Shown one piece after another: positions 1 to 64,000 of a stretch of 64,000 nt of DNA. The DNA comes from a virus: IMG/VR virus record IMGVR_UViG_3300008258_000002, positions 1 through 64,000 of that record, one strand, 5' to 3'. The position numbers were made by a program, and so were the translations under genes. The notes below the pieces were generated by a model that ran no database searches, was not told the origin of the DNA, and was given only the letters and a program-made list of their open reading frames with translations. Each line of letters starts with the position of its first letter. Position 1 is the first letter of the stretch.

Positions 1-564
1 ATCAGAACCAGAACCAAAGTTCTTATTTCCTAGACCGTATCCCTCAAATGTGGTAGCCAACATACCGTTTTCAATAACTCTGTCACCACTTTGACGAAGT
101 TTTGCGTAAGGAAATACCCAATGGAAGTAAGGCAAAACGCTAGCACGCTTTCCGTCTTTGACGGCGTGTGACCACGCTTCAATTGCCACACCGTTTCCAG
201 CAGGGTCATCGCCTACACCTGGAGCAGCCCAACCAACAGATTTGACTACACCATCAACGGTCTTACGAAGCAACAGACCGCCAGAAAGCAACTGTGAAAG
301 TTCAGCATCTGGTTCACAAATAGCCAACTCCATAGTAATTCTTTTTAGCGTGTCTGGAGCCTTGTAAGTAACGCAAACAGTTCCATTGGCACTTTTTTCG
401 GTAATCTCGTCGCCTTCTTCATATTCTGGTGTGAAAGACACACGCATAAACGCAGAAGTTGTGTAAGAATCGCCAGGGCCATTTAATAAGTTGCCAGCAG
501 CGTCTAAACGCGTTACGCGAATAGACACACCTTGAATGCTGGCTGCGTATTCCTGAGTTGCCAT
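1..564 (-). CDS. Major tail (tube) protein paralog, partial
   Basis: Starts at an ATG at 564 behind a strong AAGGAGA ribosome site and runs off the left edge after 188 codons, so the C-terminus is missing. It is a second copy of the protein at 580-1701: by my reading only six of 188 residues differ (for example Ala30 to Pro), while many codons differ silently. The opening segment SIQGVSIRVTRLDAAGN and the following PEYEEGDE stretch are typical of actinophage tail-tube proteins, which polymerise into the inner tube of a long tail. It follows its paralog by 15 bases, so the two are surely co-transcribed. Family assignment is from recalled similarity; the tandem duplication is seen directly. Confidence 0.75.
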   Translation of the reverse strand, partial: MATQEYAASIQGVSIRVTRLDAAGNLLNGPGDSYTTSAFMRVSFTPEYEEGDEITEKSANGTVCVTYKAPDTLKRITMELAICEPDAELSQLLSGGLLLRKTVDGVVKSVGWAAPGVGDDPAGNGVAIEAWSHAVKDGKRASVLPYFHWVFPYAKLRQSGDRVIENGMLATTFEGYGLGNKNFGSGSD

Positions 565-579
565 TTAAAACTGTTCTCC

Positions 580-1701
580 TTAGTCTTCGTTAGACTTGAT
601 GATAAAGTCGACATTGTCGTCTGCGACATAGTTAAGGTTGCCAGGCACATTGTAAGTGTCTTCACCTGAACCATTAGCATACTTAGTGTCAATATCGGTT
701 GTTGTAACAGCAGTGTAGTTGTTGCTACCCGGCTCTGTAACGCTGTCAACCAAAGCAACTCTGCTGTACTTGTCGAGTGTTGCGGTACCTGTGTAAGCAC
801 TAGCAATAGTGTATGTAATAGCAGTGGAGTTAACATTTGTAATAGCAGCGCCAGCCGTGACCGTGTTGAACGGTTCACCAGCATTAGAAACACGAATCTT
901 GTCGTTTGTCTCAAGATTGTGGCTACCGCTAAAGATAACTGTTGCTGTGGTTGAAGTAGCGTTAAGTTGTGTAATGTAAGGAGTAGTCTGACCTTGAATG
1001 TTTCCACCAGCAGTAAAGAAGACTGCTTCGCTAGCCTTGTCGGTCCAAGTATAGAAGCCTTGTAGTCCGACTGGTGCCCATGAAGCACGAGCATATGAAT
1101 AAGGGCGTTCTGCCGCTACTGGGAACTCCCAGCGGCCGTCTGCTCCAGCACCAAAGTTTCTGTTTCCCAAACCATAACCTTCAAAAGTTGAAGCAAGCAT
1201 ACCGTTTTCAATTACACGGTCACCTGACTGACGCAACTTGGCGTAAGGGAACACCCAGTGGAAGTAAGGAAGTACCGAAGCACGCTTTCCATCCTTTACT
1301 GCGTGAGACCAAGCCTCAATTGCAACACCGTTACCCGCTGGGTCGTCACCAACGCCAGGGGCTGCCCAACCAACGCTCTTTACAACGCCATCTACATTCT
1401 TACGAAGAAGTAGACCGCCTGAAAGAAGTTGCGAAAGTTCAGCGTCAGGCTCACAGATTGCAAGTTCCATAGTGATACGCTTTAGGGTGTCAGGTGCTTT
1501 GTAAGTTACACAAACCGTGCCGTTTGCTGACTTTTCAGTTATTTCATCTCCCTCTTCATATTCAGGGGTAAATGAGACTCGCATAAAAGCAGAAGTGGTG
1601 TATGAATCACCTGCGCCATTTAGCAAGTTGCCAGCAGCGTCAAGGCGCGTGACACGGATAGAGACACCTTGAATGCTAGCAGCATATTCTTGAGTAGCCA
1701 T
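580..1701 (-). CDS. Major tail (tube) protein
   Basis: 373 residues from an ATG with an AAGGAGA site just upstream. Residues 1-230 are the conserved actinophage tail-protein region (SIQGVSIRVTRLDAAGN, DTLKRITMELAICEPDAEL). Residues about 245-310 carry a Thr-rich beta segment with the pattern HNLETNDKIRVSNAGEPFNTV, resembling the FCCH-like beta domains often inserted in phage structural proteins; a related segment sits in the next virion protein upstream (1719-2807). The role would be the tube of the tail, placed as expected downstream of the capsid genes. A tandem, almost identical paralog follows. Naming it the tube rather than another tail protein is an inference from family resemblance and gene order. 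Confidence 0.75.
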   Translation of the reverse strand: MATQEYAASIQGVSIRVTRLDAAGNLLNGAGDSYTTSAFMRVSFTPEYEEGDEITEKSANGTVCVTYKAPDTLKRITMELAICEPDAELSQLLSGGLLLRKNVDGVVKSVGWAAPGVGDDPAGNGVAIEAWSHAVKDGKRASVLPYFHWVFPYAKLRQSGDRVIENGMLASTFEGYGLGNRNFGAGADGRWEFPVAAERPYSYARASWAPVGLQGFYTWTDKASEAVFFTAGGNIQGQTTPYITQLNATSTTATVIFSGSHNLETNDKIRVSNAGEPFNTVTAGAAITNVNSTAITYTIASAYTGTATLDKYSRVALVDSVTEPGSNNYTAVTTTDIDTKYANGSGEDTYNVPGNLNYVADDNVDFIIKSNED

Positions 1702-1718
1702 TTGGCTTTCTCCTTTTT

Positions 1719-2807
1719 TTAGACTGTCAGGTCAACCCTGACAGCGAGGTGGATGGATGTACCAAAGTAAACCGCAGCGGGGCGAATTGCCTTTAGTCTG
1801 ATGTCATTTTTATTTCCTGCAATGTCATAACCTTGACCTAGGTTGTCATTTACTACATCTACATCGCCAAGGTAGACCCTGACATTGCCAGTTGCGTAAA
1901 TCCACTTTTCAGAAGCCGTTCCCAACTGTTGAATATATCCAGTAACTGCTTCTGAAGTAGCGTTAGTTGCACTAGCAATAGTGATAGTAACTGTGTCAGC
2001 GTCTACTTTAGTTACAGTAGCAGATGTAGAACTTTGGTCAATGTTTGCTCCAACTGCGGAAAATGCCACAGTATCTCCAGTCACTAGATAGTGCGGAGAA
2101 GCAGTGTTAAGAGTAAGAGTTGTGTTAGTAGAAATTGCGGCAGTTGCTAAAGCAATTCTGGGCCCATTTCCGCTATAACCACTACCAACAACAACTGGAG
2201 TTCCGCCCATAGTTTGTAGGTGGTCTTTACCAGTTTCGTGGAAAAGCATATTTGAGTTGCTAGACAGTAAGGCAACAACATCACGAGTAGCGTGGATAAC
2301 TCCCTGCTCACCGCCGTGAGAGACAGTGGCAATTGAGTGTTCTAGAAAAGCCAAGGCACGCTTTGGTGAAAGTGCAACTCCAGAATTTATAACGGTAGCA
2401 TTGCTTACTAACGCCCTGTTGTCGTGGCTTCTAGCAATGCGAATATCGCCATCCCACAATTCACGCTCTAAAGCCTTTTGGCTTACACCATCTAATTGGC
2501 GCTTTAGTCTTTCAATTCTGTCAATTCCTAGAAATCCTAGAGTTGAACGGACTTCATCAATTTCTATAAAGAAAGGTTTTATTTCGTCGTAATAATTTAC
2601 GGTTGCGTTGCTTACAAGTGCGTAACTGCTCGTGTCAGTGTCGTCAAAGTTTTTTAAGTTGTTTACGGTAGTCTCATATTCTTGAGAAAATCCCCGAATC
2701 CAACGGTCTTCGTCTGCCGAGTTTTCTGGCTTGACTACAGCAAGTAGGCCAAAAGCGGAGGGCACAATTTTTCCTGCCTCTACAACGCCATTCTTTGGAA
2801 AAGCCAC
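1719..2807 (-). CDS. Virion structural protein next to the major capsid gene
   Basis: 362 residues, starting MAFPKNGVVEAGKIVPSAFG. The middle (about 95-235) resembles a protein commonly found directly downstream of the actinophage major capsid gene: helices around ALERELWDGDIRIA, then SPKRALAFLEHSIATVSHGG, GVIHATRDVVALL and GGTPVVVGSGYSGNGP. The segment from about 240 to 310 is a Thr/Ser-rich beta domain with the same style of repeat (YLVTGDTVAFSAVG) as the FCCH-like segment in the tail protein. It may be a minor capsid, head-completion or decoration protein; I cannot decide which. It lies 18 bases upstream of the tail gene and about 100 bases below the capsid gene, from which it is separated by a perfect hairpin. 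Confidence 0.6.
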   Translation of the reverse strand: MAFPKNGVVEAGKIVPSAFGLLAVVKPENSADEDRWIRGFSQEYETTVNNLKNFDDTDTSSYALVSNATVNYYDEIKPFFIEIDEVRSTLGFLGIDRIERLKRQLDGVSQKALERELWDGDIRIARSHDNRALVSNATVINSGVALSPKRALAFLEHSIATVSHGGEQGVIHATRDVVALLSSNSNMLFHETGKDHLQTMGGTPVVVGSGYSGNGPRIALATAAISTNTTLTLNTASPHYLVTGDTVAFSAVGANIDQSSTSATVTKVDADTVTITIASATNATSEAVTGYIQQLGTASEKWIYATGNVRVYLGDVDVVNDNLGQGYDIAGNKNDIRLKAIRPAAVYFGTSIHLAVRVDLTV

Positions 2808-2849
2808 TTTGAATCCTTAACTTTATAAAGTTTATGTTTTGTGGTGTTT

Positions 2850-2875
2850 GGAGTGGCTCCCGAAAGAGCCACTCC
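2850..2875 (-). terminator. Perfect hairpin after the capsid gene
   Basis: A perfect 10-bp stem (GGAGTGGCTC / GAGCCACTCC) with a 6-base loop lies between the major capsid gene and the following structural gene. There is no T-run, so it may be an RNA-processing or attenuation site rather than a full terminator. That would fit a need for more capsid than downstream product. Confidence 0.6.
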
Positions 2876-2909
2876 GCACACAACGGTTTTGCTTTTACTA
2901 AAGAAGTTT

Positions 2910-4922
2910 TTACTCTTCGATAGCAGCGGCGGTAGCACCACCAGTGGTGTCGCGTAGAGCGGCAGCCACACCATTGACGCTGATGCTTGTGGTAATCTTC
3001 AAAGACTCCACACCAACAAAGGCAACGCCCTCGAAGGTTTCAATGAACATCTTGTAGTCGTTGGTGTTTACCAGTGAAGAGTCACGGATAATACCAAGGT
3101 CAAGAGTTCCACCGTCTAGGAACAAGAATGTTCCCTCAGCGAATAGGTACCATACGAACTGGTCTGGGAACTCAAGCAACTTGGCAGAAGCGCCTGGCTG
3201 AGCACCAAATGAGTTCAGGTCTAGCGATGCGACTAGGTCGACATTGCTTCCTGCTAGGTAGCCCTTGATTTCGTTTGCACCTACGCCTAGAGTGCCGTCG
3301 CCTGGCATCGAAAGAGCCAAGTCAGCAGCCATAGCGTCGTAAATCCAAGCAGGGATAATCGCCTTTAGACGAGTCTCTGGGTTTAGACGGTGGCGTGAGC
3401 GGTAAGCAACAGCAGCCTTACGAACCTGAATCAAGAAGTCACGAGCAACACCAATTAGGTTTGCTGCTTCGGTAGTTGCGGCGTGAGCGTTAACTGCCTT
3501 AGATGCGCTACTAATCTTGTCAAGTAGAACAAGTTCTGCTTCACGAGCATGCTGAACAAGAGCCAACTCGTTGTGACGAGAAATCAACTCTGGGTAAGCA
3601 CGGGTCATCAGGTTACCGAACTGCAACTGTAGAGTAACAGCGTCGGTGTAAGCAGTGTTTTCTGCCGCAGCCGATACAGTAAGGGTTCCCTTAACTGTAG
3701 TGGTGCTGTCACCAATGTTGTTAGTCCAAGAAGCAACGCTTGGGCTAGCAGTGGTTTCGTTCCATAGACCTACAGCGTTAGCGTAGTCATAGACCGAAGC
3801 AGCGTTAGCGTTAGCGTTGGTTAGGCTGATTAGGGTTGGAGGAGTTACGAAACGAACACCACCACGGTCAGCCTGGAACTTCGGTAGAAGGTCACGGACT
3901 GGGCGGTCAGTGGTCGAGCCGAGACCAAAGATGTCATACTTGACCTCGAATGGAGCAGCGTGTCCACCAGAAGCGGTAAGTGCTTGCTGGCCTACAACTG
4001 CGTCAATCTTGGAACGGTTTGACTCTGGGTCGGTGGTGAGGACTCTGTCCTCTGGGTATGAAGTAGAGAAAGATGCAACGATGTGCTGCTCTCCATCTCC
4101 ACCATTGACACGACGAAGCGCGTGTAGACGCTTCTCCATTGCCTGAGCAACTTCGGTCATGTCTGCAATTGCGCTACCTGCAGTGTAACCAGGGATGTCA
4201 GCACCTGCGGTGATTGCCACCTGTGCTGGCTCCTTAACCTGAATTACTGGCTGACGGTCAGCGGGAGCCTGGAAGCCCTCTTCTGCTGCTGCGGTCACGG
4301 GAACCTGTTCTTCCTGTGGAACTTCTTCCACTGTTGGAGTTTCGATTGTTGGGGTTTCTTCGGGGGCAACTTCTTCGCCACCCTCAGTTGATGGTTCGAC
4401 TACATCTGGTGTAGCCTCGGTAGAGAACTCTAGGGTCTCTTCAGTAGTAGTAGACGCTGCGTCTTCGGTTGAGTATTCAGGAGAAACTTTTTTCTTTTCC
4501 TCTTCATCATCAACTGGGACCTCTTCGACTGGAGCCTCGTCAGTTACAGGCATATCACCCATAGCATCTGGCTGCTCTTCGTCGACAGGGGCAACTGGCT
4601 CGTCGGTTGGAACTACTTCTTCCATAGGAACAACATCGGTACCTTCACCTGGAGCCACATCGCCTTCACCCTCACCCTTTACGCGCATTGCTGCTTCAGA
4701 TGCTCGTGAGGCGAGTTCTTCTGCTTGCAATTCCCGACGCTGGATATCACCGCGTACAGTGTCCAACATATCGGCGAGGGATGACATAGCGTCAACTGTT
4801 TCTGGAGAAATGTCCTGAGACTCGACCTTCTCAAATTCGCTTACGATTGCCTGTTGCAACTCGGTGACTTGTTCGTCACTAAGTTCAGACAGGTTATCTA
4901 CCTGCGACTTAATTTGGTCCAC
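2910..4922 (-). CDS. Major capsid protein with N-terminal scaffold domain
   Basis: 670 residues from a GTG start with an excellent AAGGAGGAAC ribosome site. Residues 1-85 are a predicted coiled coil (LSDEQVTELQQAIVSEFEKV), 85-215 a very acidic Pro/Glu/Val linker, and about 240-650 the HK97-type coat region. This is the usual layout when the scaffold (delta domain) is fused to the coat protein and later cut off by the maturation protease. VTAAAEEGFQ at about 211 is a likely cleavage region, because similar L/V-T-A-A motifs recur in the protease and giant proteins of this locus; LTASGG near 315 is another match, inside the coat region. The mature form would be about 455 residues. The protease gene is immediately upstream. 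The identification rests on gene order and architecture more than on recognised coat residues. Confidence 0.75.
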   Translation of the reverse strand: MDQIKSQVDNLSELSDEQVTELQQAIVSEFEKVESQDISPETVDAMSSLADMLDTVRGDIQRRELQAEELASRASEAAMRVKGEGEGDVAPGEGTDVVPMEEVVPTDEPVAPVDEEQPDAMGDMPVTDEAPVEEVPVDDEEEKKKVSPEYSTEDAASTTTEETLEFSTEATPDVVEPSTEGGEEVAPEETPTIETPTVEEVPQEEQVPVTAAAEEGFQAPADRQPVIQVKEPAQVAITAGADIPGYTAGSAIADMTEVAQAMEKRLHALRRVNGGDGEQHIVASFSTSYPEDRVLTTDPESNRSKIDAVVGQQALTASGGHAAPFEVKYDIFGLGSTTDRPVRDLLPKFQADRGGVRFVTPPTLISLTNANANAASVYDYANAVGLWNETTASPSVASWTNNIGDSTTTVKGTLTVSAAAENTAYTDAVTLQLQFGNLMTRAYPELISRHNELALVQHAREAELVLLDKISSASKAVNAHAATTEAANLIGVARDFLIQVRKAAVAYRSRHRLNPETRLKAIIPAWIYDAMAADLALSMPGDGTLGVGANEIKGYLAGSNVDLVASLDLNSFGAQPGASAKLLEFPDQFVWYLFAEGTFLFLDGGTLDLGIIRDSSLVNTNDYKMFIETFEGVAFVGVESLKITTSISVNGVAAALRDTTGGATAAAIEE

Positions 4923-5066
4923 TGTTCCTCCTTAAGGACAGTTGTAGTGAGCGTATTTCACTCACTTGCTTGGTATAAGCAAAGGGACTACACACACAGA
5001 TATGGCGTGAAGGCACTCCACCTAAGTTTTATTTTACAATAGATTTTTTGTGTCTATTATTTAGTT

Positions 5067-8000
5067 TTAGGTAAGCAACCTAAGCAATTTGGACATTTCA
5101 GAAGAAATGTTGCTTTGATTGAAAACATCGGAACCGCTCTTGAATTGTCTAAGTTTTTCAGTTGCGATATCGGCATCTTCCTTACCAATTTTTGCCTCAA
5201 CTTTGGCAACCATATTGTCCATAAGGTCACGCAAGGCTGGTGGCAAGTCAGAATATCTGACTTTTTCGGCTTGGTTATTGAAACCTAATGGTAGGTTTGC
5301 GATAACCGTGCCGAGTTCTTTAGCAGAAGCACGCACATTTTCTAGTGCCCTGTTGTTCAAAGCACCAGAATCTAGTCTTCCAATGATGTCTTGAAGATTG
5401 ACGCTAGCGTTTGCTGCTTCTACATAACTACCTAAAGAGTGTAATTTTTCTACTCTCTTTGCCTCATCTAGCGCAGCCTGAAGACCAGAAGTTCCAAGGT
5501 CTTGGCTCAGACGAGCCAATACTTTTCTAAACTTTCCGTTCTGGTCTCTAGGCTGAGTTTGCGGAGTATATCTTCCAGTTTCTGGATTTTTTAGTCCGCT
5601 TTCTACGCTAGTAGGGGCTGGGGCTGGGGCTGGAGCCTCTGGCTGGGTAGGTGCGACTGGGCTTGCTGGGTCGTAAGCAACCTGCTGTGGGGCCTCTGAA
5701 ATTCCAGATGGAATTTCAGGTGCTACAGGTACTTCAGCAAACTCAGTCGCTAATGCTTTTCCCAGGCGTTCCTCCGCACTGGCTAGCCTTGCTTTTAGTT
5801 CTTCAGCACTTGCTGTGATTGAGCGAGTAGAAAACTTTTTCCAATCGTCTGGAACAAGGTCATATTTGCCCAAGGCACGAGCACGCTTGATAATGTGACG
5901 CTTTACATCTGCTCGCTCTGATTCCTTAGCACGGCCAAAAGCCTTTATAGCATTTTGTAAGTCTTCGGCATTGCGAATAGGGAAAGAGCCACTTGGCATA
6001 GCCTTTCCAGCCTTAGCAAGTTTTTGACGCTCAATCATAGGAATGTAAGCAAATACATCTTCTTCTTCAGCACTAGCGGTTAGAGATTGGAACTTTGCTG
6101 ACAACTCTCTAGCCCTCGAAGCAAGTTCTTCTGCTGACGGGGCAACCTGCTCAATGTTTTTATACTGAGCAAACTTAGCCTTGATAGCATCAACTTGCTC
6201 AAGTTTGTCCGAAACAGAGTATGCTTCTAGTTTCTTTAGACGCTCTGTAAGTTCGGTTAGCGGGTCTGCTTTCATCTTGGCAAGAGTAGCGGCACCAGCA
6301 GCAACCAGAGCCATAACAGCACCTGAAGCAACACGAGCACGAGCAACTGGGAAGCCTGGAACATTTACCTGACAGACGGCTACAAGTTCAAGCGACCCGC
6401 GGATTGGTCGCCAGTCACCTGATGGAGCCGATGCACGAAGTGCTCTAATTTGCTCTGGTGTAGTTCCCGGTCTCAAAGCACCTGCGACAAAAATTCCATA
6501 CTGGTCTTCACCTGCGTGGACATCTGCTACTGCTGATGCGGTGTCGTCGTAGTGCTTTACAGCGTCAGCAGCACTTGCTTCTAGAGAAGCGTGTCCGCCA
6601 GCCAATGTCAGTTGACCGACTGGAATATCGCTACCCTCAGCAGTTTTACATACTCCAGTGTGGAAATATGCGTAGTTGCTTCTACTGCGTGGTGGTTTTG
6701 TGCCTCTGGAAAGACCAATGTGGTCAGTTTCCCAAGAAGCAATGTGTCCATACACCTGACCCTCATCAGTTACGGTAAGGGGGGTAGGACCATTTAGAGT
6801 TGGCTTTTTAAACCAATCGCTAGGTGGATTGACGGGAATTGCTCCCGCTACCATACCGCAAGCGATAAGGCTAGTAGCGTCGAATTCATCCGCGTCATCC
6901 ACATAGATTCCGTCGTTAATCACGGTTTCCTCCTGTGGATTTATATTTTGATTATCTTCTTCGGTCAAGAAGATTTTGCATTCTTGGAATGCTGGTTTTG
7001 GCACAATGGTAATTGCCATAATTCTGGCTTTACTAATTGTGAGTTTGTCCTTGCCTACTTCTTTTTTATCTAGGCTAGGTTTTTCTTCCGTCAAGCCAGC
7101 CTTTTCTTCAGGCTTCTCTTCGGTGGCTTCAAATTGGTCCATATCCGCAGAAATTCCGCGAATAAAACCGTTCTTTATAAGTCTTACTACTTCAGTAGCG
7201 TGTGGCCCATTGTCAAATACTCCATAGCAACGACCAATTCCGCCATCTATTCTTTCAATGTGGTCAATACGCCCAACTACAACTGAGCCAGAATGTCCGT
7301 CTCCAGTTTGTGGTTGCCATAACAATGGAAGTGGAAGTTCACGCCAAGTTATAGCGTTTTCTTTGAACTTTCTACCATCACCAGATTCGGTTTGCTCTGG
7401 AATTACTAAAGGTATAGAGAAGTTAGCACCATCGCTATTTTCCCTAAGTGGCATTGATTTTACTAATCCAGGAATAGAAGAAGCAACCAAAGCCATTTTG
7501 TTTGACAAATCATTTTTTTCTGCTGTCAAATAAGTAATTTTTAGTATTTCTTCAGAAGAATTGATTACATCGTTGCTAAAGAAATTTCTACCTCTACTTC
7601 GTTTTCCGCCGTAACGCTGGATATGTTCTTTATCTCCAGTCCACATACCAGTCATTTCCTTGTGGCGTAGAGCGCAATATCCCTTAGCACGAGGACCTAA
7701 ATATTTAGCAAGGTGCTTGACACAACGGGTCCAGTCTCCACCAGTGTTCCATTTAATCTTGCGACGGCCACCACGACCAATAGTCCAATAACGACGCAAT
7801 TTTTCTGCTTTACGCCTGTTTCTATCTAAACCACCAGCGGCAACTAAAGCATCATACTCTTGGTCGCTACATCTAGACAGTTCGCTAAGTGCTTCAACTA
7901 TTTCTAGTGGCGGGTTCCACTCAGAATCATAAAGATTATCTTTTGTGTCCCTAACAATTTCACCAATTGGAGTAAGCATATCCCTGTCAGTTACATGGGT

Positions 8001-10340
8001 TGGCTCACCATAATTTTTAGTAATTACTTCTTCAAGTAAAAATTCTTGAACGCTATTTTCTCTATCACGCTTAGCGTGAGTAGCAGTGTACATACCAGTT
8101 GCTTCTTTGTGTCTAAGTTGGCAATAGCCCTTAGCACGAACTCCAAGATACTTAGATAAGTGGCGAACACAACGAGTCCAGTCGCCAGGCTGACCCCAAC
8201 GAATTTTCGCAGCACCCTTGCCACGGGTCCAATAATGACGGAGTTTTTCAGCGTTGCCTCGGTTTCTATCCAAACCGCCAGCAGCAAACAAACTTTCTAG
8301 TTCGCTAAACTCTTCAATAATTTCAACTCTAGGACCAAAAAGAACCATTAGTTCAAGGTCTCTACTATAAGCAATGCTAGCGGTTAGCCCATCAATTTGA
8401 ATTAGGACATCGTTCAAAACTTCTGGCTTTAGCGGAACAACTGGTGGTGGAGTTGCCGATTTTAAGTCTTCTAAAAACTTAGGGTCTCTCTCCCATTTTT
8501 TGTTTCTACGAACATAAGTCATAGGTTGATTAGAAGTTTCACTTGCTGGAACTACAGCAACGCAATCCATAACAGCACGAGGGTCGTCTGGAGAAACAAT
8601 AGCCAAATAAACTGGCTGGACATCAGAGCCTTTTGCTTTTCCAGCAGCCGTTACTGGCTTTGCCCAAGCATCCTCTGGGTTGCTATCAGACGGATTTGGA
8701 GTCTCTGGGCTTATGCTTTTTTCCCACTGACGAAGAAGCGGGTGATGTACCTTTGGGTTTACTTTTGGCTTTCTTGGCCTACCCATTTTTGTTTCTGATT
8801 TTTCTTCAGATTCTAAATCTTCTGAAGCATTGTCAAATTCATCATCTAAAGCAAAATTTGAATCTGGGTGTTGAGGAGTTCCTTTGAACTGTGCTCTTTG
8901 CTCTCTAACCCAAGCAGGGAAATCACCAAGAAGTTTGTGTAGGTCATCTCTACCTAAAGGTGGATAAGTGTCTTTTAGTCTTGCTTTTGGCATATTTTGT
9001 GGAGTTCTAGGCTCGCCTAAAATTCCAGAAACATCTAGCGGTTTTTGTATTTCTGAGCCACTATAAGGACCGACTGGAGAAGCAATGTCTTCTTCTTCTA
9101 CCTGCTTAGTGTCTTTTGCTGGGACTACTACGGACTGACCGTTTTCCATCTTTACGGTAACATTTCCAGAACCTTGGTCAACATTGGTAATAATTCCATT
9201 ACCCTGACCTTTTACTGAAACATTTTTACCTTGAGTAGCAAATCTTCCGCCACCGTCTCTTAGTTGCTTAGAAGCATTTTGAGAACGCTCTTGTGGAGTG
9301 TAGTTTCCGTCTTTATCAACGACACCACCTCCCTCTCCAGCAGCGGTAATAACTTTGTCAATAAAGTCCCAGTCCTCTTCGGAAGCAGCCTCCGCCGCTA
9401 GGCTAGCCTCTTCTTCATCTATTTCATCAATAGAAATATTTCTGAACGGGTCAGTATTTAAACGAGCACAAATAATAATTGCTGACTCAGGGTCAATCTG
9501 AACATGTGTTTTTTCCACGGTGTCGTAGGGGTCATCTAAAGCCTTGTCATAAGTCCAAATGTCGCCATTTTCTGCGTGGCCTAAATCATCCCAAGTTCCG
9601 TCATCCCACGCATAAACTTTTCCGTCTAAATCAATTTTGTAAATGCGGTCAATGCCAGAGCCGTCAAGACGAACACGAGCCAAAAAGTCTGGAGCAATAC
9701 TGTCATCCATCCTAAAAGCGTCTTCAATTGGAGATAAATCAGCCGAAATAATTTCTGAATAACCAGCGTCTGCTTTTAGAGCCTTTTTGTTTTCACGCTC
9801 AACAATTGCACGGGCCCAACGCCAAGCAGCGTCTCCGCCCCAAAGCGCCCAGGCTATTCTTCCGTTGCTAGGAAAGTTATCTTCTCCGGGCTCCCAGCCT
9901 TTACCTTTTTTATCTACTTCGTGGCGAGGGAAATACTTGGCGATATGACGAACTTTTTCAATGCCAATCTGTCCACCACGGGCAAGAGTGCGAGCAGTGT
10001 TTAGACCTACAGGAGTTCCGCCACGCTTTTCTTCTTTACGCCACTCAAGTGCTTTTTTAGCCTCTGCTTTTACACCTGCTGGTATGGTGTATAAACGAGC
10101 AGACGCTAACAAAGTTTCGGTATCTTCTTTTGTAGCGGATAAGGCAGATATAGCAAGTTCTATCGTTTCAATTGGCAAAGCAACTGGCGGGTTTAGAGAG
10201 TCTATTTTTTGCTGAACTTCTTTTGTAACAGTTCCGTGCTCAACTACGGCATTAAAAACGGTGTTGATAGCAACATATCTTTCAGAGTTTCCATAGTAGG
10301 CAATACTGTTTTTATCTATACCTAAACATTTAGATAACAT
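5067..10340 (-). CDS. Giant capsid maturation protease polyprotein
   Basis: 1757 residues, far longer than a usual prohead protease (200-300). Approximate layout: 83-185 a conserved actinophage domain (IPAGVKAEAKKALEWRKE, AWALWGGD); 370-410 a KOW/SH3-like beta segment; 690-760 and 837-905 two copies of the GGLDRNR..AEKLR.YWT..GDWTRCV module; 965-1125 the protease, with GDGHSGSVVVGRIDHI (candidate His near 1017), RGISADMD (candidate Ser near 1063) and ARIMAITIVPKPAF as in HK97 gp4-like enzymes; 1195-1335 a domain often found next to such proteases (YGHIASWETDHIGL, VNVPGFPV); 1430-1500 DUF6582 (GSFPIRN...IKRARALG); 1510-1757 Pro-rich linker and coiled coil. Motifs VITAAG, PVTAAG, LFAAGG, LVAAGG, SLTASA and SITASA lie at the joints and may be autocleavage sites (inference). 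It should trim the capsid scaffold. Its start overlaps the previous stop (TAATG). Confidence 0.8.
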   Translation of the reverse strand: MLSKCLGIDKNSIAYYGNSERYVAINTVFNAVVEHGTVTKEVQQKIDSLNPPVALPIETIELAISALSATKEDTETLLASARLYTIPAGVKAEAKKALEWRKEEKRGGTPVGLNTARTLARGGQIGIEKVRHIAKYFPRHEVDKKGKGWEPGEDNFPSNGRIAWALWGGDAAWRWARAIVERENKKALKADAGYSEIISADLSPIEDAFRMDDSIAPDFLARVRLDGSGIDRIYKIDLDGKVYAWDDGTWDDLGHAENGDIWTYDKALDDPYDTVEKTHVQIDPESAIIICARLNTDPFRNISIDEIDEEEASLAAEAASEEDWDFIDKVITAAGEGGGVVDKDGNYTPQERSQNASKQLRDGGGRFATQGKNVSVKGQGNGIITNVDQGSGNVTVKMENGQSVVVPAKDTKQVEEEDIASPVGPYSGSEIQKPLDVSGILGEPRTPQNMPKARLKDTYPPLGRDDLHKLLGDFPAWVREQRAQFKGTPQHPDSNFALDDEFDNASEDLESEEKSETKMGRPRKPKVNPKVHHPLLRQWEKSISPETPNPSDSNPEDAWAKPVTAAGKAKGSDVQPVYLAIVSPDDPRAVMDCVAVVPASETSNQPMTYVRRNKKWERDPKFLEDLKSATPPPVVPLKPEVLNDVLIQIDGLTASIAYSRDLELMVLFGPRVEIIEEFSELESLFAAGGLDRNRGNAEKLRHYWTRGKGAAKIRWGQPGDWTRCVRHLSKYLGVRAKGYCQLRHKEATGMYTATHAKRDRENSVQEFLLEEVITKNYGEPTHVTDRDMLTPIGEIVRDTKDNLYDSEWNPPLEIVEALSELSRCSDQEYDALVAAGGLDRNRRKAEKLRRYWTIGRGGRRKIKWNTGGDWTRCVKHLAKYLGPRAKGYCALRHKEMTGMWTGDKEHIQRYGGKRSRGRNFFSNDVINSSEEILKITYLTAEKNDLSNKMALVASSIPGLVKSMPLRENSDGANFSIPLVIPEQTESGDGRKFKENAITWRELPLPLLWQPQTGDGHSGSVVVGRIDHIERIDGGIGRCYGVFDNGPHATEVVRLIKNGFIRGISADMDQFEATEEKPEEKAGLTEEKPSLDKKEVGKDKLTISKARIMAITIVPKPAFQECKIFLTEEDNQNINPQEETVINDGIYVDDADEFDATSLIACGMVAGAIPVNPPSDWFKKPTLNGPTPLTVTDEGQVYGHIASWETDHIGLSRGTKPPRSRSNYAYFHTGVCKTAEGSDIPVGQLTLAGGHASLEASAADAVKHYDDTASAVADVHAGEDQYGIFVAGALRPGTTPEQIRALRASAPSGDWRPIRGSLELVAVCQVNVPGFPVARARVASGAVMALVAAGAATLAKMKADPLTELTERLKKLEAYSVSDKLEQVDAIKAKFAQYKNIEQVAPSAEELASRARELSAKFQSLTASAEEEDVFAYIPMIERQKLAKAGKAMPSGSFPIRNAEDLQNAIKAFGRAKESERADVKRHIIKRARALGKYDLVPDDWKKFSTRSITASAEELKARLASAEERLGKALATEFAEVPVAPEIPSGISEAPQQVAYDPASPVAPTQPEAPAPAPAPTSVESGLKNPETGRYTPQTQPRDQNGKFRKVLARLSQDLGTSGLQAALDEAKRVEKLHSLGSYVEAANASVNLQDIIGRLDSGALNNRALENVRASAKELGTVIANLPLGFNNQAEKVRYSDLPPALRDLMDNMVAKVEAKIGKEDADIATEKLRQFKSGSDVFNQSNISSEMSKLLRLLT

Positions 10341-11026
10341 TACTTACCACCAACTTCATAAGTTTTTAGAATTTCTCGAACTGGAAATAGACCATCTGCA
10401 TCGTCAAATTTTTTCAACAATTCATTGGCTTTTTCTGGGTCTATTTCAGCAACTGCTAGGTCTTCATAGTAGTCATAAGATACTTCACTACTCTCCCAAT
10501 CGTAGTCAAGGCGAGTGTAATTACCTATAGAAGACATATAGTTCAAAGCAAAAATGTTTTTAGATGCCTCAGAAAAATAAACAAGCAAAGTTTCAAATTC
10601 AGGTAAAGTGTCTGGAATATTTACGCCAAGATATTTGGTAAGTGCTGGCTTTGACCTACCAACTATAAGTTGCTGTAAAACTTCGGTAGGAAGTTCCATC
10701 TTGTATTTAGAAAGCCAGAGACCGTCTTCTTGCTCTAAACCTCTAATTAGCCAAAACTTTCCATCACCCTCAAAAGTTATGTAAGCACCGTCGTTTTGAC
10801 TGCCTAGTTTTACTACATCTATGTCAAAATACTTTATTTCGCCCTCTGGTAGAACAAAATACAAACCTTTGTATTGACCAGATGGCTCATAATAAGCCCC
10901 AATAATAGCGTGAGTTTCGCTAGGGGTTTCGGCTTCAACAGAGTCATACGCCTCAAGCACACCAGTGTCTTTATAGACAACTCCAAGTGTGTCTGAGTTG
11001 AGAGTGAACTCAGGGTTTTGTGGCAT
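10340..11026 (-). CDS. Hypothetical protein in the head operon
   Basis: 228 residues, acidic and rich in aromatic residues, with an all-beta look in the first 115 residues (IIGAYYEPSGQYKGLYFVLP, DGKFWLIRGLEQEDG) and a mainly helical end (DPEKANELLKKFDDADGLFP). I recognise no family. It sits between the two giant genes and its stop codon overlaps the start of the protease gene (TAATG), so translation of the two is probably coupled. A virion or cargo-related role is only a guess from position. Confidence 0.6.
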   Translation of the reverse strand: MPQNPEFTLNSDTLGVVYKDTGVLEAYDSVEAETPSETHAIIGAYYEPSGQYKGLYFVLPEGEIKYFDIDVVKLGSQNDGAYITFEGDGKFWLIRGLEQEDGLWLSKYKMELPTEVLQQLIVGRSKPALTKYLGVNIPDTLPEFETLLVYFSEASKNIFALNYMSSIGNYTRLDYDWESSEVSYDYYEDLAVAEIDPEKANELLKKFDDADGLFPVREILKTYEVGGK

Positions 11027-11068
11027 ATTTATATCTCCAAAGATACTTCTACAATAAAGTTTATCTCA

Positions 11069-14000
11069 TTATTGGTTAGGCGTGTTTGTTCCGGGTAGCG
11101 GAGCGTCTGGATTTAACGGGGTAGTTAATCCAGCATCAACTTGGTCCTGTAAAGTTACTCCAGGCGGCAGTTGCTCTCCACCAGCACTTGGATTTTCTTG
11201 AATTGTTGGGTCAACTTGTCTTACACCTAATAATTCACCAAGTCTCCGCATCATTTCTTGTCCGTAATCTTTTGCGGCTTCTTCGTTTTCGTGTTGATTA
11301 ACTACGGCTGGCGGTAGCCCAGCATCTCTATCTGCTTTTCTATTCCAACCAGCACTAATCCAACTATTTCCAAAAGGTGATGGGCTAATACCAATAATTG
11401 GAGAATTGTCAGCGTCTCTACCTGGAACTCCTTCAAGACCTAAGTAAGCCTTTCCGTCTGAAGCGGACTGCCACTGAAGAATGTTGGAGGCGTTTCTCTG
11501 TGCTTTACGCTCAGCGATTGCTTGGCGAATAGCGGCTTCCGCTTCTTCTGGAGTGTCATAAGAGCCAGTGGAAATTGGGTTAGTGTTATTCATAGCATCT
11601 ATACCGTTTTCGTGAACTCTAACAGCCCACTTGCCATCAGCACCCTTGATAGCAATTCCATATTCTTCGTTTTCATTATGAACTGAGAATATGTCATTTC
11701 CAAGGTTTGTTTTAGTTCCAGTATTTGCTTGCGGTTGCGTTTGTGCTTGCGGTTGCGGTGCTGGGGGGTTTCTTCTATCTAGTTCTTTTTGAATAGATAG
11801 ATTTGCCTTGTTGTAAATACTGTCTTGAGATGAGTCAAAGAACTCTTCCATTGGATTTATTGTAGCAGTAGCATCTGCTTTATTTGCATAAAGTGCGCCA
11901 ACCCAGTCTTCTGAATCTTCATTCCAATCAACTCTTACAACTGGTCCATCTGGGTCATTAGGATTTTCTAGATAATAACCATTGCCGTTAGCAACTCTCT
12001 TATAGCCTTGAGGTTTAGTAGCGCTTGGCGCAAGTCTGTCTCTAGGTTGAATAGGGGTTTGGTAATCTATCAACTTTCCTTTTAGGTCACGAATACCATT
12101 TACAATGTCATTTGCTTCTTGCCAAGTTCTGGCATTAGCAATAATTTTTCTAGTTTTTCTGTCATAAATATCAAACAAAGTTTGAGGACCGCCATTAGGG
12201 TCTCTTCTTGAACGAGTTTTGATATACCTATCGCCAGGTTTTACTGTATTTACTCTAGGTCTACCTTGCGGAATTTCTGGCTCCACTGCGTCTGCTGGCT
12301 CCTGAGCAGGTGGAACTGGTGTCTGAGCAGGTGGAACTGGTGGGTTGTTGGTAGGTGGGGTGTCACCGTTTCCACCGTTTGATGGTCCAGTAGGAGTTGC
12401 TGGAACTGCTGGAACTGCTGGAGCGTTATTTCTATTACCTCCCTGTGCCACATATCGTTCCCTAATATCACTATAGAAGTCACGGAATGCATTTAATGCT
12501 GCTGCTTCGGCTTCGTCTCTGCTAGCAAAGATTTTTACTTCACCAGAATTTGATGTTATTCCGTCTACTCCCCAGCCAGCAGTGTATTTTATAACATTCA
12601 AATCTGAGTCTTGTGAGATTGGGTCTCCAACAAAGAATGTAGTACTATCAGGATTTCTATTTATTTGTACTTTTACTGGGGCGAGGTTGCCATCACCGTT
12701 AGGGTCCATAATAACTTCAAAACTACGAATTGCACTAATTTCTAGAGGCTGAACTTCGTTTCTCTTGTCATTCCAAGGTAAGTCTATTTCAGGGACTCGT
12801 TGTGGCGTAGAATCAAGATTTACTTGGTTAAACCCTTGCTGGTCATCATAACTTTGCAGTATGTTTCCAAACTGAACTATTGCCTCAAACCTATTAGAGA
12901 AACCAGATACATTGCCGTTTCTAAAGTCGGTGACTATATATTGTCCGTCTGGCCCAGGTGCTTGAATAGAGGCTATCTCATTATCAGCATCATAGGCTGT
13001 AACTTCTGTACCATTGGTGAGCAGTCTTCTAGAGTTATTGACTCTACCTCTATTTACAAAGTTTCTTATAGCGGGGTCAGTATCCATAAGTTCTTGGTCA
13101 GACGGAACTTGGTTAGACGGAACCGCAGGAGCATTTTGAGCAGGAGTTTCTGGTGCTTCAAGAAGTTCTCTGTTATTTTCATTGTTGCCAGTCATGTCGT
13201 TGATAGCAATTGCTTCGGCTAGATTACGGTCACCATACTGAGCAGGGTATGGGTCTGGGTCTATATAGTTTCCGTTGTTATCCCTACGCCTTCTAGGGTC
13301 AACTACTTTCCAGTTTCCTTCTGAAGTTCTTTCAACTTTTATAAATGCTTCAGCACCTGGGTTGTCGCCACCAATTCCAAGGAATCTAGTGCGGTTTTCA
13401 TCCCTAACAACTTGATACCGAGTAGGTGGATAATCGTCATCCCAAAATGTGTTGACTTTAGGAATAGTTCCGTTGATAAAACGAAGAACTCCTTGCGGTG
13501 ATTGACCGTTTCTACCACGAGATAGGTCTAGCCCAGGGGCAGAAGACTCTGCTTCTTCACCGTCACCAGCAGGTGGATTGTTAGGTGGAGTTGGGACACC
13601 GCCGCCAGCATCGTCGGGTGAAGAGCCACCACTAGAATCTGAAGATTCGTTGTCATCTCTTCTAAATGGCTGGGTTATAGCGTGAAGTACAAGTCCTTCT
13701 AAAGCATCGTCTAGGTCTCTAGCAACTCTTCTAGACACTGCTTGACCGTTTTCTCGTATTTCTTGTACGATTGAAGAACCGTCTTGATATACGCGACCTA
13801 CTATAAATTCTCCGTCACTAGTTAATTCAGTAAGAACTATAGGTGAACGACCACCAAGATTTGCACTATCAATTGCATCACTGCGGTCTAGAGTGTAGTT
13901 ATCAGGCAGTTGGCCAGTGAACTGCCCCATTTTTTGAACGATAAGGCTTTCGGTGATTTGTTCTGGTTCACGAATTGGAGGAATACGGCGGCTTGGGGCA

Positions 14001-17000
14001 ACTGGCCTAGGAACAACTCTCTTAGGTTGCACTGGAAGAGCGTCAATTGACGGAGACGGTGGAGTAGAACCGCTGTCTTGAACCGCTGGAATTGGGTCAG
14101 TTCCGTCGGCTCTTCTAGTAACTTCTAGACGGCGTGGGGCAGCCTGATGTGGTCTGCTGGTATCATCCCATTGAACAAATGTTTGGTCAGTGTACTCATA
14201 CTGCCCACTTGGTTTAACATTTAGAGTGTATGGAACACGCCTAACTACGGTACCAGTTCTTGGTTGACCGTTAGCCATAAGTTTTGGAGTTCCATCGGCA
14301 TTGTAATGAACAACCCTGTCGCCAACACGAACAATAGTTTTGTTGTCTTTAGAAACATAAGGAATAACATTCACGCCTGGATATAGACGGTTAGCCTCAA
14401 GACGGTCAATAATGTCATCCATTTGCGCTCTACTGAATAGACGCTGGTTTGGTCCAGTTACTTGGTTGATAATTTCTGGAGCAGAAATTCCTCTAGCAAC
14501 AAGGGTTTGAACATACTCGATAAGAGCGTCTTTTGCTGGGTGTCCAGTTTTTTCAATTCCAGTAGTACCAATAAATCTCTTTTGTAGATTTACAAGAGTT
14601 TCTGGTAGCAATAGACCAGTTGATGGGTCAGTTACTTCTGGTTGAACATCTCCAACTTGATTGAATCCGTTTGCTGGATTTGCTGCTGTTAGAGCAGGTA
14701 CAACTCGTTTTCTAAGCCTGTTCTTAAGTGCTGTTGCTGAGTGTGCTGGGGTGGTTAAGTAGGCAGCCTCACTTGGTCCAGTTGGCGCTCTGTCTGCACC
14801 TAATTCTTGTCTTCTTACATAGCCAACAAATTCGTCAGACTTTAGTTTATGGACCACTGCTTCATAGCGGAATACTCTTCCATCTGCCATACGGTGGTCT
14901 CTTTTACCGATAATTATATCGCCGTTAGGCAAAGTATAAGCGTTGGGGTAAGCGCGCCTTATTTCGTCTTGAATAAGTTCGTTTCTTCTCCGCCTTACAG
15001 CAAGACCTTGTGCTGCTGGTTGCTGAGCAGGTGCTTGTTGAGCCTGTCTTCCATAAATGCAGTCCAACACTCTGTTTCTGCCAACTTTGTAAATCTTAAG
15101 TTGACCATCGTCTCCAACCACACCAATATTTACGGTATCGTTTTCGCCAGGAACTGTAAAGACAACATCGGCATTGATGTTTCCAAGAATTCTATGTCCA
15201 ACTTCAAGGTCTCCAGCACGAACCGCGTGTCTTCTGTTAGCACCGTCTCCAGCGTTCTCAAGTGAAGATTCTTGGATAGGGTTGCCAGCATTGAAAGCAT
15301 CTAATTCTGCTTGGTCAGATGCTTGTATTTCTGCAATATCTCTATCTTCTCTATCTTTAAGTTGACCAATTATCCAACCAACATCACCGACAGTAGGGTT
15401 TCTCTGAGAAAGAATAGCCTTGTACATTGCTCTTTCTTCAGCAGTTGCTTGCTTGTTTTTGACCAGTCTCTTAGCCAAACGAGATTGAGCATCTGTAGTT
15501 GGATTTAGATATCCTCTTTCAACAACAAATGGAGGTTGAACATCTGGGAAGAATGTAGTATCTGTTGGGTGGTCGGTGAAGCGTCTTCTAGCGTCTTCTC
15601 TAACGCCAACTTGGTTATAAATTCTTCGACTTAGCCAGTTTTCAGCATCAGATTTATTTCTAAAGAATGCTTTTTCAGCACCAACATTGTTGTTGGTGCC
15701 AATTTTGTCTGGCATCAATGTTGCTACCCAATAGCCGTGCTCCAACGGTTTTACATGTCCTAGTAGGTTGTCAAATTCGCTGACTACCTTAACTGCTCCA
15801 TCTCTGCGACGATAAATATTAAATTCGAATTCCATTTCTGGCATTCCAGGAAGAGCGGAAATAGCAGTGAATCTGGAGAATGGTTGCCAGTCATCGTCTG
15901 AGCCAGACATAGGTGGAGTTGTTCCGCCGCCACCGTTACTTGGGTTAGATGGACCGCTTCCATCGTCTCCACCGTTTGAGTCCCCGCCTGAAGGTGGTTG
16001 GTTTCCAGCAGGTGCTGGATTGGTGTTTTCCCAACGGCGAGCCTTTGAAACAAGACGCTCTCTTTCTGTAGCGTCAAGTGGAATAAAGTTGTCATCTCCT
16101 TGGTCACCGTAAGGATTTTGGCTCCAAATTGCCCATCTTCTAGATAAAGCGTATCCCTGAGTAGGGTGAGGTTGTGATATTGACATATCAAAATCAGCAA
16201 TATCAGCAATTATTACTCTGTGTACTCCATCAAGTCCAGGAACAGACCTAAGAATTTCTTGTGTAGCAACAACTTTATTTTCCGCTTCTACACCAAAACG
16301 CTCATTAAGTATTTCTTGAGCGGATGGGCGTACATCAAACCTTTCATGTTCTTTATATGCTCCGCCAAACCTGTCTCGATTTGCACGACCAAAAGGAGTG
16401 TTGTCGCCATCTGGCTTTACAAGTAGATATTGATAGTTTCCGTTAGCATCTTTTCTTCTAGCAATTACTGTTGTGTATCCGTGGTTTAGAGCAGATGCTG
16501 GTCTAAGCACGCCAGAGCCGTCAATAACTATTGAATTTTCTGGATTGGTTGAATCTACTGCGTGAAGTGGTAAGTTTTCTGGAACTACCTCTCCCCTTGC
16601 GATTGCATTTGCAATATCAGGTGTAATTGCTTCAAGTGGCATAACCCAAAGACCATTTGATTGTAGTTCACCCGGTAGGCCGACAATTGGTTTTCCAGCA
16701 GGATTTATGCCGACAACAGGAACTGCTCCATTTGCCCCATTTGGCAATTCATTTGGTGTCCCACCAGGAACATTTGCAGTAGGGGGTTGGACTCTTGGAG
16801 CCTGAACCGCTGGTGCTTGTCTAGTAGGCGGTGTTTCGTTATGGTCTATTCCCAAGTAATTTAGCATTGCTAAACGCCTTGCCTTTAAACCTTGTTTTGC
16901 CAAAGCATTATCGTTTGGGTCAGTTATGTGGGCATCAACAATTCTGTCTATCTTGTCGTCAGTGTAACGAAGCAAGGTTCTTCTAGCAATGTCAAGCATT

Positions 17001-20000
17001 TTTTCTTTAGTAAGACCGCGCCTCATGTGGCCACTTTCAGAAGATTTGTTTACTCTTCCAGAGTTCATAAAATCGCCGCAGTAGTGAATAAATTCCTCTA
17101 CGGCATCATTTCCGTCTGCAAAATTATTTATTAATTGTTGACGAATAGCGGTGAACATTCCGCCACCAACATCACAACGAACACCTCTTCTAACTCCATC
17201 TCTAACCGCAACAAAAGAGTTTCCAGTGTTTAGCACAAAATCTTGATTGCCAAGCCAGTAGTCAATAATTAAACCTTCTTGTATATCTGCAATTGCTTGC
17301 TGATTTTCTGGCTTATCAAATTCGCTATCCTTAAACAAGTCTTGACCAGGCATGTGCCCATTTCTGCGACCAGAAACTATATCTGGCTCAAACGGGTCAA
17401 TAACATTTACTGCATGTGTGGTGCCAGGCGCTTTTCCAGTTCTTGCTTCAGTTGCTGGAATTCCAAGTGCTAAATGTAGAGCATGGTTCAGTGATTCAGA
17501 CGCTGCTTTTCTAGCGCCCTCATCTTTTACTTTAAACTTTCTACCATCTGGTAATTCATATTTTCTAGAACCAGATTGTCCTAGACCCATACCGCCTTTA
17601 TCTTCTGCACCAGTAATATCAAGCGGGGTATTTCTAACTCTTAGGAAGTCGTCAAAAACGCCATCTGCAAAAAGGCTTTTATCTTCTGGGGCTGGCGGTG
17701 GCGGTGGTGGCTCAAGTTTAACAGCCCTATTTACAAGTCTGATTCTAGGTAGTACAGACTGACCGTCGGCTCTTTGCTGATTAGTTATGCCAAATGATTC
17801 TTCAAGTCTGTATTTTAGGCTTTCAAAAGCCTCTTCTTTACTGTTAGCAAAGAAAGTACCATTTCTTAATATTGAACTTATTGCGTGTTCTTTAAAACTT
17901 GGTGAATTTGTTGAGGAAACAGTTACCCACTGTCTTACTCCAGTTCTAGTAATTTTACCAGTGATAAGAGGTTCGTCTGGCTCATTGCCAAAACTAAATT
18001 CAGCAAACACATACTGTTGATTGTCCTCGCCGTTTCTCCAAGTAGGGTGAGCACCTTTCTTAACATTGATTTTTAAAAGACCTTTAACTCCGTCAGTCAT
18101 TTTTACTGGAGTATTTATTTGAATAGAAGAGTTGTCTTGGAATATGTTTTGATTTGACAAATCCGCACTAGCAGGAACTCTTTCTTGTCTGACAGAAAGA
18201 TTAGGAAATACTTTCTCTCCAGGTAATCCTATATGACCAGCCAATAATTTTTTATTGGCATAGTCTTTAGCATCTTCGTAATTATCAAATACAAGTGTTT
18301 CGGTCCTAGTTACGCCACCCTCATCTGGATGATATTTGTGAGTTGTAAGTTCAAATCCACGATTAGTTTTTGCAATCTCATAAATTCTTTGTTTTCTAAC
18401 TGGGTCAGAGCCTATGAAAGATTTTCTGACCAAATCAAAGGCTTCAATTTTCCCGCCATCTTCTCCTACGGAATAAGTTTCTGCGGTATAAACCGTGCCA
18501 ATTGTGTTGTTTTCAATACGAGCAGTAGAAATTCTTCTAAATCTGCCAGTTCCAGCACCGTTAGAGAAAACAACAAAACTTTCAGCACCGTCTGGTCTTT
18601 GTAATGTTAAATCACCAACGGTAACTTCTGCCTCATCATTTGCTCCACCAACAATAGCAAAACCGTTACTAACTGTAGGCGCTCTTCCTTGGCCTAGCAG
18701 GTTGGTAGATGCATCTATATTTGCATCGTCTGAGATGTGGTTCTTAACATCATACAAAGCCTCTTGTAAGGTTTCATAAACACCGCTAGGTTCTCCAGAA
18801 AATTCATCTGTTTTGTTGTCGGCTCTATTTGCCACCCAAACTTCGTAGTTGCCTTCGTCATTTTTCTTGACTTTTGCTAATTTGGCAACTATTGTTCTGT
18901 TATCTTGCGGACTAGATAAATCAACTACATCCCACTCGTGTTCCCCTGTGGTGTCGTTCCTCTTTTGTCTAATGCCAGGACCGTTTAGTCTAATTTCTTC
19001 GCCACTTGAATTATAGATGGCCCACTCGCTAATTCTGGTGCCATTACCGTCTGCGTTCTCCCTGTCAGAAACGCTACTAATTCTTTTTAATTTAGGTTTT
19101 AGACTAGGTTCTTCTCTTAAAACGGTATTTATGTCATACCCTTGGTACTGTAAAGCATCTCGAATAGCATTGTTTGGAACATCTATGGTCTGTCCGTTAG
19201 GGTACCTAAGTTTTACAGCGTAATTATTCTTTGTAACTGAGTCAATAAGAGCATTTCTTAGGCCAGTTGGGTTAAAGTTTCTAGCAATAACCTTTGGGTT
19301 GTCTGATACTCCATCAATGTAATAACGAGACATTGATATTTCTGGAGTGTGATGTTGAGAAAGAATTACTTGAGTTCTTGCACCAGTTGGACCTAGATAA
19401 TCATATGCTTCGTTATCCAAAGAAAGTGGTCTTAATTGGAGTGCTGTAGGAATTTCTCCAGTTTCTCCACGCCTAACTAGGTCAGACTGAAGAACTTTAC
19501 TTTCTGAGTCATACTCTCCGCCAATTCTAGAAAATTCTATTGGAGCCTTTACATCTGCTATTTCATTAGTTATTTCTTCTATGATGCCTTGCAGATTTCC
19601 AAGTTCTTGTCTTTTTGCTAACAACTTTTCAGTATTTACCGAATTGCCGTTTAGTTCATCGTAAATGCCAGCAAGAATTAGTTCTGTGTCATATCCGTTA
19701 TTCTCTAGTGCTTTATAGACTGCTGTTGGGTCAACGGTATTTTCTTCCCCATTAATGTCTGGAAGTTTGGCAGATTTACCTTTTTTGTTCAAAAGAGCGT
19801 CGCGCAAGGAAGCAAGCAAAATTTCTGGACCGTAAAGGTCTTTTAGTGCTTGTGGCTCTTCTGTCCAACCATCTGGTTTTGACCAGCCTCCTCTGTGTGG
19901 TCTAGCACTAAATGGTAAATCGTTTAGAACTCTATTTACATCTCTTGGCAAAACCCAATCATTAAATTTAAAGTAGCCAGCAAATGGAGATTCAATTGCT

Positions 20001-23000
20001 CTAATACTGTTTGGGTCAAAAGATTTTGGCCTATTGTAATTGTTGTCGCTTTGGTTCCAAAATCCAATACTAATTCCATCTCTTAGTTGCTTTAAGCGTC
20101 TAAGCAACTCTCTGTGGTCAGCATTTCTGCCAAATGCTCTATCTAATTCTGGTAGCCCAGTAATTAAACTGTCTAGGAAATCTACTGCTTCCTGTTGCTT
20201 CATTCCGTCAGCATAAGCAGTTTCCAATATTTTATATTGAACATCAAAATCAGCGGTTCGGCCTATGCTATCTCTAGACCTATCTCCAGCAAAGAAATCT
20301 CTAAAAATTGGAGGCATAGCGTCAAGTATCGCTTGTTGTTCTTCTGGAGTTTTTCTTAAGAACTCTCCGTCATAAGCCCTGACCTCATCGTTAATGCTAT
20401 AACTTGTTAAGACAGATACATTACTTGAGTAACCAGAGTTGTTGGTAAATGTGAGCCTTCTTAGCCAACCGCGCCCACCGCTGTGAGCCCCGTAACCGCC
20501 CGGAGTGTCATCATCTTGTTTTGCTCCAGGGGTTGCTGGAATATACTCACCGCTAATTAATCCCATATCTTTGAGGACTTTAAAAATAGTAGCGTTTGGG
20601 CAACTCATATGAACTGCCTTGTCTGCTTGACTTCTGTCGTGCCAACGCATGTCTCTAGAAACCATCTTTGAGTATGGGTTTCCTCTAGCACTTAAGTTTG
20701 AACTATGCTTGAGCCTTCCGCCAAACATGCTTTGTACCCACCTAATTAGGTTTATGTGAGCACTTGCTAAACCTAAAGCGTGGTGTCCGTCGTTAGTAAA
20801 TGCCCCACCAACACTGGCAATTCTAGGTACTGGTTTTCCATCAACAATTTCGTCATACATTTGTCCACCGTTAAATGAAATACCTCCACCATCGTTACTG
20901 TCGTTTACAATTCCGTTTTTGTCGATGCTGTGGGCGTGAGAGTGGTCTGGTGTCCACTTAACCATGTAAGGTTTTCCATTTTTAGCAATAATTATTGCTT
21001 CAAAGTACTGAACTTTTCTAATACCATTGTTGTCGGTACCATATCTAACAGTGTTTGGAAGAACTCTAACTGTTTTTAGTTTTTCTTCTGGGTTGCTAGT
21101 ACTAATTGATAATTCAGTATCGGCAGCATAATTCTTATTGTTAGAAAAATTCTCGTGTATTTGATTTAAAAGTTTTGTGACTCTTTTAGCAATTTCAAAT
21201 TGATATCTAAATTTTTCTTGGTCTTGGTCTAAAGCACTCTCTTTCATTGCTTTTATCATTGAGTCTCTATACTTCAAAAGATTATTTACAACTGTGCGAG
21301 AGCCAGGGAACGGGCTATTCCTATCCTCTGGGTTGGGAGTATCTTCTGTGAGTCGGTCACCAAAGTCTGGAATAATTTTGTCGCCGACATTTGCCAGTTC
21401 CCTGTCAAGAAAACTCTTAAAGTTTTCTCCGCTTGGGGTGGACAAATTGTCGTCGGAAGGAGCATAATTTACTACTAAATCTGGCTGAGGGCTAACACGC
21501 GGCAAATCTGGAGTAGCAGACGGTGATGTAATTTTAGAAGTGGCTTGCGGAACTGCTGGGGCTTGTGGTCTAGGCTCTCTAACATCCTTACCACCAACGG
21601 TTATCCTGCGAATTCCAGCGTAGTCGTTCCACTCGTTAGCAATCGTTAATGCTTGTTCGTGGTCTATGTCAAGTTGAACTACTTTTAGACCCTTAAGGGC
21701 AAGTTTGTCGCCTCTTTTTTGGGCTAGCCAAGCAGCAGCCCAGCGGTGATGTCCGTCAAGAACATAACCATCTCTTGATATAACAATTGGGTTTTCGTGT
21801 GGGTTAAATTTATTGAATAACTCAATGTCTTTCCAAGACTCAGCAATCTTGGCAATATCGCCCATGTCCATTTCCATTTGAACAGGGTGTAATTGGTCTG
21901 GCATCATTCTTGTGTATCGGTGACCAACACCAATTCTTGCCATGTCTCGTAAAAATAGAGGCAGGTTTTTTTCATCAAGTTGTGGCATATTGATACGCTC
22001 AGCACCGAGGTTGTCGTTGCTAAAAGCATCTTCTCCAGAAATTCTTAGGTTGGTTATGTCAACCGCAAGATTCCTAAACTTACGGTGAAGTTCAACCATA
22101 TCTTCTGGTGATAACGGAGAGCCGGGCTCTATTTTCCCATCTACCCAAGCCTTTAGTTCATCAATATTTTCCTCGTTCATAAATCTAAGATTTATGGCAC
22201 GCTTAATTCTGTATTCTTGCCACTCTGGTAGGGACTCAAGTAAGTTTGCTATGTGTCTAAGTCTTGGGTCATCTGGATTTGACGCATATAGTGGGTTTTC
22301 GTCTCTACCTAAGTACTTCTGCTGACTAAGCGCATAATCACAGGCTGCTATTGCTTTGTCTAAATCTGCTTCAGCAAAACCACCGTTATATAATTCTTCG
22401 TAAATTTCTTGAGGAGTCTTTAAATTTTTACGGACTTCTTCTCGTCTTACTCTGGCTTTGTTCCAAAAACCCTCTTCTGGGTCATGCTCTGGAAGTTTTT
22501 CTGGAATTGGACTAGATTCTGGTTTAAGACTAGGCTTAAACTCAATTAAGTTTCCATTTCCATCAATAATTTTGTCGTTTTCGCCTTTTTCCCCTTCGCG
22601 AATATAAATTCTTTTATTTTCTGGAGTTTTATCGGCTTCAGTTAGTCTTTCATCTGGAATACGCTTACCGTCTTTTTCATACCAAACATCATTGCTTTGG
22701 CGTTTTTCATCCCACTGGCTTGTGTCTGGAACTGGGAACTTTTCGGCTGGCTTAGCCTTTTTGCTAGGCTTTTTTACATCTGGTTTTGCTGGCTCTTCGT
22801 CTTTATCAATCCTGTTGCCTTTTTCATCAACAATGTTGTAGGACTTGTGCTTAGGTGCTCTTAGACGAGCCTTTTCAATAACTCTTTTTTCTGGCTTTGA
22901 TACTTCGCCACGAGCCATACTAAGTTCAAAATCGGTAGGCTTGTTGCCTTTCCACATTTGGTCAATAAACTCAATGTCTCTGTCAAGAATTTCGCCAACG

Positions 23001-23395
23001 CGGTTTCCGTTAACATCTAGATTTACGCCAACATCTTTAAGTGCTTCTTTGCTTAGAAGTGCCTTAGCAACCGTAGCAACTCGGGAAGGGACTTCGTAGA
23101 TACCCGGTCTTCTGGCCTCTGTGACATAGACCCGCATATAGTCTGGGCGTTCAGCGGGACCGACATAACGACCAACAAATTTTTCAATAGTTCCGTTTCC
23201 TAAACGGCCAGGGAACGAAATACCGCCACCCATTTCGGCCCAACGACCATAACGGTCACGCCTTTGAAGTGCTACACGAGCACGACGAGCAAGGGTGGAG
23301 TTTCCGCCAGATGTCCAGCGATTACCTGCCGCTACTAAACCTTCTTGGGTTTCGTCACATTCAAACTCTATACCGAAAGAGTTATAGTAGGTCAT
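11069..23395 (-). CDS. 4108-residue multi-domain virion or effector protein
   Basis: One open frame of 12.3 kb behind an AGGAGAAG site. Domains by approximate residue: 20-60 the LVAAGNRW..GGNSTLARRAR and RDRYGRWAEMGGG motif shared with the 3229-residue protein; 500-600 a ParB/sulfiredoxin-like domain (DGYVLDGHHRWAAAWLA); 643 a VNYAP linker; 760-930 an acetyltransferase-like region (GHHALGLASAHINLIRWVQ, LKHSSNLSARG); 1930-2180 a HipA/PI-kinase-like domain (GQSGSRKYELPDGRKFKVK, LGNQDFVLNTGN, RCDVGGG); 2310-2400 a possible degenerate NUDIX domain (VIARRKDANGNYQYLLVKP, LNERFGV); 2950-3100 a KOW/SH3-like segment; and at least nine small beta-plus-helix modules ending F-x-[ST]-x-x-E-A, joined by Pro-rich linkers. 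This looks like several enzymes strung together. Whether it is packaged and injected, or an ordinary virion protein, is unknown. Confidence 0.7.
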   Translation of the reverse strand: MTYYNSFGIEFECDETQEGLVAAGNRWTSGGNSTLARRARVALQRRDRYGRWAEMGGGISFPGRLGNGTIEKFVGRYVGPAERPDYMRVYVTEARRPGIYEVPSRVATVAKALLSKEALKDVGVNLDVNGNRVGEILDRDIEFIDQMWKGNKPTDFELSMARGEVSKPEKRVIEKARLRAPKHKSYNIVDEKGNRIDKDEEPAKPDVKKPSKKAKPAEKFPVPDTSQWDEKRQSNDVWYEKDGKRIPDERLTEADKTPENKRIYIREGEKGENDKIIDGNGNLIEFKPSLKPESSPIPEKLPEHDPEEGFWNKARVRREEVRKNLKTPQEIYEELYNGGFAEADLDKAIAACDYALSQQKYLGRDENPLYASNPDDPRLRHIANLLESLPEWQEYRIKRAINLRFMNEENIDELKAWVDGKIEPGSPLSPEDMVELHRKFRNLAVDITNLRISGEDAFSNDNLGAERINMPQLDEKNLPLFLRDMARIGVGHRYTRMMPDQLHPVQMEMDMGDIAKIAESWKDIELFNKFNPHENPIVISRDGYVLDGHHRWAAAWLAQKRGDKLALKGLKVVQLDIDHEQALTIANEWNDYAGIRRITVGGKDVREPRPQAPAVPQATSKITSPSATPDLPRVSPQPDLVVNYAPSDDNLSTPSGENFKSFLDRELANVGDKIIPDFGDRLTEDTPNPEDRNSPFPGSRTVVNNLLKYRDSMIKAMKESALDQDQEKFRYQFEIAKRVTKLLNQIHENFSNNKNYAADTELSISTSNPEEKLKTVRVLPNTVRYGTDNNGIRKVQYFEAIIIAKNGKPYMVKWTPDHSHAHSIDKNGIVNDSNDGGGISFNGGQMYDEIVDGKPVPRIASVGGAFTNDGHHALGLASAHINLIRWVQSMFGGRLKHSSNLSARGNPYSKMVSRDMRWHDRSQADKAVHMSCPNATIFKVLKDMGLISGEYIPATPGAKQDDDTPGGYGAHSGGRGWLRRLTFTNNSGYSSNVSVLTSYSINDEVRAYDGEFLRKTPEEQQAILDAMPPIFRDFFAGDRSRDSIGRTADFDVQYKILETAYADGMKQQEAVDFLDSLITGLPELDRAFGRNADHRELLRRLKQLRDGISIGFWNQSDNNYNRPKSFDPNSIRAIESPFAGYFKFNDWVLPRDVNRVLNDLPFSARPHRGGWSKPDGWTEEPQALKDLYGPEILLASLRDALLNKKGKSAKLPDINGEENTVDPTAVYKALENNGYDTELILAGIYDELNGNSVNTEKLLAKRQELGNLQGIIEEITNEIADVKAPIEFSRIGGEYDSESKVLQSDLVRRGETGEIPTALQLRPLSLDNEAYDYLGPTGARTQVILSQHHTPEISMSRYYIDGVSDNPKVIARNFNPTGLRNALIDSVTKNNYAVKLRYPNGQTIDVPNNAIRDALQYQGYDINTVLREEPSLKPKLKRISSVSDRENADGNGTRISEWAIYNSSGEEIRLNGPGIRQKRNDTTGEHEWDVVDLSSPQDNRTIVAKLAKVKKNDEGNYEVWVANRADNKTDEFSGEPSGVYETLQEALYDVKNHISDDANIDASTNLLGQGRAPTVSNGFAIVGGANDEAEVTVGDLTLQRPDGAESFVVFSNGAGTGRFRRISTARIENNTIGTVYTAETYSVGEDGGKIEAFDLVRKSFIGSDPVRKQRIYEIAKTNRGFELTTHKYHPDEGGVTRTETLVFDNYEDAKDYANKKLLAGHIGLPGEKVFPNLSVRQERVPASADLSNQNIFQDNSSIQINTPVKMTDGVKGLLKINVKKGAHPTWRNGEDNQQYVFAEFSFGNEPDEPLITGKITRTGVRQWVTVSSTNSPSFKEHAISSILRNGTFFANSKEEAFESLKYRLEESFGITNQQRADGQSVLPRIRLVNRAVKLEPPPPPPAPEDKSLFADGVFDDFLRVRNTPLDITGAEDKGGMGLGQSGSRKYELPDGRKFKVKDEGARKAASESLNHALHLALGIPATEARTGKAPGTTHAVNVIDPFEPDIVSGRRNGHMPGQDLFKDSEFDKPENQQAIADIQEGLIIDYWLGNQDFVLNTGNSFVAVRDGVRRGVRCDVGGGMFTAIRQQLINNFADGNDAVEEFIHYCGDFMNSGRVNKSSESGHMRRGLTKEKMLDIARRTLLRYTDDKIDRIVDAHITDPNDNALAKQGLKARRLAMLNYLGIDHNETPPTRQAPAVQAPRVQPPTANVPGGTPNELPNGANGAVPVVGINPAGKPIVGLPGELQSNGLWVMPLEAITPDIANAIARGEVVPENLPLHAVDSTNPENSIVIDGSGVLRPASALNHGYTTVIARRKDANGNYQYLLVKPDGDNTPFGRANRDRFGGAYKEHERFDVRPSAQEILNERFGVEAENKVVATQEILRSVPGLDGVHRVIIADIADFDMSISQPHPTQGYALSRRWAIWSQNPYGDQGDDNFIPLDATERERLVSKARRWENTNPAPAGNQPPSGGDSNGGDDGSGPSNPSNGGGGTTPPMSGSDDDWQPFSRFTAISALPGMPEMEFEFNIYRRRDGAVKVVSEFDNLLGHVKPLEHGYWVATLMPDKIGTNNNVGAEKAFFRNKSDAENWLSRRIYNQVGVREDARRRFTDHPTDTTFFPDVQPPFVVERGYLNPTTDAQSRLAKRLVKNKQATAEERAMYKAILSQRNPTVGDVGWIIGQLKDREDRDIAEIQASDQAELDAFNAGNPIQESSLENAGDGANRRHAVRAGDLEVGHRILGNINADVVFTVPGENDTVNIGVVGDDGQLKIYKVGRNRVLDCIYGRQAQQAPAQQPAAQGLAVRRRRNELIQDEIRRAYPNAYTLPNGDIIIGKRDHRMADGRVFRYEAVVHKLKSDEFVGYVRRQELGADRAPTGPSEAAYLTTPAHSATALKNRLRKRVVPALTAANPANGFNQVGDVQPEVTDPSTGLLLPETLVNLQKRFIGTTGIEKTGHPAKDALIEYVQTLVARGISAPEIINQVTGPNQRLFSRAQMDDIIDRLEANRLYPGVNVIPYVSKDNKTIVRVGDRVVHYNADGTPKLMANGQPRTGTVVRRVPYTLNVKPSGQYEYTDQTFVQWDDTSRPHQAAPRRLEVTRRADGTDPIPAVQDSGSTPPSPSIDALPVQPKRVVPRPVAPSRRIPPIREPEQITESLIVQKMGQFTGQLPDNYTLDRSDAIDSANLGGRSPIVLTELTSDGEFIVGRVYQDGSSIVQEIRENGQAVSRRVARDLDDALEGLVLHAITQPFRRDDNESSDSSGGSSPDDAGGGVPTPPNNPPAGDGEEAESSAPGLDLSRGRNGQSPQGVLRFINGTIPKVNTFWDDDYPPTRYQVVRDENRTRFLGIGGDNPGAEAFIKVERTSEGNWKVVDPRRRRDNNGNYIDPDPYPAQYGDRNLAEAIAINDMTGNNENNRELLEAPETPAQNAPAVPSNQVPSDQELMDTDPAIRNFVNRGRVNNSRRLLTNGTEVTAYDADNEIASIQAPGPDGQYIVTDFRNGNVSGFSNRFEAIVQFGNILQSYDDQQGFNQVNLDSTPQRVPEIDLPWNDKRNEVQPLEISAIRSFEVIMDPNGDGNLAPVKVQINRNPDSTTFFVGDPISQDSDLNVIKYTAGWGVDGITSNSGEVKIFASRDEAEAAALNAFRDFYSDIRERYVAQGGNRNNAPAVPAVPATPTGPSNGGNGDTPPTNNPPVPPAQTPVPPAQEPADAVEPEIPQGRPRVNTVKPGDRYIKTRSRRDPNGGPQTLFDIYDRKTRKIIANARTWQEANDIVNGIRDLKGKLIDYQTPIQPRDRLAPSATKPQGYKRVANGNGYYLENPNDPDGPVVRVDWNEDSEDWVGALYANKADATATINPMEEFFDSSQDSIYNKANLSIQKELDRRNPPAPQPQAQTQPQANTGTKTNLGNDIFSVHNENEEYGIAIKGADGKWAVRVHENGIDAMNNTNPISTGSYDTPEEAEAAIRQAIAERKAQRNASNILQWQSASDGKAYLGLEGVPGRDADNSPIIGISPSPFGNSWISAGWNRKADRDAGLPPAVVNQHENEEAAKDYGQEMMRRLGELLGVRQVDPTIQENPSAGGEQLPPGVTLQDQVDAGLTTPLNPDAPLPGTNTPNQ

Positions 23396-23498
23396 TAAAA
23401 ACTTCTCCTGATTGGTTATAGAGGAGCGGATATTCTATAAAAAGTATAGCAGCGCGTCTGATAACCTATTTATTAGGTTTGTTCTATTCTACAATAAA
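23396..23498 (-). promoter_or_regulatory. Leader of the 4108-residue gene with a short hairpin
   Basis: A 103-base gap. A hairpin AACCTA / TAGGTT (23463-23479) can end transcription from the 97-residue gene. TATACT and TATAGA boxes (minus strand) lie about 40-60 bases before the giant start, but no good -35 hexamer is visible. An AGGAGAAG ribosome site precedes the ATG. Confidence 0.4.
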
Positions 23499-23792
23499 TT
23501 AAAAAGTCTTATATTTTTCAGGGATTTCTGGAACTAAATCACCCTCAAATTTGACCATTACAAAATTCTCTTCTATAAACATTCTGAAGAATAGCGGGTC
23601 GTCGCTTTTCACTTCCATGTCTGCCAGAAATTTATCAAATCTGTAAGTTTTTGTGCCTTTATCTAGTAGCAACATACGCCAATCAAGCCAAGCGCGGAGA
23701 GCCAAACACTTGTCGTTATCTAGAAACTCTGGCTTTATGTCTAAATAAAAATAATAATTTAGATAACTTCCATCTGGAAAAGTGACTTTCAT
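23499..23792 (-). CDS. Hypothetical protein
   Basis: 97 residues, aromatic and acidic (GSYLNYYFYLDIKPEFLDND, DPLFFRMFIEENFVMVKFEGD). I recognise no family. It is the last gene of a tight set with 23793-24023 (no gap) and the ART polyprotein. Its length and position suggest a small partner or chaperone of one of the giant proteins, but nothing in the sequence proves this. Confidence 0.6.
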   Translation of the reverse strand: MKVTFPDGSYLNYYFYLDIKPEFLDNDKCLALRAWLDWRMLLLDKGTKTYRFDKFLADMEVKSDDPLFFRMFIEENFVMVKFEGDLVPEIPEKYKTF

Positions 23793-24023
23793 TTAGACAC
23801 CTTTTGGCTTTATGTGCCCAGACTTGATTAGTTCGTTTAGCAGTTCGGCTGGCATAGCCTTGGCTGCTGGCAATTTCAAAAAGTCTTCAATGCTGGTTCC
23901 ACCTAGAGACCTTAGAAACTCTTCTGGCTCAGTCGGTAAATCCCAAGAAAGCGACTTTATCCAGTCGGCGTTTTCGTTGTCGGTTTCAGACCAGATTACT
24001 TCTTCATTTTCGTTTTCTGCCAT
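23793..24023 (-). CDS. Hypothetical protein
   Basis: 76 residues, strongly acidic N-terminus (NENEEVIWSETDNENADW) followed by two predicted helices (SIEDFLKLPAAKAMPAELLNELIKSG). Its ATG overlaps the stop of the five-ART gene (TAATG), so it is probably translated by coupling to it. I recognise no family. A small acidic protein coupled to a toxin-like gene could be an inhibitor or chaperone, but this is an inference from arrangement only. Confidence 0.6.
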   Translation of the reverse strand: MAENENEEVIWSETDNENADWIKSLSWDLPTEPEEFLRSLGGTSIEDFLKLPAAKAMPAELLNELIKSGHIKPKGV

Positions 24024-27000
24024 TATGGTATTCCTTGCTTTTGTTTTGCTAATTCATTCATTAATAAAGATAATACTATACCCACTGGCAAGGCACCAGC
24101 ATTAAAAATCGGACCATCTGGTATAGTAAAGTATTTAGGTGTTCCGTCTGCGTTAAAACCTACTCTAAGTTTATCTCCAGGACTAACAAGATTTCCTGGA
24201 TACATAATGGTCGGGTCCCCCGAAAACATGGCTTGAGTTAGAGTTGAGAAAAACTCTCCATGAAGAAACGGATTTAGCCCGCGAACTCCACCAACTTTTT
24301 TAGAACCTTTTTGATGTTGCGTAGAGTAAGGAGTGGAAATTTCAGGAGCAAAAACCGACACTTCTTCGTTGCTTAATAATGCAAGCAAACTTGCTGGTGT
24401 AAGATTAGTTATTTCACTGCTCAAAACCGTGTCTCCAAGATTTCCGTTTACAAGATTTTGAATTAGATTTCCGTTAGCATCCCTTTGGGTTATAAAACGA
24501 GCCAAAACAGCCCACTCCGCTGGCTTAAGTTCTGGAAATAATGCTTGTATCATCATATGAGTCAGTTCATGTGCCGCAACGCTCACTGCCCTTTTCCTAC
24601 CACTACCCGGTATCGGTCTGCCACTTGAATCATCTTCATCTGGCCCATCTAGACCAAGTGACATAAACGCATCTTGCGGCGAAAGATTGCCCGATAAACT
24701 ATAGGTACTCCTATCTTTAGGCAGGTAACTAAAATTTCCTCTATCTGTGGCAAAAAATATAACATCATTACTTGCTATAAAGTTTTTTACTAGCAAAGCA
24801 ATCGGGTAAGGTAAGGTTTGTATTGCTTCAGTCAAAATAGAAGCATACCCTCTAGCATCTGTTAAATCACCAGTAGCCCGAATTGAAGGATTAGGAACAA
24901 AAACGGGGTTACGATTCGCATCATGACCAAGGGAACCTTTTCCAACATAGTTTATTTCTCTTGGTTCTATAGTGACACTATGGCCAAAAACAATTCCTAA
25001 CTCTTCTAATTTTGGTTTAATTATTTCATCATGCACCTTTTTAGAAAAATCTGTTATTGCTTTTTTGTAATTCTTTTTATTATCTTCATAAATTTCTAAT
25101 TTATTAAACAAATTCCTAGCAAGTTGGTTATAATCAGGTATTGGATTATTGCCAATAATTTCGGACAATTCCGCTTCCCAAGCCGCAGAGTTCGGGTTAT
25201 TAGTAACATTTAAATTATGCGCGGCATCAAAAAATGATTCCCATGTTTGAGTAAAGTAAGTTCCTAACATCATTTTTGCAATAACTTTTTTTACTTCTGC
25301 GTCTCTTTGAGCAGAGTCTGGCATTTTTGCAATTTCAATTAAGTGAGAGTTGGCGGCTGTTAATAATGCCAATGTTTTTGTGAGGGCTTCGTCTTTCGAT
25401 ATATTTGGATATCTCTTTTTTACAGCCCACTGAGCAAAAGCACCAAAATCACTATTCCAAACCAAATCTGGGGCGTTAGGGTCTTTTAAAAAATATTTGT
25501 CATTGATATAACTTAAAGCCGTATCTATAATACTTTGTCGCACAGGACTGTTATTAGCCCCAAAATTATTTAGAATTGCTGAGTTTTCTAACTGCTGGGC
25601 TGCTCTTTCTAGTGTTCTTAATCCTAATTCTGCTTCATCTCTAGACGCTTTTACTTGCTTCTTTTGAGCATTTAAATCTTTAATTGTTTCAGCAAATTTT
25701 TCATTTACTTGATTTTCAATATCATCAGAAGCAGCAGAACCCAATGCTTCCATTGTTGAAACTAAATCTTTCCAAACTTGATTAGGCTCTAAAATTTGAA
25801 TTGAGTTTGGTTTTTCTGGGTCGTCACCGCCAGGCACATTAAAAATTTCTTGAGTAATGTCTGTAGAGCCCAAAATATTTAACGGCTGATTAGGGTCAAG
25901 TAAATCTTGTGGAGACGACGGTAGCATTTGAGCAATTTCTGGAATTTTTTGTGCTAACTCTTCTTTTTGCTCCTCCATCCTTTCTTTAAGAATTTCTTTT
26001 TCTTTTTCTTGCTTTTCTTTAAGTTCTCCTTGTATCTTTTTTTGTGCTTCCGCTAATTTTTGTCTTCTTTCAACTTCTTTAGCAAGACCAGCGCCTTTAT
26101 TTTTGTTTTTAGGGGCGTAATTTACTACTAATCTATTATCTGGTTCTATCGGAGCGTCGTTGCCTAATATAAATCCTTCAGGAGTTTCTAATGCGCCAAG
26201 GTCCTCTGGTTGTGGCATTATTTGTTCTACTACTTGACCGTCTTTTTTGATTAAGCCACTTTTATTTGATTCAATTTCTTCTTTTGTTTTTGGCTCTACA
26301 TCAAACTCAAGGTAAGTAACTCCGTCTTTTTCGGTTTTACTTACTAATTTCATTTTTACATCTGGGCGCAAAAGAACTGCTTGCACCATAGCGTCTTCTC
26401 TATCTCTTCCAGCATCAATATCGCTAAAGTTTTCACTTTCGTCTGCTTGATTTTTTGTATATAAAGCATTCATACCTTTAGGGCAGTTCAATCTAAGAAC
26501 CACTGGTTTTTTGCCTTTGTTGAAATAATAGGTTTTATCTAATTGGTCGCCGTTCCTGCGAAGCAATTGTTTGTTAGGCACATCAGATAACAAACTCAGT
26601 TCCTGTATATTGTCAAAATAAATTGAGTCTCCCACTTCGGCAGCGTCAACTATATTTTCTGGTAGCCACTCGCCTCTGTGAAGTTGAGTATTTTCTTTTA
26701 AAGTTGATTGAGATATTAGTGGAGAAATTCTAGAAACAAATTCAGGTTTCATACTCTTGTTATAGACATAACTACCTCTTGTGCTGGCTAGTACCTGTCT
26801 TGATGTCTCACTTGCGCCCCAGTCGCCTATGGCATATAACGATTCTTTTCTGACATTTTTTAGTCCTTGCCAAATATCTCCCGGACTTGTAATTTCTGTC
26901 CTTGACGGCGGATTTGGTATAACTCCGCCAACAGATAATTCAAACTTGCTTTCAATAAATTTCTTATCAAAATCTCTCAGAGCGTTTATGGAATCAGCCA

Positions 27001-30000
27001 AGTCTTGAACTAAATTAAAATACTTTCTTCCTAGTTCGTCTATAAGACGAGGATTAGGCACTAATCTGCCATTTTCATCCATATCGTACTTATACGGTAG
27101 TGGTCGGTAGGCACCTCCGTTAGCCCTCCTCGCCGCGCGCTCTTTGTCTAAAATCTCTTTTCTGGCTCTGTCTAACTTATTTTCTGCTTCTTCATATTTT
27201 TTAAATAATTGTTCGCGCTTTTTTAAATCTTTTCCGTATTTTTTAGGTTCTGGGACATCTGAACTTACTAATTTTTGAGGACCAGTTAGATTTAGTGGGG
27301 CATAACTTACTATAAAACCTTCTGCTGGAGAGTCAAGTGGCGCTTTTTCAGCATTAGCCTCTAATTTTTCGGCAAAAAATGGTTCCACATTTTCGTATGT
27401 TTCTGGCTGGTCATTTTTAGATTCAGGCTTGTTTTCGTCAATGCTATAAACTTTTTCTTGTTCCAACTCAATTACTTGAATTTCTTTTGGTTCGCTCAAC
27501 ATCCAAACTGAAATTGGAATGGAGTATTTGCTTCTATTTCTGTCGTTAGTAAATTTCAACGTATCGGTGTTGAAGCGTGATAAATCGTCTTTTGGATTTT
27601 TTATCAATGCTTCTCGTATTTCATTTAGCAAATCTTCTGGTACTTGCCCACGAAGAATTGGTATACCCTCTGCTGGGCGGTCTTCAGTGTCAAAAATATT
27701 TACATAATCTCTTGACCAAACTGGAGTAAGAACGGTTTGGTTGCCGACTACTCTAAACTTTCCGTTTACTACAGTTTCGTAATCGTGCGGGTAGAATGAG
27801 TTAGTTTTAGAGAGAGACACTCCATTAGCACCTTCTCTAATTTTTAGAATTATAGGACCCCTATCTGTGCCCCTATTAGTTGCGTACCAAGTGGCAACTC
27901 CGGGTGAGCGCGTGGCAGAAGCAAGTGGCATATCAACCGTATCGCCCTCTCTAACGCTTCTTAGTCTTTCTAATTCTGGAGTAGAAGCGTTTTCGCCATA
28001 TCCGTTTGCCAACCCACGATATAGTGGCGGTTGAGGGCGACTATTTGCAATAGCATTGACCATTCCCTTTATGGCTTTTTCGCCCGGAGCACCCCAGCCT
28101 CTTTGGAGCATAAAGTGGCTTCCCTTGCCCTTATCAAACTCAGTTTCTGGAACTGGTAGTCCAATTAAACGACAAGCCTGTTGACGCATGTAGTCAATGA
28201 ATTGATTTCCGTCAGGACCTCTCTCCCACGCCCACCAAGTGTTTCGTGTCATTCCGCCAGCATTTTTTGGAGAATTAGGTATCTCGTCTGTGGGGTCAAA
28301 CGAGGTTATGTCAGCAACTGCGTCTCTTTCTGGCCGAATAAGTCTTTCAGGAGCATAGTTAACCCATTCGCCAAGTCTAAATCCACTTTCAGCAATTTGG
28401 TCTAGCGGACTTTCAACATCGCTATCAAATACAACTTGATAATTGGCTGCCCTGTTTTCAAAGTTAAAAGCATCACTTATTCCTCCTAATGGGCTCATAT
28501 CTCTTTGACTAGAGACATCTATGCCTTTAGTGTTTCCACCAAGAACAACAAATTCTCTTTCATCTAAGCAACCAAAACCAGTGCCAGGGAAACAGAATAT
28601 ATCTTTTACATCAAACTCTTTGCGGAACAACCTACTTTGTTCGTAGCGGTTGGCAAAAATTGTTCCAATTCTTCTGCTTGTAGTCCAAGCCGATAACGGT
28701 CTAAGGCCCAAAGTTGCGGTAAATTTTCCACCGTTAGGAAAAGTAGACTCTACAATTTCGTGGTTACTAAATTTCTTTACTCCACGGAACAAAGTAAGTT
28801 TTTTTATTCCCTTACGCTTGAAATATTCTTGAGTAAGGTCGTATTGAGCCCTTAGAAACTTTCTAATTAAGTTTTCGCTAGTTTCTAAAATTTTATCTAC
28901 TTTTACTTGTTTCTCTGGGCTAATTTCCCAATCAGCCGCCTTTTCAATTCCAAATTCTTTTTTGGCTAATTCTTGAATTGCTAAAGATAAAGGCTCGTCG
29001 CCGTTTGAAGTAAAAGCCCAAGAACTAATAAGTGCTCTTACAACTCCATATTGACTGCTCTCTTCATCATTAGGAAAGTTGACGACTATGCCCAAGTCTT
29101 TGAAAAGATTTGCTGTTTCTGCCCACTCCGATGCTTCAACAGAAGACATTTTATTTTCAAGGTTTTGTGCCACACCCTTTTTCAAAGCCCTTGCTAGTTC
29201 TACGGTCCCCTCGCCCATAGGACCAGTTCCTATTTGACCAGTGCGAATTGCCTCTCTGTCGTGGAATTCCAATGAATTTTTTAGAGTAAGTGGCATCTCC
29301 CTTTTGTGGAAAGTGGAGTCTTCGGCAATTGATACCCAAATTGCTTCTGTTGGGTGGTGTCGCGCAATTTCATTTCTTTCTGCGTCGTTTAGTAGTCTAG
29401 AGTCACGGCGCGAAGGAGCGTAATTTACTTCTAATCCCAAGTCTGGAAGTAAGTTTGGAAGAGATTCGTAAGTAATGGCTTGTGGCTCTGGAGATGGGTA
29501 TTTGACTGGACTACCTTCTCCACGAGTGTTTAGAACACTGTAGGTTCCTATATCAACGCTATCTACAACTCCACCTAGAACTACCATTTCTTTTTCTTCA
29601 TAACAACCATTACCAAAGCCTGGCATAGAAAATATGTTTTTTACATCAAATTCTTTACGGAATACTCTTCCGTCTTCTCCCCTAGCAAACCCAATTGCTA
29701 CCCCCTCTGAAGTCGACCAAGATGATAAAGGTCTTAGTCTTACTGCTCCTGAAATGCCATTTTCTGTTGAGGAAGTGGTCTTTGGCATATCGTGAGCCTT
29801 GAAGTTTTTGACTCCACGATAGAGAGTTATTTTAGATATACCCTTTTTCTTGAAATATTCTTGAGTGAGGTCATACTGGGCTTGTAAAAATCTTCCAATC
29901 AAGTTTCTGTTTTTGTCAGCAACATCTTTAACCTGTATCTCCATACCGATTCCGTTATTCCATTCGGCTGAACCTCTAATGCCAAACTGTCTTCTAGCCA

Positions 30001-33000
30001 CTTCTTGAATAGCAAGAGACGAAACATGCGAACCGTTGGATGTGGATGCCCATCGACTAACTAGGCTTGAAACGGCGGTATACCTAACAGCATCTAAAAA
30101 TTCTCTATTATCACTGTCTGGAAGAATAAGATTTTTGAAAAGAGTAAATCCGCCTAATCGACCATTTTCATTATAGGCATCAAGAATTAGTCGTGCTTCT
30201 TCAAGAGTTACCTCTTTAGTAGAATTAATTTTGTCAACGAGTTCCTTCTGTTCTCTATAAAAATCATTATTTGTCGTAGCCCATCTCAAGACATTAGCAA
30301 ATTCTGCTCTAAGGTTTACACCAACTTCTTTTCTTGCATCTAGACTATAAAAAATTACTTCTTGAAGTTTTTTAGGCTCAGACCAGTCCATGTGTTTAGA
30401 TAGTCCAGAGAACACCCCCAAATCATCTAATACTCTTACAAACTCTTTGTCGTCAACATCCTTGAGTTTTTCTGCTAGAGATTTAGCAACATTTGCTTTT
30501 AGCCTTTTAGCCAAGTGTTTTTCTGGGTCATTGTTTTGATTTATAGCAATAGCCTCGTCAATTATGCCGTTTAGACTTACTCCCAGTACATCTTTAGAAA
30601 GTCTTAGCCAAATTGCTAGTTGTGGGTCAGTTACTCTTTCTGAGTCTGGTCTTGTGGTGGGGAGAGGCGCGTAATTAACTTCGAATGGGCCTCCTTCGCC
30701 CAAGCCATCTGCTCCTCCTCCGTCATCTGGGAGAAGTTCTCCGGGACTTTCACTAGATTCAGGTCGTGGCCCTTTGACGAGTCCTTGGAGTCTGACATCT
30801 ATTTGCTCCTTTGTTTGAGGTTCGATATCCACATCAATGTATGTTGTGTCATCTAACTTAGTTTTTCTAATTATAGTCATTTTTGTATTGCGACGCATAA
30901 TTACTTCATCGTCGCCAACATGTATAGCATTCATACCCTGCGGAGCAAGAATTCTAAAAACAACTCTTTCTTTGCCTTGACTTTTTTCGGCTCTAAAATC
31001 TAAATAACTTGTTGCGGTGTCTACATCTAGTCCAGAAGACTGGAAACCTCTGTCAAAGTAAGAGTCCTGAATTTCTATTTGACTTACCAACTCAGGGTCT
31101 AGCCAAGCCCCCCTATACAGCACGGTGTTTTGTTTTAATTTAGATTTATTTACAAGCCTATCCACGCTTTTTACTTTAGAACTAGCAACCTGACCTTCTC
31201 GGAGACCAGCGTTCATCTTTAGAGTTGCTTCATCGTCGCCGACATACCTATCTCTAATGTCTAATAAACCTTGATTAACAGCAAGTCCGTTGTTTTTCCC
31301 GCCCGGGTCCATACCGTCAGCCATTTCAAAAACTGAACGAATGTAATTTTGGAATACAGAATTTCTATTTTTTTCAGCGTCGTCTCTGCGTTTTAGGTGT
31401 TCATAAATTTCTGGACTTACTTTTGCTACTTCTGGATTTGGAGAACCGTCGTCTTTAAAAAATCCTATTCCAGTATCACGCTCAAAGTTTTGCCAAACTG
31501 CATAATTATCTCTAAACCACTTATTTTCTTCATCTGTAATCCTGTCGGATTCTTCCCTAACTCTTTTATCTTCTTCTTTATCTAGAACTGGAGTATTTCG
31601 TATTGTTTCTCTTCTACGCTTTTCAACTTCAATGTAATAACTCTTGCCCTCTGAGGCACCAAAAATAGCAATTTCGCCTCGTTTTTCTCCAGCGTCAAAT
31701 GCATCATCAAAATCTTTTATCCACTCACTGACATCTAGAAAGACCATTTCTTTCTTGTCAATTACATTTCCATTTTCGTCTTTCACCTCAACCATGTCTG
31801 TCCAAGTTCCAAGATAAAAACCTTTTTCCATAAGTTTTTCTTGGTTTTTTAAAGCATAAGCACGAAGAATTTTTGGCCCCTCGATTGGGTCCATAAAGTC
31901 TTCTGGAGTAACTAACTGCTCACGCTTTTTTACGCTTCCATCTGGTTGCACAACATCAGCCTCGTGAGCAACTAAATATCCTTGGTCTGGATTACTTCCA
32001 TCAACAAAATCAACCGAGTTTCCGCCCCACTGCAATGTGTTGGCAATTATTTCTTCGTAGAAATCTTGTCCTTGTTCTAGGTCTTTTGGAATTTCAGTAT
32101 CACGCTCAATGTCTTCGGTATCTTGGTAGTAGCCAAGTATCTCTCTTTTACCGTCGCTTCTTACTCTTTCAAGTCTCCATAAATTGCTTACATCGCCATC
32201 CCAGTCTTTAGCACCGTCAAAAGTTTCAATTGGCTTCCCACTTTCAAGAACTTGCTTTCTAACATTTTTGGCTTGCTCTTGCTTTTTAGGAGCCATAGAT
32301 ACAGCAATAAATCGGCCACTAGGGTCTGTATAAGAATCGTTTCCCATAGCGACATCTCTGCCCCCAGCGTAGTATCCGTAAGGATTATAATCCGCTGGTA
32401 TGTAGCCTCTTTCTTGCTTTTTCCAGCCTTTTATAAATCCTTGCTCTTGTGGTTCATCTAATTCGGCTTTCTTTTTGCTAGGAGAAAGTTTCTTATCATA
32501 GCGAGCAATCAACGCCTGAGCGTCACCCCACCCCTGAGCCACGGCAAATGGCTTATCAACTACCGTTCCGTCAGCGGAACCTTGGGCAATGTGATAAACG
32601 GGTAGGTCTGGATTTATGCTTTTATCAGAATTAGCACCACGAGTACGAGTGATGCTACTCTCTTTTGGTGCTGAGGCAAGGTTAGGATAGCGAGTTGCTA
32701 TCCAACCATCAGCGGAACGGAAAACATCAACGCCGTTTTCGCTAGAAACTTTTTCCCAACCAGTTGGAGCATCTTTTAGTTGTAAAGTGCTTGGGTCCAC
32801 AATTAAATTTTTAGCAACGCTCTTTGAGCGTGGCTCTGGCAACCCTAAACTGTCTGGAAGAATTGCTTTTATCGCTTCTACTTGTGAAGCGGGAACGCTA
32901 ATAACTTTTCCAAAGTAAGGGCTACCTGGAACGCCCTCTAGGTCAAACGAATCTGTTTTTGCGTCGTATCCAGCAAATCTGAACAAAGAAGATACTGCGT

Positions 33001-33712
33001 CAAATAATTTTCCGAGCCATACTCTGGCTCCACCGCCCATCCAAGCAAAGCGACCTCTTCTGTCGCGGCGCTGAGCCCTAGCCCTGGCGCTTCGTGCTAA
33101 AAAAGAGTTCCCCCCAGCGTAAGGGTTTCCAGCGGCGGTCAAGCCGAGGATGATATCCCTTGGTACTTGGGTAGCGTTAGTTGCTTCCAACTTTGCTATT
33201 AGATACTCACGCTCTACGCTCTCTTCTGGTGTAACAAAAGCAGTAGCGACTAATGGGCGGAACTCTTCGGCAATTCTAGGGTCTGCCGACATCCACTCAG
33301 CACGGGCTTGAGCCAACTCTTCCTCAGAAAAGTCGTTTGGTCTGGTTGATAGGGGGTGTCCTACTGGAAGTAGGTCTCTGTGTTCTCCAGCAATCTTTGG
33401 CTGTGCGCCAGTAGTTGCCATATTCACAAAGTCTGATAATTCTCTCATTGCGGTAAACGCTCTTTGAGAGGGGTTGTTGAAATTGGTGACTGTTCTGTTG
33501 AGACTTCGCTCTAGAACTTCAAGCATTTCAAATCTTCCAACTCTACGGCTAGGAAGAGTTTTGCTGTTTGCTGACGCTACTAAAGCAGTACCTTCGATGA
33601 CAACATTTGTTTTATCTTTCTTCACATAAACAGATGGAAGAGCAGGTCTGTCGGCACCTTCAATGATTTTATTTATTTCATCAACAGGGTCAAAGTTTTC
33701 GTATTCACTCAT
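24023..33712 (-). CDS. Five-ART polyprotein with C-terminal HELTH metalloprotease
   Basis: 3229 residues. Residues 45-250 hold LVASANS, LTAAGNPYAGGNSFLARSAR and RDRRGRFAWMGGG. Five ADP-ribosyltransferase-like domains follow, with R / STS / ExE-type motifs: ART1 860-960 (LYRG, FQSSG, DDEVIM); ART2 1295-1380 (LYRG, SSWSTS, EEKEMVV); ART3 1640-1725 (LFRG, SAWTTS, DEREFVV); ART4 1895-1985 (LYRG, ASATRS, DYETVV); ART5 2345-2470 (LHRG, degenerate later motifs). ART2 and ART3, with their helical leaders (AQYDLTQEYFK), are clear internal duplicates. Linkers of the form [NS]YAP near 1011, 1432, 1786, 2137 and 2532 leave one ART per module. The end (2535-3229) has a charged coiled coil and a metalloprotease (HELTH at 3048-3052). 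ARTs transfer ADP-ribose from NAD to targets. Being between portal and capsid genes suggests head packaging and injection as for T4 Alt (inference). Confidence 0.8.
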   Translation of the reverse strand: MSEYENFDPVDEINKIIEGADRPALPSVYVKKDKTNVVIEGTALVASANSKTLPSRRVGRFEMLEVLERSLNRTVTNFNNPSQRAFTAMRELSDFVNMATTGAQPKIAGEHRDLLPVGHPLSTRPNDFSEEELAQARAEWMSADPRIAEEFRPLVATAFVTPEESVEREYLIAKLEATNATQVPRDIILGLTAAGNPYAGGNSFLARSARARAQRRDRRGRFAWMGGGARVWLGKLFDAVSSLFRFAGYDAKTDSFDLEGVPGSPYFGKVISVPASQVEAIKAILPDSLGLPEPRSKSVAKNLIVDPSTLQLKDAPTGWEKVSSENGVDVFRSADGWIATRYPNLASAPKESSITRTRGANSDKSINPDLPVYHIAQGSADGTVVDKPFAVAQGWGDAQALIARYDKKLSPSKKKAELDEPQEQGFIKGWKKQERGYIPADYNPYGYYAGGRDVAMGNDSYTDPSGRFIAVSMAPKKQEQAKNVRKQVLESGKPIETFDGAKDWDGDVSNLWRLERVRSDGKREILGYYQDTEDIERDTEIPKDLEQGQDFYEEIIANTLQWGGNSVDFVDGSNPDQGYLVAHEADVVQPDGSVKKREQLVTPEDFMDPIEGPKILRAYALKNQEKLMEKGFYLGTWTDMVEVKDENGNVIDKKEMVFLDVSEWIKDFDDAFDAGEKRGEIAIFGASEGKSYYIEVEKRRRETIRNTPVLDKEEDKRVREESDRITDEENKWFRDNYAVWQNFERDTGIGFFKDDGSPNPEVAKVSPEIYEHLKRRDDAEKNRNSVFQNYIRSVFEMADGMDPGGKNNGLAVNQGLLDIRDRYVGDDEATLKMNAGLREGQVASSKVKSVDRLVNKSKLKQNTVLYRGAWLDPELVSQIEIQDSYFDRGFQSSGLDVDTATSYLDFRAEKSQGKERVVFRILAPQGMNAIHVGDDEVIMRRNTKMTIIRKTKLDDTTYIDVDIEPQTKEQIDVRLQGLVKGPRPESSESPGELLPDDGGGADGLGEGGPFEVNYAPLPTTRPDSERVTDPQLAIWLRLSKDVLGVSLNGIIDEAIAINQNNDPEKHLAKRLKANVAKSLAEKLKDVDDKEFVRVLDDLGVFSGLSKHMDWSEPKKLQEVIFYSLDARKEVGVNLRAEFANVLRWATTNNDFYREQKELVDKINSTKEVTLEEARLILDAYNENGRLGGFTLFKNLILPDSDNREFLDAVRYTAVSSLVSRWASTSNGSHVSSLAIQEVARRQFGIRGSAEWNNGIGMEIQVKDVADKNRNLIGRFLQAQYDLTQEYFKKKGISKITLYRGVKNFKAHDMPKTTSSTENGISGAVRLRPLSSWSTSEGVAIGFARGEDGRVFRKEFDVKNIFSMPGFGNGCYEEKEMVVLGGVVDSVDIGTYSVLNTRGEGSPVKYPSPEPQAITYESLPNLLPDLGLEVNYAPSRRDSRLLNDAERNEIARHHPTEAIWVSIAEDSTFHKREMPLTLKNSLEFHDREAIRTGQIGTGPMGEGTVELARALKKGVAQNLENKMSSVEASEWAETANLFKDLGIVVNFPNDEESSQYGVVRALISSWAFTSNGDEPLSLAIQELAKKEFGIEKAADWEISPEKQVKVDKILETSENLIRKFLRAQYDLTQEYFKRKGIKKLTLFRGVKKFSNHEIVESTFPNGGKFTATLGLRPLSAWTTSRRIGTIFANRYEQSRLFRKEFDVKDIFCFPGTGFGCLDEREFVVLGGNTKGIDVSSQRDMSPLGGISDAFNFENRAANYQVVFDSDVESPLDQIAESGFRLGEWVNYAPERLIRPERDAVADITSFDPTDEIPNSPKNAGGMTRNTWWAWERGPDGNQFIDYMRQQACRLIGLPVPETEFDKGKGSHFMLQRGWGAPGEKAIKGMVNAIANSRPQPPLYRGLANGYGENASTPELERLRSVREGDTVDMPLASATRSPGVATWYATNRGTDRGPIILKIREGANGVSLSKTNSFYPHDYETVVNGKFRVVGNQTVLTPVWSRDYVNIFDTEDRPAEGIPILRGQVPEDLLNEIREALIKNPKDDLSRFNTDTLKFTNDRNRSKYSIPISVWMLSEPKEIQVIELEQEKVYSIDENKPESKNDQPETYENVEPFFAEKLEANAEKAPLDSPAEGFIVSYAPLNLTGPQKLVSSDVPEPKKYGKDLKKREQLFKKYEEAENKLDRARKEILDKERAARRANGGAYRPLPYKYDMDENGRLVPNPRLIDELGRKYFNLVQDLADSINALRDFDKKFIESKFELSVGGVIPNPPSRTEITSPGDIWQGLKNVRKESLYAIGDWGASETSRQVLASTRGSYVYNKSMKPEFVSRISPLISQSTLKENTQLHRGEWLPENIVDAAEVGDSIYFDNIQELSLLSDVPNKQLLRRNGDQLDKTYYFNKGKKPVVLRLNCPKGMNALYTKNQADESENFSDIDAGRDREDAMVQAVLLRPDVKMKLVSKTEKDGVTYLEFDVEPKTKEEIESNKSGLIKKDGQVVEQIMPQPEDLGALETPEGFILGNDAPIEPDNRLVVNYAPKNKNKGAGLAKEVERRQKLAEAQKKIQGELKEKQEKEKEILKERMEEQKEELAQKIPEIAQMLPSSPQDLLDPNQPLNILGSTDITQEIFNVPGGDDPEKPNSIQILEPNQVWKDLVSTMEALGSAASDDIENQVNEKFAETIKDLNAQKKQVKASRDEAELGLRTLERAAQQLENSAILNNFGANNSPVRQSIIDTALSYINDKYFLKDPNAPDLVWNSDFGAFAQWAVKKRYPNISKDEALTKTLALLTAANSHLIEIAKMPDSAQRDAEVKKVIAKMMLGTYFTQTWESFFDAAHNLNVTNNPNSAAWEAELSEIIGNNPIPDYNQLARNLFNKLEIYEDNKKNYKKAITDFSKKVHDEIIKPKLEELGIVFGHSVTIEPREINYVGKGSLGHDANRNPVFVPNPSIRATGDLTDARGYASILTEAIQTLPYPIALLVKNFIASNDVIFFATDRGNFSYLPKDRSTYSLSGNLSPQDAFMSLGLDGPDEDDSSGRPIPGSGRKRAVSVAAHELTHMMIQALFPELKPAEWAVLARFITQRDANGNLIQNLVNGNLGDTVLSSEITNLTPASLLALLSNEEVSVFAPEISTPYSTQHQKGSKKVGGVRGLNPFLHGEFFSTLTQAMFSGDPTIMYPGNLVSPGDKLRVGFNADGTPKYFTIPDGPIFNAGALPVGIVLSLLMNELAKQKQGIP

Positions 33713-34185
33713 TACTTGAACTCGATTCTGGTTATGACGGTTGAGTCAGCACCAATAGTGGTGCCTATTTGCCAAACCCACTTAGCGTGTTGGTCAATAC
33801 GCTCTGCTAGGAAGTTGGCAATTCCTTGTTCATTACAAGCGTTGGCAATATCAAACGCTTTTGTTAAACACTCTTTAAGGTGGCAATTTATTTCGTATAG
33901 ATTGCTACTCATTTCAATCGGGTCGCCTGAAACTGGATTTACGCTAACGCAAGTTAGAGAAGCAAAGTCTTCTAAAGTAAATGGAGCGTCAAACCCAAGT
34001 TTGCGAATATTCTCGGCTAACGGGTCAATTGCTGAATCAGCGTCTTCATAAAGTGTTGCGAAGAAGTCGTGAAACTGAGTGAACTCAGGACCTTTCACAT
34101 TCCAGTGATAGCCGTGAGCAATGAACTTGTATGTAACCGTATCGGCTAAACATACTGCTAGATGTTCTGCTAATTTCTGATGCAT
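33712..34185 (-). CDS. dps: Dps-like ferritin (DNA-binding miniferritin)
   Basis: 157 residues, the usual Dps length. The signature region is clear: HGYHWNVKGPEFTQFHDFFATLY followed by D..SAIDPLAENIRKLG, which contains the His, His, Asp and Glu set of the Dps ferroxidase centre, so iron oxidation is probably intact. Dps forms 12-mers that bind DNA and store iron, protecting DNA from peroxide. The gene lies between portal and the five-ART gene and its stop overlaps the start of the latter (TAATG). That position in a head operon is unusual and could mean the protein is packaged or acts on DNA during assembly (inference). Confidence 0.9.
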   Translation of the reverse strand: MHQKLAEHLAVCLADTVTYKFIAHGYHWNVKGPEFTQFHDFFATLYEDADSAIDPLAENIRKLGFDAPFTLEDFASLTCVSVNPVSGDPIEMSSNLYEINCHLKECLTKAFDIANACNEQGIANFLAERIDQHAKWVWQIGTTIGADSTVITRIEFK

Positions 34186-34194
34186 TTTTCTTTC

Positions 34195-36021
34195 TTACTG
34201 AGTAGGTTCGGCTAGGCCTGGCGGAGTAGCGTCTGACGGAGCGATAGGCTGTGGCGGTGCGACTTCTTCTGTCGGTGGAACTGGAGCACTTTCTTCGGTT
34301 ACTCCTGGCTCTGCTAATCCAGGTGGTGCTTCTTCTGGAGCGGGTGGTGCTTCTCCACCTTCAGGTGGCGGACCGCCCTGAAGCATTTGGTCTAGACCCG
34401 GAACTGCTGGAGTTGGCTGTGCTGCCTGTGCTGAAGCACGGATTTTCTCCATAACATCTGGAGCAACAACACCAAGCATTGCTTCAGTAAGTTCTGGAGT
34501 AATCATTCCCTTTTCAACAAGCAAACGCAACGCAACTTCGGTTGGGCTTGGTGCCTCTGCTTCGGAGAAACCGTGTGCTCTACGCCAAGTCTCAAACGAA
34601 ACTGCCATCTTCTCAAAACCGCTGTCCGCATCTGCGGCACGGTCATTGCGAGTAGCAACCTGTGATGGGTCATACCAAACAACAATGCGTTCTACTTCTG
34701 GCTCGGTAAATCCGTTAGCAAGTAGGTATGGGCGTAGATAGACAACTGTAAGAGCGTCGGCGATAAGCAACATCAGTGGCTCAATGTGAGCCTTGTACAA
34801 AGCCTCGTCAATTTGAAGTGCGTTTGAATACTTCACATTTGCTAGACCAGTAACGATGTCTTTTGGAACATCTAGACCCTGAAGAATTCTTTCAAGAACA
34901 CGGTCAGCACGCTGAGCAAGAGCAGGGTCAAATGAACGCTCAAACTTGAACTGCTTGATTTTATCTCCAAGTTCAGCAGGTCCACGAATAATCAACGGAA
35001 CAACGGCAGACGCTGAATCTTCATCCTTGATAGGAGTTGTCATAGCATCCATAAGTTGGTCTTCAAATTCGTCTTCCAACTCCTCTGGAGTAGGGCTGTC
35101 GTAGATACCGTCGGCATCTGTGTATGGGAAATCTGGGTCTGGGTTAGCAGCAACCGAAAGACCGTCAGGCAGATAGAGCGCACCAGCGTTCAGACGGGAA
35201 CGCGCCGTTGCACGGAATGTGCGGTTCAAAAGTAGAAGTTCAGCACACAAGTCTAAAATTCCACGCATTGATGAATCGGCTTCTTCGGAAAAGCGTGGGT
35301 GTGCTTTCCAAATACGACCAATGAACGCACCTTTCGGCAAAACATAAACGCCCTTTTGAGTTCCACCACCAGCGGTCTTTAGTTCTCGTCTAGGACTGAT
35401 AACAACATTTGCTCTGCTATCAACTGTGATTTCATCAACGGAACGAATATCCCAAGACTCTGGAGTTCCATCTGAAGGGCGTTGAGGAATTTGACTTAGG
35501 TAGCACTCACCAGTTACTTGGAGATTTAGTGCTGCGTCTTTTAGCAGACCAGCCTGACCGCCATACGCTGAATCAAGTCTTGCTAGAGCACGCTCAGCGG
35601 CAGCGACAATACGCTGGTCAAAGGCTTCAACATTTCTAATTGGACTTGGGCTTTCAGCGGGATTAGAAACTACTGCTGGATAAAGACGAATACGAGAAAC
35701 AACGCTAGCAACAAGATTGAAAGCGTATTTGATTTCACCAATTGCGTCGTAGTATTCCCACGCTTCTGATTGCCAAGCAGACGACGCTGCTGCCCTACGA
35801 TTTTTGAATTGCTCGGCTTCGGACTTGTCGCCAATTTTTAGTTGAGCAGCCGCAGCGGTCAATGCTCTAGGTGCGTTGTAAGGGGCAGACGGGGCAGCGT
35901 TAGGAACTGGTTTTAGAAAAACAGAGTTAGCAGGGAGAGTATTCGCTACTGGATTAGAAGCACGAATACCACGCTGTGGAGTATTTGTTGCGGGTGATTT
36001 ATCACGCCTGAAAACGCCCAA
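34195..36021 (-). CDS. Portal protein
   Basis: 608 residues. Residues 60-480 match the portal pattern of actinophages: AWEYYDAIGEIKYAFNLVASVVSRIRLYP near the start, ILDLCAELLLLNRTFRATARSRL in the middle, then RILQGLDVPKDIVTGLANVKYSNALQIDEA (a characteristic portal stretch) and VVYLRPYLLANG. The last 90 residues are Pro/Glu/Ala-rich and probably disordered. Portal forms the dodecameric ring at the head vertex through which DNA is pumped by the terminase. An LTAAAA motif near residue 53 resembles the putative protease sites seen in neighbouring proteins. The gene follows the DUF1360-like gene by 13 bases. Confidence 0.85.
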   Translation of the reverse strand: MGVFRRDKSPATNTPQRGIRASNPVANTLPANSVFLKPVPNAAPSAPYNAPRALTAAAAQLKIGDKSEAEQFKNRRAAASSAWQSEAWEYYDAIGEIKYAFNLVASVVSRIRLYPAVVSNPAESPSPIRNVEAFDQRIVAAAERALARLDSAYGGQAGLLKDAALNLQVTGECYLSQIPQRPSDGTPESWDIRSVDEITVDSRANVVISPRRELKTAGGGTQKGVYVLPKGAFIGRIWKAHPRFSEEADSSMRGILDLCAELLLLNRTFRATARSRLNAGALYLPDGLSVAANPDPDFPYTDADGIYDSPTPEELEDEFEDQLMDAMTTPIKDEDSASAVVPLIIRGPAELGDKIKQFKFERSFDPALAQRADRVLERILQGLDVPKDIVTGLANVKYSNALQIDEALYKAHIEPLMLLIADALTVVYLRPYLLANGFTEPEVERIVVWYDPSQVATRNDRAADADSGFEKMAVSFETWRRAHGFSEAEAPSPTEVALRLLVEKGMITPELTEAMLGVVAPDVMEKIRASAQAAQPTPAVPGLDQMLQGGPPPEGGEAPPAPEEAPPGLAEPGVTEESAPVPPTEEVAPPQPIAPSDATPPGLAEPTQ

Positions 36022-36034
36022 GTTGTGTTCTCCT

Positions 36035-36325
36035 TTAGTCGTCTAGACGCTTGGAAATGAGTGCGGCAACTGCTGATAATGCAAAAGGTAGAGCAACGAT
36101 AGCAGTTGCCACAGGAACTATTGTATAGCAAATTGCGAAAGCCGATGAAATCCAAATGCTCAAACACCAATAACAAGTAATCAAATAACCTAGCCAAGTA
36201 TGTGGTGGAAACTTTTTCCAAATCGCTTCTCGCAAACGCTCAAAGATTTGGTCTTCAATAATTAGTCTGCTAATTCTGAAAACGGCAAGGGCAATAAGAA
36301 TAAAAGTAAATGGGTCAATAAACAT
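36035..36325 (-). CDS. DUF1360-like small membrane protein
   Basis: 96 residues from the ATG at 36325, chosen because it overlaps the upstream stop (TAATG); the frame is open further upstream. Pattern FILIALAVFRISRLIIEDQIF, then LGYLITCYWCLSIWIS and a second hydrophobic stretch (VATAIVALPFALSAVAALI) matches DUF1360, a family of small phage and Bacillus membrane proteins with a CxxC-like CYWC turn. Function is unknown. In several actinophages a similar gene sits beside the portal gene. Two or three membrane segments are visible. Confidence 0.7.
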   Translation of the reverse strand: MFIDPFTFILIALAVFRISRLIIEDQIFERLREAIWKKFPPHTWLGYLITCYWCLSIWISSAFAICYTIVPVATAIVALPFALSAVAALISKRLDD

Positions 36326-36702
36326 TAGAACTGGTCCTTTACGGAGTGAAGTGTGCGATACGGATTCCAACTCTTGAGCCTAGACCCGCATCCACAGTTG
36401 CTGTCTTTTTGAAACGCTATGAGTTTTCCGCTTATGGTTTTTGCTCTGGACACCTGCTCTTGTTTGTCCGCTTTGTAAAATTCTGATAAACGCTCTTGGA
36501 AAATAATTTGAGCACCTGTTGGTGAATCTTGAGCGACCCAAATCGTTAGACCTTTTTCATCTTCAATAATTACTATACGAGTAATGTCTCGGTAAAAAAC
36601 GCCCTTTGGATTTCCCTGAGCCTCAATTGAAAACACATCGTCTGAATAATCGGTTGGAGCAACGCTTAGGTGAGACGGAAAGATGTCGTGAATTATTTTC
36701 AT
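36325..36702 (-). CDS. Hypothetical protein in the head operon
   Basis: 125 residues, basic C-terminus with a Cys pair in SNCGCGSRLKSWNPYRTL. The first 80 residues look like a compact beta domain (RDITRIVIIEDEKGLTIWVAQD). I recognise no named family, although short proteins ending this way occur near actinophage portals. Overlapping stop and start codons (TAATG) on both sides tie it to the HTH gene upstream and the membrane gene downstream. Confidence 0.6.
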   Translation of the reverse strand: MKIIHDIFPSHLSVAPTDYSDDVFSIEAQGNPKGVFYRDITRIVIIEDEKGLTIWVAQDSPTGAQIIFQERLSEFYKADKQEQVSRAKTISGKLIAFQKDSNCGCGSRLKSWNPYRTLHSVKDQF

Positions 36703-37226
36703 TACTTACCCAATCTACGAGCAATGGCTCGGTTTGTAATTCCCGCTGCTCTCGCAATCTCGGCAATCTTGACATTGTTATTGTATAACTCCCGAACTAT
36801 TGCCGTCATCTCTTCGTTTGCTATTGCAAAGGGCGTTGATGAATTCATACCACTTCTATAATAACGAGCAAGGGGGGCTAGTTCTCGCAAACGCTTCTGT
36901 GTTTCTTGTGTAATACCGGGGGACTTAGGGCGTTTGAGTTGATAGCCTTTTACGGGTTTTGGCATAGGAGCGTCGGCGAACCCGCCCCAAGGAGATGGAA
37001 CTGGTTTGTTTGTGGCAAAGGCTGGGTTAGCCTGTGTTGTCCAATACTGAACAGTGGAGCGTTGTTGCGTTGGCGTAAACGCATTTCCTATTGCTTGTAG
37101 CGACCAACCCGCATCAAAAAGTTGCTTGGCTCGGTAGTACTTTGCTTTTTTCGTAAGGGCGTTGATGAAATCAACTTCGTCTTGGCCGAGTTGATAGTTT
37201 CTAGCGTATTCTCTGTCTTTACTCAT
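36702..37226 (-). CDS. Helix-turn-helix protein, possible small terminase
   Basis: 174 residues with two HTH-like regions: 35-60 (QLFDAGWSLQAIGNAF...VQYWT) and 145-174 (KIAEIARAAGITNRAIARRL), separated by a Pro/Lys-rich linker. The protein at 40979-41527 has the same plan (HTH, Pro linker with PMP, HTH), so the two may be distant paralogs. It is the first gene of the head operon and borders the non-coding region with phased repeats, a position expected of a packaging-site-binding small terminase subunit or of an origin/regulator protein. No Shine-Dalgarno site is obvious before the ATG. The choice between terminase subunit and regulator is open. Confidence 0.6.
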   Translation of the reverse strand: MSKDREYARNYQLGQDEVDFINALTKKAKYYRAKQLFDAGWSLQAIGNAFTPTQQRSTVQYWTTQANPAFATNKPVPSPWGGFADAPMPKPVKGYQLKRPKSPGITQETQKRLRELAPLARYYRSGMNSSTPFAIANEEMTAIVRELYNNNVKIAEIARAAGITNRAIARRLGK

Positions 37227-37412
37227 AATGTATTGAGTTTAGCACTGTGTATTGGAAGCGATTTTTTTGGAAAATCCGGGAGCGGCCCTTATGCGATAAA
37301 AACTTATTACTGACGGAGAAAAAAGATACATTAGTGTTTTTTGCCTTTGGTGGGTGAGACGGCTACGGTTACTGGCGAGCACATCGAAATTTGTTTCGAG
37401 AAGCGGCCAAAA

Positions 37413-37441
37413 ATGCCGAAAAAAATGCCGTTTTTATGCCG
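37413..37441. repeat. Three ATGCCG direct repeats
   Basis: ATGCCG occurs at 37413, 37425 and 37436, spaced 12 and 11 bases, separated by A- and T-rich spacers. One helical turn between copies suggests binding of a protein to one face of the DNA. Adjacent to the GACTTAT array. Confidence 0.6.
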
Positions 37442-37468
37442 ATTTTAGCGACCAAACAGCCTATTTAT

Positions 37469-37590
37469 GACTTATTTATGACTTATTTGACATATGTGAG
37501 CACTTGTGATGACTTATTTGTTCTTAGAAGAAGCAATGTAAGACTTATCTAGGACTTATCTAGGCTCTACATAGCCTATCTAAGACTTAT
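37469..37590. repeat. Helically phased GACTTAT iteron array
   Basis: Six exact GACTTAT boxes start at 37469, 37480, 37511, 37542, 37553 and 37584. The intervals are 11, 31, 31, 11 and 31 bases, close to one or three helical turns each, so all boxes face the same side of the helix. Such phased direct repeats are typical of initiator-binding iterons or of terminase-binding packaging sites. The AT-rich surroundings would suit strand opening. Confidence 0.75.
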
Positions 37591-37621
37591 TAGTAGGCTA
37601 AGAAAAGCCTATGAGTAGGCT
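37561..37621. repeat. Paired inverted repeats TAGGCT-N6-AGCCTA
   Basis: TAGGCT and AGCCTA face each other across six bases at 37561-37578 and again at 37594-37611, 33 bases apart; a further TAGGCT lies at 37616. Equal arm length and spacer suggest a dimeric protein's operator used twice, interleaved with the last GACTTAT boxes. Confidence 0.65.
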
Positions 37622-38004
37622 ATCTTAGGCACTTAGGTTAGCCTGACCTAACTAAATGCCTCAAAACAGGGCTTAGATGGTGGGAGTTGGCATACCGACC
37701 TGCCGACAAGCCCAGACGAGCAGTACAAATACAATTCATAAGAACTGGCTGACCGCATTATCATTCGGGAGCAAGTACGGAGAAAAGCGGGCTTGCTATA
37801 CCAGTTATTACATAAGATGCTATGTTTCTAAGGACACACGGGCTCAGATGGGGCAAAAAGAAAAGGAAAATCTGGTAACCCAGGGGAGAAACCCTATGTT
37901 GTTTGTGTGTGTGTCGGTGTGTGAGCAGCCGTGTATCTGGGGCGGACTGGGCGACACCCGTGTATATGCGACTAAGTAAATAACTGGGAACGGCAAGGAA
38001 ATCT

Positions 38005-38036
38005 GGGAATAAATAGCCTATCCGTATGGTTATAGA
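38005..38036 (+). promoter_or_regulatory. SigR/SigH-like promoter for the phosphatase
   Basis: GGGAAT at 38005, 18 bases, then GTTATAG at 38029. This is the only plus-strand member of the family and it precedes the only convincing plus-strand gene, which argues strongly that the motif is a directional promoter. A second, TTGACA-type promoter follows at 38067. Confidence 0.7.
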
Positions 38037-38066
38037 TAGAGTAGTGATAGAAAGTAATCTATCTAA

Positions 38067-38098
38067 ACCACTTGACAAATAGTTATCTGTTTGTAATA
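38067..38098 (+). promoter_or_regulatory. Housekeeping-type promoter for the phosphatase
   Basis: TTGACA followed after 16-17 bases by TAATAAT, then a GAAAGGAGTGA ribosome site before the ATG at 38141. It lies downstream of the SigR-like promoter, giving the gene two start signals. Confidence 0.7.
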
Positions 38099-38140
38099 AT
38101 AGTGGTATCACTTATAAACAAACGAAAGGAGTGATTACAA

Positions 38141-38686
38141 ATGACACTACCAACAAGAAATAATCTGTCTGACTTTGAGCGACCACGGCACAATGATTTG
38201 CCTAAATCTCTATGGACTGAAACTTTGCCTGACCTATGGCAAGGTGGAACACTTGATGCTTATGGCAATGAAGACTGGTTTGAGCAAGTAGATGTTATCG
38301 GCAAAGAGATTAGCAAGAAACACTTTGATTGCGTCTATACACTTTACGCAAGTGCTGACCCAGTTGATTGGTTCGTCAAGGAACTTAGGTTCGGCTTCTA
38401 TGATAGTTCGCTAACTGACTTTGACCCAGTAGAAAATCTATTGGACATAGTTAAGATGGCTCATAAAGATTGGAAGTCTGGTAAGAGAGTTCTTATTAGA
38501 TGTCAGGCTGGACTAAATCGTAGCGGTTTAGTTATGGCTTTGGTTCTAATTCGTGACGGCTATGAGCCAGCAGATGCTATCAAACTGATGAGAGAGAAGC
38601 GTTCATCTTGGGTTCTATGTAATAAGAACTTTGAGAGATACTTACTCGGCTTAGATGAAAAGCAGTTAGCAATCTGGAGAAACTAA
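38141..38686 (+). CDS. Dual-specificity/tyrosine phosphatase-like protein
   Basis: 181 residues with the signature VLIRCQAGLNRSGLVMALVLI, i.e. the C-x5-R-S loop of the cysteine phosphatase fold (Cys nucleophile and Arg that bind phosphate). The usual His before the Cys is Arg here. A general-acid Asp may lie upstream around YDSSLTDFD. Similar proteins occur in other actinophages. The enzyme would remove phosphate from protein or other substrates in the host. It is the only convincing plus-strand gene, stands alone with two promoters and a strong terminator, and points away from the head operon, so it is probably expressed on its own schedule. Confidence 0.8.
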   Translation: MTLPTRNNLSDFERPRHNDLPKSLWTETLPDLWQGGTLDAYGNEDWFEQVDVIGKEISKKHFDCVYTLYASADPVDWFVKELRFGFYDSSLTDFDPVENLLDIVKMAHKDWKSGKRVLIRCQAGLNRSGLVMALVLIRDGYEPADAIKLMREKRSSWVLCNKNFERYLLGLDEKQLAIWRN

Positions 38687-38691
38687 GATTT

Positions 38692-38720
38692 ATCCCCTGT
38701 CAATGTGGCAGGGGATTTTT
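38692..38720 (+). terminator. Terminator of the phosphatase gene
   Basis: ATCCCCTG / CAGGGGAT stem with a 9-base loop followed by a T-run (TTTTTC), six bases after the stop codon. The stem is symmetric and may also act on the convergent terminase transcript, which ends just beside it. Confidence 0.85.
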
Positions 38721-38721
38721 C

Positions 38722-40113
38722 TTATCTAACTCTAAAGAAACTACTTCTAGCATCTGGTATTTTACGACCAGCCATAGACTTAGCAGTTAGTTTGCCACCT
38801 ACAAACCCTGCTGGTGGCTTTATCATAAGAGCGGTAAGAGCGTGAACTAAAGCATCTACTCTGTCTGGCGACCTACCCTCACCCGGAACCCAACTTAGCA
38901 TCTGACTCTCTAAGTCAGGTAAGTATCCAATGTGATGGACACGCCCTTGCTCATAGCCAAGCACGACTGGTTCAGCACGAAGTTGCTTTCCGTATTTGCT
39001 ATGGACTTCTAATACTTTGATACTAGGGTCAATGGCGTTGATAGCATTACGAACTAATGCTCCACCTTGATTGACTTCAGCAATAACTGGACAGCCCCAC
39101 TTGCGAGCCATAGCAACTACTCGGTTAGCCCACACTTCAGGCGAACCTAACACGCTAGCATCTTCTAATACCCAAGCCTGACGCTTATACAAATCTCTCT
39201 CACCAGTTGATGCGACTACAACTATTCCGCATTCATCTCTAGGGTTCTCAGCAACGCTAGGGTCAACACCAATACAACGCAGTGGTGTGTTCAGTGGTAG
39301 AGCGTTCTGTCTATGTACCTCAATCAAATCATCATTCCACAAAGCACCCTCAACGCTATCCAACATCTCACCATAAAGTTCCTGTTGAGCAAGACGAGTT
39401 CCAGCATAGACACCCGTAATAGCATCAAGATAAGCAACGCTTAGGTTTCCAGAGTTATCAAGAGTAGAACCACGAGTGATAACTACACGACCAGTGTTCT
39501 TACTTTCTTCTATCAACTTGTAGAGCAATGGAACACGCTTAGGTGTAGTAGTAACCATAATCTGTGGATTACGACCAAGACGAGTTCCTACACGCAAGTT
39601 ATCAAAAGCAGTCATACCTGCTGCGTCAGGTGTCTGTCGCCAAGCAGCAATCTCATCTCCCCAAGCGTGAGTAAATTGTGGACCACGCAAAGAGTCAGGC
39701 TCATCGGCAGTAAAGCAAGTAGCAGTATTTCCATTAGGCCAAGTTAGTCTTCGCTTTGATGGTTCATACAATGGTCTTTCGCTAGGTGGAGATACATTCA
39801 TAATTCCACTCTCACCCTCAACGATTACATCTCGCACATCTGCTGCTGTTCTCGCAACCAAAGCAAAACGCCTTTGACCCGTGTTAGTGTATTTGGCTTG
39901 CTCTCTCACCCACTCGGCTGCGGCACGGGTCTTACCAGCACCACGACCACCAAGATACATCCAGACTGCCCAATCACCTACGGGAGCGTGCTGTTCAGGT
40001 CTGCCCCAGACTGACCAATCCCACATAAGAGTATCGGCATCCATGCCAGATAAGACGAGTGCTCTCTCTGCATCAGGCAGAAGAGCGATTTGTTCCATTA
40101 TAGATTTGGCCAT
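38722..40113 (-). CDS. terL: Terminase large subunit
   Basis: 463 residues from the ATG at 40113 (MAKSIMEQ); a GTG six codons upstream (40131) is the alternative. Walker A is YLGGRGAGKTRAAAEW (near residue 50), Walker B region AWGDEIAAW, and the nuclease domain shows CIGVDPSVAENPRDECG, AEVNQGG and DRVDALVHALTAL with the expected acidic residues. It cuts concatemeric DNA and pumps it through the portal. No Shine-Dalgarno site is visible; instead a TACAAT box lies exactly six bases before the ATG, the spacing expected for a leaderless mRNA. The gene is convergent with the phosphatase. Confidence 0.92.
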   Translation of the reverse strand: MAKSIMEQIALLPDAERALVLSGMDADTLMWDWSVWGRPEQHAPVGDWAVWMYLGGRGAGKTRAAAEWVREQAKYTNTGQRRFALVARTAADVRDVIVEGESGIMNVSPPSERPLYEPSKRRLTWPNGNTATCFTADEPDSLRGPQFTHAWGDEIAAWRQTPDAAGMTAFDNLRVGTRLGRNPQIMVTTTPKRVPLLYKLIEESKNTGRVVITRGSTLDNSGNLSVAYLDAITGVYAGTRLAQQELYGEMLDSVEGALWNDDLIEVHRQNALPLNTPLRCIGVDPSVAENPRDECGIVVVASTGERDLYKRQAWVLEDASVLGSPEVWANRVVAMARKWGCPVIAEVNQGGALVRNAINAIDPSIKVLEVHSKYGKQLRAEPVVLGYEQGRVHHIGYLPDLESQMLSWVPGEGRSPDRVDALVHALTALMIKPPAGFVGGKLTAKSMAGRKIPDARSSFFRVR

Positions 40114-40128
40114 GAATCTATTGTAATG

Positions 40129-40151
40129 CACAGAAAAAATGGCAACCCAGG
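40129..40151. repeat. Copy 1 of a CACAGAAAAA repeat
   Basis: 23-base element CACAGAAAAA-A-TGGC-AA-CCCAGG upstream of the terminase. Near-identical copies lie at 45851-45873 (same strand) and 41989-42011 (opposite strand). Confidence 0.6.
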
Positions 40152-40176
40152 CAAACTTGCCCAGTGGATGGAGATG

Positions 40177-40446
40177 TTAGTTGCTTCGTTCTTTCTTCAG
40201 CATCAACTCGATGCCACGATTTGCGATATCTACTGAGAGCCTAATCAATGCTTCTTTCTTAGCGGTATTCATACCACGAACAGGGGCAATCAGGTTTTCT
40301 TTCTCGGTAGCGACTATCTGGTTCAGCACTTTAGTAATTGCTTTTCCAATAGACATACAGGCTTCTTCATCGGTGAGCCTGTCCCAAGGCACGCCTTGGT
40401 AGTACTTGGTGTATAACTTATCTGAGAGTTTTTCTATGTTGTTCAT
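40177..40446 (-). CDS. Small hypothetical protein
   Basis: 89 residues from the ATG at 40446 (MNNIEKLSDKLYTKYYQGVPW), preferred over an upstream ATG at 40485 because that one would start inside the hairpin. All-helical, with a short basic end (LMLKKERSN). I recognise no family. It lies just upstream of the terminase gene and may be co-transcribed. No Shine-Dalgarno is seen; a TACAAT box is placed six bases before the ATG, as at the terminase. Confidence 0.65.
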   Translation of the reverse strand: MNNIEKLSDKLYTKYYQGVPWDRLTDEEACMSIGKAITKVLNQIVATEKENLIAPVRGMNTAKKEALIRLSVDIANRGIELMLKKERSN

Positions 40447-40472
40447 ACAAGTATTGTATCGCAGTAAAGTGA

Positions 40473-40498
40473 AAACCCCTGACATTTGTCAAGGGTTT
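40473..40498 (-). terminator. Hairpin shared by terminator and promoter region
   Basis: AAACCC...GGGTTT stem enclosing the palindrome TGACA-TT-TGTCA. On the minus strand it follows the collagen-like gene and precedes the TACAAT box of the next gene, so it may both end one transcript and shape the start of the next. Confidence 0.6.
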
Positions 40499-40523
40499 CA
40501 CTATTGGCGAACAAGTTTCGGTA

Positions 40524-40979
40524 TTACTCAATTACCCTAATCGTGAGCGAGCAATATGGATTACTCTGCCAGTTGTATCTATTAGTTAGAAAAACTGACC
40601 CGTATTGCCAGTTAGTATAAGTAGTTGCTGTTCCAGTGGCTAATCCAACAGAACCATCTCCACAGCCAAGAAGACTTGTACCATTTCCTATGTATTTGAT
40701 TGTGATTAGTTTAGTTTTGATAGAAGCATCTGTGCCTTTAGGTCCAGCGGGTCCTTGAGGTCCAGTTGGTCCTTGAATTCCAGTTTGGTTCCAAGTCAGT
40801 GGTCTTTCGGTCTTAGTACATTTGCTACTTATCCGTAAAGCACCACTTGACTTATTCACACAAGCAGAGATTACAGAGTTTGATTCAACTGCTGAAACTG
40901 ATTGCGATGAAGCAGAACCTAATAAGAACGCACCTACAAGTAAGTTGATTACCAGAAGCACACGATTGGATGTGCTCAC
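40524..40979 (-). CDS. Secreted protein with short collagen-like segment
   Basis: 151 residues from a GTG that overlaps the upstream stop (TAGTG). Residues 1-28 form a signal peptide or anchor (VLLVINLLVGAFLLGSASSQS). Next comes ISACVNKSSGALRISSKCTK, a Cys-containing motif common in actinobacterial surface proteins, and then a short G-x-x run (GPTGPQGPAGPKG). The C-terminal 75 residues form a beta domain with three Cys. It probably sits on the host surface or in the virion; in other phages similar collagen-like proteins are fibres. No close function is known to me. Confidence 0.65.
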   Translation of the reverse strand: MSTSNRVLLVINLLVGAFLLGSASSQSVSAVESNSVISACVNKSSGALRISSKCTKTERPLTWNQTGIQGPTGPQGPAGPKGTDASIKTKLITIKYIGNGTSLLGCGDGSVGLATGTATTYTNWQYGSVFLTNRYNWQSNPYCSLTIRVIE

Positions 40980-41527
40980 TACCTTGAGTGTCTGTTCTTA
41001 GGATTGATTGGTGTATATACTCTGCTCTGACCCTTTTCGCTTGTCTTGTATCCATAGCGAGCAAGTCTGAAACGAAGTGCTGAGTGAGTAACTCCCATAC
41101 GCTTAGCCAATCGATATAGCGTAACGCCATCTTCCAAGTGAGCCTTAGCAATTAGTTGAGTGTACTCTTCAGCCTCTGCTCTGAAGCGAGTGGCGTGTGA
41201 GCGAACCTGCATTGCCATCGGCTTTAGTTCCAACAATCTTGCTAGGATTTCAGGCGATGGCTCAACAAACTCTCTTTCCACTTTTGCTGGATACATCGGT
41301 GGAGTTGGGTTAGTGAAGTCAGGTGGCATTGGTCCATCAATTGGTGTTTCACAAATCTGACGAACACGCTCTCTACTGAGTTCAACTGAGCGAGAGATAG
41401 CACTTAGTGTCCATCCATTGTTACTCAATGAACGAATTATGTTATCTCTATCTGCTGGCTTAGCGGAATTGAGCAATGAAGTGATGTAAAACGGCAACTT
41501 TTGATTTGCTTTCTTTATCTTTGTCAT
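40979..41527 (-). CDS. DNA-binding protein with two HTH motifs
   Basis: 182 residues from the ATG at 41527; an upstream TTG extension (to 41611) is less likely because it has no ribosome site. Residues about 30-60 (LSAISRSVELSRERVRQIC) look like a sigma-type HTH, and 140-165 (VTLYRLAKRMGVTHSALRFRLARYGY) like a Myb or resolvase-type HTH, with a Pro-rich linker between. The same plan is seen at 36702-37226 across the phased-repeat region, so it may be a paralog binding related DNA sites. Possible role: regulator or packaging factor. Confidence 0.65.
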   Translation of the reverse strand: MTKIKKANQKLPFYITSLLNSAKPADRDNIIRSLSNNGWTLSAISRSVELSRERVRQICETPIDGPMPPDFTNPTPPMYPAKVEREFVEPSPEILARLLELKPMAMQVRSHATRFRAEAEEYTQLIAKAHLEDGVTLYRLAKRMGVTHSALRFRLARYGYKTSEKGQSRVYTPINPKNRHSR

Positions 41528-41632
41528 TTCTTCTTTTATCTTTCTATGTAATGACCCGTATGGGTCTGTGGTTTCTATTGAAATTGTATCTGTAATACAA
41601 ATGTTATTCAATTGTGTTTGCTATTGGAATAA

Positions 41633-41803
41633 CTAGCCTCGGAGCGAGAGAATTGAGAGCGAAATTGCTGACAATCCTGTCCCAAGTATCAATCCAATGT
41701 TGCTTGGAGCAAAAATAGCGATGAAAATAGTCGCAATGACGGCTATAATCGCAAAAATTGATGTCCAAACCAAATCTCTGAGTAAAATCAACCAACTTGG
41801 CAT
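41633..41803 (-). CDS. Small membrane protein (56 aa)
   Basis: Open frame MPSWLILLRDLVWTSIFAII... ending ISLSILSLRG. It has two hydrophobic segments separated by APSNIG, a short basic turn (LLRD) and a weak AGAAAGAAG ribosome site that lies within the end of the upstream gene. It directly follows the membrane gene at 41804-41971. Two adjacent tiny membrane proteins are typical of a holin or antiholin pair, but no sequence signature proves this. Confidence 0.6.
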   Translation of the reverse strand: MPSWLILLRDLVWTSIFAIIAVIATIFIAIFAPSNIGLILGTGLSAISLSILSLRG

Positions 41804-41971
41804 CTATTTTTCTTCTTTCTGTTCGTTTTTAGGCATTACAACACCTAAAAGTGCTGAAATTTCCTCTTCATCCGTGTATTCAATCGGTTCTGTCCTCTTA
41901 TCGACTGCTATTGCTAGCCAAACGATGACAAGAAAACCTAAAATTGCTAAAATAACGACGAAGATGTCCAT
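41804..41971 (-). CDS. Small membrane protein (55 aa)
   Basis: Starts MDIFVVILAILGFLVIVWLA with a good AGGAGTTGAA ribosome site. One N-terminal membrane helix is followed by a charged tail (DKRTEPIEYTDEEE...KNEQKEEK). The stop touches the start of the next small membrane gene, so both are made from one message. Possible role in lysis or membrane remodelling; this is an inference from size and pairing. Confidence 0.65.
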   Translation of the reverse strand: MDIFVVILAILGFLVIVWLAIAVDKRTEPIEYTDEEEISALLGVVMPKNEQKEEK

Positions 41972-41988
41972 TTCAACTCCTGTTTTAC

Positions 41989-42011
41989 CCTGGGTGGCCA
42001 GTTTTTCTGTG
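41989..42011. repeat. Copy 3 of the CACAGAAAAA repeat, inverted
   Basis: Reverse complement of CACAGAAAAA-C-TGGC-CA-CCCAGG. It lies just before the ribosome site of the 55-residue membrane protein gene, downstream of the deacetylase-like gene. Confidence 0.6.
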
Positions 42012-42065
42012 TAAGATGCTTTGCATGAGAGCGATTAGTGCTCCCACACAACGCAATCCTACCAT

Positions 42066-43034
42066 CTACTCTGATTTTTGAGTTCCTTCGTAGATGTCTT
42101 TGACGACATTAGCCCATATTCTCGGTGTATGTGTGAGTGGTTGATACCCACCAGCACCACCAATCAATACACGCCCATCGGCAAACTTGTTTGCTAGTTC
42201 AGCAATTACTTTTGAAGCATAAGCGTAGCCATCGTAGGTATATTTCAACCCCCAATGCTCTTCCTCATGTCCATCAGCACCAGTAGCAAGCAAGATTACA
42301 TCTGGCTTATACTCGGCAACTTTCTTAGCAATCTCATCAATTGCCCATTTGAACGCTTGGTCGCCCTCGCCTTGCTGTAAGCAGTAGTTATACCAGTGTT
42401 GCTCGTCATTTTGATAGATGTAATTGCCATCTACTCCAGCCTCACGAAGCCATGTGTCTGAGTGAGTTGGGTAGATTCCGTGTCCGTGGATACTGAAAGT
42501 TGGAATATCGGTATCCGCAAGTAGGTTCTGCACTCCATCACCAGCATTCACATCCCAGTCGATGTAAACAACTTTGAGCCCATTCTGCACGAAATTTTTG
42601 GCAGCCCAGGCAAAATCGTTGAACACGCAGAAGCCCTCGCTCCATCCGTATTGAGCGTGGTGCTTTGCTCCCTGTGGATTGAAGCCAACTTGAGTTTCAC
42701 CAGCGAGTATCTTCTCAACCAGTCTTACTGTTCCAGAAAACATCTGACCAGCGGTATGCCCCATCTCAGGCTTGAAGCCAAGCCAGTCATAAGACCTACC
42801 CTCATCAATAACCTCTGAAACATAGTTAGGGTCGTGGATAGATTCAATCTTCTCTCTGTCCTCATCTTTGAATTCAGGTTCAATGATTTCAACATTGTCC
42901 GCACCCACTTCATCTACCAAGTAATCGGTAGCAATCTTGGCACGGATAGGCTTGGTTGGATGTGAGCCATCTCCCGAACCTAAATTCCAGTTCAGGTAGT
43001 CGTCGCTATATGCGATAGTTAGTTTCTTTGTCAT
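42066..43034 (-). CDS. Histone-deacetylase/AcuC-like amidohydrolase, altered zinc site
   Basis: 322 residues, matching the class of arginase-fold deacetylases: GAKHHAQYGWSEGFCVFND (the paired His region), YIDWDVNAGDGVQ (metal site), ATGADGHEEEHWG (third metal-ligand region) and GGAGGYQP (catalytic Tyr region). In the metal site the usual D-x-H is D-x-N: the His that binds zinc is replaced by Asn. This is odd for an active enzyme; it may bind another metal, act weakly or be a binding protein. The family removes acetyl groups from lysines, polyamines or small molecules. It has its own promoter and an AAAGGAGAAG ribosome site. Confidence 0.85.
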   Translation of the reverse strand: MTKKLTIAYSDDYLNWNLGSGDGSHPTKPIRAKIATDYLVDEVGADNVEIIEPEFKDEDREKIESIHDPNYVSEVIDEGRSYDWLGFKPEMGHTAGQMFSGTVRLVEKILAGETQVGFNPQGAKHHAQYGWSEGFCVFNDFAWAAKNFVQNGLKVVYIDWDVNAGDGVQNLLADTDIPTFSIHGHGIYPTHSDTWLREAGVDGNYIYQNDEQHWYNYCLQQGEGDQAFKWAIDEIAKKVAEYKPDVILLATGADGHEEEHWGLKYTYDGYAYASKVIAELANKFADGRVLIGGAGGYQPLTHTPRIWANVVKDIYEGTQKSE

Positions 43035-43061
43035 TTCTTCTCCTTTGTCGCTAACTAGATA

Positions 43062-43090
43062 ATGTTACCAATTTGTTATAATCCTGTCAA
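43062..43090 (-). promoter_or_regulatory. Promoter of the deacetylase-like gene
   Basis: TTGACA, 17 bases, TAACAT on the minus strand, about 30 bases before the ATG. Confidence 0.7.
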
Positions 43091-43111
43091 GCATAAGCCG
43101 TATGCTAAAAA

Positions 43112-43136
43112 CCCTGCTTGCGAGGGGCAAACAGGG
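43112..43136 (-). terminator. Terminator of the 78-residue protein gene
   Basis: 10-bp stem CCCTGTTTGC / GCAAGCAGGG followed on the minus strand by a T-run. Confidence 0.8.
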
Positions 43137-43161
43137 CTTTTAGGGTCTTTTATAGAGTTTT

Positions 43162-43398
43162 TTACGCCTCTGGGCGTTCAATGTCCTCTACAAGCGTTTC
43201 TGGCTCATTTTGTGCGTTTTCGGCTTTGAGCGTTTCAAGCAATTCCTCTGCTGACACAATCCAAGTCGTGTATAGCAATTTATCTACGCCTGAGTATGAT
43301 TCATCGTGTTTCAGATTTAGTTGCCTCAAAGCAAACTCGGTAAGCCCTACGGCAAACTGTAACTGCTCTTCGCTAATTGAAATTAGTTTCTTTGACAT
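43162..43398 (-). CDS. Small acidic hypothetical protein
   Basis: 78 residues, helical, acidic C-terminus (LKAENAQNEPETLVEDIERPEA). It has its own TTGACA promoter, a GAAAGGACAC ribosome site and a strong terminator, so it is an independent unit. I recognise no family. Confidence 0.65.
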   Translation of the reverse strand: MSKKLISISEEQLQFAVGLTEFALRQLNLKHDESYSGVDKLLYTTWIVSAEELLETLKAENAQNEPETLVEDIERPEA

Positions 43399-43400
43399 TT

Positions 43401-43580
43401 CTAGTGTCCTTTCGTCTTTAGGTGTTGTATCTTTACAACAAGATAATCATAGGCATATCCTATGACATTTGTCAAATACCTTTTTCGGTGTTTCTTGCGT
43501 GGAAACTTAGTTGATTGCCACTGAGCCCAGTGAGCAACTTTAAATGCTATTCCACTAATCCAGTGTAGTAGGCGGTACAT
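43401..43580 (-). CDS. Small basic hypothetical protein (59 aa)
   Basis: Starts MYRLLHWISGIAFKVAHWAQWQ with a good AAGGGAGAAG ribosome site at the end of the upstream gene, which it overlaps by 26 bases in another frame. Hydrophobic-aromatic N-terminus, very basic middle (KFPRKKHRKRYL). The frame is also open upstream, but the ribosome site favours this start. The promoter of the next gene lies inside its 3' half, so the C-terminal part may be constrained by DNA signals rather than protein. I recognise no family. Confidence 0.45.
   Translation of the reverse strand: MYRLLHWISGIAFKVAHWAQWQSTKFPRKKHRKRYLTNVIGYAYDYLVVKIQHLKTKGH
43446..43475 (-). promoter_or_regulatory. Promoter with TGACATTTGTCA palindrome
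   Basis: TTGACA, 18 bases, TATGAT for the gene at 43162-43398. The -35 hexamer is half of the palindrome TGACA-AA-TGTCA, also present at 40481 and 47530, so a repressor or activator may bind there. Confidence 0.65.
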
Positions 43581-43803
43581 CTTCTTCTCCCTTTTCAAGT
43601 TGTTCAATAAGCCAATCAATGTCAATGAAGCCACAGTTCCCGTGTTCAAAAAATCTTTTCTTAGGGTCTGGGTAAGCAACTTCCATTTGCTCGTATGTCA
43701 TGTCAACACACTCGCATCGGTAAGACTTGATTACATCAACTAATCTTTGTCTTTCTTCTGCTTTGCCATCTTGCTTTCCGTAATCATAAGCATCTATGCT
43801 CAT
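43555..43803 (-). CDS. Hypothetical protein
   Basis: 82 residues (MSIDAYDYGKQDGKAEERQRLVDVIKSY). It contains CECVDM and GNCGFIDIDWLIEQLEKGEED. I recognise no family. The ribosome site is weak (GCGAGTG). It lies between the prepilin-peptidase-like gene and a small basic protein gene that starts within its 3' end. Confidence 0.6.
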   Translation of the reverse strand: MSIDAYDYGKQDGKAEERQRLVDVIKSYRCECVDMTYEQMEVAYPDPKKRFFEHGNCGFIDIDWLIEQLEKGEEDVPPTTLD

Positions 43804-43851
43804 TTAAATTCACTCGCTTTTCTTTTTCTCTTGACACTCTCTTACAGACTA

Positions 43852-44334
43852 CTACTTTGTGAATAGCACCAGCAAATGAGTAATGTAAACAAGATAAGTA
43901 ATAACTCCTAAACGGATAGTGTAACTGATAGTGTCTGGGTATCTCTTTCTAAAAGCAAGCACCGCAGTAACTACTAGACCAATGAATAGTGCAATTACTA
44001 GAATAGTAAGCCAAACCCATAGGCTCTTCCAAGATAAAGTCAGACCCATCAAAACAATAAGTTTGACATCGCCCATACCAATAGCATCGGTCCTGATATT
44101 AAATATAGTTAGCCCAACTAATAGCGGTAGTCCAATAGCAAGTGGTAGCACTAAAGCATTTAGCCAATCTCCAGATAGAGCGGTATAAGCAATGGCAGAC
44201 ACTAACCACACTAGGTAGCCTGGAAAAACAATAGAGTTCTTTAGTCTGCTCTCGCGAATATCGGTGATTAGCAACGGGATGCTTACAACAAGTAAGTAAG
44301 CAATCGGTAGTAATAGAATTGTTTGTAAATTCAT
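43852..44334 (-). CDS. Type IV prepilin peptidase-like (A24) membrane protein
   Basis: 160 residues with about five or six membrane segments. Both aspartates of the A24 family are in place: the first in LLITDIRESRLKN, the second in GMGDVKLIVLMG (the GxGD motif). There is no N-terminal methyltransferase domain, so it resembles the short archaeal or Actinobacterial TadV/CpaA-type enzymes. Such proteases trim the leader of pilin-like proteins. In a phage this is unusual; it might modify host pili used as receptor. The ribosome site is weak (AGAAAGAC). Confidence 0.75.
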   Translation of the reverse strand: MNLQTILLLPIAYLLVVSIPLLITDIRESRLKNSIVFPGYLVWLVSAIAYTALSGDWLNALVLPLAIGLPLLVGLTIFNIRTDAIGMGDVKLIVLMGLTLSWKSLWVWLTILVIALFIGLVVTAVLAFRKRYPDTISYTIRLGVITYLVYITHLLVLFTK

Positions 44335-44369
44335 TTGTCTTTCTGTCTTTCTTTTTTATTGGCGGTTGG

Positions 44370-44702
44370 CTATAAACCAATCACATATTCTGGTCCGTAT
44401 AGTTGCGTACCGAGAAGTTTTCCTAGTTCAGCATATACAAGTTCGTATAGCAATCCGTATCTAGAATCAAAGTTTGCTTGCTTTGACCCTGCACGATGAA
44501 AATACTCAAAAGCGAAGAATAGATTTAGAAGTCTAGGCAAGTCGAACTGCTCTGATGCTAGGTACTCATTGATGTCAATGTCACCCTCTTCAGTCTGTTG
44601 AACGAAGTTCTTACCCTCTTTTTCAATAAGAGCGTGTAAATCGTTAGGGGACATTTGAGAAATGTCTGTCGGCACTGGTTGTGCTTTGTCTTCAGCCATC
44701 AT
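44370..44702 (-). CDS. Hypothetical protein
   Basis: 110 residues, or 109 if the second of two consecutive ATGs is used. Acidic and mostly helical (LPRLLNLFFAFEYFHRAG, LLYELVYAELGKLLG). An AAGG ribosome site and a TATAAT box lie just upstream, though without a clear -35. I recognise no family. Confidence 0.6.
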   Translation of the reverse strand: MMAEDKAQPVPTDISQMSPNDLHALIEKEGKNFVQQTEEGDIDINEYLASEQFDLPRLLNLFFAFEYFHRAGSKQANFDSRYGLLYELVYAELGKLLGTQLYGPEYVIGL

Positions 44703-44746
44703 AATCCTTACTGTAAGTATTCCAATTATAACCTAAGCCAAAACTC

Positions 44747-45571
44747 TTATCTTGTAGTCCAATTTACATCTGGATAATTACGCTTGTTCTTTTTGATTTG
44801 AGCATCGGCTTTGGCTTGGATTAGAATTCTCTGCTCCTCAACCGAAGTTCCTCGCTTGTGTGCCAAAGCAACCAAGATGGTGTCAAGTGACTCTTGGCTA
44901 CGCTCAATCTCTTCAGGTGTGCGACCCATGCTTTGAATACCAACTAGCATATTGACGGCAATTGACTGAGCAGTACGCTCTGCCTTGACCTCAGTCTTGT
45001 ATCTGCTAAATGCGTATTCAAGCACTACTAGCGGTGTGCCATCTGGATTCCAGATACCAGTCTTCAAACGCTTAGCCTCAATCTCAGCCTTACGAACCTG
45101 ACGAAGACGGCGTGCCTCTACTACCTCTGGGTCTTCCAACTCGCATTGTCTGAGGAAGTAAGCAGATGGGGCGTGAGCATAGCAAACAGTACAGGCTTTC
45201 TCGCCAGCAAGAAACGCAATCTCAAGTTCATCTCGACCTGACATCTCGGTAAGCCAAACATACTGAGTAGTAGGAAAGCAGGTTCCGCAATTACGACTCT
45301 TGTGAATGTGCCCATTGCTATTCCGCACAAGGTAGGCACGGGACCATCCTGTGTAGAGTGCCTTGAGGGCTGCCAGTTTTTCCTTGTCGACGGCAAGTTC
45401 TTTTTCGAGAGCATCTCGTTTGATTTCTTTTTGCTCCACTTCTTTGCCCATCCAAGAGTGCTTCTTGTTGTACTCGATTGACTGATTCAGTGAGTGGATG
45501 CTTATGTTCTTTGACTCAATAGACGCAAGTAGTTCTGCGATTTGTGTGTCAATAATAATCGGTGTAGTCAT
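44747..45571 (-). CDS. Conserved actinophage-type protein with zinc-knuckle region
   Basis: 274 residues. Residues 10-70 form a coiled coil. The middle (about 77-135) has SRAYLVRNSNGHIHKSRNCGTCFPTT, WLTEMSG and AGEKACTVCYAHAP, with Cys/His spacing fit for one zinc site. The C-terminus is helical and charged. Proteins with this middle are frequent in actinophages but have no assigned role as far as I know. Its start overlaps the stop of the upstream membrane gene (TAATG), so the two are coupled. Confidence 0.65.
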   Translation of the reverse strand: MTTPIIIDTQIAELLASIESKNISIHSLNQSIEYNKKHSWMGKEVEQKEIKRDALEKELAVDKEKLAALKALYTGWSRAYLVRNSNGHIHKSRNCGTCFPTTQYVWLTEMSGRDELEIAFLAGEKACTVCYAHAPSAYFLRQCELEDPEVVEARRLRQVRKAEIEAKRLKTGIWNPDGTPLVVLEYAFSRYKTEVKAERTAQSIAVNMLVGIQSMGRTPEEIERSQESLDTILVALAHKRGTSVEEQRILIQAKADAQIKKNKRNYPDVNWTTR

Positions 45572-45780
45572 TATCTTCTGCTCCTGACATTTCTACGAAG
45601 AGCCAGTGGTCTGTTCTGCCAAGCAAAGATGAGCCCAGCAAAACCCCCAACTACAAGAGTGATTGATGATAGGAGTATGGCTAACTTATCGGCACTGATT
45701 GACAGTGTGCCAGCCTTGATACTGAGCCCCAAAGCAAGTAGCCCCAGTCCCAGTGGTATTGAAACAATCATTGTTTTCAT
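45571..45780 (-). CDS. Small two-segment membrane protein
   Basis: 69 residues with two hydrophobic helices (MIVSIPLGLGLLALGLSI and AILLSSITLVVGGFAGLIFAW) and a basic tail (LRRNVRSRR), the layout of a class II holin. The NlpC/P60 wall hydrolase gene lies next upstream, which would suit a lysis pair, but they are separated by a terminator and a promoter. It has its own SigR-like promoter and a GAAAGGAT ribosome site. Confidence 0.6.
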   Translation of the reverse strand: MKTMIVSIPLGLGLLALGLSIKAGTLSISADKLAILLSSITLVVGGFAGLIFAWQNRPLALRRNVRSRR

Positions 45781-45806
45781 TTGAATCCTTTCGGTATGTA
45801 TTCAAT

Positions 45807-45833
45807 AACTAAAACTTATAGGAATTTATTCCC
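45807..45833 (-). promoter_or_regulatory. SigR/SigH-like promoter P1
   Basis: GGGAAT-N18-GTT on the minus strand, then TATTGA; serves the membrane protein gene at 45571-45780. A TTGACA overlaps just upstream of the GGGAAT. Confidence 0.6.
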
Positions 45834-45850
45834 ATTGTCAAGTGGAAACG

Positions 45851-45873
45851 CACAGAAAAAATGGCGGCCCAGG
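45851..45873. repeat. Copy 2 of the CACAGAAAAA repeat
   Basis: CACAGAAAAA-A-TGGC-GG-CCCAGG, 21 of 23 bases equal to the copy at 40129. It lies between promoter P1 and the terminator of the NlpC gene. Confidence 0.6.
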
Positions 45874-45882
45874 AAGGAGAAA

Positions 45883-45904
45883 TCCCCGCCATTTCTGACG
45901 GGGA
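45883..45904 (-). terminator. Terminator of the NlpC/P60 gene
   Basis: TCCCCG / CGGGGA stem with a 10-base loop just after the stop, followed on the minus strand by a short T-rich tail. Confidence 0.7.
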
Positions 45905-45921
45905 GTTCCTGAAGTTTATCT

Positions 45922-46503
45922 TTACGCAGTCGGTATTACCCGAACATAGATTATTCTGTTGTTTTCGTAATCGGAGAGTGGCTGTATGTGAGTTCCACCA
46001 AATCCACGATTGGCATTTACTACCTTGTCCTTACCAATGTAAATAGCGGAGTGGTAGAAACTCTTAGAGCCACGATAGCCAAAGATTACTATATCTCCAA
46101 CTTTTCGTTCTTTCTTAGATACTCTTTCACCAACATACGCTTGTGCTGTTGCTGAGTGTGGTACTTCTACACCCAGTTGCTCGTAAGCCCATCTGACCAT
46201 CCCAGAGCAGTCCCACCCATAAATAGATGAACCAGTCGGAACATAGGGGGTTTTACCTACTCGGTGTATTAATCGGATTACGACTTTATTCAGTTTTTTT
46301 CTATTTTCAATACTTTCCGCATACTTCGCAAACGAAGTGGATTTAGATATTACGGGGTTATTGAAAATGTTCTTTGATGCGACAATTTGTTGAGTTTCCA
46401 CACTCCTTGTCACTTCATCTTTTGCTAACTGACTTGCTATTGCCGAAGATGATACACACCCATTGAGCAACAAAGCCATTGTTATTGTCAGCAACCATTT
46501 CAT
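45922..46503 (-). CDS. NlpC/P60 peptidase with lipoprotein signal
   Basis: 193 residues. The N-terminus MKWLLTITMALLLNGCVSS is a lipoprotein signal with lipobox LLNGC. The NlpC/P60 domain spans about 85-190: the catalytic Cys is in YGWDCSGMVRWAYEQLG, the His in SFYHSAIYIG, and the third residue probably lies near NANRGFGG. The enzyme should cut peptide stems of peptidoglycan. A lipid-anchored form on the outer side of the membrane is not the usual endolysin design and could serve lysis without holin, or alter the wall or block superinfection during infection. It is monocistronic with its own terminator. Confidence 0.85.
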   Translation of the reverse strand: MKWLLTITMALLLNGCVSSSAIASQLAKDEVTRSVETQQIVASKNIFNNPVISKSTSFAKYAESIENRKKLNKVVIRLIHRVGKTPYVPTGSSIYGWDCSGMVRWAYEQLGVEVPHSATAQAYVGERVSKKERKVGDIVIFGYRGSKSFYHSAIYIGKDKVVNANRGFGGTHIQPLSDYENNRIIYVRVIPTA

Positions 46504-46622
46504 TAGGCGACCTACCTTTCCTTGTTAGTTAGTACTTGGTCGTTGTTTGTTTTGGTTCTCCCAATACATATTCAGTTATAGGTAATATTTTACCCACATA
46601 AATCGGTGTTTATGTGTAAAAA

Positions 46623-46645
46623 GAGCCAGTTTAGACACTTGGCTC
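46623..46645 (-). terminator. Terminator of the XRE gene
   Basis: GAGCCA / TGGCTC stem with an 11-base loop and a T-run (TTTTT) on the minus strand. Confidence 0.8.
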
Positions 46646-46671
46646 AGGTGTTTGCTACTAAATAGCGGGGT

Positions 46672-46914
46672 TTACTGCCACATACCAAGTGCTTTCATCA
46701 TCTCGTTTGGCGTGACTTTGAGTTCTTGGCAGAGTTTTGCCATCATACCTGACGGCAACTGTCGTTGCTGATGGAAGTATCTACTTAGACTGCTTTTCTG
46801 CATTCCAGTAGCCATCGCAAATTGGTTTAGAGATTTGTAGCCACGCTTTGTGTACATAGCAACAAACCAATCCCAACTAGCATCGGCGTTCTTTTTTGTC
46901 ATATTTGCTCTCAC
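46672..46914 (-). CDS. XRE-family helix-turn-helix regulator
   Basis: 80 residues from a GTG at 46914 chosen because an ideal AAAGGAGGGG ribosome site precedes it. The HTH is in SLNQFAMATGMQKSSLSRYFHQQRQLPSGMMAKLCQELKV, the usual five-helix XRE fold. Small single-domain XRE proteins are phage repressors or Cro-like switches. It stands alone with a terminator. The next gene upstream starts under a promoter with a TGACAAATGTCA palindrome, a possible binding site (inference). Confidence 0.8.
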   Translation of the reverse strand: MRANMTKKNADASWDWFVAMYTKRGYKSLNQFAMATGMQKSSLSRYFHQQRQLPSGMMAKLCQELKVTPNEMMKALGMWQ

Positions 46915-46952
46915 TTTTACCCCTCCTTTCGTGAGTTGTGTTTGCTCTTTCA

Positions 46953-47468
46953 TTAGCAAATCTCAAATCCACCAGAGTTCTCTAGGAACTCGGCAAACTC
47001 TTCTAAATCATCAAGGTCAAGTGAGTAGGAAGTTTCCCACGCATCTTTCTTACCTTCGCCATCGCAACCATTACACCAACCATGTGTGCGATTAGTTAGT
47101 GATGCCATCTCAGGTGAAAGTTCTCTAATCGGCATCTTGTGCTCTACGCCAAGTGCATCGGTACGAATACCAGTTCCTTGGCAGAGTTCGCAGTTAGGTC
47201 GTTCAAGTGATGCTAAACGAGAATTACGCTTTTCAATGTAATCCTTAGCCTCACCAGTTTTTAGTTGTTCTCTAATTCGGCGTGCTAGTTCCAAACTGCC
47301 AGCGTTGTTCAATCCATCGCCATCGTTGTAATGTCCAGATACTTCGCCAACTAGGTCGTTGAAGTTATCAACGCAGTAGTCCCAGAGTGGTCGCCAGCCC
47401 CAAACATTACGGCGGAAGTACTCGCCAGTTTCGTTCTTAGGGCTCTTGCCATATACATCCATACCCAT
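46953..47468 (-). CDS. Zinc-knuckle protein, paralog 1
   Basis: 171 residues. It starts MGMDVYGKSPKNETGEYFRRNVWGWRPL; CELCQGTGIR and WCNGCDGEG form a four-Cys DnaJ-like zinc knuckle around residues 95-145; a C-terminal acidic helix ends in EFAEFLENSGG. The next gene upstream encodes a protein with the same plan. Such proteins are widespread in phages of many hosts without known role. It has a clear TTGACA promoter at 47513-47542. Confidence 0.7.
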   Translation of the reverse strand: MGMDVYGKSPKNETGEYFRRNVWGWRPLWDYCVDNFNDLVGEVSGHYNDGDGLNNAGSLELARRIREQLKTGEAKDYIEKRNSRLASLERPNCELCQGTGIRTDALGVEHKMPIRELSPEMASLTNRTHGWCNGCDGEGKKDAWETSYSLDLDDLEEFAEFLENSGGFEIC

Positions 47469-47512
47469 AGTATTTTCTCCAATCGTTTGTTGTTACCATT
47501 TGGTATATATGA

Positions 47513-47542
47513 AATCTACACAACGGCACTGACATTTGTCAA
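47513..47542 (-). promoter_or_regulatory. Promoter with TGACATTTGTCA palindrome
   Basis: TTGACA, 18 bases, TAGATT for the zinc-knuckle gene. The -35 forms half of the same TGACA-AA-TGTCA palindrome as at 43464 and 40481. Confidence 0.65.
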
Positions 47543-47561
47543 GCGTGTCGCAAAAGATTTT

Positions 47562-48065
47562 TTACCAGTTTGCTCCACCTGAGTTTTTGAGAAACTCGGC
47601 GAACTCTTGGATATCTTCTACTTCTAAGTAATAACTACTGTTGTTGGTCTTCCTTGAGCCAAACCCACCACAGCCATTGCAATATCCGTGTGTCCTACCA
47701 ACTTGTTCGGCAAGCAGAGCCACTAACTCCATCTTGTCCATACCCTTTTCTTTTCCAAGTTCATCGGCACGAATACCAGTGCCAGCACAGATTTCACATA
47801 CGACAGTTGGCTCTGCTTTTACAGTGAGCATAAAGTTATCGGCATATTTCTCGGCCTTGCCACTTGCGATGTCTTCAAACAGAGCATCGGCCAGTCTGCT
47901 TGCTTGGAGTTTAGTGAGTTTGCCATCAAGAAAGGCTTTCTCGTATTTGTTGTGATTTTCAAGAACATAGTTCTTCAGTGGAGTCCAGCCCCACACATTT
48001 CTACTGAACGACTCTCCTACGGCGTGAGTCGGCTTCAATCCATCAACAGTCGTGCCCATCGGCAT
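47562..48065 (-). CDS. Zinc-knuckle protein, paralog 2
   Basis: 167 residues, sharing with the neighbour the N-terminal F-S/R-RNVWGW-x-PL, CEICAGTGIRADELG, YCNGCGGFG and the terminal EFAEFLKNSGG. The two are products of an old tandem duplication; each has its own promoter (48095-48123 here, TTGACA-N17-TACAAT) and an AAAGGAGATG ribosome site. Function unknown. Confidence 0.7.
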   Translation of the reverse strand: MPMGTTVDGLKPTHAVGESFSRNVWGWTPLKNYVLENHNKYEKAFLDGKLTKLQASRLADALFEDIASGKAEKYADNFMLTVKAEPTVVCEICAGTGIRADELGKEKGMDKMELVALLAEQVGRTHGYCNGCGGFGSRKTNNSSYYLEVEDIQEFAEFLKNSGGANW

Positions 48066-48094
48066 CTCCTTTTGTCATTATCGTCTTGTGTTTT

Positions 48095-48123
48095 ATTGTA
48101 GGCGGCAGGTTTTTCCATGTCAA
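48095..48123 (-). promoter_or_regulatory. Consensus promoter of zinc-knuckle paralog 2
   Basis: TTGACA, 17 bases, TACAAT. The stop codon TGA of the upstream gene is contained in the -35 hexamer, an example of the compact layout here. Confidence 0.75.
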
Positions 48124-48392
48124 GAGGAAATCTTCGTTGTGTATCCTATCCTGTTGAGTGCATCTTCGGTATCCACATACGGGATAGTTGATAACGAATT
48201 ACCCCAGTCCACATCATCTCCCTCCAAATCATTACAGAGAAAGACACTTGTTTCTTCATAATCCTGCCTCGCCAACGAGGAAATCAGAACTATTCTCCCA
48301 TCATGCACCCCACCTGAAAGGAAGTAAAGAAAAGAGATGCGTTCATCAAACGCGTCAAGCAGTTTTATCGGTGTAGCAGAGTGAAAGGACAT
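48120..48392 (-). CDS. Hypothetical protein
   Basis: 90 residues from the ATG at 48392 (MSFHSATPIKLLDAFDERISF). Acidic, mixed alpha-beta (DGRIVLISSLARQDYEETSVFLCNDL). No Shine-Dalgarno site: a TACCTT box sits six bases before the ATG, as for a leaderless message. Its stop codon lies inside the next promoter. I recognise no family. Confidence 0.6.
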   Translation of the reverse strand: MSFHSATPIKLLDAFDERISFLYFLSGGVHDGRIVLISSLARQDYEETSVFLCNDLEGDDVDWGNSLSTIPYVDTEDALNRIGYTTKISS

Positions 48393-48457
48393 GCTACAAA
48401 GGTAGCATTGTGAACGGAAAAACAGGCTGCCCACGCCATCTTCGGCATAAAGAAAAA

Positions 48458-48475
48458 GGCTCGGTTTCCCAAGCC
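48458..48475 (-). terminator. Terminator after the 48494-48886 gene
   Basis: GGCTTGG / CCGAGCC stem with a 4-base loop followed on the minus strand by TTTTTCTTT. It ends the transcript from promoter P2. Confidence 0.8.
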
Positions 48476-48493
48476 AGTTTCTCTTTCTCTCTT

Positions 48494-48886
48494 TTAGTCG
48501 GTAACTATCCCATCGGGATACTTCACCAGCATTTCTCTTGCGTAATCTATCGCCTTGTCCAGTTCAGAAAACGGCTCAGAGTAGTAGTCGGTGTGATGGA
48601 TAGAGTAAATCTCAAACCAAGGGTTCATAACTATTGTTAGCAGTTCTTCATCTTGTTCATACAATTTGCTAAGTTCCCCATCGTTGCTGATTTCTTTTAG
48701 CAAAGCATCGGTGTATCTGATTATCTTTACACTTCCATCTTTTTCGGTTTTGTGGATACGCATTTCGCCATTTCGCACTACGAAAAATGGATTATCTTTA
48801 TCAGCCCAGACTTCTTCGTATCCAGTTTCCCAGACATAAAACTCAGGGGATAATCTTTCGGTGTTGATTTTAGTTTCCTGATTCAT
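48494..48886 (-). CDS. Hypothetical protein
   Basis: 130 residues, acidic with many Tyr and Trp (FYVWETGYEEVWADKDNPF). It is the last of five overlapping small genes transcribed from P2 near 49750. Its start lies within the end of the 46-residue gene. I recognise no family. Confidence 0.6.
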   Translation of the reverse strand: MNQETKINTERLSPEFYVWETGYEEVWADKDNPFFVVRNGEMRIHKTEKDGSVKIIRYTDALLKEISNDGELSKLYEQDEELLTIVMNPWFEIYSIHHTDYYSEPFSELDKAIDYAREMLVKYPDGIVTD

Positions 48887-49010
48887 TTTTATCCAGCACT
48901 TTCTTAATTTGTTCCATAGTCAAACCCATACGCAAACAAATCTGAATGGTTCTAACATTTATCAACGCTTTTTCTTTATTGTTGATTAGTTCTTTTTCTT
49001 TATCGTTCAT
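48870..49010 (-). CDS. Very small helical protein (46 aa)
   Basis: MNDKEKELINNKEKALINVRTIQIC... with a possible short HTH-like turn in RMGLTMEQIKKVLDK. Its start overlaps the stop of the upstream gene (TAATG) and its end overlaps the start of the next, so it is translated by coupling. The reading frame preserved between two coupled genes supports it being real. Confidence 0.6.
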   Translation of the reverse strand: MNDKEKELINNKEKALINVRTIQICLRMGLTMEQIKKVLDKNESGN

Positions 49011-49288
49011 TAGTCGTTCTCTCCTAATAGTCGGATTTGTTCTGCCACATCTTCAGGGTCGGCAGGTTCAGTTGCTCCACACTCTTCGCACCAGTTCTGT
49101 GTCGGGGTGTTGGCTATGTTCATTTGTAAAGTCCAAGTGTGGTTCTCGCACTCAACTTCTTTGTCAAAGTCCAGTAGCACTTCACTACACTCTTCGCACT
49201 CAATGGCGACATTAGTATCGGCATAGGTCACAACTACTACATCGTGTCCTATGTGTCGGCTTAGGTCGTTGTAATCGGTAGCACTCAT
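49010..49288 (-). CDS. Zinc-ribbon protein
   Basis: 92 residues from the ATG at 49288 that overlaps the upstream stop (TAATG). Two CxxC pairs (IECEECSEV and WCEECGATEP) are about 33 residues apart and suggest one bound zinc. The rest is acidic. Function unknown; one of many small zinc-ribbon proteins in this arm. Confidence 0.65.
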   Translation of the reverse strand: MSATDYNDLSRHIGHDVVVVTYADTNVAIECEECSEVLLDFDKEVECENHTWTLQMNIANTPTQNWCEECGATEPADPEDVAEQIRLLGEND

Positions 49289-49491
49289 TAGTCCCACACT
49301 TCCAATACTTCTACATCGGTATCAACTAACTTGTGATTAGATAAGTCAAAACCATCTTCTTCTTTTATGCGTTCTATCGCCAAGTCAATAATTTCTTCTT
49401 GGTCAGTTGTCGGTGTTGTAACACTCGTAATGTAACTCGTAGAGTTTGTGGTCAGAGTGACTGTATAAGTTGCTGATGAATAGTTATACAT
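49288..49491 (-). CDS. Small hypothetical protein
   Basis: 67 residues; a Thr/Ser/Tyr-rich beta-like N-terminus (SSATYTVTLTTNSTSYITS) and an acidic C-terminus. Its start overlaps the end of the DUF4314 gene by eight bases and its stop overlaps the next start. I recognise no family. Confidence 0.6.
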   Translation of the reverse strand: MYNYSSATYTVTLTTNSTSYITSVTTPTTDQEEIIDLAIERIKEEDGFDLSNHKLVDTDVEVLEVWD

Positions 49492-49699
49492 TATCCACCA
49501 CTTCCGTAATCTCTCTCCAACTATCTCCCGAACCTTCGATAAGACTTAGGTTAGAGCCATTGTCCCATTGCACTACAATTGTTCGGTATCCCCAAGGGTC
49601 AATGTATTCCATCACCTTAGTTCCTAATGCACCCTTAGTTAGATTTGTATAAGGGTCGGAAGTAGAAATCAGTTCTACTCTTATTTTTGTTTTTTCCAT
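49484..49699 (-). CDS. DUF4314-like small beta protein
   Basis: 71 residues with the DUF4314 pattern: IRVELISTSDPYTNLTKGALGT, then VVQWDNGSNLSLIEGSGDSW. The fold is probably a small SH3-like barrel. Members are common in actinobacterial and Gram-positive phages; function unknown. It is the first gene of a five-gene overlapping set and follows promoter P2. Confidence 0.75.
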   Translation of the reverse strand: MEKTKIRVELISTSDPYTNLTKGALGTKVMEYIDPWGYRTIVVQWDNGSNLSLIEGSGDSWREITEVVDNV

Positions 49700-49731
49700 T
49701 AGTTATCAATTCCTTTCTTGATAATTACTAT

Positions 49732-49758
49732 AACTAAAACGGCAGACATTTTATTCCC
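49732..49758 (-). promoter_or_regulatory. SigR/SigH-like promoter P2
   Basis: GGGAAT-N18-GTTATAGT on the minus strand, driving the five-gene set 48494-49699. The GGGAAT overlaps the stop codon of the upstream membrane gene. Confidence 0.7.
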
Positions 49759-49930
49759 TGTTTCCAAACAGATACACTACACAGCCCACAAACCCAGAGA
49801 AGAAAAGCAAAAGCCCAGCCCATAGAGCAGGTAAGTTTCCACCAAAGATAAAGGCGTGTCCGAGTTGGTCGGTGATGCGAAGACAATTCCAAAAACACCA
49901 CATACCTAGCAAAGCAATAACAATTTTCAT
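49751..49930 (-). CDS. Small membrane protein
   Basis: 59 residues from the ATG at 49930 (MKIVIALLGMWCFWNCL), chosen for its AAAGGAGAAC ribosome site. Two membrane helices flank a short loop (DQLGHAFIFGG) and the protein ends YLFGNRE. It has its own promoter at 49972-49999. Function unknown. Confidence 0.65.
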   Translation of the reverse strand: MKIVIALLGMWCFWNCLRITDQLGHAFIFGGNLPALWAGLLLFFSGFVGCVVYLFGNRE

Positions 49931-49971
49931 TGCGTTCTCCTTTCCGAGAGATTTTGTTGCCATACAGCAAA

Positions 49972-49999
49972 TCTATACCCTACGGCACAAATTAGTCAA
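49972..49999 (-). promoter_or_regulatory. Promoter of the small membrane protein
   Basis: TTGACT, 16 bases, TATAGA on the minus strand. Confidence 0.6.
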
Positions 50000-50040
50000 G
50001 TATTTCTATCGGCAGTTCATAACAATTTGATAACGGGGGT

Positions 50041-50178
50041 TTAGGCTCTTACGCCTTTAATTTTTATAGGTTTGCACTCGTTGTGGCAGTTCGTGCATTT
50101 TTCTTGCTCGTTATTGTAAAGGTGAGCACAAGCGGTGCACTCCCACATCGTAAATAGAAACTCGTATTCCATTTTCAT
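50041..50178 (-). CDS. Zinc-ribbon miniprotein (45 aa)
   Basis: Starts MKMEYEFLFTMWECTACAHLY with a GAAAGGAG ribosome site. Two CxxC pairs (WECTACAH and KCTNCHNEC) make a small zinc ribbon; the end is basic (KPIKIKGVRA). It has a promoter TTGACT-N17-GACAAT at 50206-50234. Confidence 0.65.
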   Translation of the reverse strand: MKMEYEFLFTMWECTACAHLYNNEQEKCTNCHNECKPIKIKGVRA

Positions 50179-50205
50179 CTCCTTTCGGTATTGGTTGTTG
50201 ATTAC

Positions 50206-50234
50206 ATTGTCCCAGATAATAAAACAAAAGTCAA
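50206..50234 (-). promoter_or_regulatory. Promoter of the zinc-ribbon miniprotein
   Basis: TTGACT, 17 bases, GACAAT on the minus strand. Confidence 0.55.
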
Positions 50235-50277
50235 GTCAGGGTCGCCGCATTTTCCATGCCCATGGCGAACAAAAAAC

Positions 50278-50312
50278 TATCCCGCATCGGCTTTTTTCTC
50301 CAATACGGGATA
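50278..50312 (-). terminator. Terminator of the 50317-50529 gene
   Basis: TATCCCG / CGGGATA stem with a long loop, followed by TTTTTTG on the minus strand. Confidence 0.7.
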
Positions 50313-50316
50313 CTTT

Positions 50317-50529
50317 TTAGATGGTTGGGTCGTCTTCATCAAAAATGTTTGCACCGCACACCAAACAAACTTGATTTGATGTCGCAGGACACTCACTTTT
50401 GCATTCCAGACAGAAATACCAACTCAGTTCTCTATGATTTTGCTTCACGAAGTCAAAAACCGCGTTCTTTCCTTGCTCAACAACAAGTTCGGCACATAAC
50501 TTTTGTAAAGTTTTTTCGTATTCATGCAT
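50317..50529 (-). CDS. Zinc-ribbon protein
   Basis: 70 residues from the ATG at 50529 (MHEYEKTLQKL), chosen for the AAAGGAGG ribosome site. An N-terminal helix is followed by two CxxC pairs (YFCLECKSECP and QVCLVCGANIF) and an acidic end. A near-perfect promoter precedes it. Function unknown. Confidence 0.7.
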   Translation of the reverse strand: MHEYEKTLQKLCAELVVEQGKNAVFDFVKQNHRELSWYFCLECKSECPATSNQVCLVCGANIFDEDDPTI

Positions 50530-50553
50530 GAGTTCCTCCTTTCGCATAACTTT

Positions 50554-50582
50554 ATTATAAACATTGCCCCAGCGGATGTCAA
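50554..50582 (-). promoter_or_regulatory. Consensus promoter
   Basis: TTGACA, 17 bases, TATAAT: a perfect match to the housekeeping consensus, for the gene at 50317-50529. Confidence 0.85.
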
Positions 50583-50664
50583 TACTTTTTCTAAAAATAA
50601 AATAACACGGCGTTTAGGGAATGGAAAATTCGGCAGCCCACCCAGCCGAGCCCAGCAAAACAAA

Positions 50665-50686
50665 ACCCCCAACCTGAGTTGAGGGT
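50665..50686 (-). terminator. Terminator of the 50707-50940 gene
   Basis: ACCCTCAAC / GTTGGGGGT stem with a short loop and TTTTG on the minus strand. Confidence 0.7.
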
Positions 50687-50706
50687 CGTGTTTGGAAGAT
50701 TCGGTG

Positions 50707-50940
50707 TTAGTTTGCCTCGTCTTTGTGAGTAAAGAAAGCGTTTGAGCATTCAACGCACATACCAAGTTCTTCGGCGTGTGTATCTGCTTCTATCTTCTCC
50801 CCGCACTTATCGCAAGGCAATAGTCCACCATTGATTAGTTGCTCCAAAGCGTGCAACGCTTCATCGGCGTTAGTTGTCCCATTGTGATAATCGGTGTAGA
50901 TAGCCTTTACTGCTTGCTCTTCTACTGCTGTTAGTTCCAT
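50707..50940 (-). CDS. Zinc-ribbon protein
   Basis: 77 residues. A helical N-terminus (TAVEEQAVKAIYTDYHNG) is followed by two CxxC pairs (LPCDKCGEK and GMCVECSNAF). SigR-like promoter P3 lies upstream within the terminator of the preceding unit. Function unknown. Confidence 0.7.
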   Translation of the reverse strand: MELTAVEEQAVKAIYTDYHNGTTNADEALHALEQLINGGLLPCDKCGEKIEADTHAEELGMCVECSNAFFTHKDEAN

Positions 50941-50972
50941 AGTCCCACCTCCTCTCGGTGTAAAAGAATAAT

Positions 50973-50999
50973 AACCGAACCCCCTGACAAATTATTCCC
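50973..50999 (-). promoter_or_regulatory. SigR/SigH-like promoter P3 inside a terminator hairpin
   Basis: GGGAAT-N18-GTTATTATT on the minus strand. The GGGAAT lies in the loop of a stem CCGAACCC / GGGTTCGG (50975-51010) that ends the gene at 51018-51287, and the -10 region doubles as the T-rich tail. Confidence 0.7.
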
Positions 51000-51017
51000 A
51001 GAGGGTTCGGCATTGGT

Positions 51018-51287
51018 TTAGATAAACAACTGCTGGTCGACCATCTCCATCACAAAATCCAAATCCCGGCCCTCTAAGTCTTCTTCTATGTAAGTTGAGA
51101 AGTCGTAAGTTCCATCTTGGTTTGAGGTAAAGATGTTGACGATAGTTGTGTCGTGTTGCCAAGTTGCTAGGTCGCCATCGGTGTTCGCACCAATAATCGC
51201 ACCCCAATACTTAACAAGGTCACTCGGCGTAAGTTTAGTTTGTGGAATACCACCAACAACTTGTTGCCCCGCGTCATTTAGTTCCAT
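51018..51287 (-). CDS. Hypothetical protein
   Basis: 89 residues from the ATG at 51287 (MELNDAGQQVVGG), chosen for its AAAGGTGG ribosome site. Acidic, with LTPSDLVKYWGAIIG and a C-terminal DLDFVMEMVDQQLFI. I recognise no family. The leader, including the GTGATTACT spacer before the ATG, is nearly identical to that of the gene at 51590-51763. Confidence 0.65.
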   Translation of the reverse strand: MELNDAGQQVVGGIPQTKLTPSDLVKYWGAIIGANTDGDLATWQHDTTIVNIFTSNQDGTYDFSTYIEEDLEGRDLDFVMEMVDQQLFI

Positions 51288-51315
51288 AGTAATCACCACC
51301 TTTCATAGTTATAAT

Positions 51316-51342
51316 AACCCCCGCCCCCGACAAAAACTTCCC
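51316..51342 (-). promoter_or_regulatory. SigR/SigH-like promoter P4
   Basis: GGGAAG-N18-GTTATTATA on the minus strand, upstream of 51018-51287. The spacer is strongly G-rich. Confidence 0.65.
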
Positions 51343-51548
51343 AAGCATCGGCGTTGTTATCAAATCGTTATAAATCGTTATCACACAAGTCGGCGTTCTC
51401 TTATGTTATAGATGAGGAAGCCCCACCACTCATCACAGCGAATGACGGCGTATCCAAACGAAAAACCGGGCATGGAAATTCTAGGAACCCCGGCTCAAAA
51501 TAATTCAGCATCCACCTGCGTTCTCTGGGTTTCGGCGTTAAACACAAA

Positions 51549-51572
51549 TGCCAACCCCGAATGGAGTTGGCA
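51549..51572 (-). terminator. Terminator of the 51590-51763 gene
   Basis: TGCCAAC / GTTGGCA stem with a 10-base loop and TTTGTGTTT tail on the minus strand. Confidence 0.75.
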
Positions 51573-51589
51573 CTTGCGGTATTCAGTTA

Positions 51590-51763
51590 TTACTTTGCTA
51601 TTGTGTCGCACCCGGGGTCGCCACAACCGCATTCATCACTACAAACATTGTAGGTTTCGCAGTCGTGGGTTTCGTAAATCTTTACTTCGGTGCTTGGGTC
51701 AAATAGGTTTCCGCAACCCCCGCACTCAATAAAGGCTTCGCCCTTGCTGTTTAGTATCGGCAT
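51590..51763 (-). CDS. Cys-rich zinc-binding miniprotein
   Basis: 57 residues from the ATG at 51763 (MPILNSKGEAFIECGGCGNLF). Eight Cys in pairs: ECGGCG, DCETYNVC, DECGCGDPGC. It probably binds one or two zinc ions. Promoter P5 precedes it; the ribosome site is GAAAGGAAG. Function unknown. Confidence 0.65.
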   Translation of the reverse strand: MPILNSKGEAFIECGGCGNLFDPSTEVKIYETHDCETYNVCSDECGCGDPGCDTIAK

Positions 51764-51795
51764 AGTAATCACTTCCTTTCTATCTCACTAACATA

Positions 51796-51821
51796 AACGG
51801 ATAATCCCCCGTATTTATTCC
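51796..51821 (-). promoter_or_regulatory. SigR/SigH-like promoter P5
   Basis: GGAAT-N18-GTTTATG on the minus strand, for the Cys-rich miniprotein. It lacks the first G of GGGAAT. Confidence 0.55.
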
Positions 51822-51993
51822 TGTCGTTATCAAATCATTATAATAATCTCCAAACGCAACAAACTTCTTGACGCAAAGATTCCCGTGATGCAGAAGAAAT
51901 TCCAGGTCCCCTGGGTTTCCATGCACACGGCAGGAAACTTTCGCACCCTCCATCCGAGTTGCATCCGAGTTGCAGAAGCAGATTAAATAGAAA

Positions 51994-52017
51994 TCCCCGA
52001 ACCAACTGATTCGGGGA
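51994..52017 (-). terminator. Terminator of the 37-residue protein gene
   Basis: TCCCCGAA / TTCGGGGA perfect stem, 8-base loop, TTTCTATTT tail on the minus strand. Confidence 0.8.
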
Positions 52018-52034
52018 AATCTAAACTGAACTAT

Positions 52035-52148
52035 TTAGCCCAGCAACCAGCAAGAATCACAATAACCATTCTTGCCAGCCCAACTTTTGATGTTATCGCC
52101 ACTTAATTCGTGGTCACACCAAGGGGTTTCGCAAACATTAGTGTCCAT
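52035..52148 (-). CDS. Zinc-binding miniprotein (37 aa)
   Basis: Starts MDTNVCETPWCDHELSGDN and has four Cys and one His with spacing suitable for one zinc. The ribosome site is AAAGGTGG; the terminator just described follows the stop. Small but with complete signals. Function unknown. Confidence 0.55.
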   Translation of the reverse strand: MDTNVCETPWCDHELSGDNIKSWAGKNGYCDSCWLLG

Positions 52149-52568
52149 ATTTTCACCACCTTTCTACTTAATTAAAGCTGACAAGAAATCTTCTCTTCAT
52201 TTTTTTCTCCATCCGACCTTTACACTGATGAATCTTATGTTTTTATTTGTTCGCCCAGGCAGTTTTTCCATGCAGACATGCGAAATTAATTTTGCAAATC
52301 GCTTGACATGTGTAAATCATCTTCTTATACTTACAAACTTTCTCCCACTGAGCGAATAAACTTCTCCCAAACAGAACTTCCATTGTTGATGAGGCTTCAT
52401 TTCAGCCAGAGGAGCGAGGTTTTAATAACATTCTGCATGGAAATACCACCTACCCAGGCCCCCCCGGAAAGCGACCTTCCAACCAACTTTCTCCCATGAA
52501 CCCAAGTCCAGCCCACCAGAAGCGAACTTCCAGCCCAAACAGGCGACCCAAAGCCACTTCCAGCCCAC

Positions 52569-52670
52569 TTCCCACCAAATCCAAATCTTCCAAATCTTCC
52601 AAATCTTTACAAATCTTTACAAATCTTCCAGAACTACATAAATCTTCCAGAAATGCAAGTCTTCCAAACC
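52569..52670. repeat. Low-complexity AAATCTTCC repeats
   Basis: About eight copies of AAATCTTCC or AAATCTTTAC-like units in tandem, strongly pyrimidine-biased on the plus strand. The open frame on the other strand (KICKDLEDLEDL) is a by-product. Confidence 0.55.
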
Positions 52671-52852
52671 AGATGCTTATGTAATAAAGTCCCCCAGGCC
52701 AGCCTGGGTTGCCTTTTTTTCCTTTCGCCTCTTTTCGCATTTTTTCTCCCATGTCTTCGTATTTTTATGTTTTTTCTCCCTCTTGCGTTTTTCTTCTCCA
52801 CTTTTCCAGACGCAATGCCTCTGTATTTTTATTTGTAATTAATCATTAAAAA

Positions 52853-53125
52853 GGCTTACCGTTGGCTTTTTTCACGCCTACCTACATACCACTCGTAAAA
52901 AGGCTCACCGTTGGCTTTTTATCTCTTATAAGGCTTGCCGTTAGTTTGTAAAAGGCAAGCCGTCAAAAAGGCTTGCCGTTAGTGTTTTAAAGGCTAGCCG
53001 TTAGTTGCTAGCCGTTGGCTTATAGGGCGAGCCGTCAAAGGCTAGCCGTTGGCTTTTATACAGGCTTGCCGTCAAAGGCGAGCCGTTAGAACTGCTAACG
53101 GTGTTCAGCAAGCCAGCCGTTCCAG
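52853..53125. repeat. GGCNNGCCGTTA repeat array 1
   Basis: At least twelve units of the form GGC-[TAG]-[ATCG]-[GA]CCGT[TC], most ending GTTAG, GTTGG or GTCA, starting at 52853, 52902, 52932, 52954, 52970, 52992, 53007, 53026, 53040, 53063, 53077 and near 53111. The core GGCNNGCC is palindromic; NN varies as TT, TA, AA, GA. All units point the same way. Spacing is irregular (14-49 bases). Related clusters lie at 55894 and 59787. Confidence 0.75.
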
Positions 53126-53136
53126 ATAAAGAAAAA

Positions 53137-53158
53137 CCCTTGCCGTTTCCAGCAAGGG
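53137..53158 (-). terminator. Terminator of the 53180-53326 gene
   Basis: CCCTTGC / GCAAGGG stem, 8-base loop containing CCGTT, TTTTTC tail on the minus strand. Confidence 0.75.
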
Positions 53159-53179
53159 CTTTCTAGGGGCGAGCCGTGT

Positions 53180-53326
53180 TTAGTCGTCTATGTCCGCACC
53201 GCAGTTTGAACAAGTAGCGAAGTCGTGACCCTCACCGTCATTGAGCGCAAGTTCGCACTCGTCACAATGTAGCCACAGGTAGTCGGCGTTACAGCAAGCC
53301 GACTTAGGTTCGGTGTTGGTAGCCAT
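53180..53326 (-). CDS. Zinc-ribbon miniprotein (48 aa)
   Basis: Starts MATNTEPKSACCNADYLWLHC; CC, HCDEC and TCSNCGAD supply the metal ligands. The start overlaps the stop of the DUF6011 gene (TAATG) and a terminator follows. Function unknown. Confidence 0.65.
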   Translation of the reverse strand: MATNTEPKSACCNADYLWLHCDECELALNDGEGHDFATCSNCGADIDD

Positions 53327-53784
53327 TAGACCCTACCCGCACAAACCGGGCCGATACCCTGAGCAACTGATACAGGGTCGGTAAGGAACTTACCGCACCA
53401 TACGCAGAAACCGTATTCAACGCCAAAGGCTTTCGCCTCTTCAATAGTCATACGCATTTCGGCAGTTAGACCACGCATAGCGCCCTGCTCGTAGATGAAC
53501 TTGCGTTCAGCAACATCAAGGACTTTTGCGTAAAGGTTGCCTGTCTCTCGACTTGCTTGAACCTTGTAGATAACGCCATTGGCGTTGCGATACATACCTT
53601 CAGCAACAGGGGCGTTGTTGCGTGGGGCGGAGATTAGCGAACCAATAAGGTCGCTGGCTTGCTTAGAAGTGAGAGTGGCAAAATCAACAACAAGGTCGTT
53701 TGCCCTTTCGCTAATAAGGGTTTTGAGAAAAGCAACCTGCTTTTCAGAGGCCGGGCGAGCCGGGGTGGGTGATGTGATAGTCAT
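53326..53784 (-). CDS. DUF6011-containing protein
   Basis: 152 residues from the ATG at 53784, chosen for the AAAGGAGGT ribosome site. Residues 12-30 (ASEKQVAFLKTLISERA) form a helix seen at the start of related proteins; the C-terminus FCVWCGKFLTDPVSVAQGIGP matches DUF6011, a short Cys-containing domain with the GIGPxC ending. Frequent in actinobacteria and their phages; function unknown. Promoter P6 lies upstream; coupled to the zinc-ribbon miniprotein. Confidence 0.75.
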   Translation of the reverse strand: MTITSPTPARPASEKQVAFLKTLISERANDLVVDFATLTSKQASDLIGSLISAPRNNAPVAEGMYRNANGVIYKVQASRETGNLYAKVLDVAERKFIYEQGAMRGLTAEMRMTIEEAKAFGVEYGFCVWCGKFLTDPVSVAQGIGPVCAGRV

Positions 53785-53811
53785 TTGACTACCTCCTTTC
53801 ATACTAACTAT

Positions 53812-53838
53812 AACAGGTCGCACTGACTTTTTATTCCC
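53812..53838 (-). promoter_or_regulatory. SigR/SigH-like promoter P6
   Basis: GGGAAT-N18-GTTATAGT on the minus strand, for the DUF6011 gene. Confidence 0.7.
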
Positions 53839-53980
53839 GAACAGCAAACTTTTTTCTTTCGTTACCAAATCGTTATCTTTGCCTATCGCACAGGTTTTCG
53901 GTGTTCTTATGTTTTTTCCGAGATACACCAGCACACTGACAAGAACTCTTTTCCATCTCAGGTCGGAGCCGGGTGGCGTG

Positions 53981-54011
53981 TTTTTCCATGCTCATGGATG
54001 GCATGGAAAAA
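53981..54011. repeat. CATGC/GCATGG intergenic element
   Basis: TTTTTCCATGC at 53981 and GCATGGAAAAA at 54001 face each other, able to form a hairpin with an 11-bp stem. A member of the family also at 54947, 55574, 59252 and 63787. Confidence 0.7.
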
Positions 54012-54041
54012 TCCCTACCCCACAAAAAACGGCACAAAAAA

Positions 54042-54063
54042 TCCCGCGTCTTCCAACGCGGGA
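54042..54063 (-). terminator. Terminator of the 54078-54332 gene
   Basis: TCCCGCG / CGCGGGA stem, short loop, TTTTTTG tail on the minus strand. Confidence 0.85.
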
Positions 54064-54077
54064 CTTTTGTTTTGAGA

Positions 54078-54332
54078 TTACTTTTGGAATGAATCCATAG
54101 AGAAGATTGACTCCAACTCGGCAGTTTCAACACGCTTATTTGCAATCTGTAAATCAGCGTGAGCCAGAATAATCTTGCGAGTTTGTTTAGATAACTTTTT
54201 TGGTATCTTTTTACCAGCCAACTCCATTTGTTTTTGAAGTTCGACAGAAGTAATGATAATGTCCCCCATTGTATCTAACATTGTGTAGACAGTTTTAGTT
54301 TCTAGTTCCAGAGTTCTTTTTGAGTTCTCCAT
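54078..54332 (-). CDS. Helical hypothetical protein
   Basis: 84 residues, almost entirely helical (KTVYTMLDTMGDIIITSVELQKQME), basic middle (KKIPKKLSKQTRKII). Excellent AAGGAGG ribosome site. I recognise no family. No promoter of its own is obvious in the 63-base gap, so it may be co-transcribed with 54396-54770 from P7. Confidence 0.65.
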   Translation of the reverse strand: MENSKRTLELETKTVYTMLDTMGDIIITSVELQKQMELAGKKIPKKLSKQTRKIILAHADLQIANKRVETAELESIFSMDSFQK

Positions 54333-54395
54333 AATCAGCCTCCTTAAGACTTTTGTAGTGTTGAGCCTTTTTACAACTTGCTCAGGTTGCCAAGA

Positions 54396-54770
54396 CTAGA
54401 TAGCCTTGAAAGTGATGTTGCCTGTCCCAACAGGCTCATCATGAGAATAGCGAACCAATACCAACTCGCCATTGGCATAAGTAAATACCAACTTGAAGTC
54501 GCCATTGAGCGAGAACCTCTTGATTAAGTCATCAGCGTTGAACGCCATAACAAAATCGCCAGATACTCTACGCCAAGATACTCCCCTGTATTCAACCTGA
54601 ACCTCTGTCTCATCTGTCCAGCCTTTATCAGCCTGAACCTCTTTAACAAGTAAGTCCAAGTCATACTTGGAATCATCCCAACAACCAAAACACTCTTCAA
54701 TGAAGTTGTCATCTTCATCAACGCAAGTGCAGTCGCTGTTAAGCGTGACTTTTGTCTCTAAGTTATCCAT
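54396..54770 (-). CDS. Hypothetical protein
   Basis: 124 residues. An acidic Cys-containing N-terminus (SDCTCVDEDDNFIEECFGC) may bind metal; the rest alternates beta strands (EVQVEYRGVSWRRVSGDFVM). I recognise no family. Promoter P7 precedes it. Confidence 0.65.
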   Translation of the reverse strand: MDNLETKVTLNSDCTCVDEDDNFIEECFGCWDDSKYDLDLLVKEVQADKGWTDETEVQVEYRGVSWRRVSGDFVMAFNADDLIKRFSLNGDFKLVFTYANGELVLVRYSHDEPVGTGNITFKAI

Positions 54771-54795
54771 AGTTTTTCACCTCCATACAAATAAT

Positions 54796-54822
54796 AACCC
54801 AATACATTACTTTTTTATTCCC
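54796..54822 (-). promoter_or_regulatory. SigR/SigH-like promoter P7
   Basis: GGGAAT-N18-GTTATTATT on the minus strand, for the gene at 54396-54770. Confidence 0.7.
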
Positions 54823-54946
54823 ATGTGCCAACTTTTTTTGTTCTCCCTCAGTGAACGCTAAGAAGCCTCCAGGCCCTGGAGAAAAAACATAAGACAACAA
54901 ATAAATAGAAGTTGAGGCAAGACGCATCAAGTTTCCCGGTCCCCTG

Positions 54947-54965
54947 TTTTTCCATGCACTATGGA
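54947..54965. repeat. CATGC intergenic element
   Basis: GGTCCCCTG then TTTTTCCATGC at 54947 and a partial inverted TATGGAA. It shares the GGTCCC lead with the element near 51906 and with that at 55564. Confidence 0.55.
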
Positions 54966-55000
54966 ATCCCCGGCCCAGCCAAGTTCGGATGCAAAAAAAA

Positions 55001-55024
55001 TCGCCCACTATTTCTAGTGAGCGA
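55001..55024 (-). terminator. Terminator of the 43-residue protein gene
   Basis: TCGCTCACT / AGTGGGCGA stem, 6-base loop and a run of eight T on the minus strand. Confidence 0.85.
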
Positions 55025-55037
55025 CTTTTAGTGGCGA

Positions 55038-55169
55038 CTACTCAGCCTGAGCGAGTTTGTCGCAAGCATGACAACTTAGGTCAGTTTCCACCCCAAGTTG
55101 CAATCCCCCAGAGTGAGTATCGCAGAGTGGATAACCATAGCCATCAAAAATAAAGTAAAACTTTACCAT
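55038..55169 (-). CDS. Small hypothetical protein (43 aa)
   Basis: Starts MVKFYFIFDGYGYPLCDTHS and ends with SCHACDKLAQAE; three Cys and two His could hold a zinc. A good AAGGAGGCG ribosome site and a strong terminator support it. It probably shares the P8 transcript with the gene at 55237-55389. Confidence 0.6.
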   Translation of the reverse strand: MVKFYFIFDGYGYPLCDTHSGGLQLGVETDLSCHACDKLAQAE

Positions 55170-55236
55170 TGAGCGCCTCCTTACAAAGAATAGGTTTAGA
55201 GCAGTTTTAGGACTTGCTCAGGTCGCAGGTGGCTAT

Positions 55237-55389
55237 TTAGTAAGCGTTCACATACATAGCCAGCGAGTTATCTAGGCTGTGCTTAGATGAGTTGAATAGT
55301 TCAACAAAGGCGTTAGCCTCATCTAGCGTAGCGAAGAAGTGATTACCCACATTGACATTGCCAATGTGTATCTCTACTTTATGGTTCAT
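55237..55389 (-). CDS. Small hypothetical protein (50 aa)
   Basis: Starts MNHKVEIHIGNVNVGNHFFATLDEANAFV; it looks like one beta hairpin followed by a helix with F-A-T-x-x-E-A, the same mini-module pattern seen in the 4108-residue protein. AGGAGGTGG ribosome site, promoter P8 upstream. Function unknown. Confidence 0.6.
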   Translation of the reverse strand: MNHKVEIHIGNVNVGNHFFATLDEANAFVELFNSSKHSLDNSLAMYVNAY

Positions 55390-55412
55390 GTTCCACCTCC
55401 TATACATACAAT

Positions 55413-55439
55413 AACTCCAACCCCAGACAAAATCTTCCC
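55413..55439 (-). promoter_or_regulatory. SigR/SigH-like promoter P8
   Basis: GGGAAG-N18-GTTATTGTA on the minus strand, for 55237-55389. Confidence 0.65.
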
Positions 55440-55573
55440 AAACAGGAAAACTTTTTGTTTGCCCAGAGCGAACAAAAAAATCTTCTCCAAACTCAAATTA
55501 AAAACATAAGAACAAAAAAATCTCATCTTCGCCTCTGCATCCAAATCTCAAAGGTAAAAATCCGGGTCCCTTA

Positions 55574-55614
55574 TTTTTCCATGCGAAGCATGGACTTCTG
55601 GGTTGCATGGAAAA
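55574..55614. repeat. CATGC/GCATGG intergenic element
   Basis: TTTTTCCATGC-GAA-GCATGG followed by a second GCATGGAAAA at 55605. The first 20 bases recur exactly at 59252. Confidence 0.75.
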
Positions 55615-55893
55615 TCTGGTATCCCAGATTTTTGCCTCATGCTTTCTTATGCTTTATTTCGCAATGTGCATTGTTTCTTCTGCTTCTGCTTCTGCTTCTG
55701 CTTCTGCTTCTTCCTCTTGTGCGTTGCTTATGTTATTTCTTCTCCCTCAGCCACTCTGCTTCTGCAGGTGCAAAAACACGACCCGTTAGGGTTTGTGTGC
55801 GTCTATTACATAAAAGCGACCCGTCAAGCGTTCTACGCTTGTGCTATAAGCACCCGTCAAGTCTCCCGTCAAGCGTTCTACGCTTGCGTAAAA

Positions 55894-55956
55894 GGCTTGC
55901 CGTCATTTCTACAAAGGGCAAGCCGTTAGGGGCTAGCCGTTCTAGGCAAGCCGTTA
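55894..55956. repeat. GGCNNGCCGTTA repeat cluster 2
   Basis: Units at 55894 (TT), 55917 (AA), 55931 (TA) and 55945 (AA), all in the same orientation as array 1. Confidence 0.7.
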
Positions 55957-55960
55957 AAAG

Positions 55961-56116
55961 TAAAACCCCTAACCGCGTCATACGGTTAGGGGCTGGCAAA
56001 CAGAAAGGGCAGGTTCTTGCTTGCCGTGCCGTTAGGAAAATGGAAGTGAAACCTAACGGAGTTTGTTTGGTGGGCAGTGCCAGTGATTTGAAAGGAAGTG
56101 AAACACTGCCCACCAA
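55961..56116 (-). ncRNA. Three consecutive hairpins, candidate structured RNA
   Basis: Between the 56121 gene and repeat cluster 2 lie three strong stems: GGTGGGCAGTG / CACTGCCCACC (56070-56112 region), CCGTTAGG / CCTAACGG (56030-56059) and CCCCTAACCG / CGGTTAGGGG (55967-55993, then TTTTAC). The first two hold TTTCACTTCC in their loops on the minus strand. The last resembles a terminator. The repeated loop suggests an RNA element read by a protein or partner RNA. Direction is inferred from the terminator and the flanking gene. Confidence 0.5.
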
Positions 56117-56120
56117 GTTT

Positions 56121-56444
56121 TTAGTTTATCGCTCTGATGAACTCGTAAGAGCCGTCAACTGCGACTGCGGTGTAGACCTCTGGAAACTCCGCTTGAAGTT
56201 TCTTAAGGTCTGGTCTGTCCATAATTACCTGCATCATTTTGAACGCCTTTTGTCCGCTAATGGTAGCGAACTCTGCGTCACCGAGAGCAAGTCTTAAGAC
56301 TTCCTCAGCCTCTTCTTTGGCTTTGTCGGCTAACTTCTTAGCCTCCAGAGCCTCGCTGAACTTGTCCAATGCAACTCGGACATTGTGGTCAAAACCAACT
56401 TCTACGGTCTTGCCCTTGATTATGTTTGTTAGTGGCTTTTTCAT
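56121..56444 (-). CDS. Hypothetical coiled-coil protein
   Basis: 107 residues. A basic start (MKKPLTNIIKGKTVEVGF), a long charged helix (EALEAKKLADKAKEEAEEVLRLALGD) and a C-terminal beta/helix part (FKMMQVIMDRPDLKKLQAEF). It resembles small proteins in phage recombination or early regions, but I cannot name a family. Promoter P9 lies upstream. Confidence 0.65.
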   Translation of the reverse strand: MKKPLTNIIKGKTVEVGFDHNVRVALDKFSEALEAKKLADKAKEEAEEVLRLALGDAEFATISGQKAFKMMQVIMDRPDLKKLQAEFPEVYTAVAVDGSYEFIRAIN

Positions 56445-56501
56445 TTGGTATCTATCTCCTTCGTTTAGCCACCAAGCATTTCTGCTTGATACATTTACTA
56501 T

Positions 56502-56527
56502 AACCTACAACACTGACATTTTATTCC
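56502..56527 (-). promoter_or_regulatory. SigR/SigH-like promoter P9
   Basis: GGAAT-N18-GTTATAGT on the minus strand, for 56121-56444. Confidence 0.65.
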
Positions 56528-56561
56528 AAAACGCCAAAGTTTTTTGTTCGCTCTAAGAGAA

Positions 56562-56699
56562 CTAGAAGTTCTCGTTAACCCACTCCAAAAGTTCGGTGTA
56601 TGGCTTGTTCTGTTTGATTAGAGCAATCAACTCCTCACTTTCAGCAAGTAGGTAGATGTCCACTGTGGATTCGGCAGATAGCCTCAGCAATGTGTTCAT
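56562..56699 (-). CDS. Small hypothetical protein (45 aa)
   Basis: From the ATG at 56699 (MNTLLRLSAESTVDIYLLAES), chosen because a CATAAGGAGAG ribosome site precedes it; the longer open frame upstream would run through an intergenic element. Helical, with YTELLEWVNENF at the end. Function unknown. Confidence 0.55.
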   Translation of the reverse strand: MNTLLRLSAESTVDIYLLAESEELIALIKQNKPYTELLEWVNENF

Positions 56700-56719
56700 T
56701 TCGTCTCTCCTTATGTTTT

Positions 56720-56998
56720 TTAGAAGGCTACTAGATTTTCCATGCCCCGGTTTTCTTTTTCTCTTTCGTCTGCACACATTAGTGATACTGAGCATTCTGA
56801 AAGTATTAAGTAAAGCGGAACATCTAAACCATCTGCGATACTCTGCAAGACTGTTGAAGAAACTTCTTTCGTTCCTCGTTCAATCTCAGACAGATACCCA
56901 AGCGAAGTATGCGACCTTGCGCTGAGTTGTCTTAGGGTTATCTCCCTATCGACTCGCATTTTTCTAATGGTATTTCCGAGTGCTATTGCTAGGTTCAT
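56720..56998 (-). CDS. ClgR-like XRE regulator
   Basis: 92 residues. The core IRKMRVDREITLRQLSARSHTSLGYLSEIERGTKEVSSTVLQSIADGLDVPL closely follows the actinobacterial ClgR pattern (LGYLSE.ERG.KE.SS..L..I..ALDVPL). ClgR activates clp protease and stress genes in actinobacteria. A phage copy could redirect host proteolysis or act on phage promoters. The C-terminal tail is short and charged (CADEREKENRG). The gene lies between small right-arm genes; no SigR-like promoter is seen directly upstream. Confidence 0.8.
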   Translation of the reverse strand: MNLAIALGNTIRKMRVDREITLRQLSARSHTSLGYLSEIERGTKEVSSTVLQSIADGLDVPLYLILSECSVSLMCADEREKENRGMENLVAF

Positions 56999-57028
56999 TT
57001 GTCTCTTTGTCTTTCTGTTTGAGGCAGA

Positions 57029-57295
57029 TTACTCTGCTGTTTCTTCTTTGTCTTCAACCTTGTTTAAGGTTGCTGGTGTAGAGCCAGCCAAGAACTTTCC
57101 ATTCTCGTCTTCAACCCTGATTGTAACTGGGTGGATAGACGGAGTTGGCAAGTCTGCGTATTCGTTGTCATACCCCCTTGCGTCTGGGTCGCCAACAAAT
57201 CTGGCTAGGGCAATAAGCCCCTGTCTTTCAGCGGAGAACTCGTCAGTGTCATAAACTTCAAAGTTCACTTCTGCAACTACAATGTATTTCTTCAT
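57029..57295 (-). CDS. Hypothetical protein
   Basis: 88 residues, beta-rich start (MKKYIVVAEVNFEVYDTDEF), acidic end (NKVEDKEETAE). I recognise no family. It has a promoter TTGACA-N18-TATACT embedded in the terminator hairpin of the upstream gene (57357-57399). Confidence 0.6.
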   Translation of the reverse strand: MKKYIVVAEVNFEVYDTDEFSAERQGLIALARFVGDPDARGYDNEYADLPTPSIHPVTIRVEDENGKFLAGSTPATLNKVEDKEETAE

Positions 57296-57356
57296 GATTT
57301 TTTCACCTCAATCTTTTCTATAAATCATTTTACACTTTGTTGTGAATGGCGATTAC

Positions 57357-57399
57357 CACTCACCCTACAAGTATAGGGCAAGTGGCTTTCGCTTGTCAA
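57357..57399 (-). promoter_or_regulatory. Fused terminator and promoter
   Basis: Stem CCACTTGCCCTA / TAGGGTGAGTGG (57357-57386) ends the 57403 gene; TTGACA (57394-57399), 18 bases, TATACT (57370-57375) form the promoter of the 57029 gene, with the -10 at the tip of the hairpin. Confidence 0.7.
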
Positions 57400-57402
57400 T
57401 GG

Positions 57403-57597
57403 TTAGTCCACTAAACCTTTTTTAAGGATTTCTTGTGCCTCAGCCAGTTCGCTGATTTTAGCCTCGTCTTCCCACTCGTTAGTTTCGGTGTTCCAAATAG
57501 AACCCTCGTTGAAACGAGCCTCCAAAGTTCCATCATCAACGATTAGTTCTTTGGTATCTAAGTCGGCATAGACTACGAAATAAACTTGCTTACCCAT
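57403..57597 (-). CDS. Small hypothetical protein
   Basis: 64 residues: a beta start (KQVYFVVYADLDTKELIVDDG) and a helical end (ELAEAQEILKKGLVD). It begins directly after the stop of the upstream gene and ends at a terminator. I recognise no family. Confidence 0.6.
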   Translation of the reverse strand: MGKQVYFVVYADLDTKELIVDDGTLEARFNEGSIWNTETNEWEDEAKISELAEAQEILKKGLVD

Positions 57598-58008
57598 TTA
57601 AAACTCCACTTCTGTAATGTCGTTGCCAAGTTCTTTGGCAAGTTCGTAAATGTCACGCAGGTCAATAGTCTTAACTTCGCCTTTCCAGTTGTAAGCGTGA
57701 GCATAGCCCATTACATAACGCATTTTCTCGTTACCAGCGTGCATGATGATTGCGACAGAACCCTCTGCCAAGTGTGCTTTGAAAAAGTCAGCCCACTCTA
57801 ACTCAAATGTGTCGCCTTCGTGTTCGTAATAAGCAGGTAGCCCTTGCCCATTTTCATAATCCCCAAGAATCGCAAAATAAGTTTTGCCATCCTTTTCTTT
57901 TCTAAGGATTTCGTGGTTGCCCAAAAAAGTTTGGACATCTTCTAAGAACCCCTCTTCGTTGTTAACCAAGAAGTAGTTGGTTCTTTCTGTTGCGTAGTAG
58001 TTTGCCAT
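57598..58008 (-). CDS. Hypothetical protein
   Basis: 136 residues. It begins MANYYATERTNYFLVNNEEGF and looks like an alpha/beta domain in the style of phage antirestriction-related or YubB-like proteins (DTFELEWADFFKAHLAEGSVAIIMHAG), but I cannot assign a family. Promoter TTGCCA-N18-TATAAT lies in a terminator hairpin just upstream. Confidence 0.6.
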   Translation of the reverse strand: MANYYATERTNYFLVNNEEGFLEDVQTFLGNHEILRKEKDGKTYFAILGDYENGQGLPAYYEHEGDTFELEWADFFKAHLAEGSVAIIMHAGNEKMRYVMGYAHAYNWKGEVKTIDLRDIYELAKELGNDITEVEF

Positions 58009-58046
58009 TTGGCAGTTCTCCTTTCAAGAGAGTTGTTATGTATTTT

Positions 58047-58084
58047 ATTATAGAGTGTGGGGCTGACACTTGGCAACCCCACAC
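58047..58084 (-). promoter_or_regulatory. Fused terminator and promoter
   Basis: Stem GTGTGGGG / CCCCACAC (58055-58084) encloses TTGCCA (58071-58076); TATAAT (58047-58052) follows two bases after the stem, with 18 bases between the hexamers. The hairpin ends the 58094 gene; the promoter starts the 57598 gene. Confidence 0.7.
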
Positions 58085-58093
58085 CCAGAGTTT

Positions 58094-58399
58094 CTACTTT
58101 ATGTCGTAGGACTCGCAGATTTCGGCAACTGCGTCATTGAGAGCGTTGACGAGTAATGAAATCTCGTTGTCGTTTAGGTGCTCAACCATTTCTGCCAAAA
58201 CAGTTGACTGCCAAACAATCCCAGAAACTTCCCTGAGTTGCTTTTTGTAATCTGCGAAAGCCTCGTTCATTCCACACGCAGAACAGATTTCTGTTTTGTT
58301 ATCCTTGCGTGAGATAGCACCGGGGTATGCTCCGGGAGTTTCGTTGTTCGGAATCTGCCCATCACAAGTTGGGCAAGGGTGGGTTCTGTTGTCAGTCAT
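58094..58399 (-). CDS. Zinc-ribbon protein
   Basis: 101 residues: CPTCDG and EICSACGMNEAFADYKKQL form a zinc ribbon in the first 50 residues; the C-terminal half is helical (VLAEMVEHLNDNEISLLVNALND). Its start overlaps the upstream stop (TAATG). Function unknown. Confidence 0.65.
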   Translation of the reverse strand: MTDNRTHPCPTCDGQIPNNETPGAYPGAISRKDNKTEICSACGMNEAFADYKKQLREVSGIVWQSTVLAEMVEHLNDNEISLLVNALNDAVAEICESYDIK

Positions 58400-58728
58400 T
58401 ATTTCACCTCGTTGCTTATGAAGTTGTATGCGTGGTTTGCGAAAGTCTCGGAGTCGCTCTTAAAGAACAATGTTTCTTCGTTCTTTAAGTCTTCTTCGAT
58501 ACAGGCAGATAGAACTGCTACGCGAGCAAGAGCAAGAGAAAGAGTTGCGTAAAACTCGTTCCACTCATTTACTACATAGTCAGTCCATTGAAGACGATAA
58601 ATAGCCTCGCCCTCAGCGTTAGCGAAAGAGTCAATGGTGACTCCTGATTTACCAGCCAAGTCAAACTTGATTGGGGTTGTTAGCAACTGAGCCTTTGCTG
58701 ACTCAGTGTGGATTCCTAGTCTTTCCAC
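58399..58728 (-). CDS. Hypothetical protein
   Basis: 109 residues (MERLGIHTESAKAQLLTTPIKF). Mixed alpha-beta, with YRLQWTDYVVNEWNEFYATLSLALARVAVL. I recognise no family. It is first in a two-gene unit under promoter P10. Confidence 0.65.
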   Translation of the reverse strand: MERLGIHTESAKAQLLTTPIKFDLAGKSGVTIDSFANAEGEAIYRLQWTDYVVNEWNEFYATLSLALARVAVLSACIEEDLKNEETLFFKSDSETFANHAYNFISNEVK

Positions 58729-58765
58729 TTTGTTCTCCTTTCAAAAGAACTTCTATAATAACTAT

Positions 58766-58792
58766 AACTATGATTATTCAGGATTTATTCCC
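58766..58792 (-). promoter_or_regulatory. SigR/SigH-like promoter P10
   Basis: GGGAAT-N18-GTTATAGT on the minus strand, for 58399-58728 and the coupled zinc-ribbon gene. Confidence 0.7.
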
Positions 58793-58809
58793 AAATGTCA
58801 AGTTTATTT

Positions 58810-59094
58810 TTAACTATTTTTCAAGACTTTTTCTGTGTAGCCTTTGTCAATCTTTTCGTAGAACTTATCCCAAGCAAAAGCAACTGCCTCCTGCTCTGTC
58901 GCAAAAATCTTTTCACTGCCCATCCAAGAGTTAGGTGCTTCTTCTCTGCCCCAAGACATAAAGACGCACCAACGCCCTGTGGGGTTTAACTGCCTTATGT
59001 AAATCATGTAGGCTTTTCTAGCCCCATACTGCCCACGCTGTCCCTGTGAACGCTTTACTAGGGTTACCTTTGGAAAAAGAGTTGAGTATTGCAT
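58810..59094 (-). CDS. WGR-domain-like protein
   Basis: 94 residues from the ATG at 59094 (MQYSTLFPKVTLVKRSQG), chosen for the GGAGACC ribosome site. It resembles the WGR domain: YIRQLNPTGRWCVFMSWGREE, then a Ser/Phe strand (SEKIFATEQEAVAFAWDKF) and the closing EKIDKGYTE. WGR domains bind DNA ends or nucleic acid in PARP enzymes and some bacterial regulators. A free-standing phage WGR protein, in a genome with multiple ADP-ribosyltransferases, is notable. The Trp-Gly-Arg triad is intact. Promoter P11 precedes it. Confidence 0.65.
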   Translation of the reverse strand: MQYSTLFPKVTLVKRSQGQRGQYGARKAYMIYIRQLNPTGRWCVFMSWGREEAPNSWMGSEKIFATEQEAVAFAWDKFYEKIDKGYTEKVLKNS

Positions 59095-59135
59095 TTGGTC
59101 TCCAATCGTTTTGTCATTTCCCATACAAGAAAGAT

Positions 59136-59162
59136 AACACACTACGCTGACATTTTCTTCCC
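59136..59162 (-). promoter_or_regulatory. SigR/SigH-like promoter P11
   Basis: GGGAAG-N18-GTTATCTT on the minus strand, for the WGR-like gene. Confidence 0.65.
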
Positions 59163-59177
59163 TTTGGCAAGTATTTT

Positions 59178-59294
59178 TCTGTTCGCCCTGAGCGAACAAG
59201 AAGACGACACCTTCAAACGAAGAAAAAACATAAGGAAACGCAGGTTATTGGTTTTTCCATGCGAAGCATGGAACAAACCTCTCGCATGGAAAAA
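59178..59294. repeat. Intergenic module with GTTCGC hairpin and CATGC element
   Basis: From left: TGTTCGC-CCTGA-GCGAACA inverted repeat, then AAAAACATAAGGA near 59227, then TTTTTCCATGC-GAA-GCATGG at 59252 and GCATGGAAAAA at 59284. The same order of parts is found at 55465-55614 and 63685-63829. Confidence 0.7.
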
Positions 59295-59319
59295 GTATTA
59301 CCCCAGGTGCAACAAAAAA

Positions 59320-59339
59320 TCCCCTGAAAAATCAGGGGA
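59320..59339 (-). terminator. Terminator of the 59355-59759 gene
   Basis: TCCCCTGA / TCAGGGGA perfect stem, 4-base loop, TTTTTTG tail on the minus strand. Confidence 0.85.
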
Positions 59340-59354
59340 CTCTTTGCGTTTGGT

Positions 59355-59759
59355 TTATTCCAGAACTCTGTTCCAAAATGTATGATTGCCCATAGTCGTT
59401 GTGCTGTATTCAATCCTGAACACTTTGCTCAACGCTTTGCGAACATCAGGGGTAATGTCTTTGTATTGAGCCTCTGCCAACTGATAAATAGCGTCAGCCC
59501 CAACAAATCCGGGCACTGCGTCTTTGTCTGTGTAATCTCCCACAATCAAAACTCTGTCGCCTACCCAGCGACCAGAAATGTCTGTCATGGGGAAATCTCC
59601 ACCACCACTATCAGGGCTTGTCATTACAAGCACATACATTGCGTCTGCTAGTGATGCATCGCAACCCGTTTGCTCATACTGCTTTGACCCTAGACCTAAT
59701 CCGTGAGGGTCTACCCACTCTTGCTTATCTATGTTAACTAATCTGTGATACTGTCCCAC
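59355..59759 (-). CDS. Conserved actinophage-type hypothetical protein
   Basis: 134 residues, beginning MGQYHRLVNIDKQEWVDPHGLGLGSKQYEQ, a well-known opening in actinophage small-gene arms. It contains GRWVGDRVLIVGDYTD. No function is known to me. It ends at a strong terminator; upstream lies repeat cluster 3. Confidence 0.7.
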   Translation of the reverse strand: MGQYHRLVNIDKQEWVDPHGLGLGSKQYEQTGCDASLADAMYVLVMTSPDSGGGDFPMTDISGRWVGDRVLIVGDYTDKDAVPGFVGADAIYQLAEAQYKDITPDVRKALSKVFRIEYSTTTMGNHTFWNRVLE

Positions 59760-59786
59760 CGTTAGTCTCCTATTCTTTCTATCTAA

Positions 59787-59836
59787 GGCAAGCCGTTAGG
59801 CTTGCCGTTAAGGTTTGAAGTAAGGGCTAGCCGTTC
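59787..59836. repeat. GGCNNGCCGTTA repeat cluster 3
   Basis: Units at 59787 (AA), 59799 (TT) and 59825 (TA), same orientation as arrays 1 and 2. The last one is part of a terminator-like stem (59824-59848). Confidence 0.65.
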
Positions 59837-59848
59837 TCTTGCCAGCCC
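59824..59848 (-). terminator. Hairpin after the VWA gene
   Basis: GGGCTGGC / GCTAGCCC stem (one G-T pair), 9-base loop. No long T-run; it includes a GGCTAGCCGTT repeat unit. Confidence 0.55.
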
Positions 59849-59867
59849 CTACTTCTACACGAGCCGA

Positions 59868-61763
59868 TTAGACTCGTGAGCCGATTGCCGAGACCACTTT
59901 GGCCGCGGTCTGTCCGATTACCTGCGCTGCTTTGACTGGCGACTCGGTGCTGTTGAGCGATACAATCTCGCCACTTGTTCCGTCTAGGTATGACTTAGCG
60001 TAGCCAGTCTTACCGTCAAATGTCAGCCACAAGATAGCCACGCCCTTACGGTCAGCCTCTTTGAGCAACTGCTTGGCGTATGCTTGCTGGTCGCTACGGT
60101 ATCTACCGTCAGAAACAACTACGAGCAATCTCGCACCGTCTCCACTGGTTAGACCCAAGCCACTGTCAAGAGCCTTGAACGCTTTGGCAAACTCTTCGGT
60201 TGAGTCGGTGGCAGTGAAAGTCTTCACTTTGTCCAACTTCTGTCCCGGCTTAAGAGTGGCAAATACATTCTGACCGTAATAGACCATTGCACACTTGCCC
60301 TGAATCCTACGAACTGCCTCTGACATAATCCACGCAGTAATGCCCATTGGTTGCATTGCTGGTTTCATAGAACCAGAAATGTCCACCATAACGCCAACCT
60401 TTAATGTTGGGTCTTCTGTTTGCTTACGCTGTGTGCGTCTCCAAGTTTCAATCGGAGATACAACGCCCTTAGCCTTAAGAGCCTCACGCTGAACAACTGC
60501 ACGAGAACGCAAGCGACCTGGTGGAACAACGCTACCAGCACGAACTTGTGAACGCTCACGATACTTTGCTTTACGCAAAGCGTTAGCAACTTTGTTGGCT
60601 GCTGCCAGTTCTTCTGGCTTAGGTGAGCGAGAGTCTTGAAGAACAGAGTTGGTTCTAATTCCAGTTATGTGAGAACCAGCAGAGAAAACTTCGTCAGCAA
60701 TCTTGTCACGATGTTTCTTTTCTTCGTGTGCTTTGTCTCTTTGCTCGACTTCTTCTTTGCGTTCATCCATGTCAATCTCGTCATTGATGTCGTCTTGGTT
60801 GGCAATCTGAACAATGTCTTTCATTTCTTCAACTGCGTCTTTGACTTGCTCAATGAACTTCTTGAACTGCTTGACTTGCTCGTCAGTAGGTTCGTTGCTT
60901 GGTGTAGGTGTGCCATCCTCGCTCGGCTTTGATGTGCCCGGTTCTGGTGTGCCACTCTCTCCACCCGGATACTCGCAACCACCTTTTGGTGTTTCAGTTG
61001 GTTTCTCGCCAACTTCATCTTTGCGTGCATCAAGAACTTCAATGAAACGATTTGTAAGTTCGTAAAGTGGTAATGCGTTTTCGTGGTCGCTGTGTGCTTG
61101 GAACTCTTTCCAGATTTCACGCAACTGGTCAATGGTCTCTTTACCAAGAACCTCGTGCAGGATTTCCATAACAACTTCTGGAACATCATTTGCATCCAAA
61201 ACGCCAGCGTCTACTCTCGCAAGAGTGAGCAGAGCAGTAAAGGCAGCAGCGTCTACTTTTGAAACATTTTTAACTTGCTCGTCAAGTTCTGCCATAACGA
61301 TTTCCATTGCACAAGCACGAAGTAGCAATCTGTTCTCTGGAACAAATACGCAACCCCAATACTCAATGCGACCCTCTTCCATAGCATGCAAGAAACGCAA
61401 GTGTCTTGCATCTAAATCTTTTGCTGCTTGCTCTAATGACCAGCGAGAAATCCTAGCGTGGAGTGCCTCGTGGAAAATAGCACCAGTAGCAGTTGGGTGC
61501 TTAAGTTGATTTTTTCGGTGTGTAAGTTCGCCAACTTCTTTTGGCTCAACATTGCCAAACGCTTTGCTGATACAAACTTCAATCTCTGCTGTGGCAGGAT
61601 TGAAACACGCAGGTGCACCAATGGTGGTGTCCTCAACTAGACCTACAACTAGGTCTTGGCGTAGCGACCATTTGTTGACAATCTTGCCAACGCTGGCATT
61701 GACTTTCAACCAGTCAGGGTGGGTGCGACCAATGGTTTTGGTGCTTACTTTGTAGTGGCTCAT
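59868..61763 (-). CDS. VWA-domain protein with HEALH metallopeptidase-like region
   Basis: 631 residues. N-terminal part (60-200): ATGAIFHEALHARISRWSL holds an HExxH zinc motif, followed by EEGRIEYWG. Middle (260-360): acidic and Pro/Ser-rich linker and charged helices. C-terminal part (430-631): VWA fold with MIDAS motif GVMVDISGSMKPAM and LLVVVSDGRY. This is the CobT/VWA partner of MoxR-type ATPases; the ATPase gene is next upstream. Such pairs remodel or insert metal into protein complexes; in actinophages they are common but their target is unknown. It has its own promoter P12. Confidence 0.8.
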   Translation of the reverse strand: MSHYKVSTKTIGRTHPDWLKVNASVGKIVNKWSLRQDLVVGLVEDTTIGAPACFNPATAEIEVCISKAFGNVEPKEVGELTHRKNQLKHPTATGAIFHEALHARISRWSLEQAAKDLDARHLRFLHAMEEGRIEYWGCVFVPENRLLLRACAMEIVMAELDEQVKNVSKVDAAAFTALLTLARVDAGVLDANDVPEVVMEILHEVLGKETIDQLREIWKEFQAHSDHENALPLYELTNRFIEVLDARKDEVGEKPTETPKGGCEYPGGESGTPEPGTSKPSEDGTPTPSNEPTDEQVKQFKKFIEQVKDAVEEMKDIVQIANQDDINDEIDMDERKEEVEQRDKAHEEKKHRDKIADEVFSAGSHITGIRTNSVLQDSRSPKPEELAAANKVANALRKAKYRERSQVRAGSVVPPGRLRSRAVVQREALKAKGVVSPIETWRRTQRKQTEDPTLKVGVMVDISGSMKPAMQPMGITAWIMSEAVRRIQGKCAMVYYGQNVFATLKPGQKLDKVKTFTATDSTEEFAKAFKALDSGLGLTSGDGARLLVVVSDGRYRSDQQAYAKQLLKEADRKGVAILWLTFDGKTGYAKSYLDGTSGEIVSLNSTESPVKAAQVIGQTAAKVVSAIGSRV

Positions 61764-61804
61764 TTCTGAACTCCTTTTCTTGTTACTACTACTTTACTGT
61801 ATAA

Positions 61805-61831
61805 AACTAAAAAATGTCAAGATTTATTCCC
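61805..61831 (-). promoter_or_regulatory. SigR/SigH-like promoter P12
   Basis: GGGAAT-N18-GTTTTATA on the minus strand, for the VWA gene; a TTGACA overlaps the spacer. Confidence 0.6.
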
Positions 61832-61844
61832 AGATTTTTAGGGT

Positions 61845-61885
61845 GTGTGTGGGGCGGAAATCTAAGGGTAAGCCACCCCACACAC
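61845..61885 (-). terminator. Terminator of the MoxR ATPase gene
   Basis: GTGTGTGGGG / CCCCACACAC perfect 10-bp stem with a 21-base loop, just after the stop at 61903. Confidence 0.75.
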
Positions 61886-61902
61886 GAGCCAAAATCGGAG
61901 AC

Positions 61903-62937
61903 CTAGATTTTGGCTGGCTTGAACTCTGTGCCATAGACACGAGTAAATACATCAGCGACAATCGCTCTGTCTTCAACTGGTGCTTGGGCAATCAAGTTAG
62001 AGACTGCCCAGTCTGCACCAAGTTCAGCAGAGATGTCTCTGTAATCTAGCAACTCACGCATTTGTGGTGACCAGTTGACTTCATCAGACTGTTGCTTTTT
62101 GGCTAGGTTCTGTGCACAAGTTACTGCTTGTGCTGGAACTCCTAACTTACGAGCAAGTGTCCAGTCAGTAGTCATTTCTGCTTGAATACCAAAGCGAGAG
62201 AGTAGAGCCTCAGAAAGATTTACTCCGGGAGCGTTAGGGTTAGTAGCAGCCACCACGAAGAAACCATCCTTAGCCTTAACGATTGCTCGTTCAGGGTTGG
62301 CAGTTACTTTGAGTTCTCTACGACCATCCATAAGACCATAGACGACTGAAAGAACTTTGGGGTCAATCAAACCAATCTCGTCAATCAGTAGGACTTTGCC
62401 CTCTTCTGCTGCTCGCACTAGCGGCCCATCCACCCACTCAAAGCCACCAGCGATTGTTTGAACATAGCCACCAACTAGGTCGCCAACTTCGGTGTCGCCA
62501 GTTCCAAGAACTGTGATTAGGTCGTCACCAAAAGCACCTTCAAACATTGCTGTCTTTCCAGTGCCCGGTGCACCATAAAGCAAGATTGACTTTCCAGTCG
62601 CACTTGCTCGCTGGCTACGAGCAACTTCAACATCTGTGTGTTGCCCCCACTTACGAGTGAAGTATTTCTGTCCATTAGGGCGAACATAAAAACTTTCACC
62701 AGCAAGAGCGTCGACTTGCGTCACTTGAACTCCTGCTTTCTCAGTGTTGGCGTTATCACGATTGCGAATAACTGCTTTACCTGCTGTCTCGTCATAACCT
62801 AAGTTTAGGTCAGATGCGACAACTGGATTTAGAACTTGCCCAACAACTGCGCTGAGCATGACTGGTAGGTTCTCGTGAATCCTACGCTGGTTTTCAACCC
62901 ACTCTTGTGAGGTTGGATTTGTGTTTGGTGTAGTCAT
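61903..62937 (-). CDS. MoxR/CobS-type AAA+ ATPase
   Basis: 344 residues. Walker A LLYGAPGTGKTAMFEG (about 115-130), Walker B VLLIDEIGLIDPKV, sensor 1 VVAATNPNAPGVNL, arginine region ALLSRFGIQAEM. The helix-2 insertion pattern (TGDTEVGDLVGGYVQTIAGGFEWVDGPL) is that of MoxR and CobS. It works as a hexamer with the VWA protein downstream. Transcribed from P13 with the gene at 62952-63506. Confidence 0.9.
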   Translation of the reverse strand: MTTPNTNPTSQEWVENQRRIHENLPVMLSAVVGQVLNPVVASDLNLGYDETAGKAVIRNRDNANTEKAGVQVTQVDALAGESFYVRPNGQKYFTRKWGQHTDVEVARSQRASATGKSILLYGAPGTGKTAMFEGAFGDDLITVLGTGDTEVGDLVGGYVQTIAGGFEWVDGPLVRAAEEGKVLLIDEIGLIDPKVLSVVYGLMDGRRELKVTANPERAIVKAKDGFFVVAATNPNAPGVNLSEALLSRFGIQAEMTTDWTLARKLGVPAQAVTCAQNLAKKQQSDEVNWSPQMRELLDYRDISAELGADWAVSNLIAQAPVEDRAIVADVFTRVYGTEFKPAKI

Positions 62938-62951
62938 TTTGGTTGGTCTCC

Positions 62952-63506
62952 TTATCTTGCTACGCCGGGAGTTACTGGTGTCAGGGTGACAACAGTTGGT
63001 GTTGCAGGTGCTACTGGTGCAGGTGCATCAAATAACGCCTCTGGGAAATTAAACGCTTTACGAGAGCGTTCAATCCTACGAACAAGTTCGTTTGAAGTCT
63101 TACCAGATTTGATAAGTTCAACATCCTTGTAAGTTGCCTCAACTGTGATTGGTTGCTTGAACAACTTCCAATCTCTGTGAATAAGTGAGTCAATGGTTTT
63201 TGAAACTAATCTGTGTAGGTGTGTAGCAGAAATGTGCTTTACACGATTTAGGTCAGTCTCTTGCTGGAACTCGCCACTCGCTTGACGAGGTAGAACGAAG
63301 TCCCCAGTTGTTGGAACTGATGAAAAGTTCCAGTTCTTGCGTGGATGCCAAGACGAAAGTCGTCTCTCCATTACACAAGCCGGGATTACCCCACCTTCAG
63401 CGTTAGTCGCTGGTGGCGTGATAACCATTTGGTAGGTGTAGTTGTCTTTGCGGAACTCTAAATAGAGTGCCTTGCCAACTACTGTTTTTTCTGTGTTTGC
63501 GTTCAT
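62952..63506 (-). CDS. Hypothetical protein of the MoxR-VWA operon
   Basis: 184 residues, basic, with LSSWHPRKNWNFSSVPTTGDFVLP and ELVRRIERSRKAFNFPEALF, and a Pro/Val/Thr-rich tail. I recognise no named family. First gene of the operon with the ATPase 14 bases downstream, so it may be an adaptor or substrate of that complex (inference). Confidence 0.65.
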   Translation of the reverse strand: MNANTEKTVVGKALYLEFRKDNYTYQMVITPPATNAEGGVIPACVMERRLSSWHPRKNWNFSSVPTTGDFVLPRQASGEFQQETDLNRVKHISATHLHRLVSKTIDSLIHRDWKLFKQPITVEATYKDVELIKSGKTSNELVRRIERSRKAFNFPEALFDAPAPVAPATPTVVTLTPVTPGVAR

Positions 63507-63629
63507 TTGGTCTCTCCTTATCTAAAACGCTTTTTTGTATCTACTATCAACAATAGTGATTTTCACCACTTTGTCAAGTCCATTTCCAAAACTTTTTTTG
63601 GGAGTGTTTTTCGTTGATACACAGACTAT

Positions 63630-63655
63630 AACACCAAGTGTTCGTCATTTATTCC
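63630..63655 (-). promoter_or_regulatory. SigR/SigH-like promoter P13
   Basis: GGAAT-N18-GTTATAGT on the minus strand, upstream of a second TTGACA-type promoter, for the MoxR operon. Confidence 0.65.
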
Positions 63656-63786
63656 AAAATGTCAAAAAAACTTATTTCGCCCAGAGCGAACAGAAATGGT
63701 GAGGCTCATCTCCCTGAAAAAACATAAGGCTTATGTGTTAGATGAAGGGCCTGGACTCCGGGGGTTCTGGATTTGTGGGTTAGCAC

Positions 63787-63829
63787 TTTTTCCATGCGTC
63801 AGCATGGAAATGGGCGTGCATGGAAAAAA
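63787..63829. repeat. CATGC/GCATGG intergenic element
   Basis: TTTTTCCATGC, then GCATGGAAA at 63802 and GCATGGAAAAAA at 63818: one left arm and two right arms, as at 55574 and 59252. Confidence 0.7.
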
Positions 63830-63843
63830 TGGGGACCTGGAGA

Positions 63844-64000
63844 CTACAAAACAGGGGTGGCGCAGTCTTTACAAACTACCCACTCAGCCTCATCATCAAG
63901 TATGAAACAGAATGGCACAAACTTCTTACTTACAGGGGTTTCGCCTACTTGTTTAAAGCATTCTTCGCAAGTTTCAGATGCCTCGCATTCCAGGCCAACT
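63844..64000 (-). CDS. Zinc-ribbon protein, partial at right edge
   Basis: The last 51 codons of a minus-strand gene that enters from beyond the window; the start is not seen. The visible part has CEASETCEECFKQVG and WVVCKDCATPVL, i.e. paired Cys of a zinc ribbon, and ends at a TAG. It resembles the other small zinc-binding proteins of this arm. Confidence 0.55.
   Translation of the reverse strand, partial: VGLECEASETCEECFKQVGETPVSKKFVPFCFILDDEAEWVVCKDCATPVL

Follow-up and report, generated by a model that had tools for sequence, protein, structure and literature searches.

The window analysed here is the whole stretch of 64,000 nucleotides (positions 1 to 64,000 of IMG/VR record IMGVR_UViG_3300008258_000002), from a phage that is a relative of actinophage DSL-LC01 and appears to be a virus of aquatic actinobacteria. 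Fourteen short sites with a core GGGAATA-N17-GTT or a close variant of it, termed SigH-type below, lie in the window before genes. On the minus strand they occupy 45807-45833 (before gene 45571-45780), 49732-49758 (before the DUF4314 gene 49484-49699), 50973-50999 (before gene 50707-50940), 51316-51342 (core GGGAAGT, before gene 51018-51287), 51796-51822 (core AGGAATA with GTTTA, before gene 51590-51763), 53812-53838 (before the DUF6011 gene 53326-53784), 54796-54822 (before gene 54396-54770), 55413-55439 (core GGGAAGA, before gene 55237-55389), 56502-56528 (before gene 56121-56444), 58766-58792 (before gene 58399-58728), 59136-59162 (core GGGAAGA, before the WGR-domain gene 58810-59094), 61805-61831 (before the VWA (CobT-like) gene 59868-61763) and 63630-63656 (before gene 62952-63506). 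On the plus strand, 38005-38031 precedes the dual-specificity phosphatase gene 38141-38686. Promoters of sigma-A type are also present on the minus strand, namely TTGACA-N18-TAAAGT at 61791-61820, which overlaps the SigH-type site 61805, and two remaining ones, TTGACAAATGTCAG-N10-TAGATT at 47513-47542 and TTGACAAATGTCA...TATGAT at 43446-43475. The minus-strand gene 40979-41611 encodes a double helix-turn-helix (HTH) protein with a helix like that of sigma-70 region 4.2 (Sigma70_r4, 24.6 bits against a cut-off of 24.1).

The set of 14 sites is real. GGAA[TG], exactly 18 bases and GTT were verified in 14/14 at the positions given by the initial annotation, with GGAAT of the plus-strand site beginning at 38006 and its preceding G at 38005. 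GTT continues as GTTAT in 12 of the 14, all except 51796 and 61805, and the base before GGAA[TG] is G in 11, T in two and A in one. GGAAK-N18-GTTAT occurs 12 times in the 64-kb window against a mean of 0.21 in 100 dinucleotide shuffles, none of which reached 12; the looser GGAAK-N18-GTT occurs 23 times against 4.58 expected, so nine loose matches fall outside the set. When the gap in GGAA[TG]-Nk-GTTA[TC] was scanned from 8 to 30, there were 12 matches at k=18 and 0-2 at every other k. A weight matrix built from a second phage alone and run over the full 82,164-base record recovered the same 14 sites and no further strong one; 13 scored above 21, the weakest, 51316, scored 14.1, the next distinct match 8.7, and 30 Markov shuffles gave a mean of 0.17 matches above 16. 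Contig G002 (135 kb), which has a 100% identical ATPase, shares the 12 GTTAT-type sites, and record G003 has a site at its homologues of the genes behind 45807 and 50973, but none at those behind 49732 and 38005.

Each site had been said to lie before a correctly oriented gene, and all 14, the plus-strand one included, do lie upstream, on the same strand, of an open reading frame of at least 50 amino acids that has four or more Shine-Dalgarno bases. If transcription is taken to start at motif position 37, the leaders are 14-48 nt at 12 sites, 114 nt at 63630 and 100 nt at 38006. Four sites (49732, 51316, 56502 and 59136) overlap frames of the mechanical gene list; two of these frames are antisense, that at 59136 is a longer version of the site's own gene, beginning at an upstream TTG, and the fourth, 49751-49930, terminates within the site at 49732. 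We consider it very improbable that the block serves not as a promoter but as an operator or RNA element, with TTGAC...TGTCA arms around GGGAAT forming an inverted repeat in some sites. By eye, the flanks of GGGAAT do pair at 56502 and a few others, and the sigma-A-type promoters of the relatives have a tighter TTGACA-AA-TGTCA repeat. However, the conservation lies in the centre and in GTT, not in the arms, and the predicted starts give the short leaders with Shine-Dalgarno bases for 12/14 genes; such an element could, moreover, coexist with a promoter. As a hairpin promoter or palindromic operator the block was rejected, given that TTGAC and TGTCA are less conserved than the centre, and the idea is kept as a rival only.

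The published consensus is [GT]GGAATA-16-19-[CT]GTTGAA for SigH of C. glutamicum, [GT]GGAA[CT]A-16-[CG]GTT for SigH of M. tuberculosis and GGGAAT[GC]-16-[CG]GTTG for SigR of S. coelicolor; among published promoters, trxB1 and mshC read GGAATA-N17-GTT and rshA reads GGAAGA-N17-GTT. Across 30 phage sites, GGAA is invariant (by selection), G or T precedes it in 27/30, position -31 is T in 26 and G in 4, the latter with a precedent in rshA, and A follows -31 in 27/30. The distance from GGAAT to GTT is 18 in all 14 window sites, which agrees with the GGAAT-N18-19-GTT of SigH/SigR, and in 14 of 16 sites of G003, the other two having 17 and being given one gap in the alignment (of the 21 matches in the G003 stretches, those at 64307, 69769, 74079, 88889 and 97814 looked coding-like and were left out). 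Where sites were chosen only on [GTA]GGAATA[AT]3, GTT was present at -10 in 23 of 26. The flank [CGT]GTTG(AA) of SigH was not matched in the 30 sites, with GTTA in 25 and C before GTT in one; we treat this flank as non-essential, since the bases after GTT vary among the displayed sigH promoters too. The earlier identification of the form with the SigR/SigH consensus is hence upheld in the -35 box, the choice of T or G at -31, the following A, the spacing and GTT.

Of 27 actinobacterial sigH loci (L234 left out), taken as stand-ins for that of the phage host, 15 have the same geometry upstream of the gene and 12 lack it; 15 of 16 upstream matches are at N17. Genome-wide, GGGAATA-N15-19-GTT showed no excess in eight small genomes (102 matches against 110 in the reversed control), and 26 matches starting with GGGAATAAA, a post hoc selection in which several are orthologue-like, had gaps of 15 (2), 17 (13), 18 (9) and 19 (2). 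A SigH_actino match above cut-off was obtained in 25/26 small and 7/7 other actinobacterial genomes, which makes SigH a widely available partner; exactly two matches occurred in 17 of the 26, although this model does not list every sigma factor.

Does the housekeeping factor still read these sites? At a distance of 16-18 bp from the -10, the best identity to TTGACA is 2-3/6 in 27/30 sites (1-3/6 in 29/30 and 4/6 in one), no better than random, where the best of three is mostly 2-3. The observation that most sites lack TTGACA at the right spacing thus holds, the overlapping TTGACA promoter at 61805 being a separate one. In the -10 region, A28, T29 and T32 are conserved in 25, 27 and 23 of the 30 sites, T27, A28 and T32 occur jointly in 19, and mean identity to TATAAT is 4.3/6; the displayed sigH promoters do not show these conserved bases. 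This suggests that a sigma-A-like TATWNT persists in the phage sites and keeps some probability for the alternative offered by the initial annotation, an extended -10 reading (TATAGT) with a novel -35, in which the -10 would be of sigma-A type; its -10 part finds support in TATWNT, but both boxes and the spacing equal those of SigH as well. In T4 middle promoters, the activator MotA replaces the -35 contact. We regard it as unlikely, yet deserving attention, that in a similar way sigma-A still reads the -10 (TATAGT/TATTAT) while GGGAATAA is the site of a phage activator. The -10 register is the same as in the relatives' sigma-A-type promoters, TATAAT is elsewhere paired with lineage-specific boxes such as GATTCTA...TAGAATC in DSL-LC01, and G002 and G003 have two WhiB genes each. 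Such an activator would leave unexplained why GT stands before the -10 hexamer alongside GGGAAT (23/26 in the set chosen without GTT) and why boxes and spacing coincide with those of SigH, and it would not obviously need a gap that is 18 bp and only rarely 17.

A comparison with related phages bears on this. Promoters of sigma-A type, TTGACAAATGTCAG-N10-TANNNT, are used by the relatives and also elsewhere in this phage, and more distant relatives have other, sigma-A-like promoters. GTT stands in register in 1/33 sigma-A-type sites against 23/26 sites chosen on GGAATA (Fisher 4e-12, counting related sites as independent; GTT was allowed at spacing 17 or 18 in the GGAATA set and only in the best -10 register in the sigma-A set, from which four of 37 TTGACA-TGTC sites had been dropped for want of a usable -10). 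The two boxes have changed together, also at orthologous genes. The orthologues behind 53812 in L026 and L027 have sigma-A-type promoters; at the counterpart of 61805, L026, L029, L031 and L080 have a TTGACA promoter without SigH boxes; the counterparts of 58766 in L022 and L024 have spacing 17; and that of 59136 in L026 has GGAAC. At the counterpart of 56502 in L026 the -35 box is gone and a sigma-A-type promoter lies closer to the gene, which suggests that the assignment is still turning over. A joint change of -35 and -10 relative to the sigma-A-type form is what a switch of sigma factor predicts, and this coupling is the strongest argument for the SigH reading.

The initial annotation had left the reader as either a host ECF sigma factor or one of the phage's own encoded outside the window. 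Host SigH fits the boxes and the spacing. The proposed sigma gene outside the window did not appear: Sigma70_r2 was found in 0/18 related records, two of 135 kb included, some of which may be incomplete. Sigma70_r4_2 was above cut-off in 0/14 records, with weak matches below it in 4/14. With no sigma region-2 gene in the 18 records, host SigH is the likeliest reader. A divergent phage sigma or region-4-like protein that the models fail to recognise seems improbable as the reader of GGGAAT-N18-GTT. Its candidate would be the double-HTH protein 40979-41611, with the Sigma70_r4 match given above and an [ST]RER[VI]RQ helix, and two Planktophila phages do encode their own sigma-70 factor together with WhiB (PMC10202952). 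However, the double-HTH protein is present in several relatives and is kept, recognition helix included, in those without GGGAAT sites; no region 2 or above-threshold Sigma70_r4_2 accompanies it in the records searched, and a new sigma factor need not copy the SigH consensus. It is a possible regulator, not the determinant of the switch. WhiB genes occur in 16/19 records, also in relatives without these sites, so WhiB cannot alone explain the switch and was rejected as reader of GGGAAT. A virion RNA polymerase was likewise set aside: the giant proteins 11069-23395 and 24023-33712, for which we took crAss-like and N4-like virion RNA polymerases as models, matched only ParB-like and ADP-ribosyltransferase-like domains. 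One DxDGD-type motif was seen, which is weak evidence either way on such a polymerase.

What comparison of sequences demonstrates is a set of sites that have a fixed gap between their boxes, stand before genes, recur in related phages and share the form of known SigH promoters and of the site upstream of sigH in many actinobacterial loci, together with the coupled replacement of the boxes; the reader we infer. In our judgement it is likely that the 14 sites are promoters of the SigH/SigR class read by host RNA polymerase with host SigH. Each would consist of GGGAATAA at -35 and GTT at -10, with N17 between GGGAATA and GTT, and would drive a single gene or a short operon in the non-structural region. 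The ancestral form, TTGACAAATGTCAG-N10-TANNNT, would have been read by sigma-A; in this clade, GGGAATAA would have replaced the -35, and GT the two bases ahead of the -10 hexamer, which would have brought in SigH; the spacer TGTC and a -10 of the form TATWNT would often be retained. Some sites, above all 61805, may still be sigma-A-readable too. We think it somewhat more probable than otherwise that concerted box change in this phage lineage transferred a regulon of about 14 phage genes from the housekeeping sigma factor to the host thiol-stress ECF sigma, with part of the infection programme confined to times when SigH is off its anti-sigma factor. SigH is normally bound by that factor, which counts against the proposal, and we are not aware of a gene in this phage that would release it. 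The phage would depend on release through infection-induced thiol stress, or on streamlined hosts that keep some SigH active. As to the host, a phage protein presumed from its sequence to be MetK had no near relative among bacterial genome contigs (best 62-63%) or in 394 genomes (58-64% among the matches listed), and the tmRNA matched these 394 genomes only in its last 26-31 bases, so that neither pointed to a host.

Phages are known to use host sigma-A, to alter RNA polymerase or to bring their own sigma factor. Our literature search, with subscription papers mostly outside its scope, found no report of a host ECF sigma factor that reads phage promoters, and the available parts of PMC10986025 and PMC6338062 hold nothing further on phages. 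If the sites do match a host ECF stress sigma, the timing of infection would be coupled to cellular redox state, and a match to SigH would tie infection to the host stress machinery. Because orthologous genes in sister phages still have promoters of the sigma-A form, each promoter offers its own test of the switch, and the evolution of sigma specificity thereby becomes directly testable.

The T4 MotA middle promoters resemble the sites described here as a set of phage promoters in which a good -10 is combined with a non-standard box close to -30/-35; here, by contrast, no activator is known, the -10 flank has also changed and the boxes are those of a host ECF class. The Planktophila phages E7 and F5 (PMC10202952) are likewise actinophages that have WhiB and may direct transcription in the host through the choice of sigma factor, but they carry their own sigma-70 gene, whereas none was found in the 18 records here. 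The sigma-A-type promoters of sister phages (L029, L030, L031, L036 and L090, with some in L026, L027 and the window) serve the same gene region and have the spacer TGTC at the same distance from the -10, but their -35 is TTGACA, not GGGAATAA, and they have almost no GTT in register. The likeness to SigH promoters of Corynebacterium and Mycobacterium and SigR promoters of Streptomyces extends over the -35 [GT]GGAA[T/G/C]A, N17 from its A to GTT, GTT at -10 and T preferred with G tolerated at -31. In contrast to that class, the phage sites mostly read GTTAT-W-N-T rather than GTTG(AA), have an A-rich stretch upstream, some with TTGNC, and precede phage genes, whereas SigH/SigR promoters serve thiol-stress genes.

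All fourteen GGAA[TG]-N18-GTT sites described in the initial annotation were found again, and the set as a whole was confirmed. They are confined to 38–64 kb of the window, and each lies 5′ of a small gene, mostly without known function; the downstream genes include those for a dual-specificity phosphatase (38141–38686), a WGR-domain protein (58810–59094), a VWA protein (59868–61763, a weak match), and proteins with DUF4314 and DUF6011 domain matches. Judged on location alone, these genes are probably expressed in early or mid-infection. The pattern GGAAK-N18-GTTAT has 12 matches in the window against 0.21 expected, and the looser GGAAK-N18-GTT has 23 against 4.58, the nine matches of the latter beyond the fourteen sites being background. 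When spacings from 8 to 30 were scanned, 18 alone stood out, and among all pairs of 5-mers and 4-mers with gaps of 13–22, GGGAA-N19-GTTA ranked top on the minus strand. A weight matrix was built solely from 16 sites, selected out of 21 pattern matches, of G003, a viral contig of 135,069 bases related at 82%. It placed the 14 window sites at the top with no other distinct match above 9, the raw match counts including repeat matches to these sites one base out of register, as well as site 63630 a second time from an overlapping stretch.

The 30 sites of the window and G003 (14 and 16) share the form [G/T]GGAA[T/G]A-A-W-W, a weak TGTC and GTTAT-W-N-T; GGAA and GTT are invariant here because the search required them. 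When sites were chosen on [GTA]GGAATA[AT]3 alone, GTT was in place in 23 of 26, and the three sites lacking it (10613, 21368 and 28811) all lie outside the early region. The 30-site set also shows T-R-T-A about 9–12 nt past GTT, an A-rich stretch farther 5′ of GGAA and also, in the 12 sites that fit a strict pattern, TTGNC some ten bases 5′ of GGAA. Just 5′ of sites 54796, 55413, 56502, 59136 and 63630 lies an inverted repeat of the GTTCGCTCTGGGCGAAC kind and, after it, an A-run, and the phage locus L100 has a similar arrangement; such repeats near SigH-type sites are perfect in some cases and imperfect in others, and none is an ordinary terminator.

The window is part of a virus record of 82,164 bases, whose portal protein and AAA-ATPase have their closest phage-record match in Actinomycetia phage DSL-LC01 (73% and 69% identity), described as a lake phage assembled from a metagenome with Actinomycetia as predicted host (PMC10611076). 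The viral contig G002 (135,336 bases) has an identical ATPase (100%) and GTTAT-type sites in common with the window; it encodes a tmRNA (L118 8972–9311, tag AESRSAFALVA) and a gene labelled MetK (L118 14539–15810). Adjoining the portal gene of the window are two giant proteins (11069–23395 and 24023–33712 (−); 4108 and 3229 aa) with ParB-like and ADP-ribosyltransferase (DRAT) matches, which we take to resemble polyvalent injected proteins. In the ATPase tree, the window-type clade (L018, L022, L024–L028) is sister to L029/L030, with support of 100/100 for the clade and 85/92 for the pairing.

At least three matrix matches above 13 occur only in L018–L025, L027 and L028. There is a single such match in L026, and no more than one in any of the other 69 loci. 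L029 carries eleven TTGACA-TGTC promoters, typically TTGACAAATGTCAG-N10-TACAAT, some with CATAAT or TATACT. Since TGTC starts 16 bases 5′ of the −10 hexamer both in these promoters and in the GGGAAT sites having TGTC, promoters of either kind can be aligned position by position. Eleven loci searched contain 37 TTGACA-TGTC sites, 33 with a usable −10, and GTT is in register in only one of the 33; the −35 has thus changed jointly with the two positions immediately 5′ of the −10 hexamer. The 53812 gene has GGAATAAA...GTTATAGT in the window, G003, L022 and L025, and TTGACAAA(A)TGTC...TATACT in L026 and L027; the 56502 gene has both promoter kinds in tandem in L027, and in L026 GTTACTAT is kept and the GGAA box lost. 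At the VWA gene, compared across 36 loci, L018, L022, L024, L025 and L027 have SigH boxes overlying a sigma-A-type TTGAC promoter, the TTGAC promoter stands without SigH boxes in L026, L029, L031 and L080, and the others have neither. The G003 stretches examined hold homologues of 10 of the 14 downstream genes, the search pattern giving a SigH-like site within 190 nt 5′ in seven and not in three; among these three is the 63630 gene, whose G003 sites, 159 and 236 nt 5′, were missed by pattern or distance.

Repeated elements of other kinds occur in further relatives. DSL-LC01 (L098 24285–40583) carries at least 15 near-identical CTAAAG..GTTATAAT.GAATC elements, apparently 5′ of genes, most preceded by GATT to give a GATTCTA/TAGAATC palindrome around TATAAT. 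L033 (9445–19411) and L047 (7271–19287) have repeated promoter forms of their own, TGTACA-N17-TATAAT, often inside AAATGAAGTGTACATTTGCTTCA, and TTTCCAGAGTTTATATAATG. Repeats on both strands, AAGGGT..TTTTCCACGCA in L031 and AGGGGT..TTTTCCAAGCG in L036, have some copies directly after T-runs, and L029 has the kindred AAGGGT..TTCCATG.

As to which factor reads the sites, a sigma factor of the phage's own, which the initial annotation had allowed for outside the window, was not borne out: Sigma70_r2 was not found across 18 records, nor Sigma70_r4_2 above cut-off in 14. A double-HTH protein near the terminase (40979–41611 (−)) has a helix like sigma-70 region 4.2; the protein is present in 14 of 88 phage loci scanned (among them L100, 15877–16476, and L113, L114, L065, L067, L070 and L062), and its [ST]RER[VI]RQ helix is almost invariant. 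It is an unlikely reader of the GGGAAT sites, the protein and its helix being conserved in relatives without such sites, and it could read the TTGACA-AA-TGTCA inverted repeats in the family's promoters. WhiB was set aside as sole determinant, its genes occurring in 16 of 19 records without correlation with the sites. With no phage sigma factor found and neither of these proteins correlated with the sites, host SigH would be the most economical reader.

SigH_actino (TIGR02947) is above cut-off in all seven actinobacterial genomes reached via MetK, and also in 25 of the 26 genomes not exceeding 1.9 Mb. These 26 comprise all the genomes this small in a group of 78, out of 394, that matched a phage tmRNA end. 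In these stand-ins for the host, 27 sigH loci were examined (L199, L200, L209–L233; L234, below cut-off, was left out). Within 320 nt 5′ of sigH on the same strand, [GT]GGAA[TC]A-N17-GTT is present in 15, one more match has N20, and 12 have none; in the rest of these loci, on both strands, gaps of 15, 17, 18, 19 and 20 occur 2, 5, 8, 3 and 1 times. The site of the two lowest-GC stand-in loci (L229 and L232) is GGGAATAAA, matching the phage. In L217 and L228–L233, ATG or GTG follows about 8–10 nt past the GTT, which may indicate a leaderless start and a SigH form longer at the N-terminus. The TATWNT retained in the phage sites and the lack of any excess of the SigH-type pattern in eight small genomes taken whole call for caution. 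Of the readings weighed, that by SigH has the most support and is, in our judgement, probably correct. If true, it assigns phage promoters to a host alternative sigma factor, of which a literature search with thin coverage of subscription journals gave no case.

The published consensus for C. glutamicum is [GT]GGAATA-16-19-[CT]GTTGAA, given together with those of M. tuberculosis SigH and S. coelicolor SigR (PMC3489674); individual promoters listed are GGAATA-N17-GTT for trxB1 and mshC, and GGAAGA-N17-GTT for rshA (PMC10012870). Comparable to the last, the C. glutamicum rshA promoter, is [GT]GGAAGA-N17-GTT near the sigH 3′ end in five stand-in loci (L199, L224–L227). The phage sites resemble SigH/SigR promoters in the −35, the T or G at −31, the following A and the spacing, whereas they differ in the bases 3′ of GTT.
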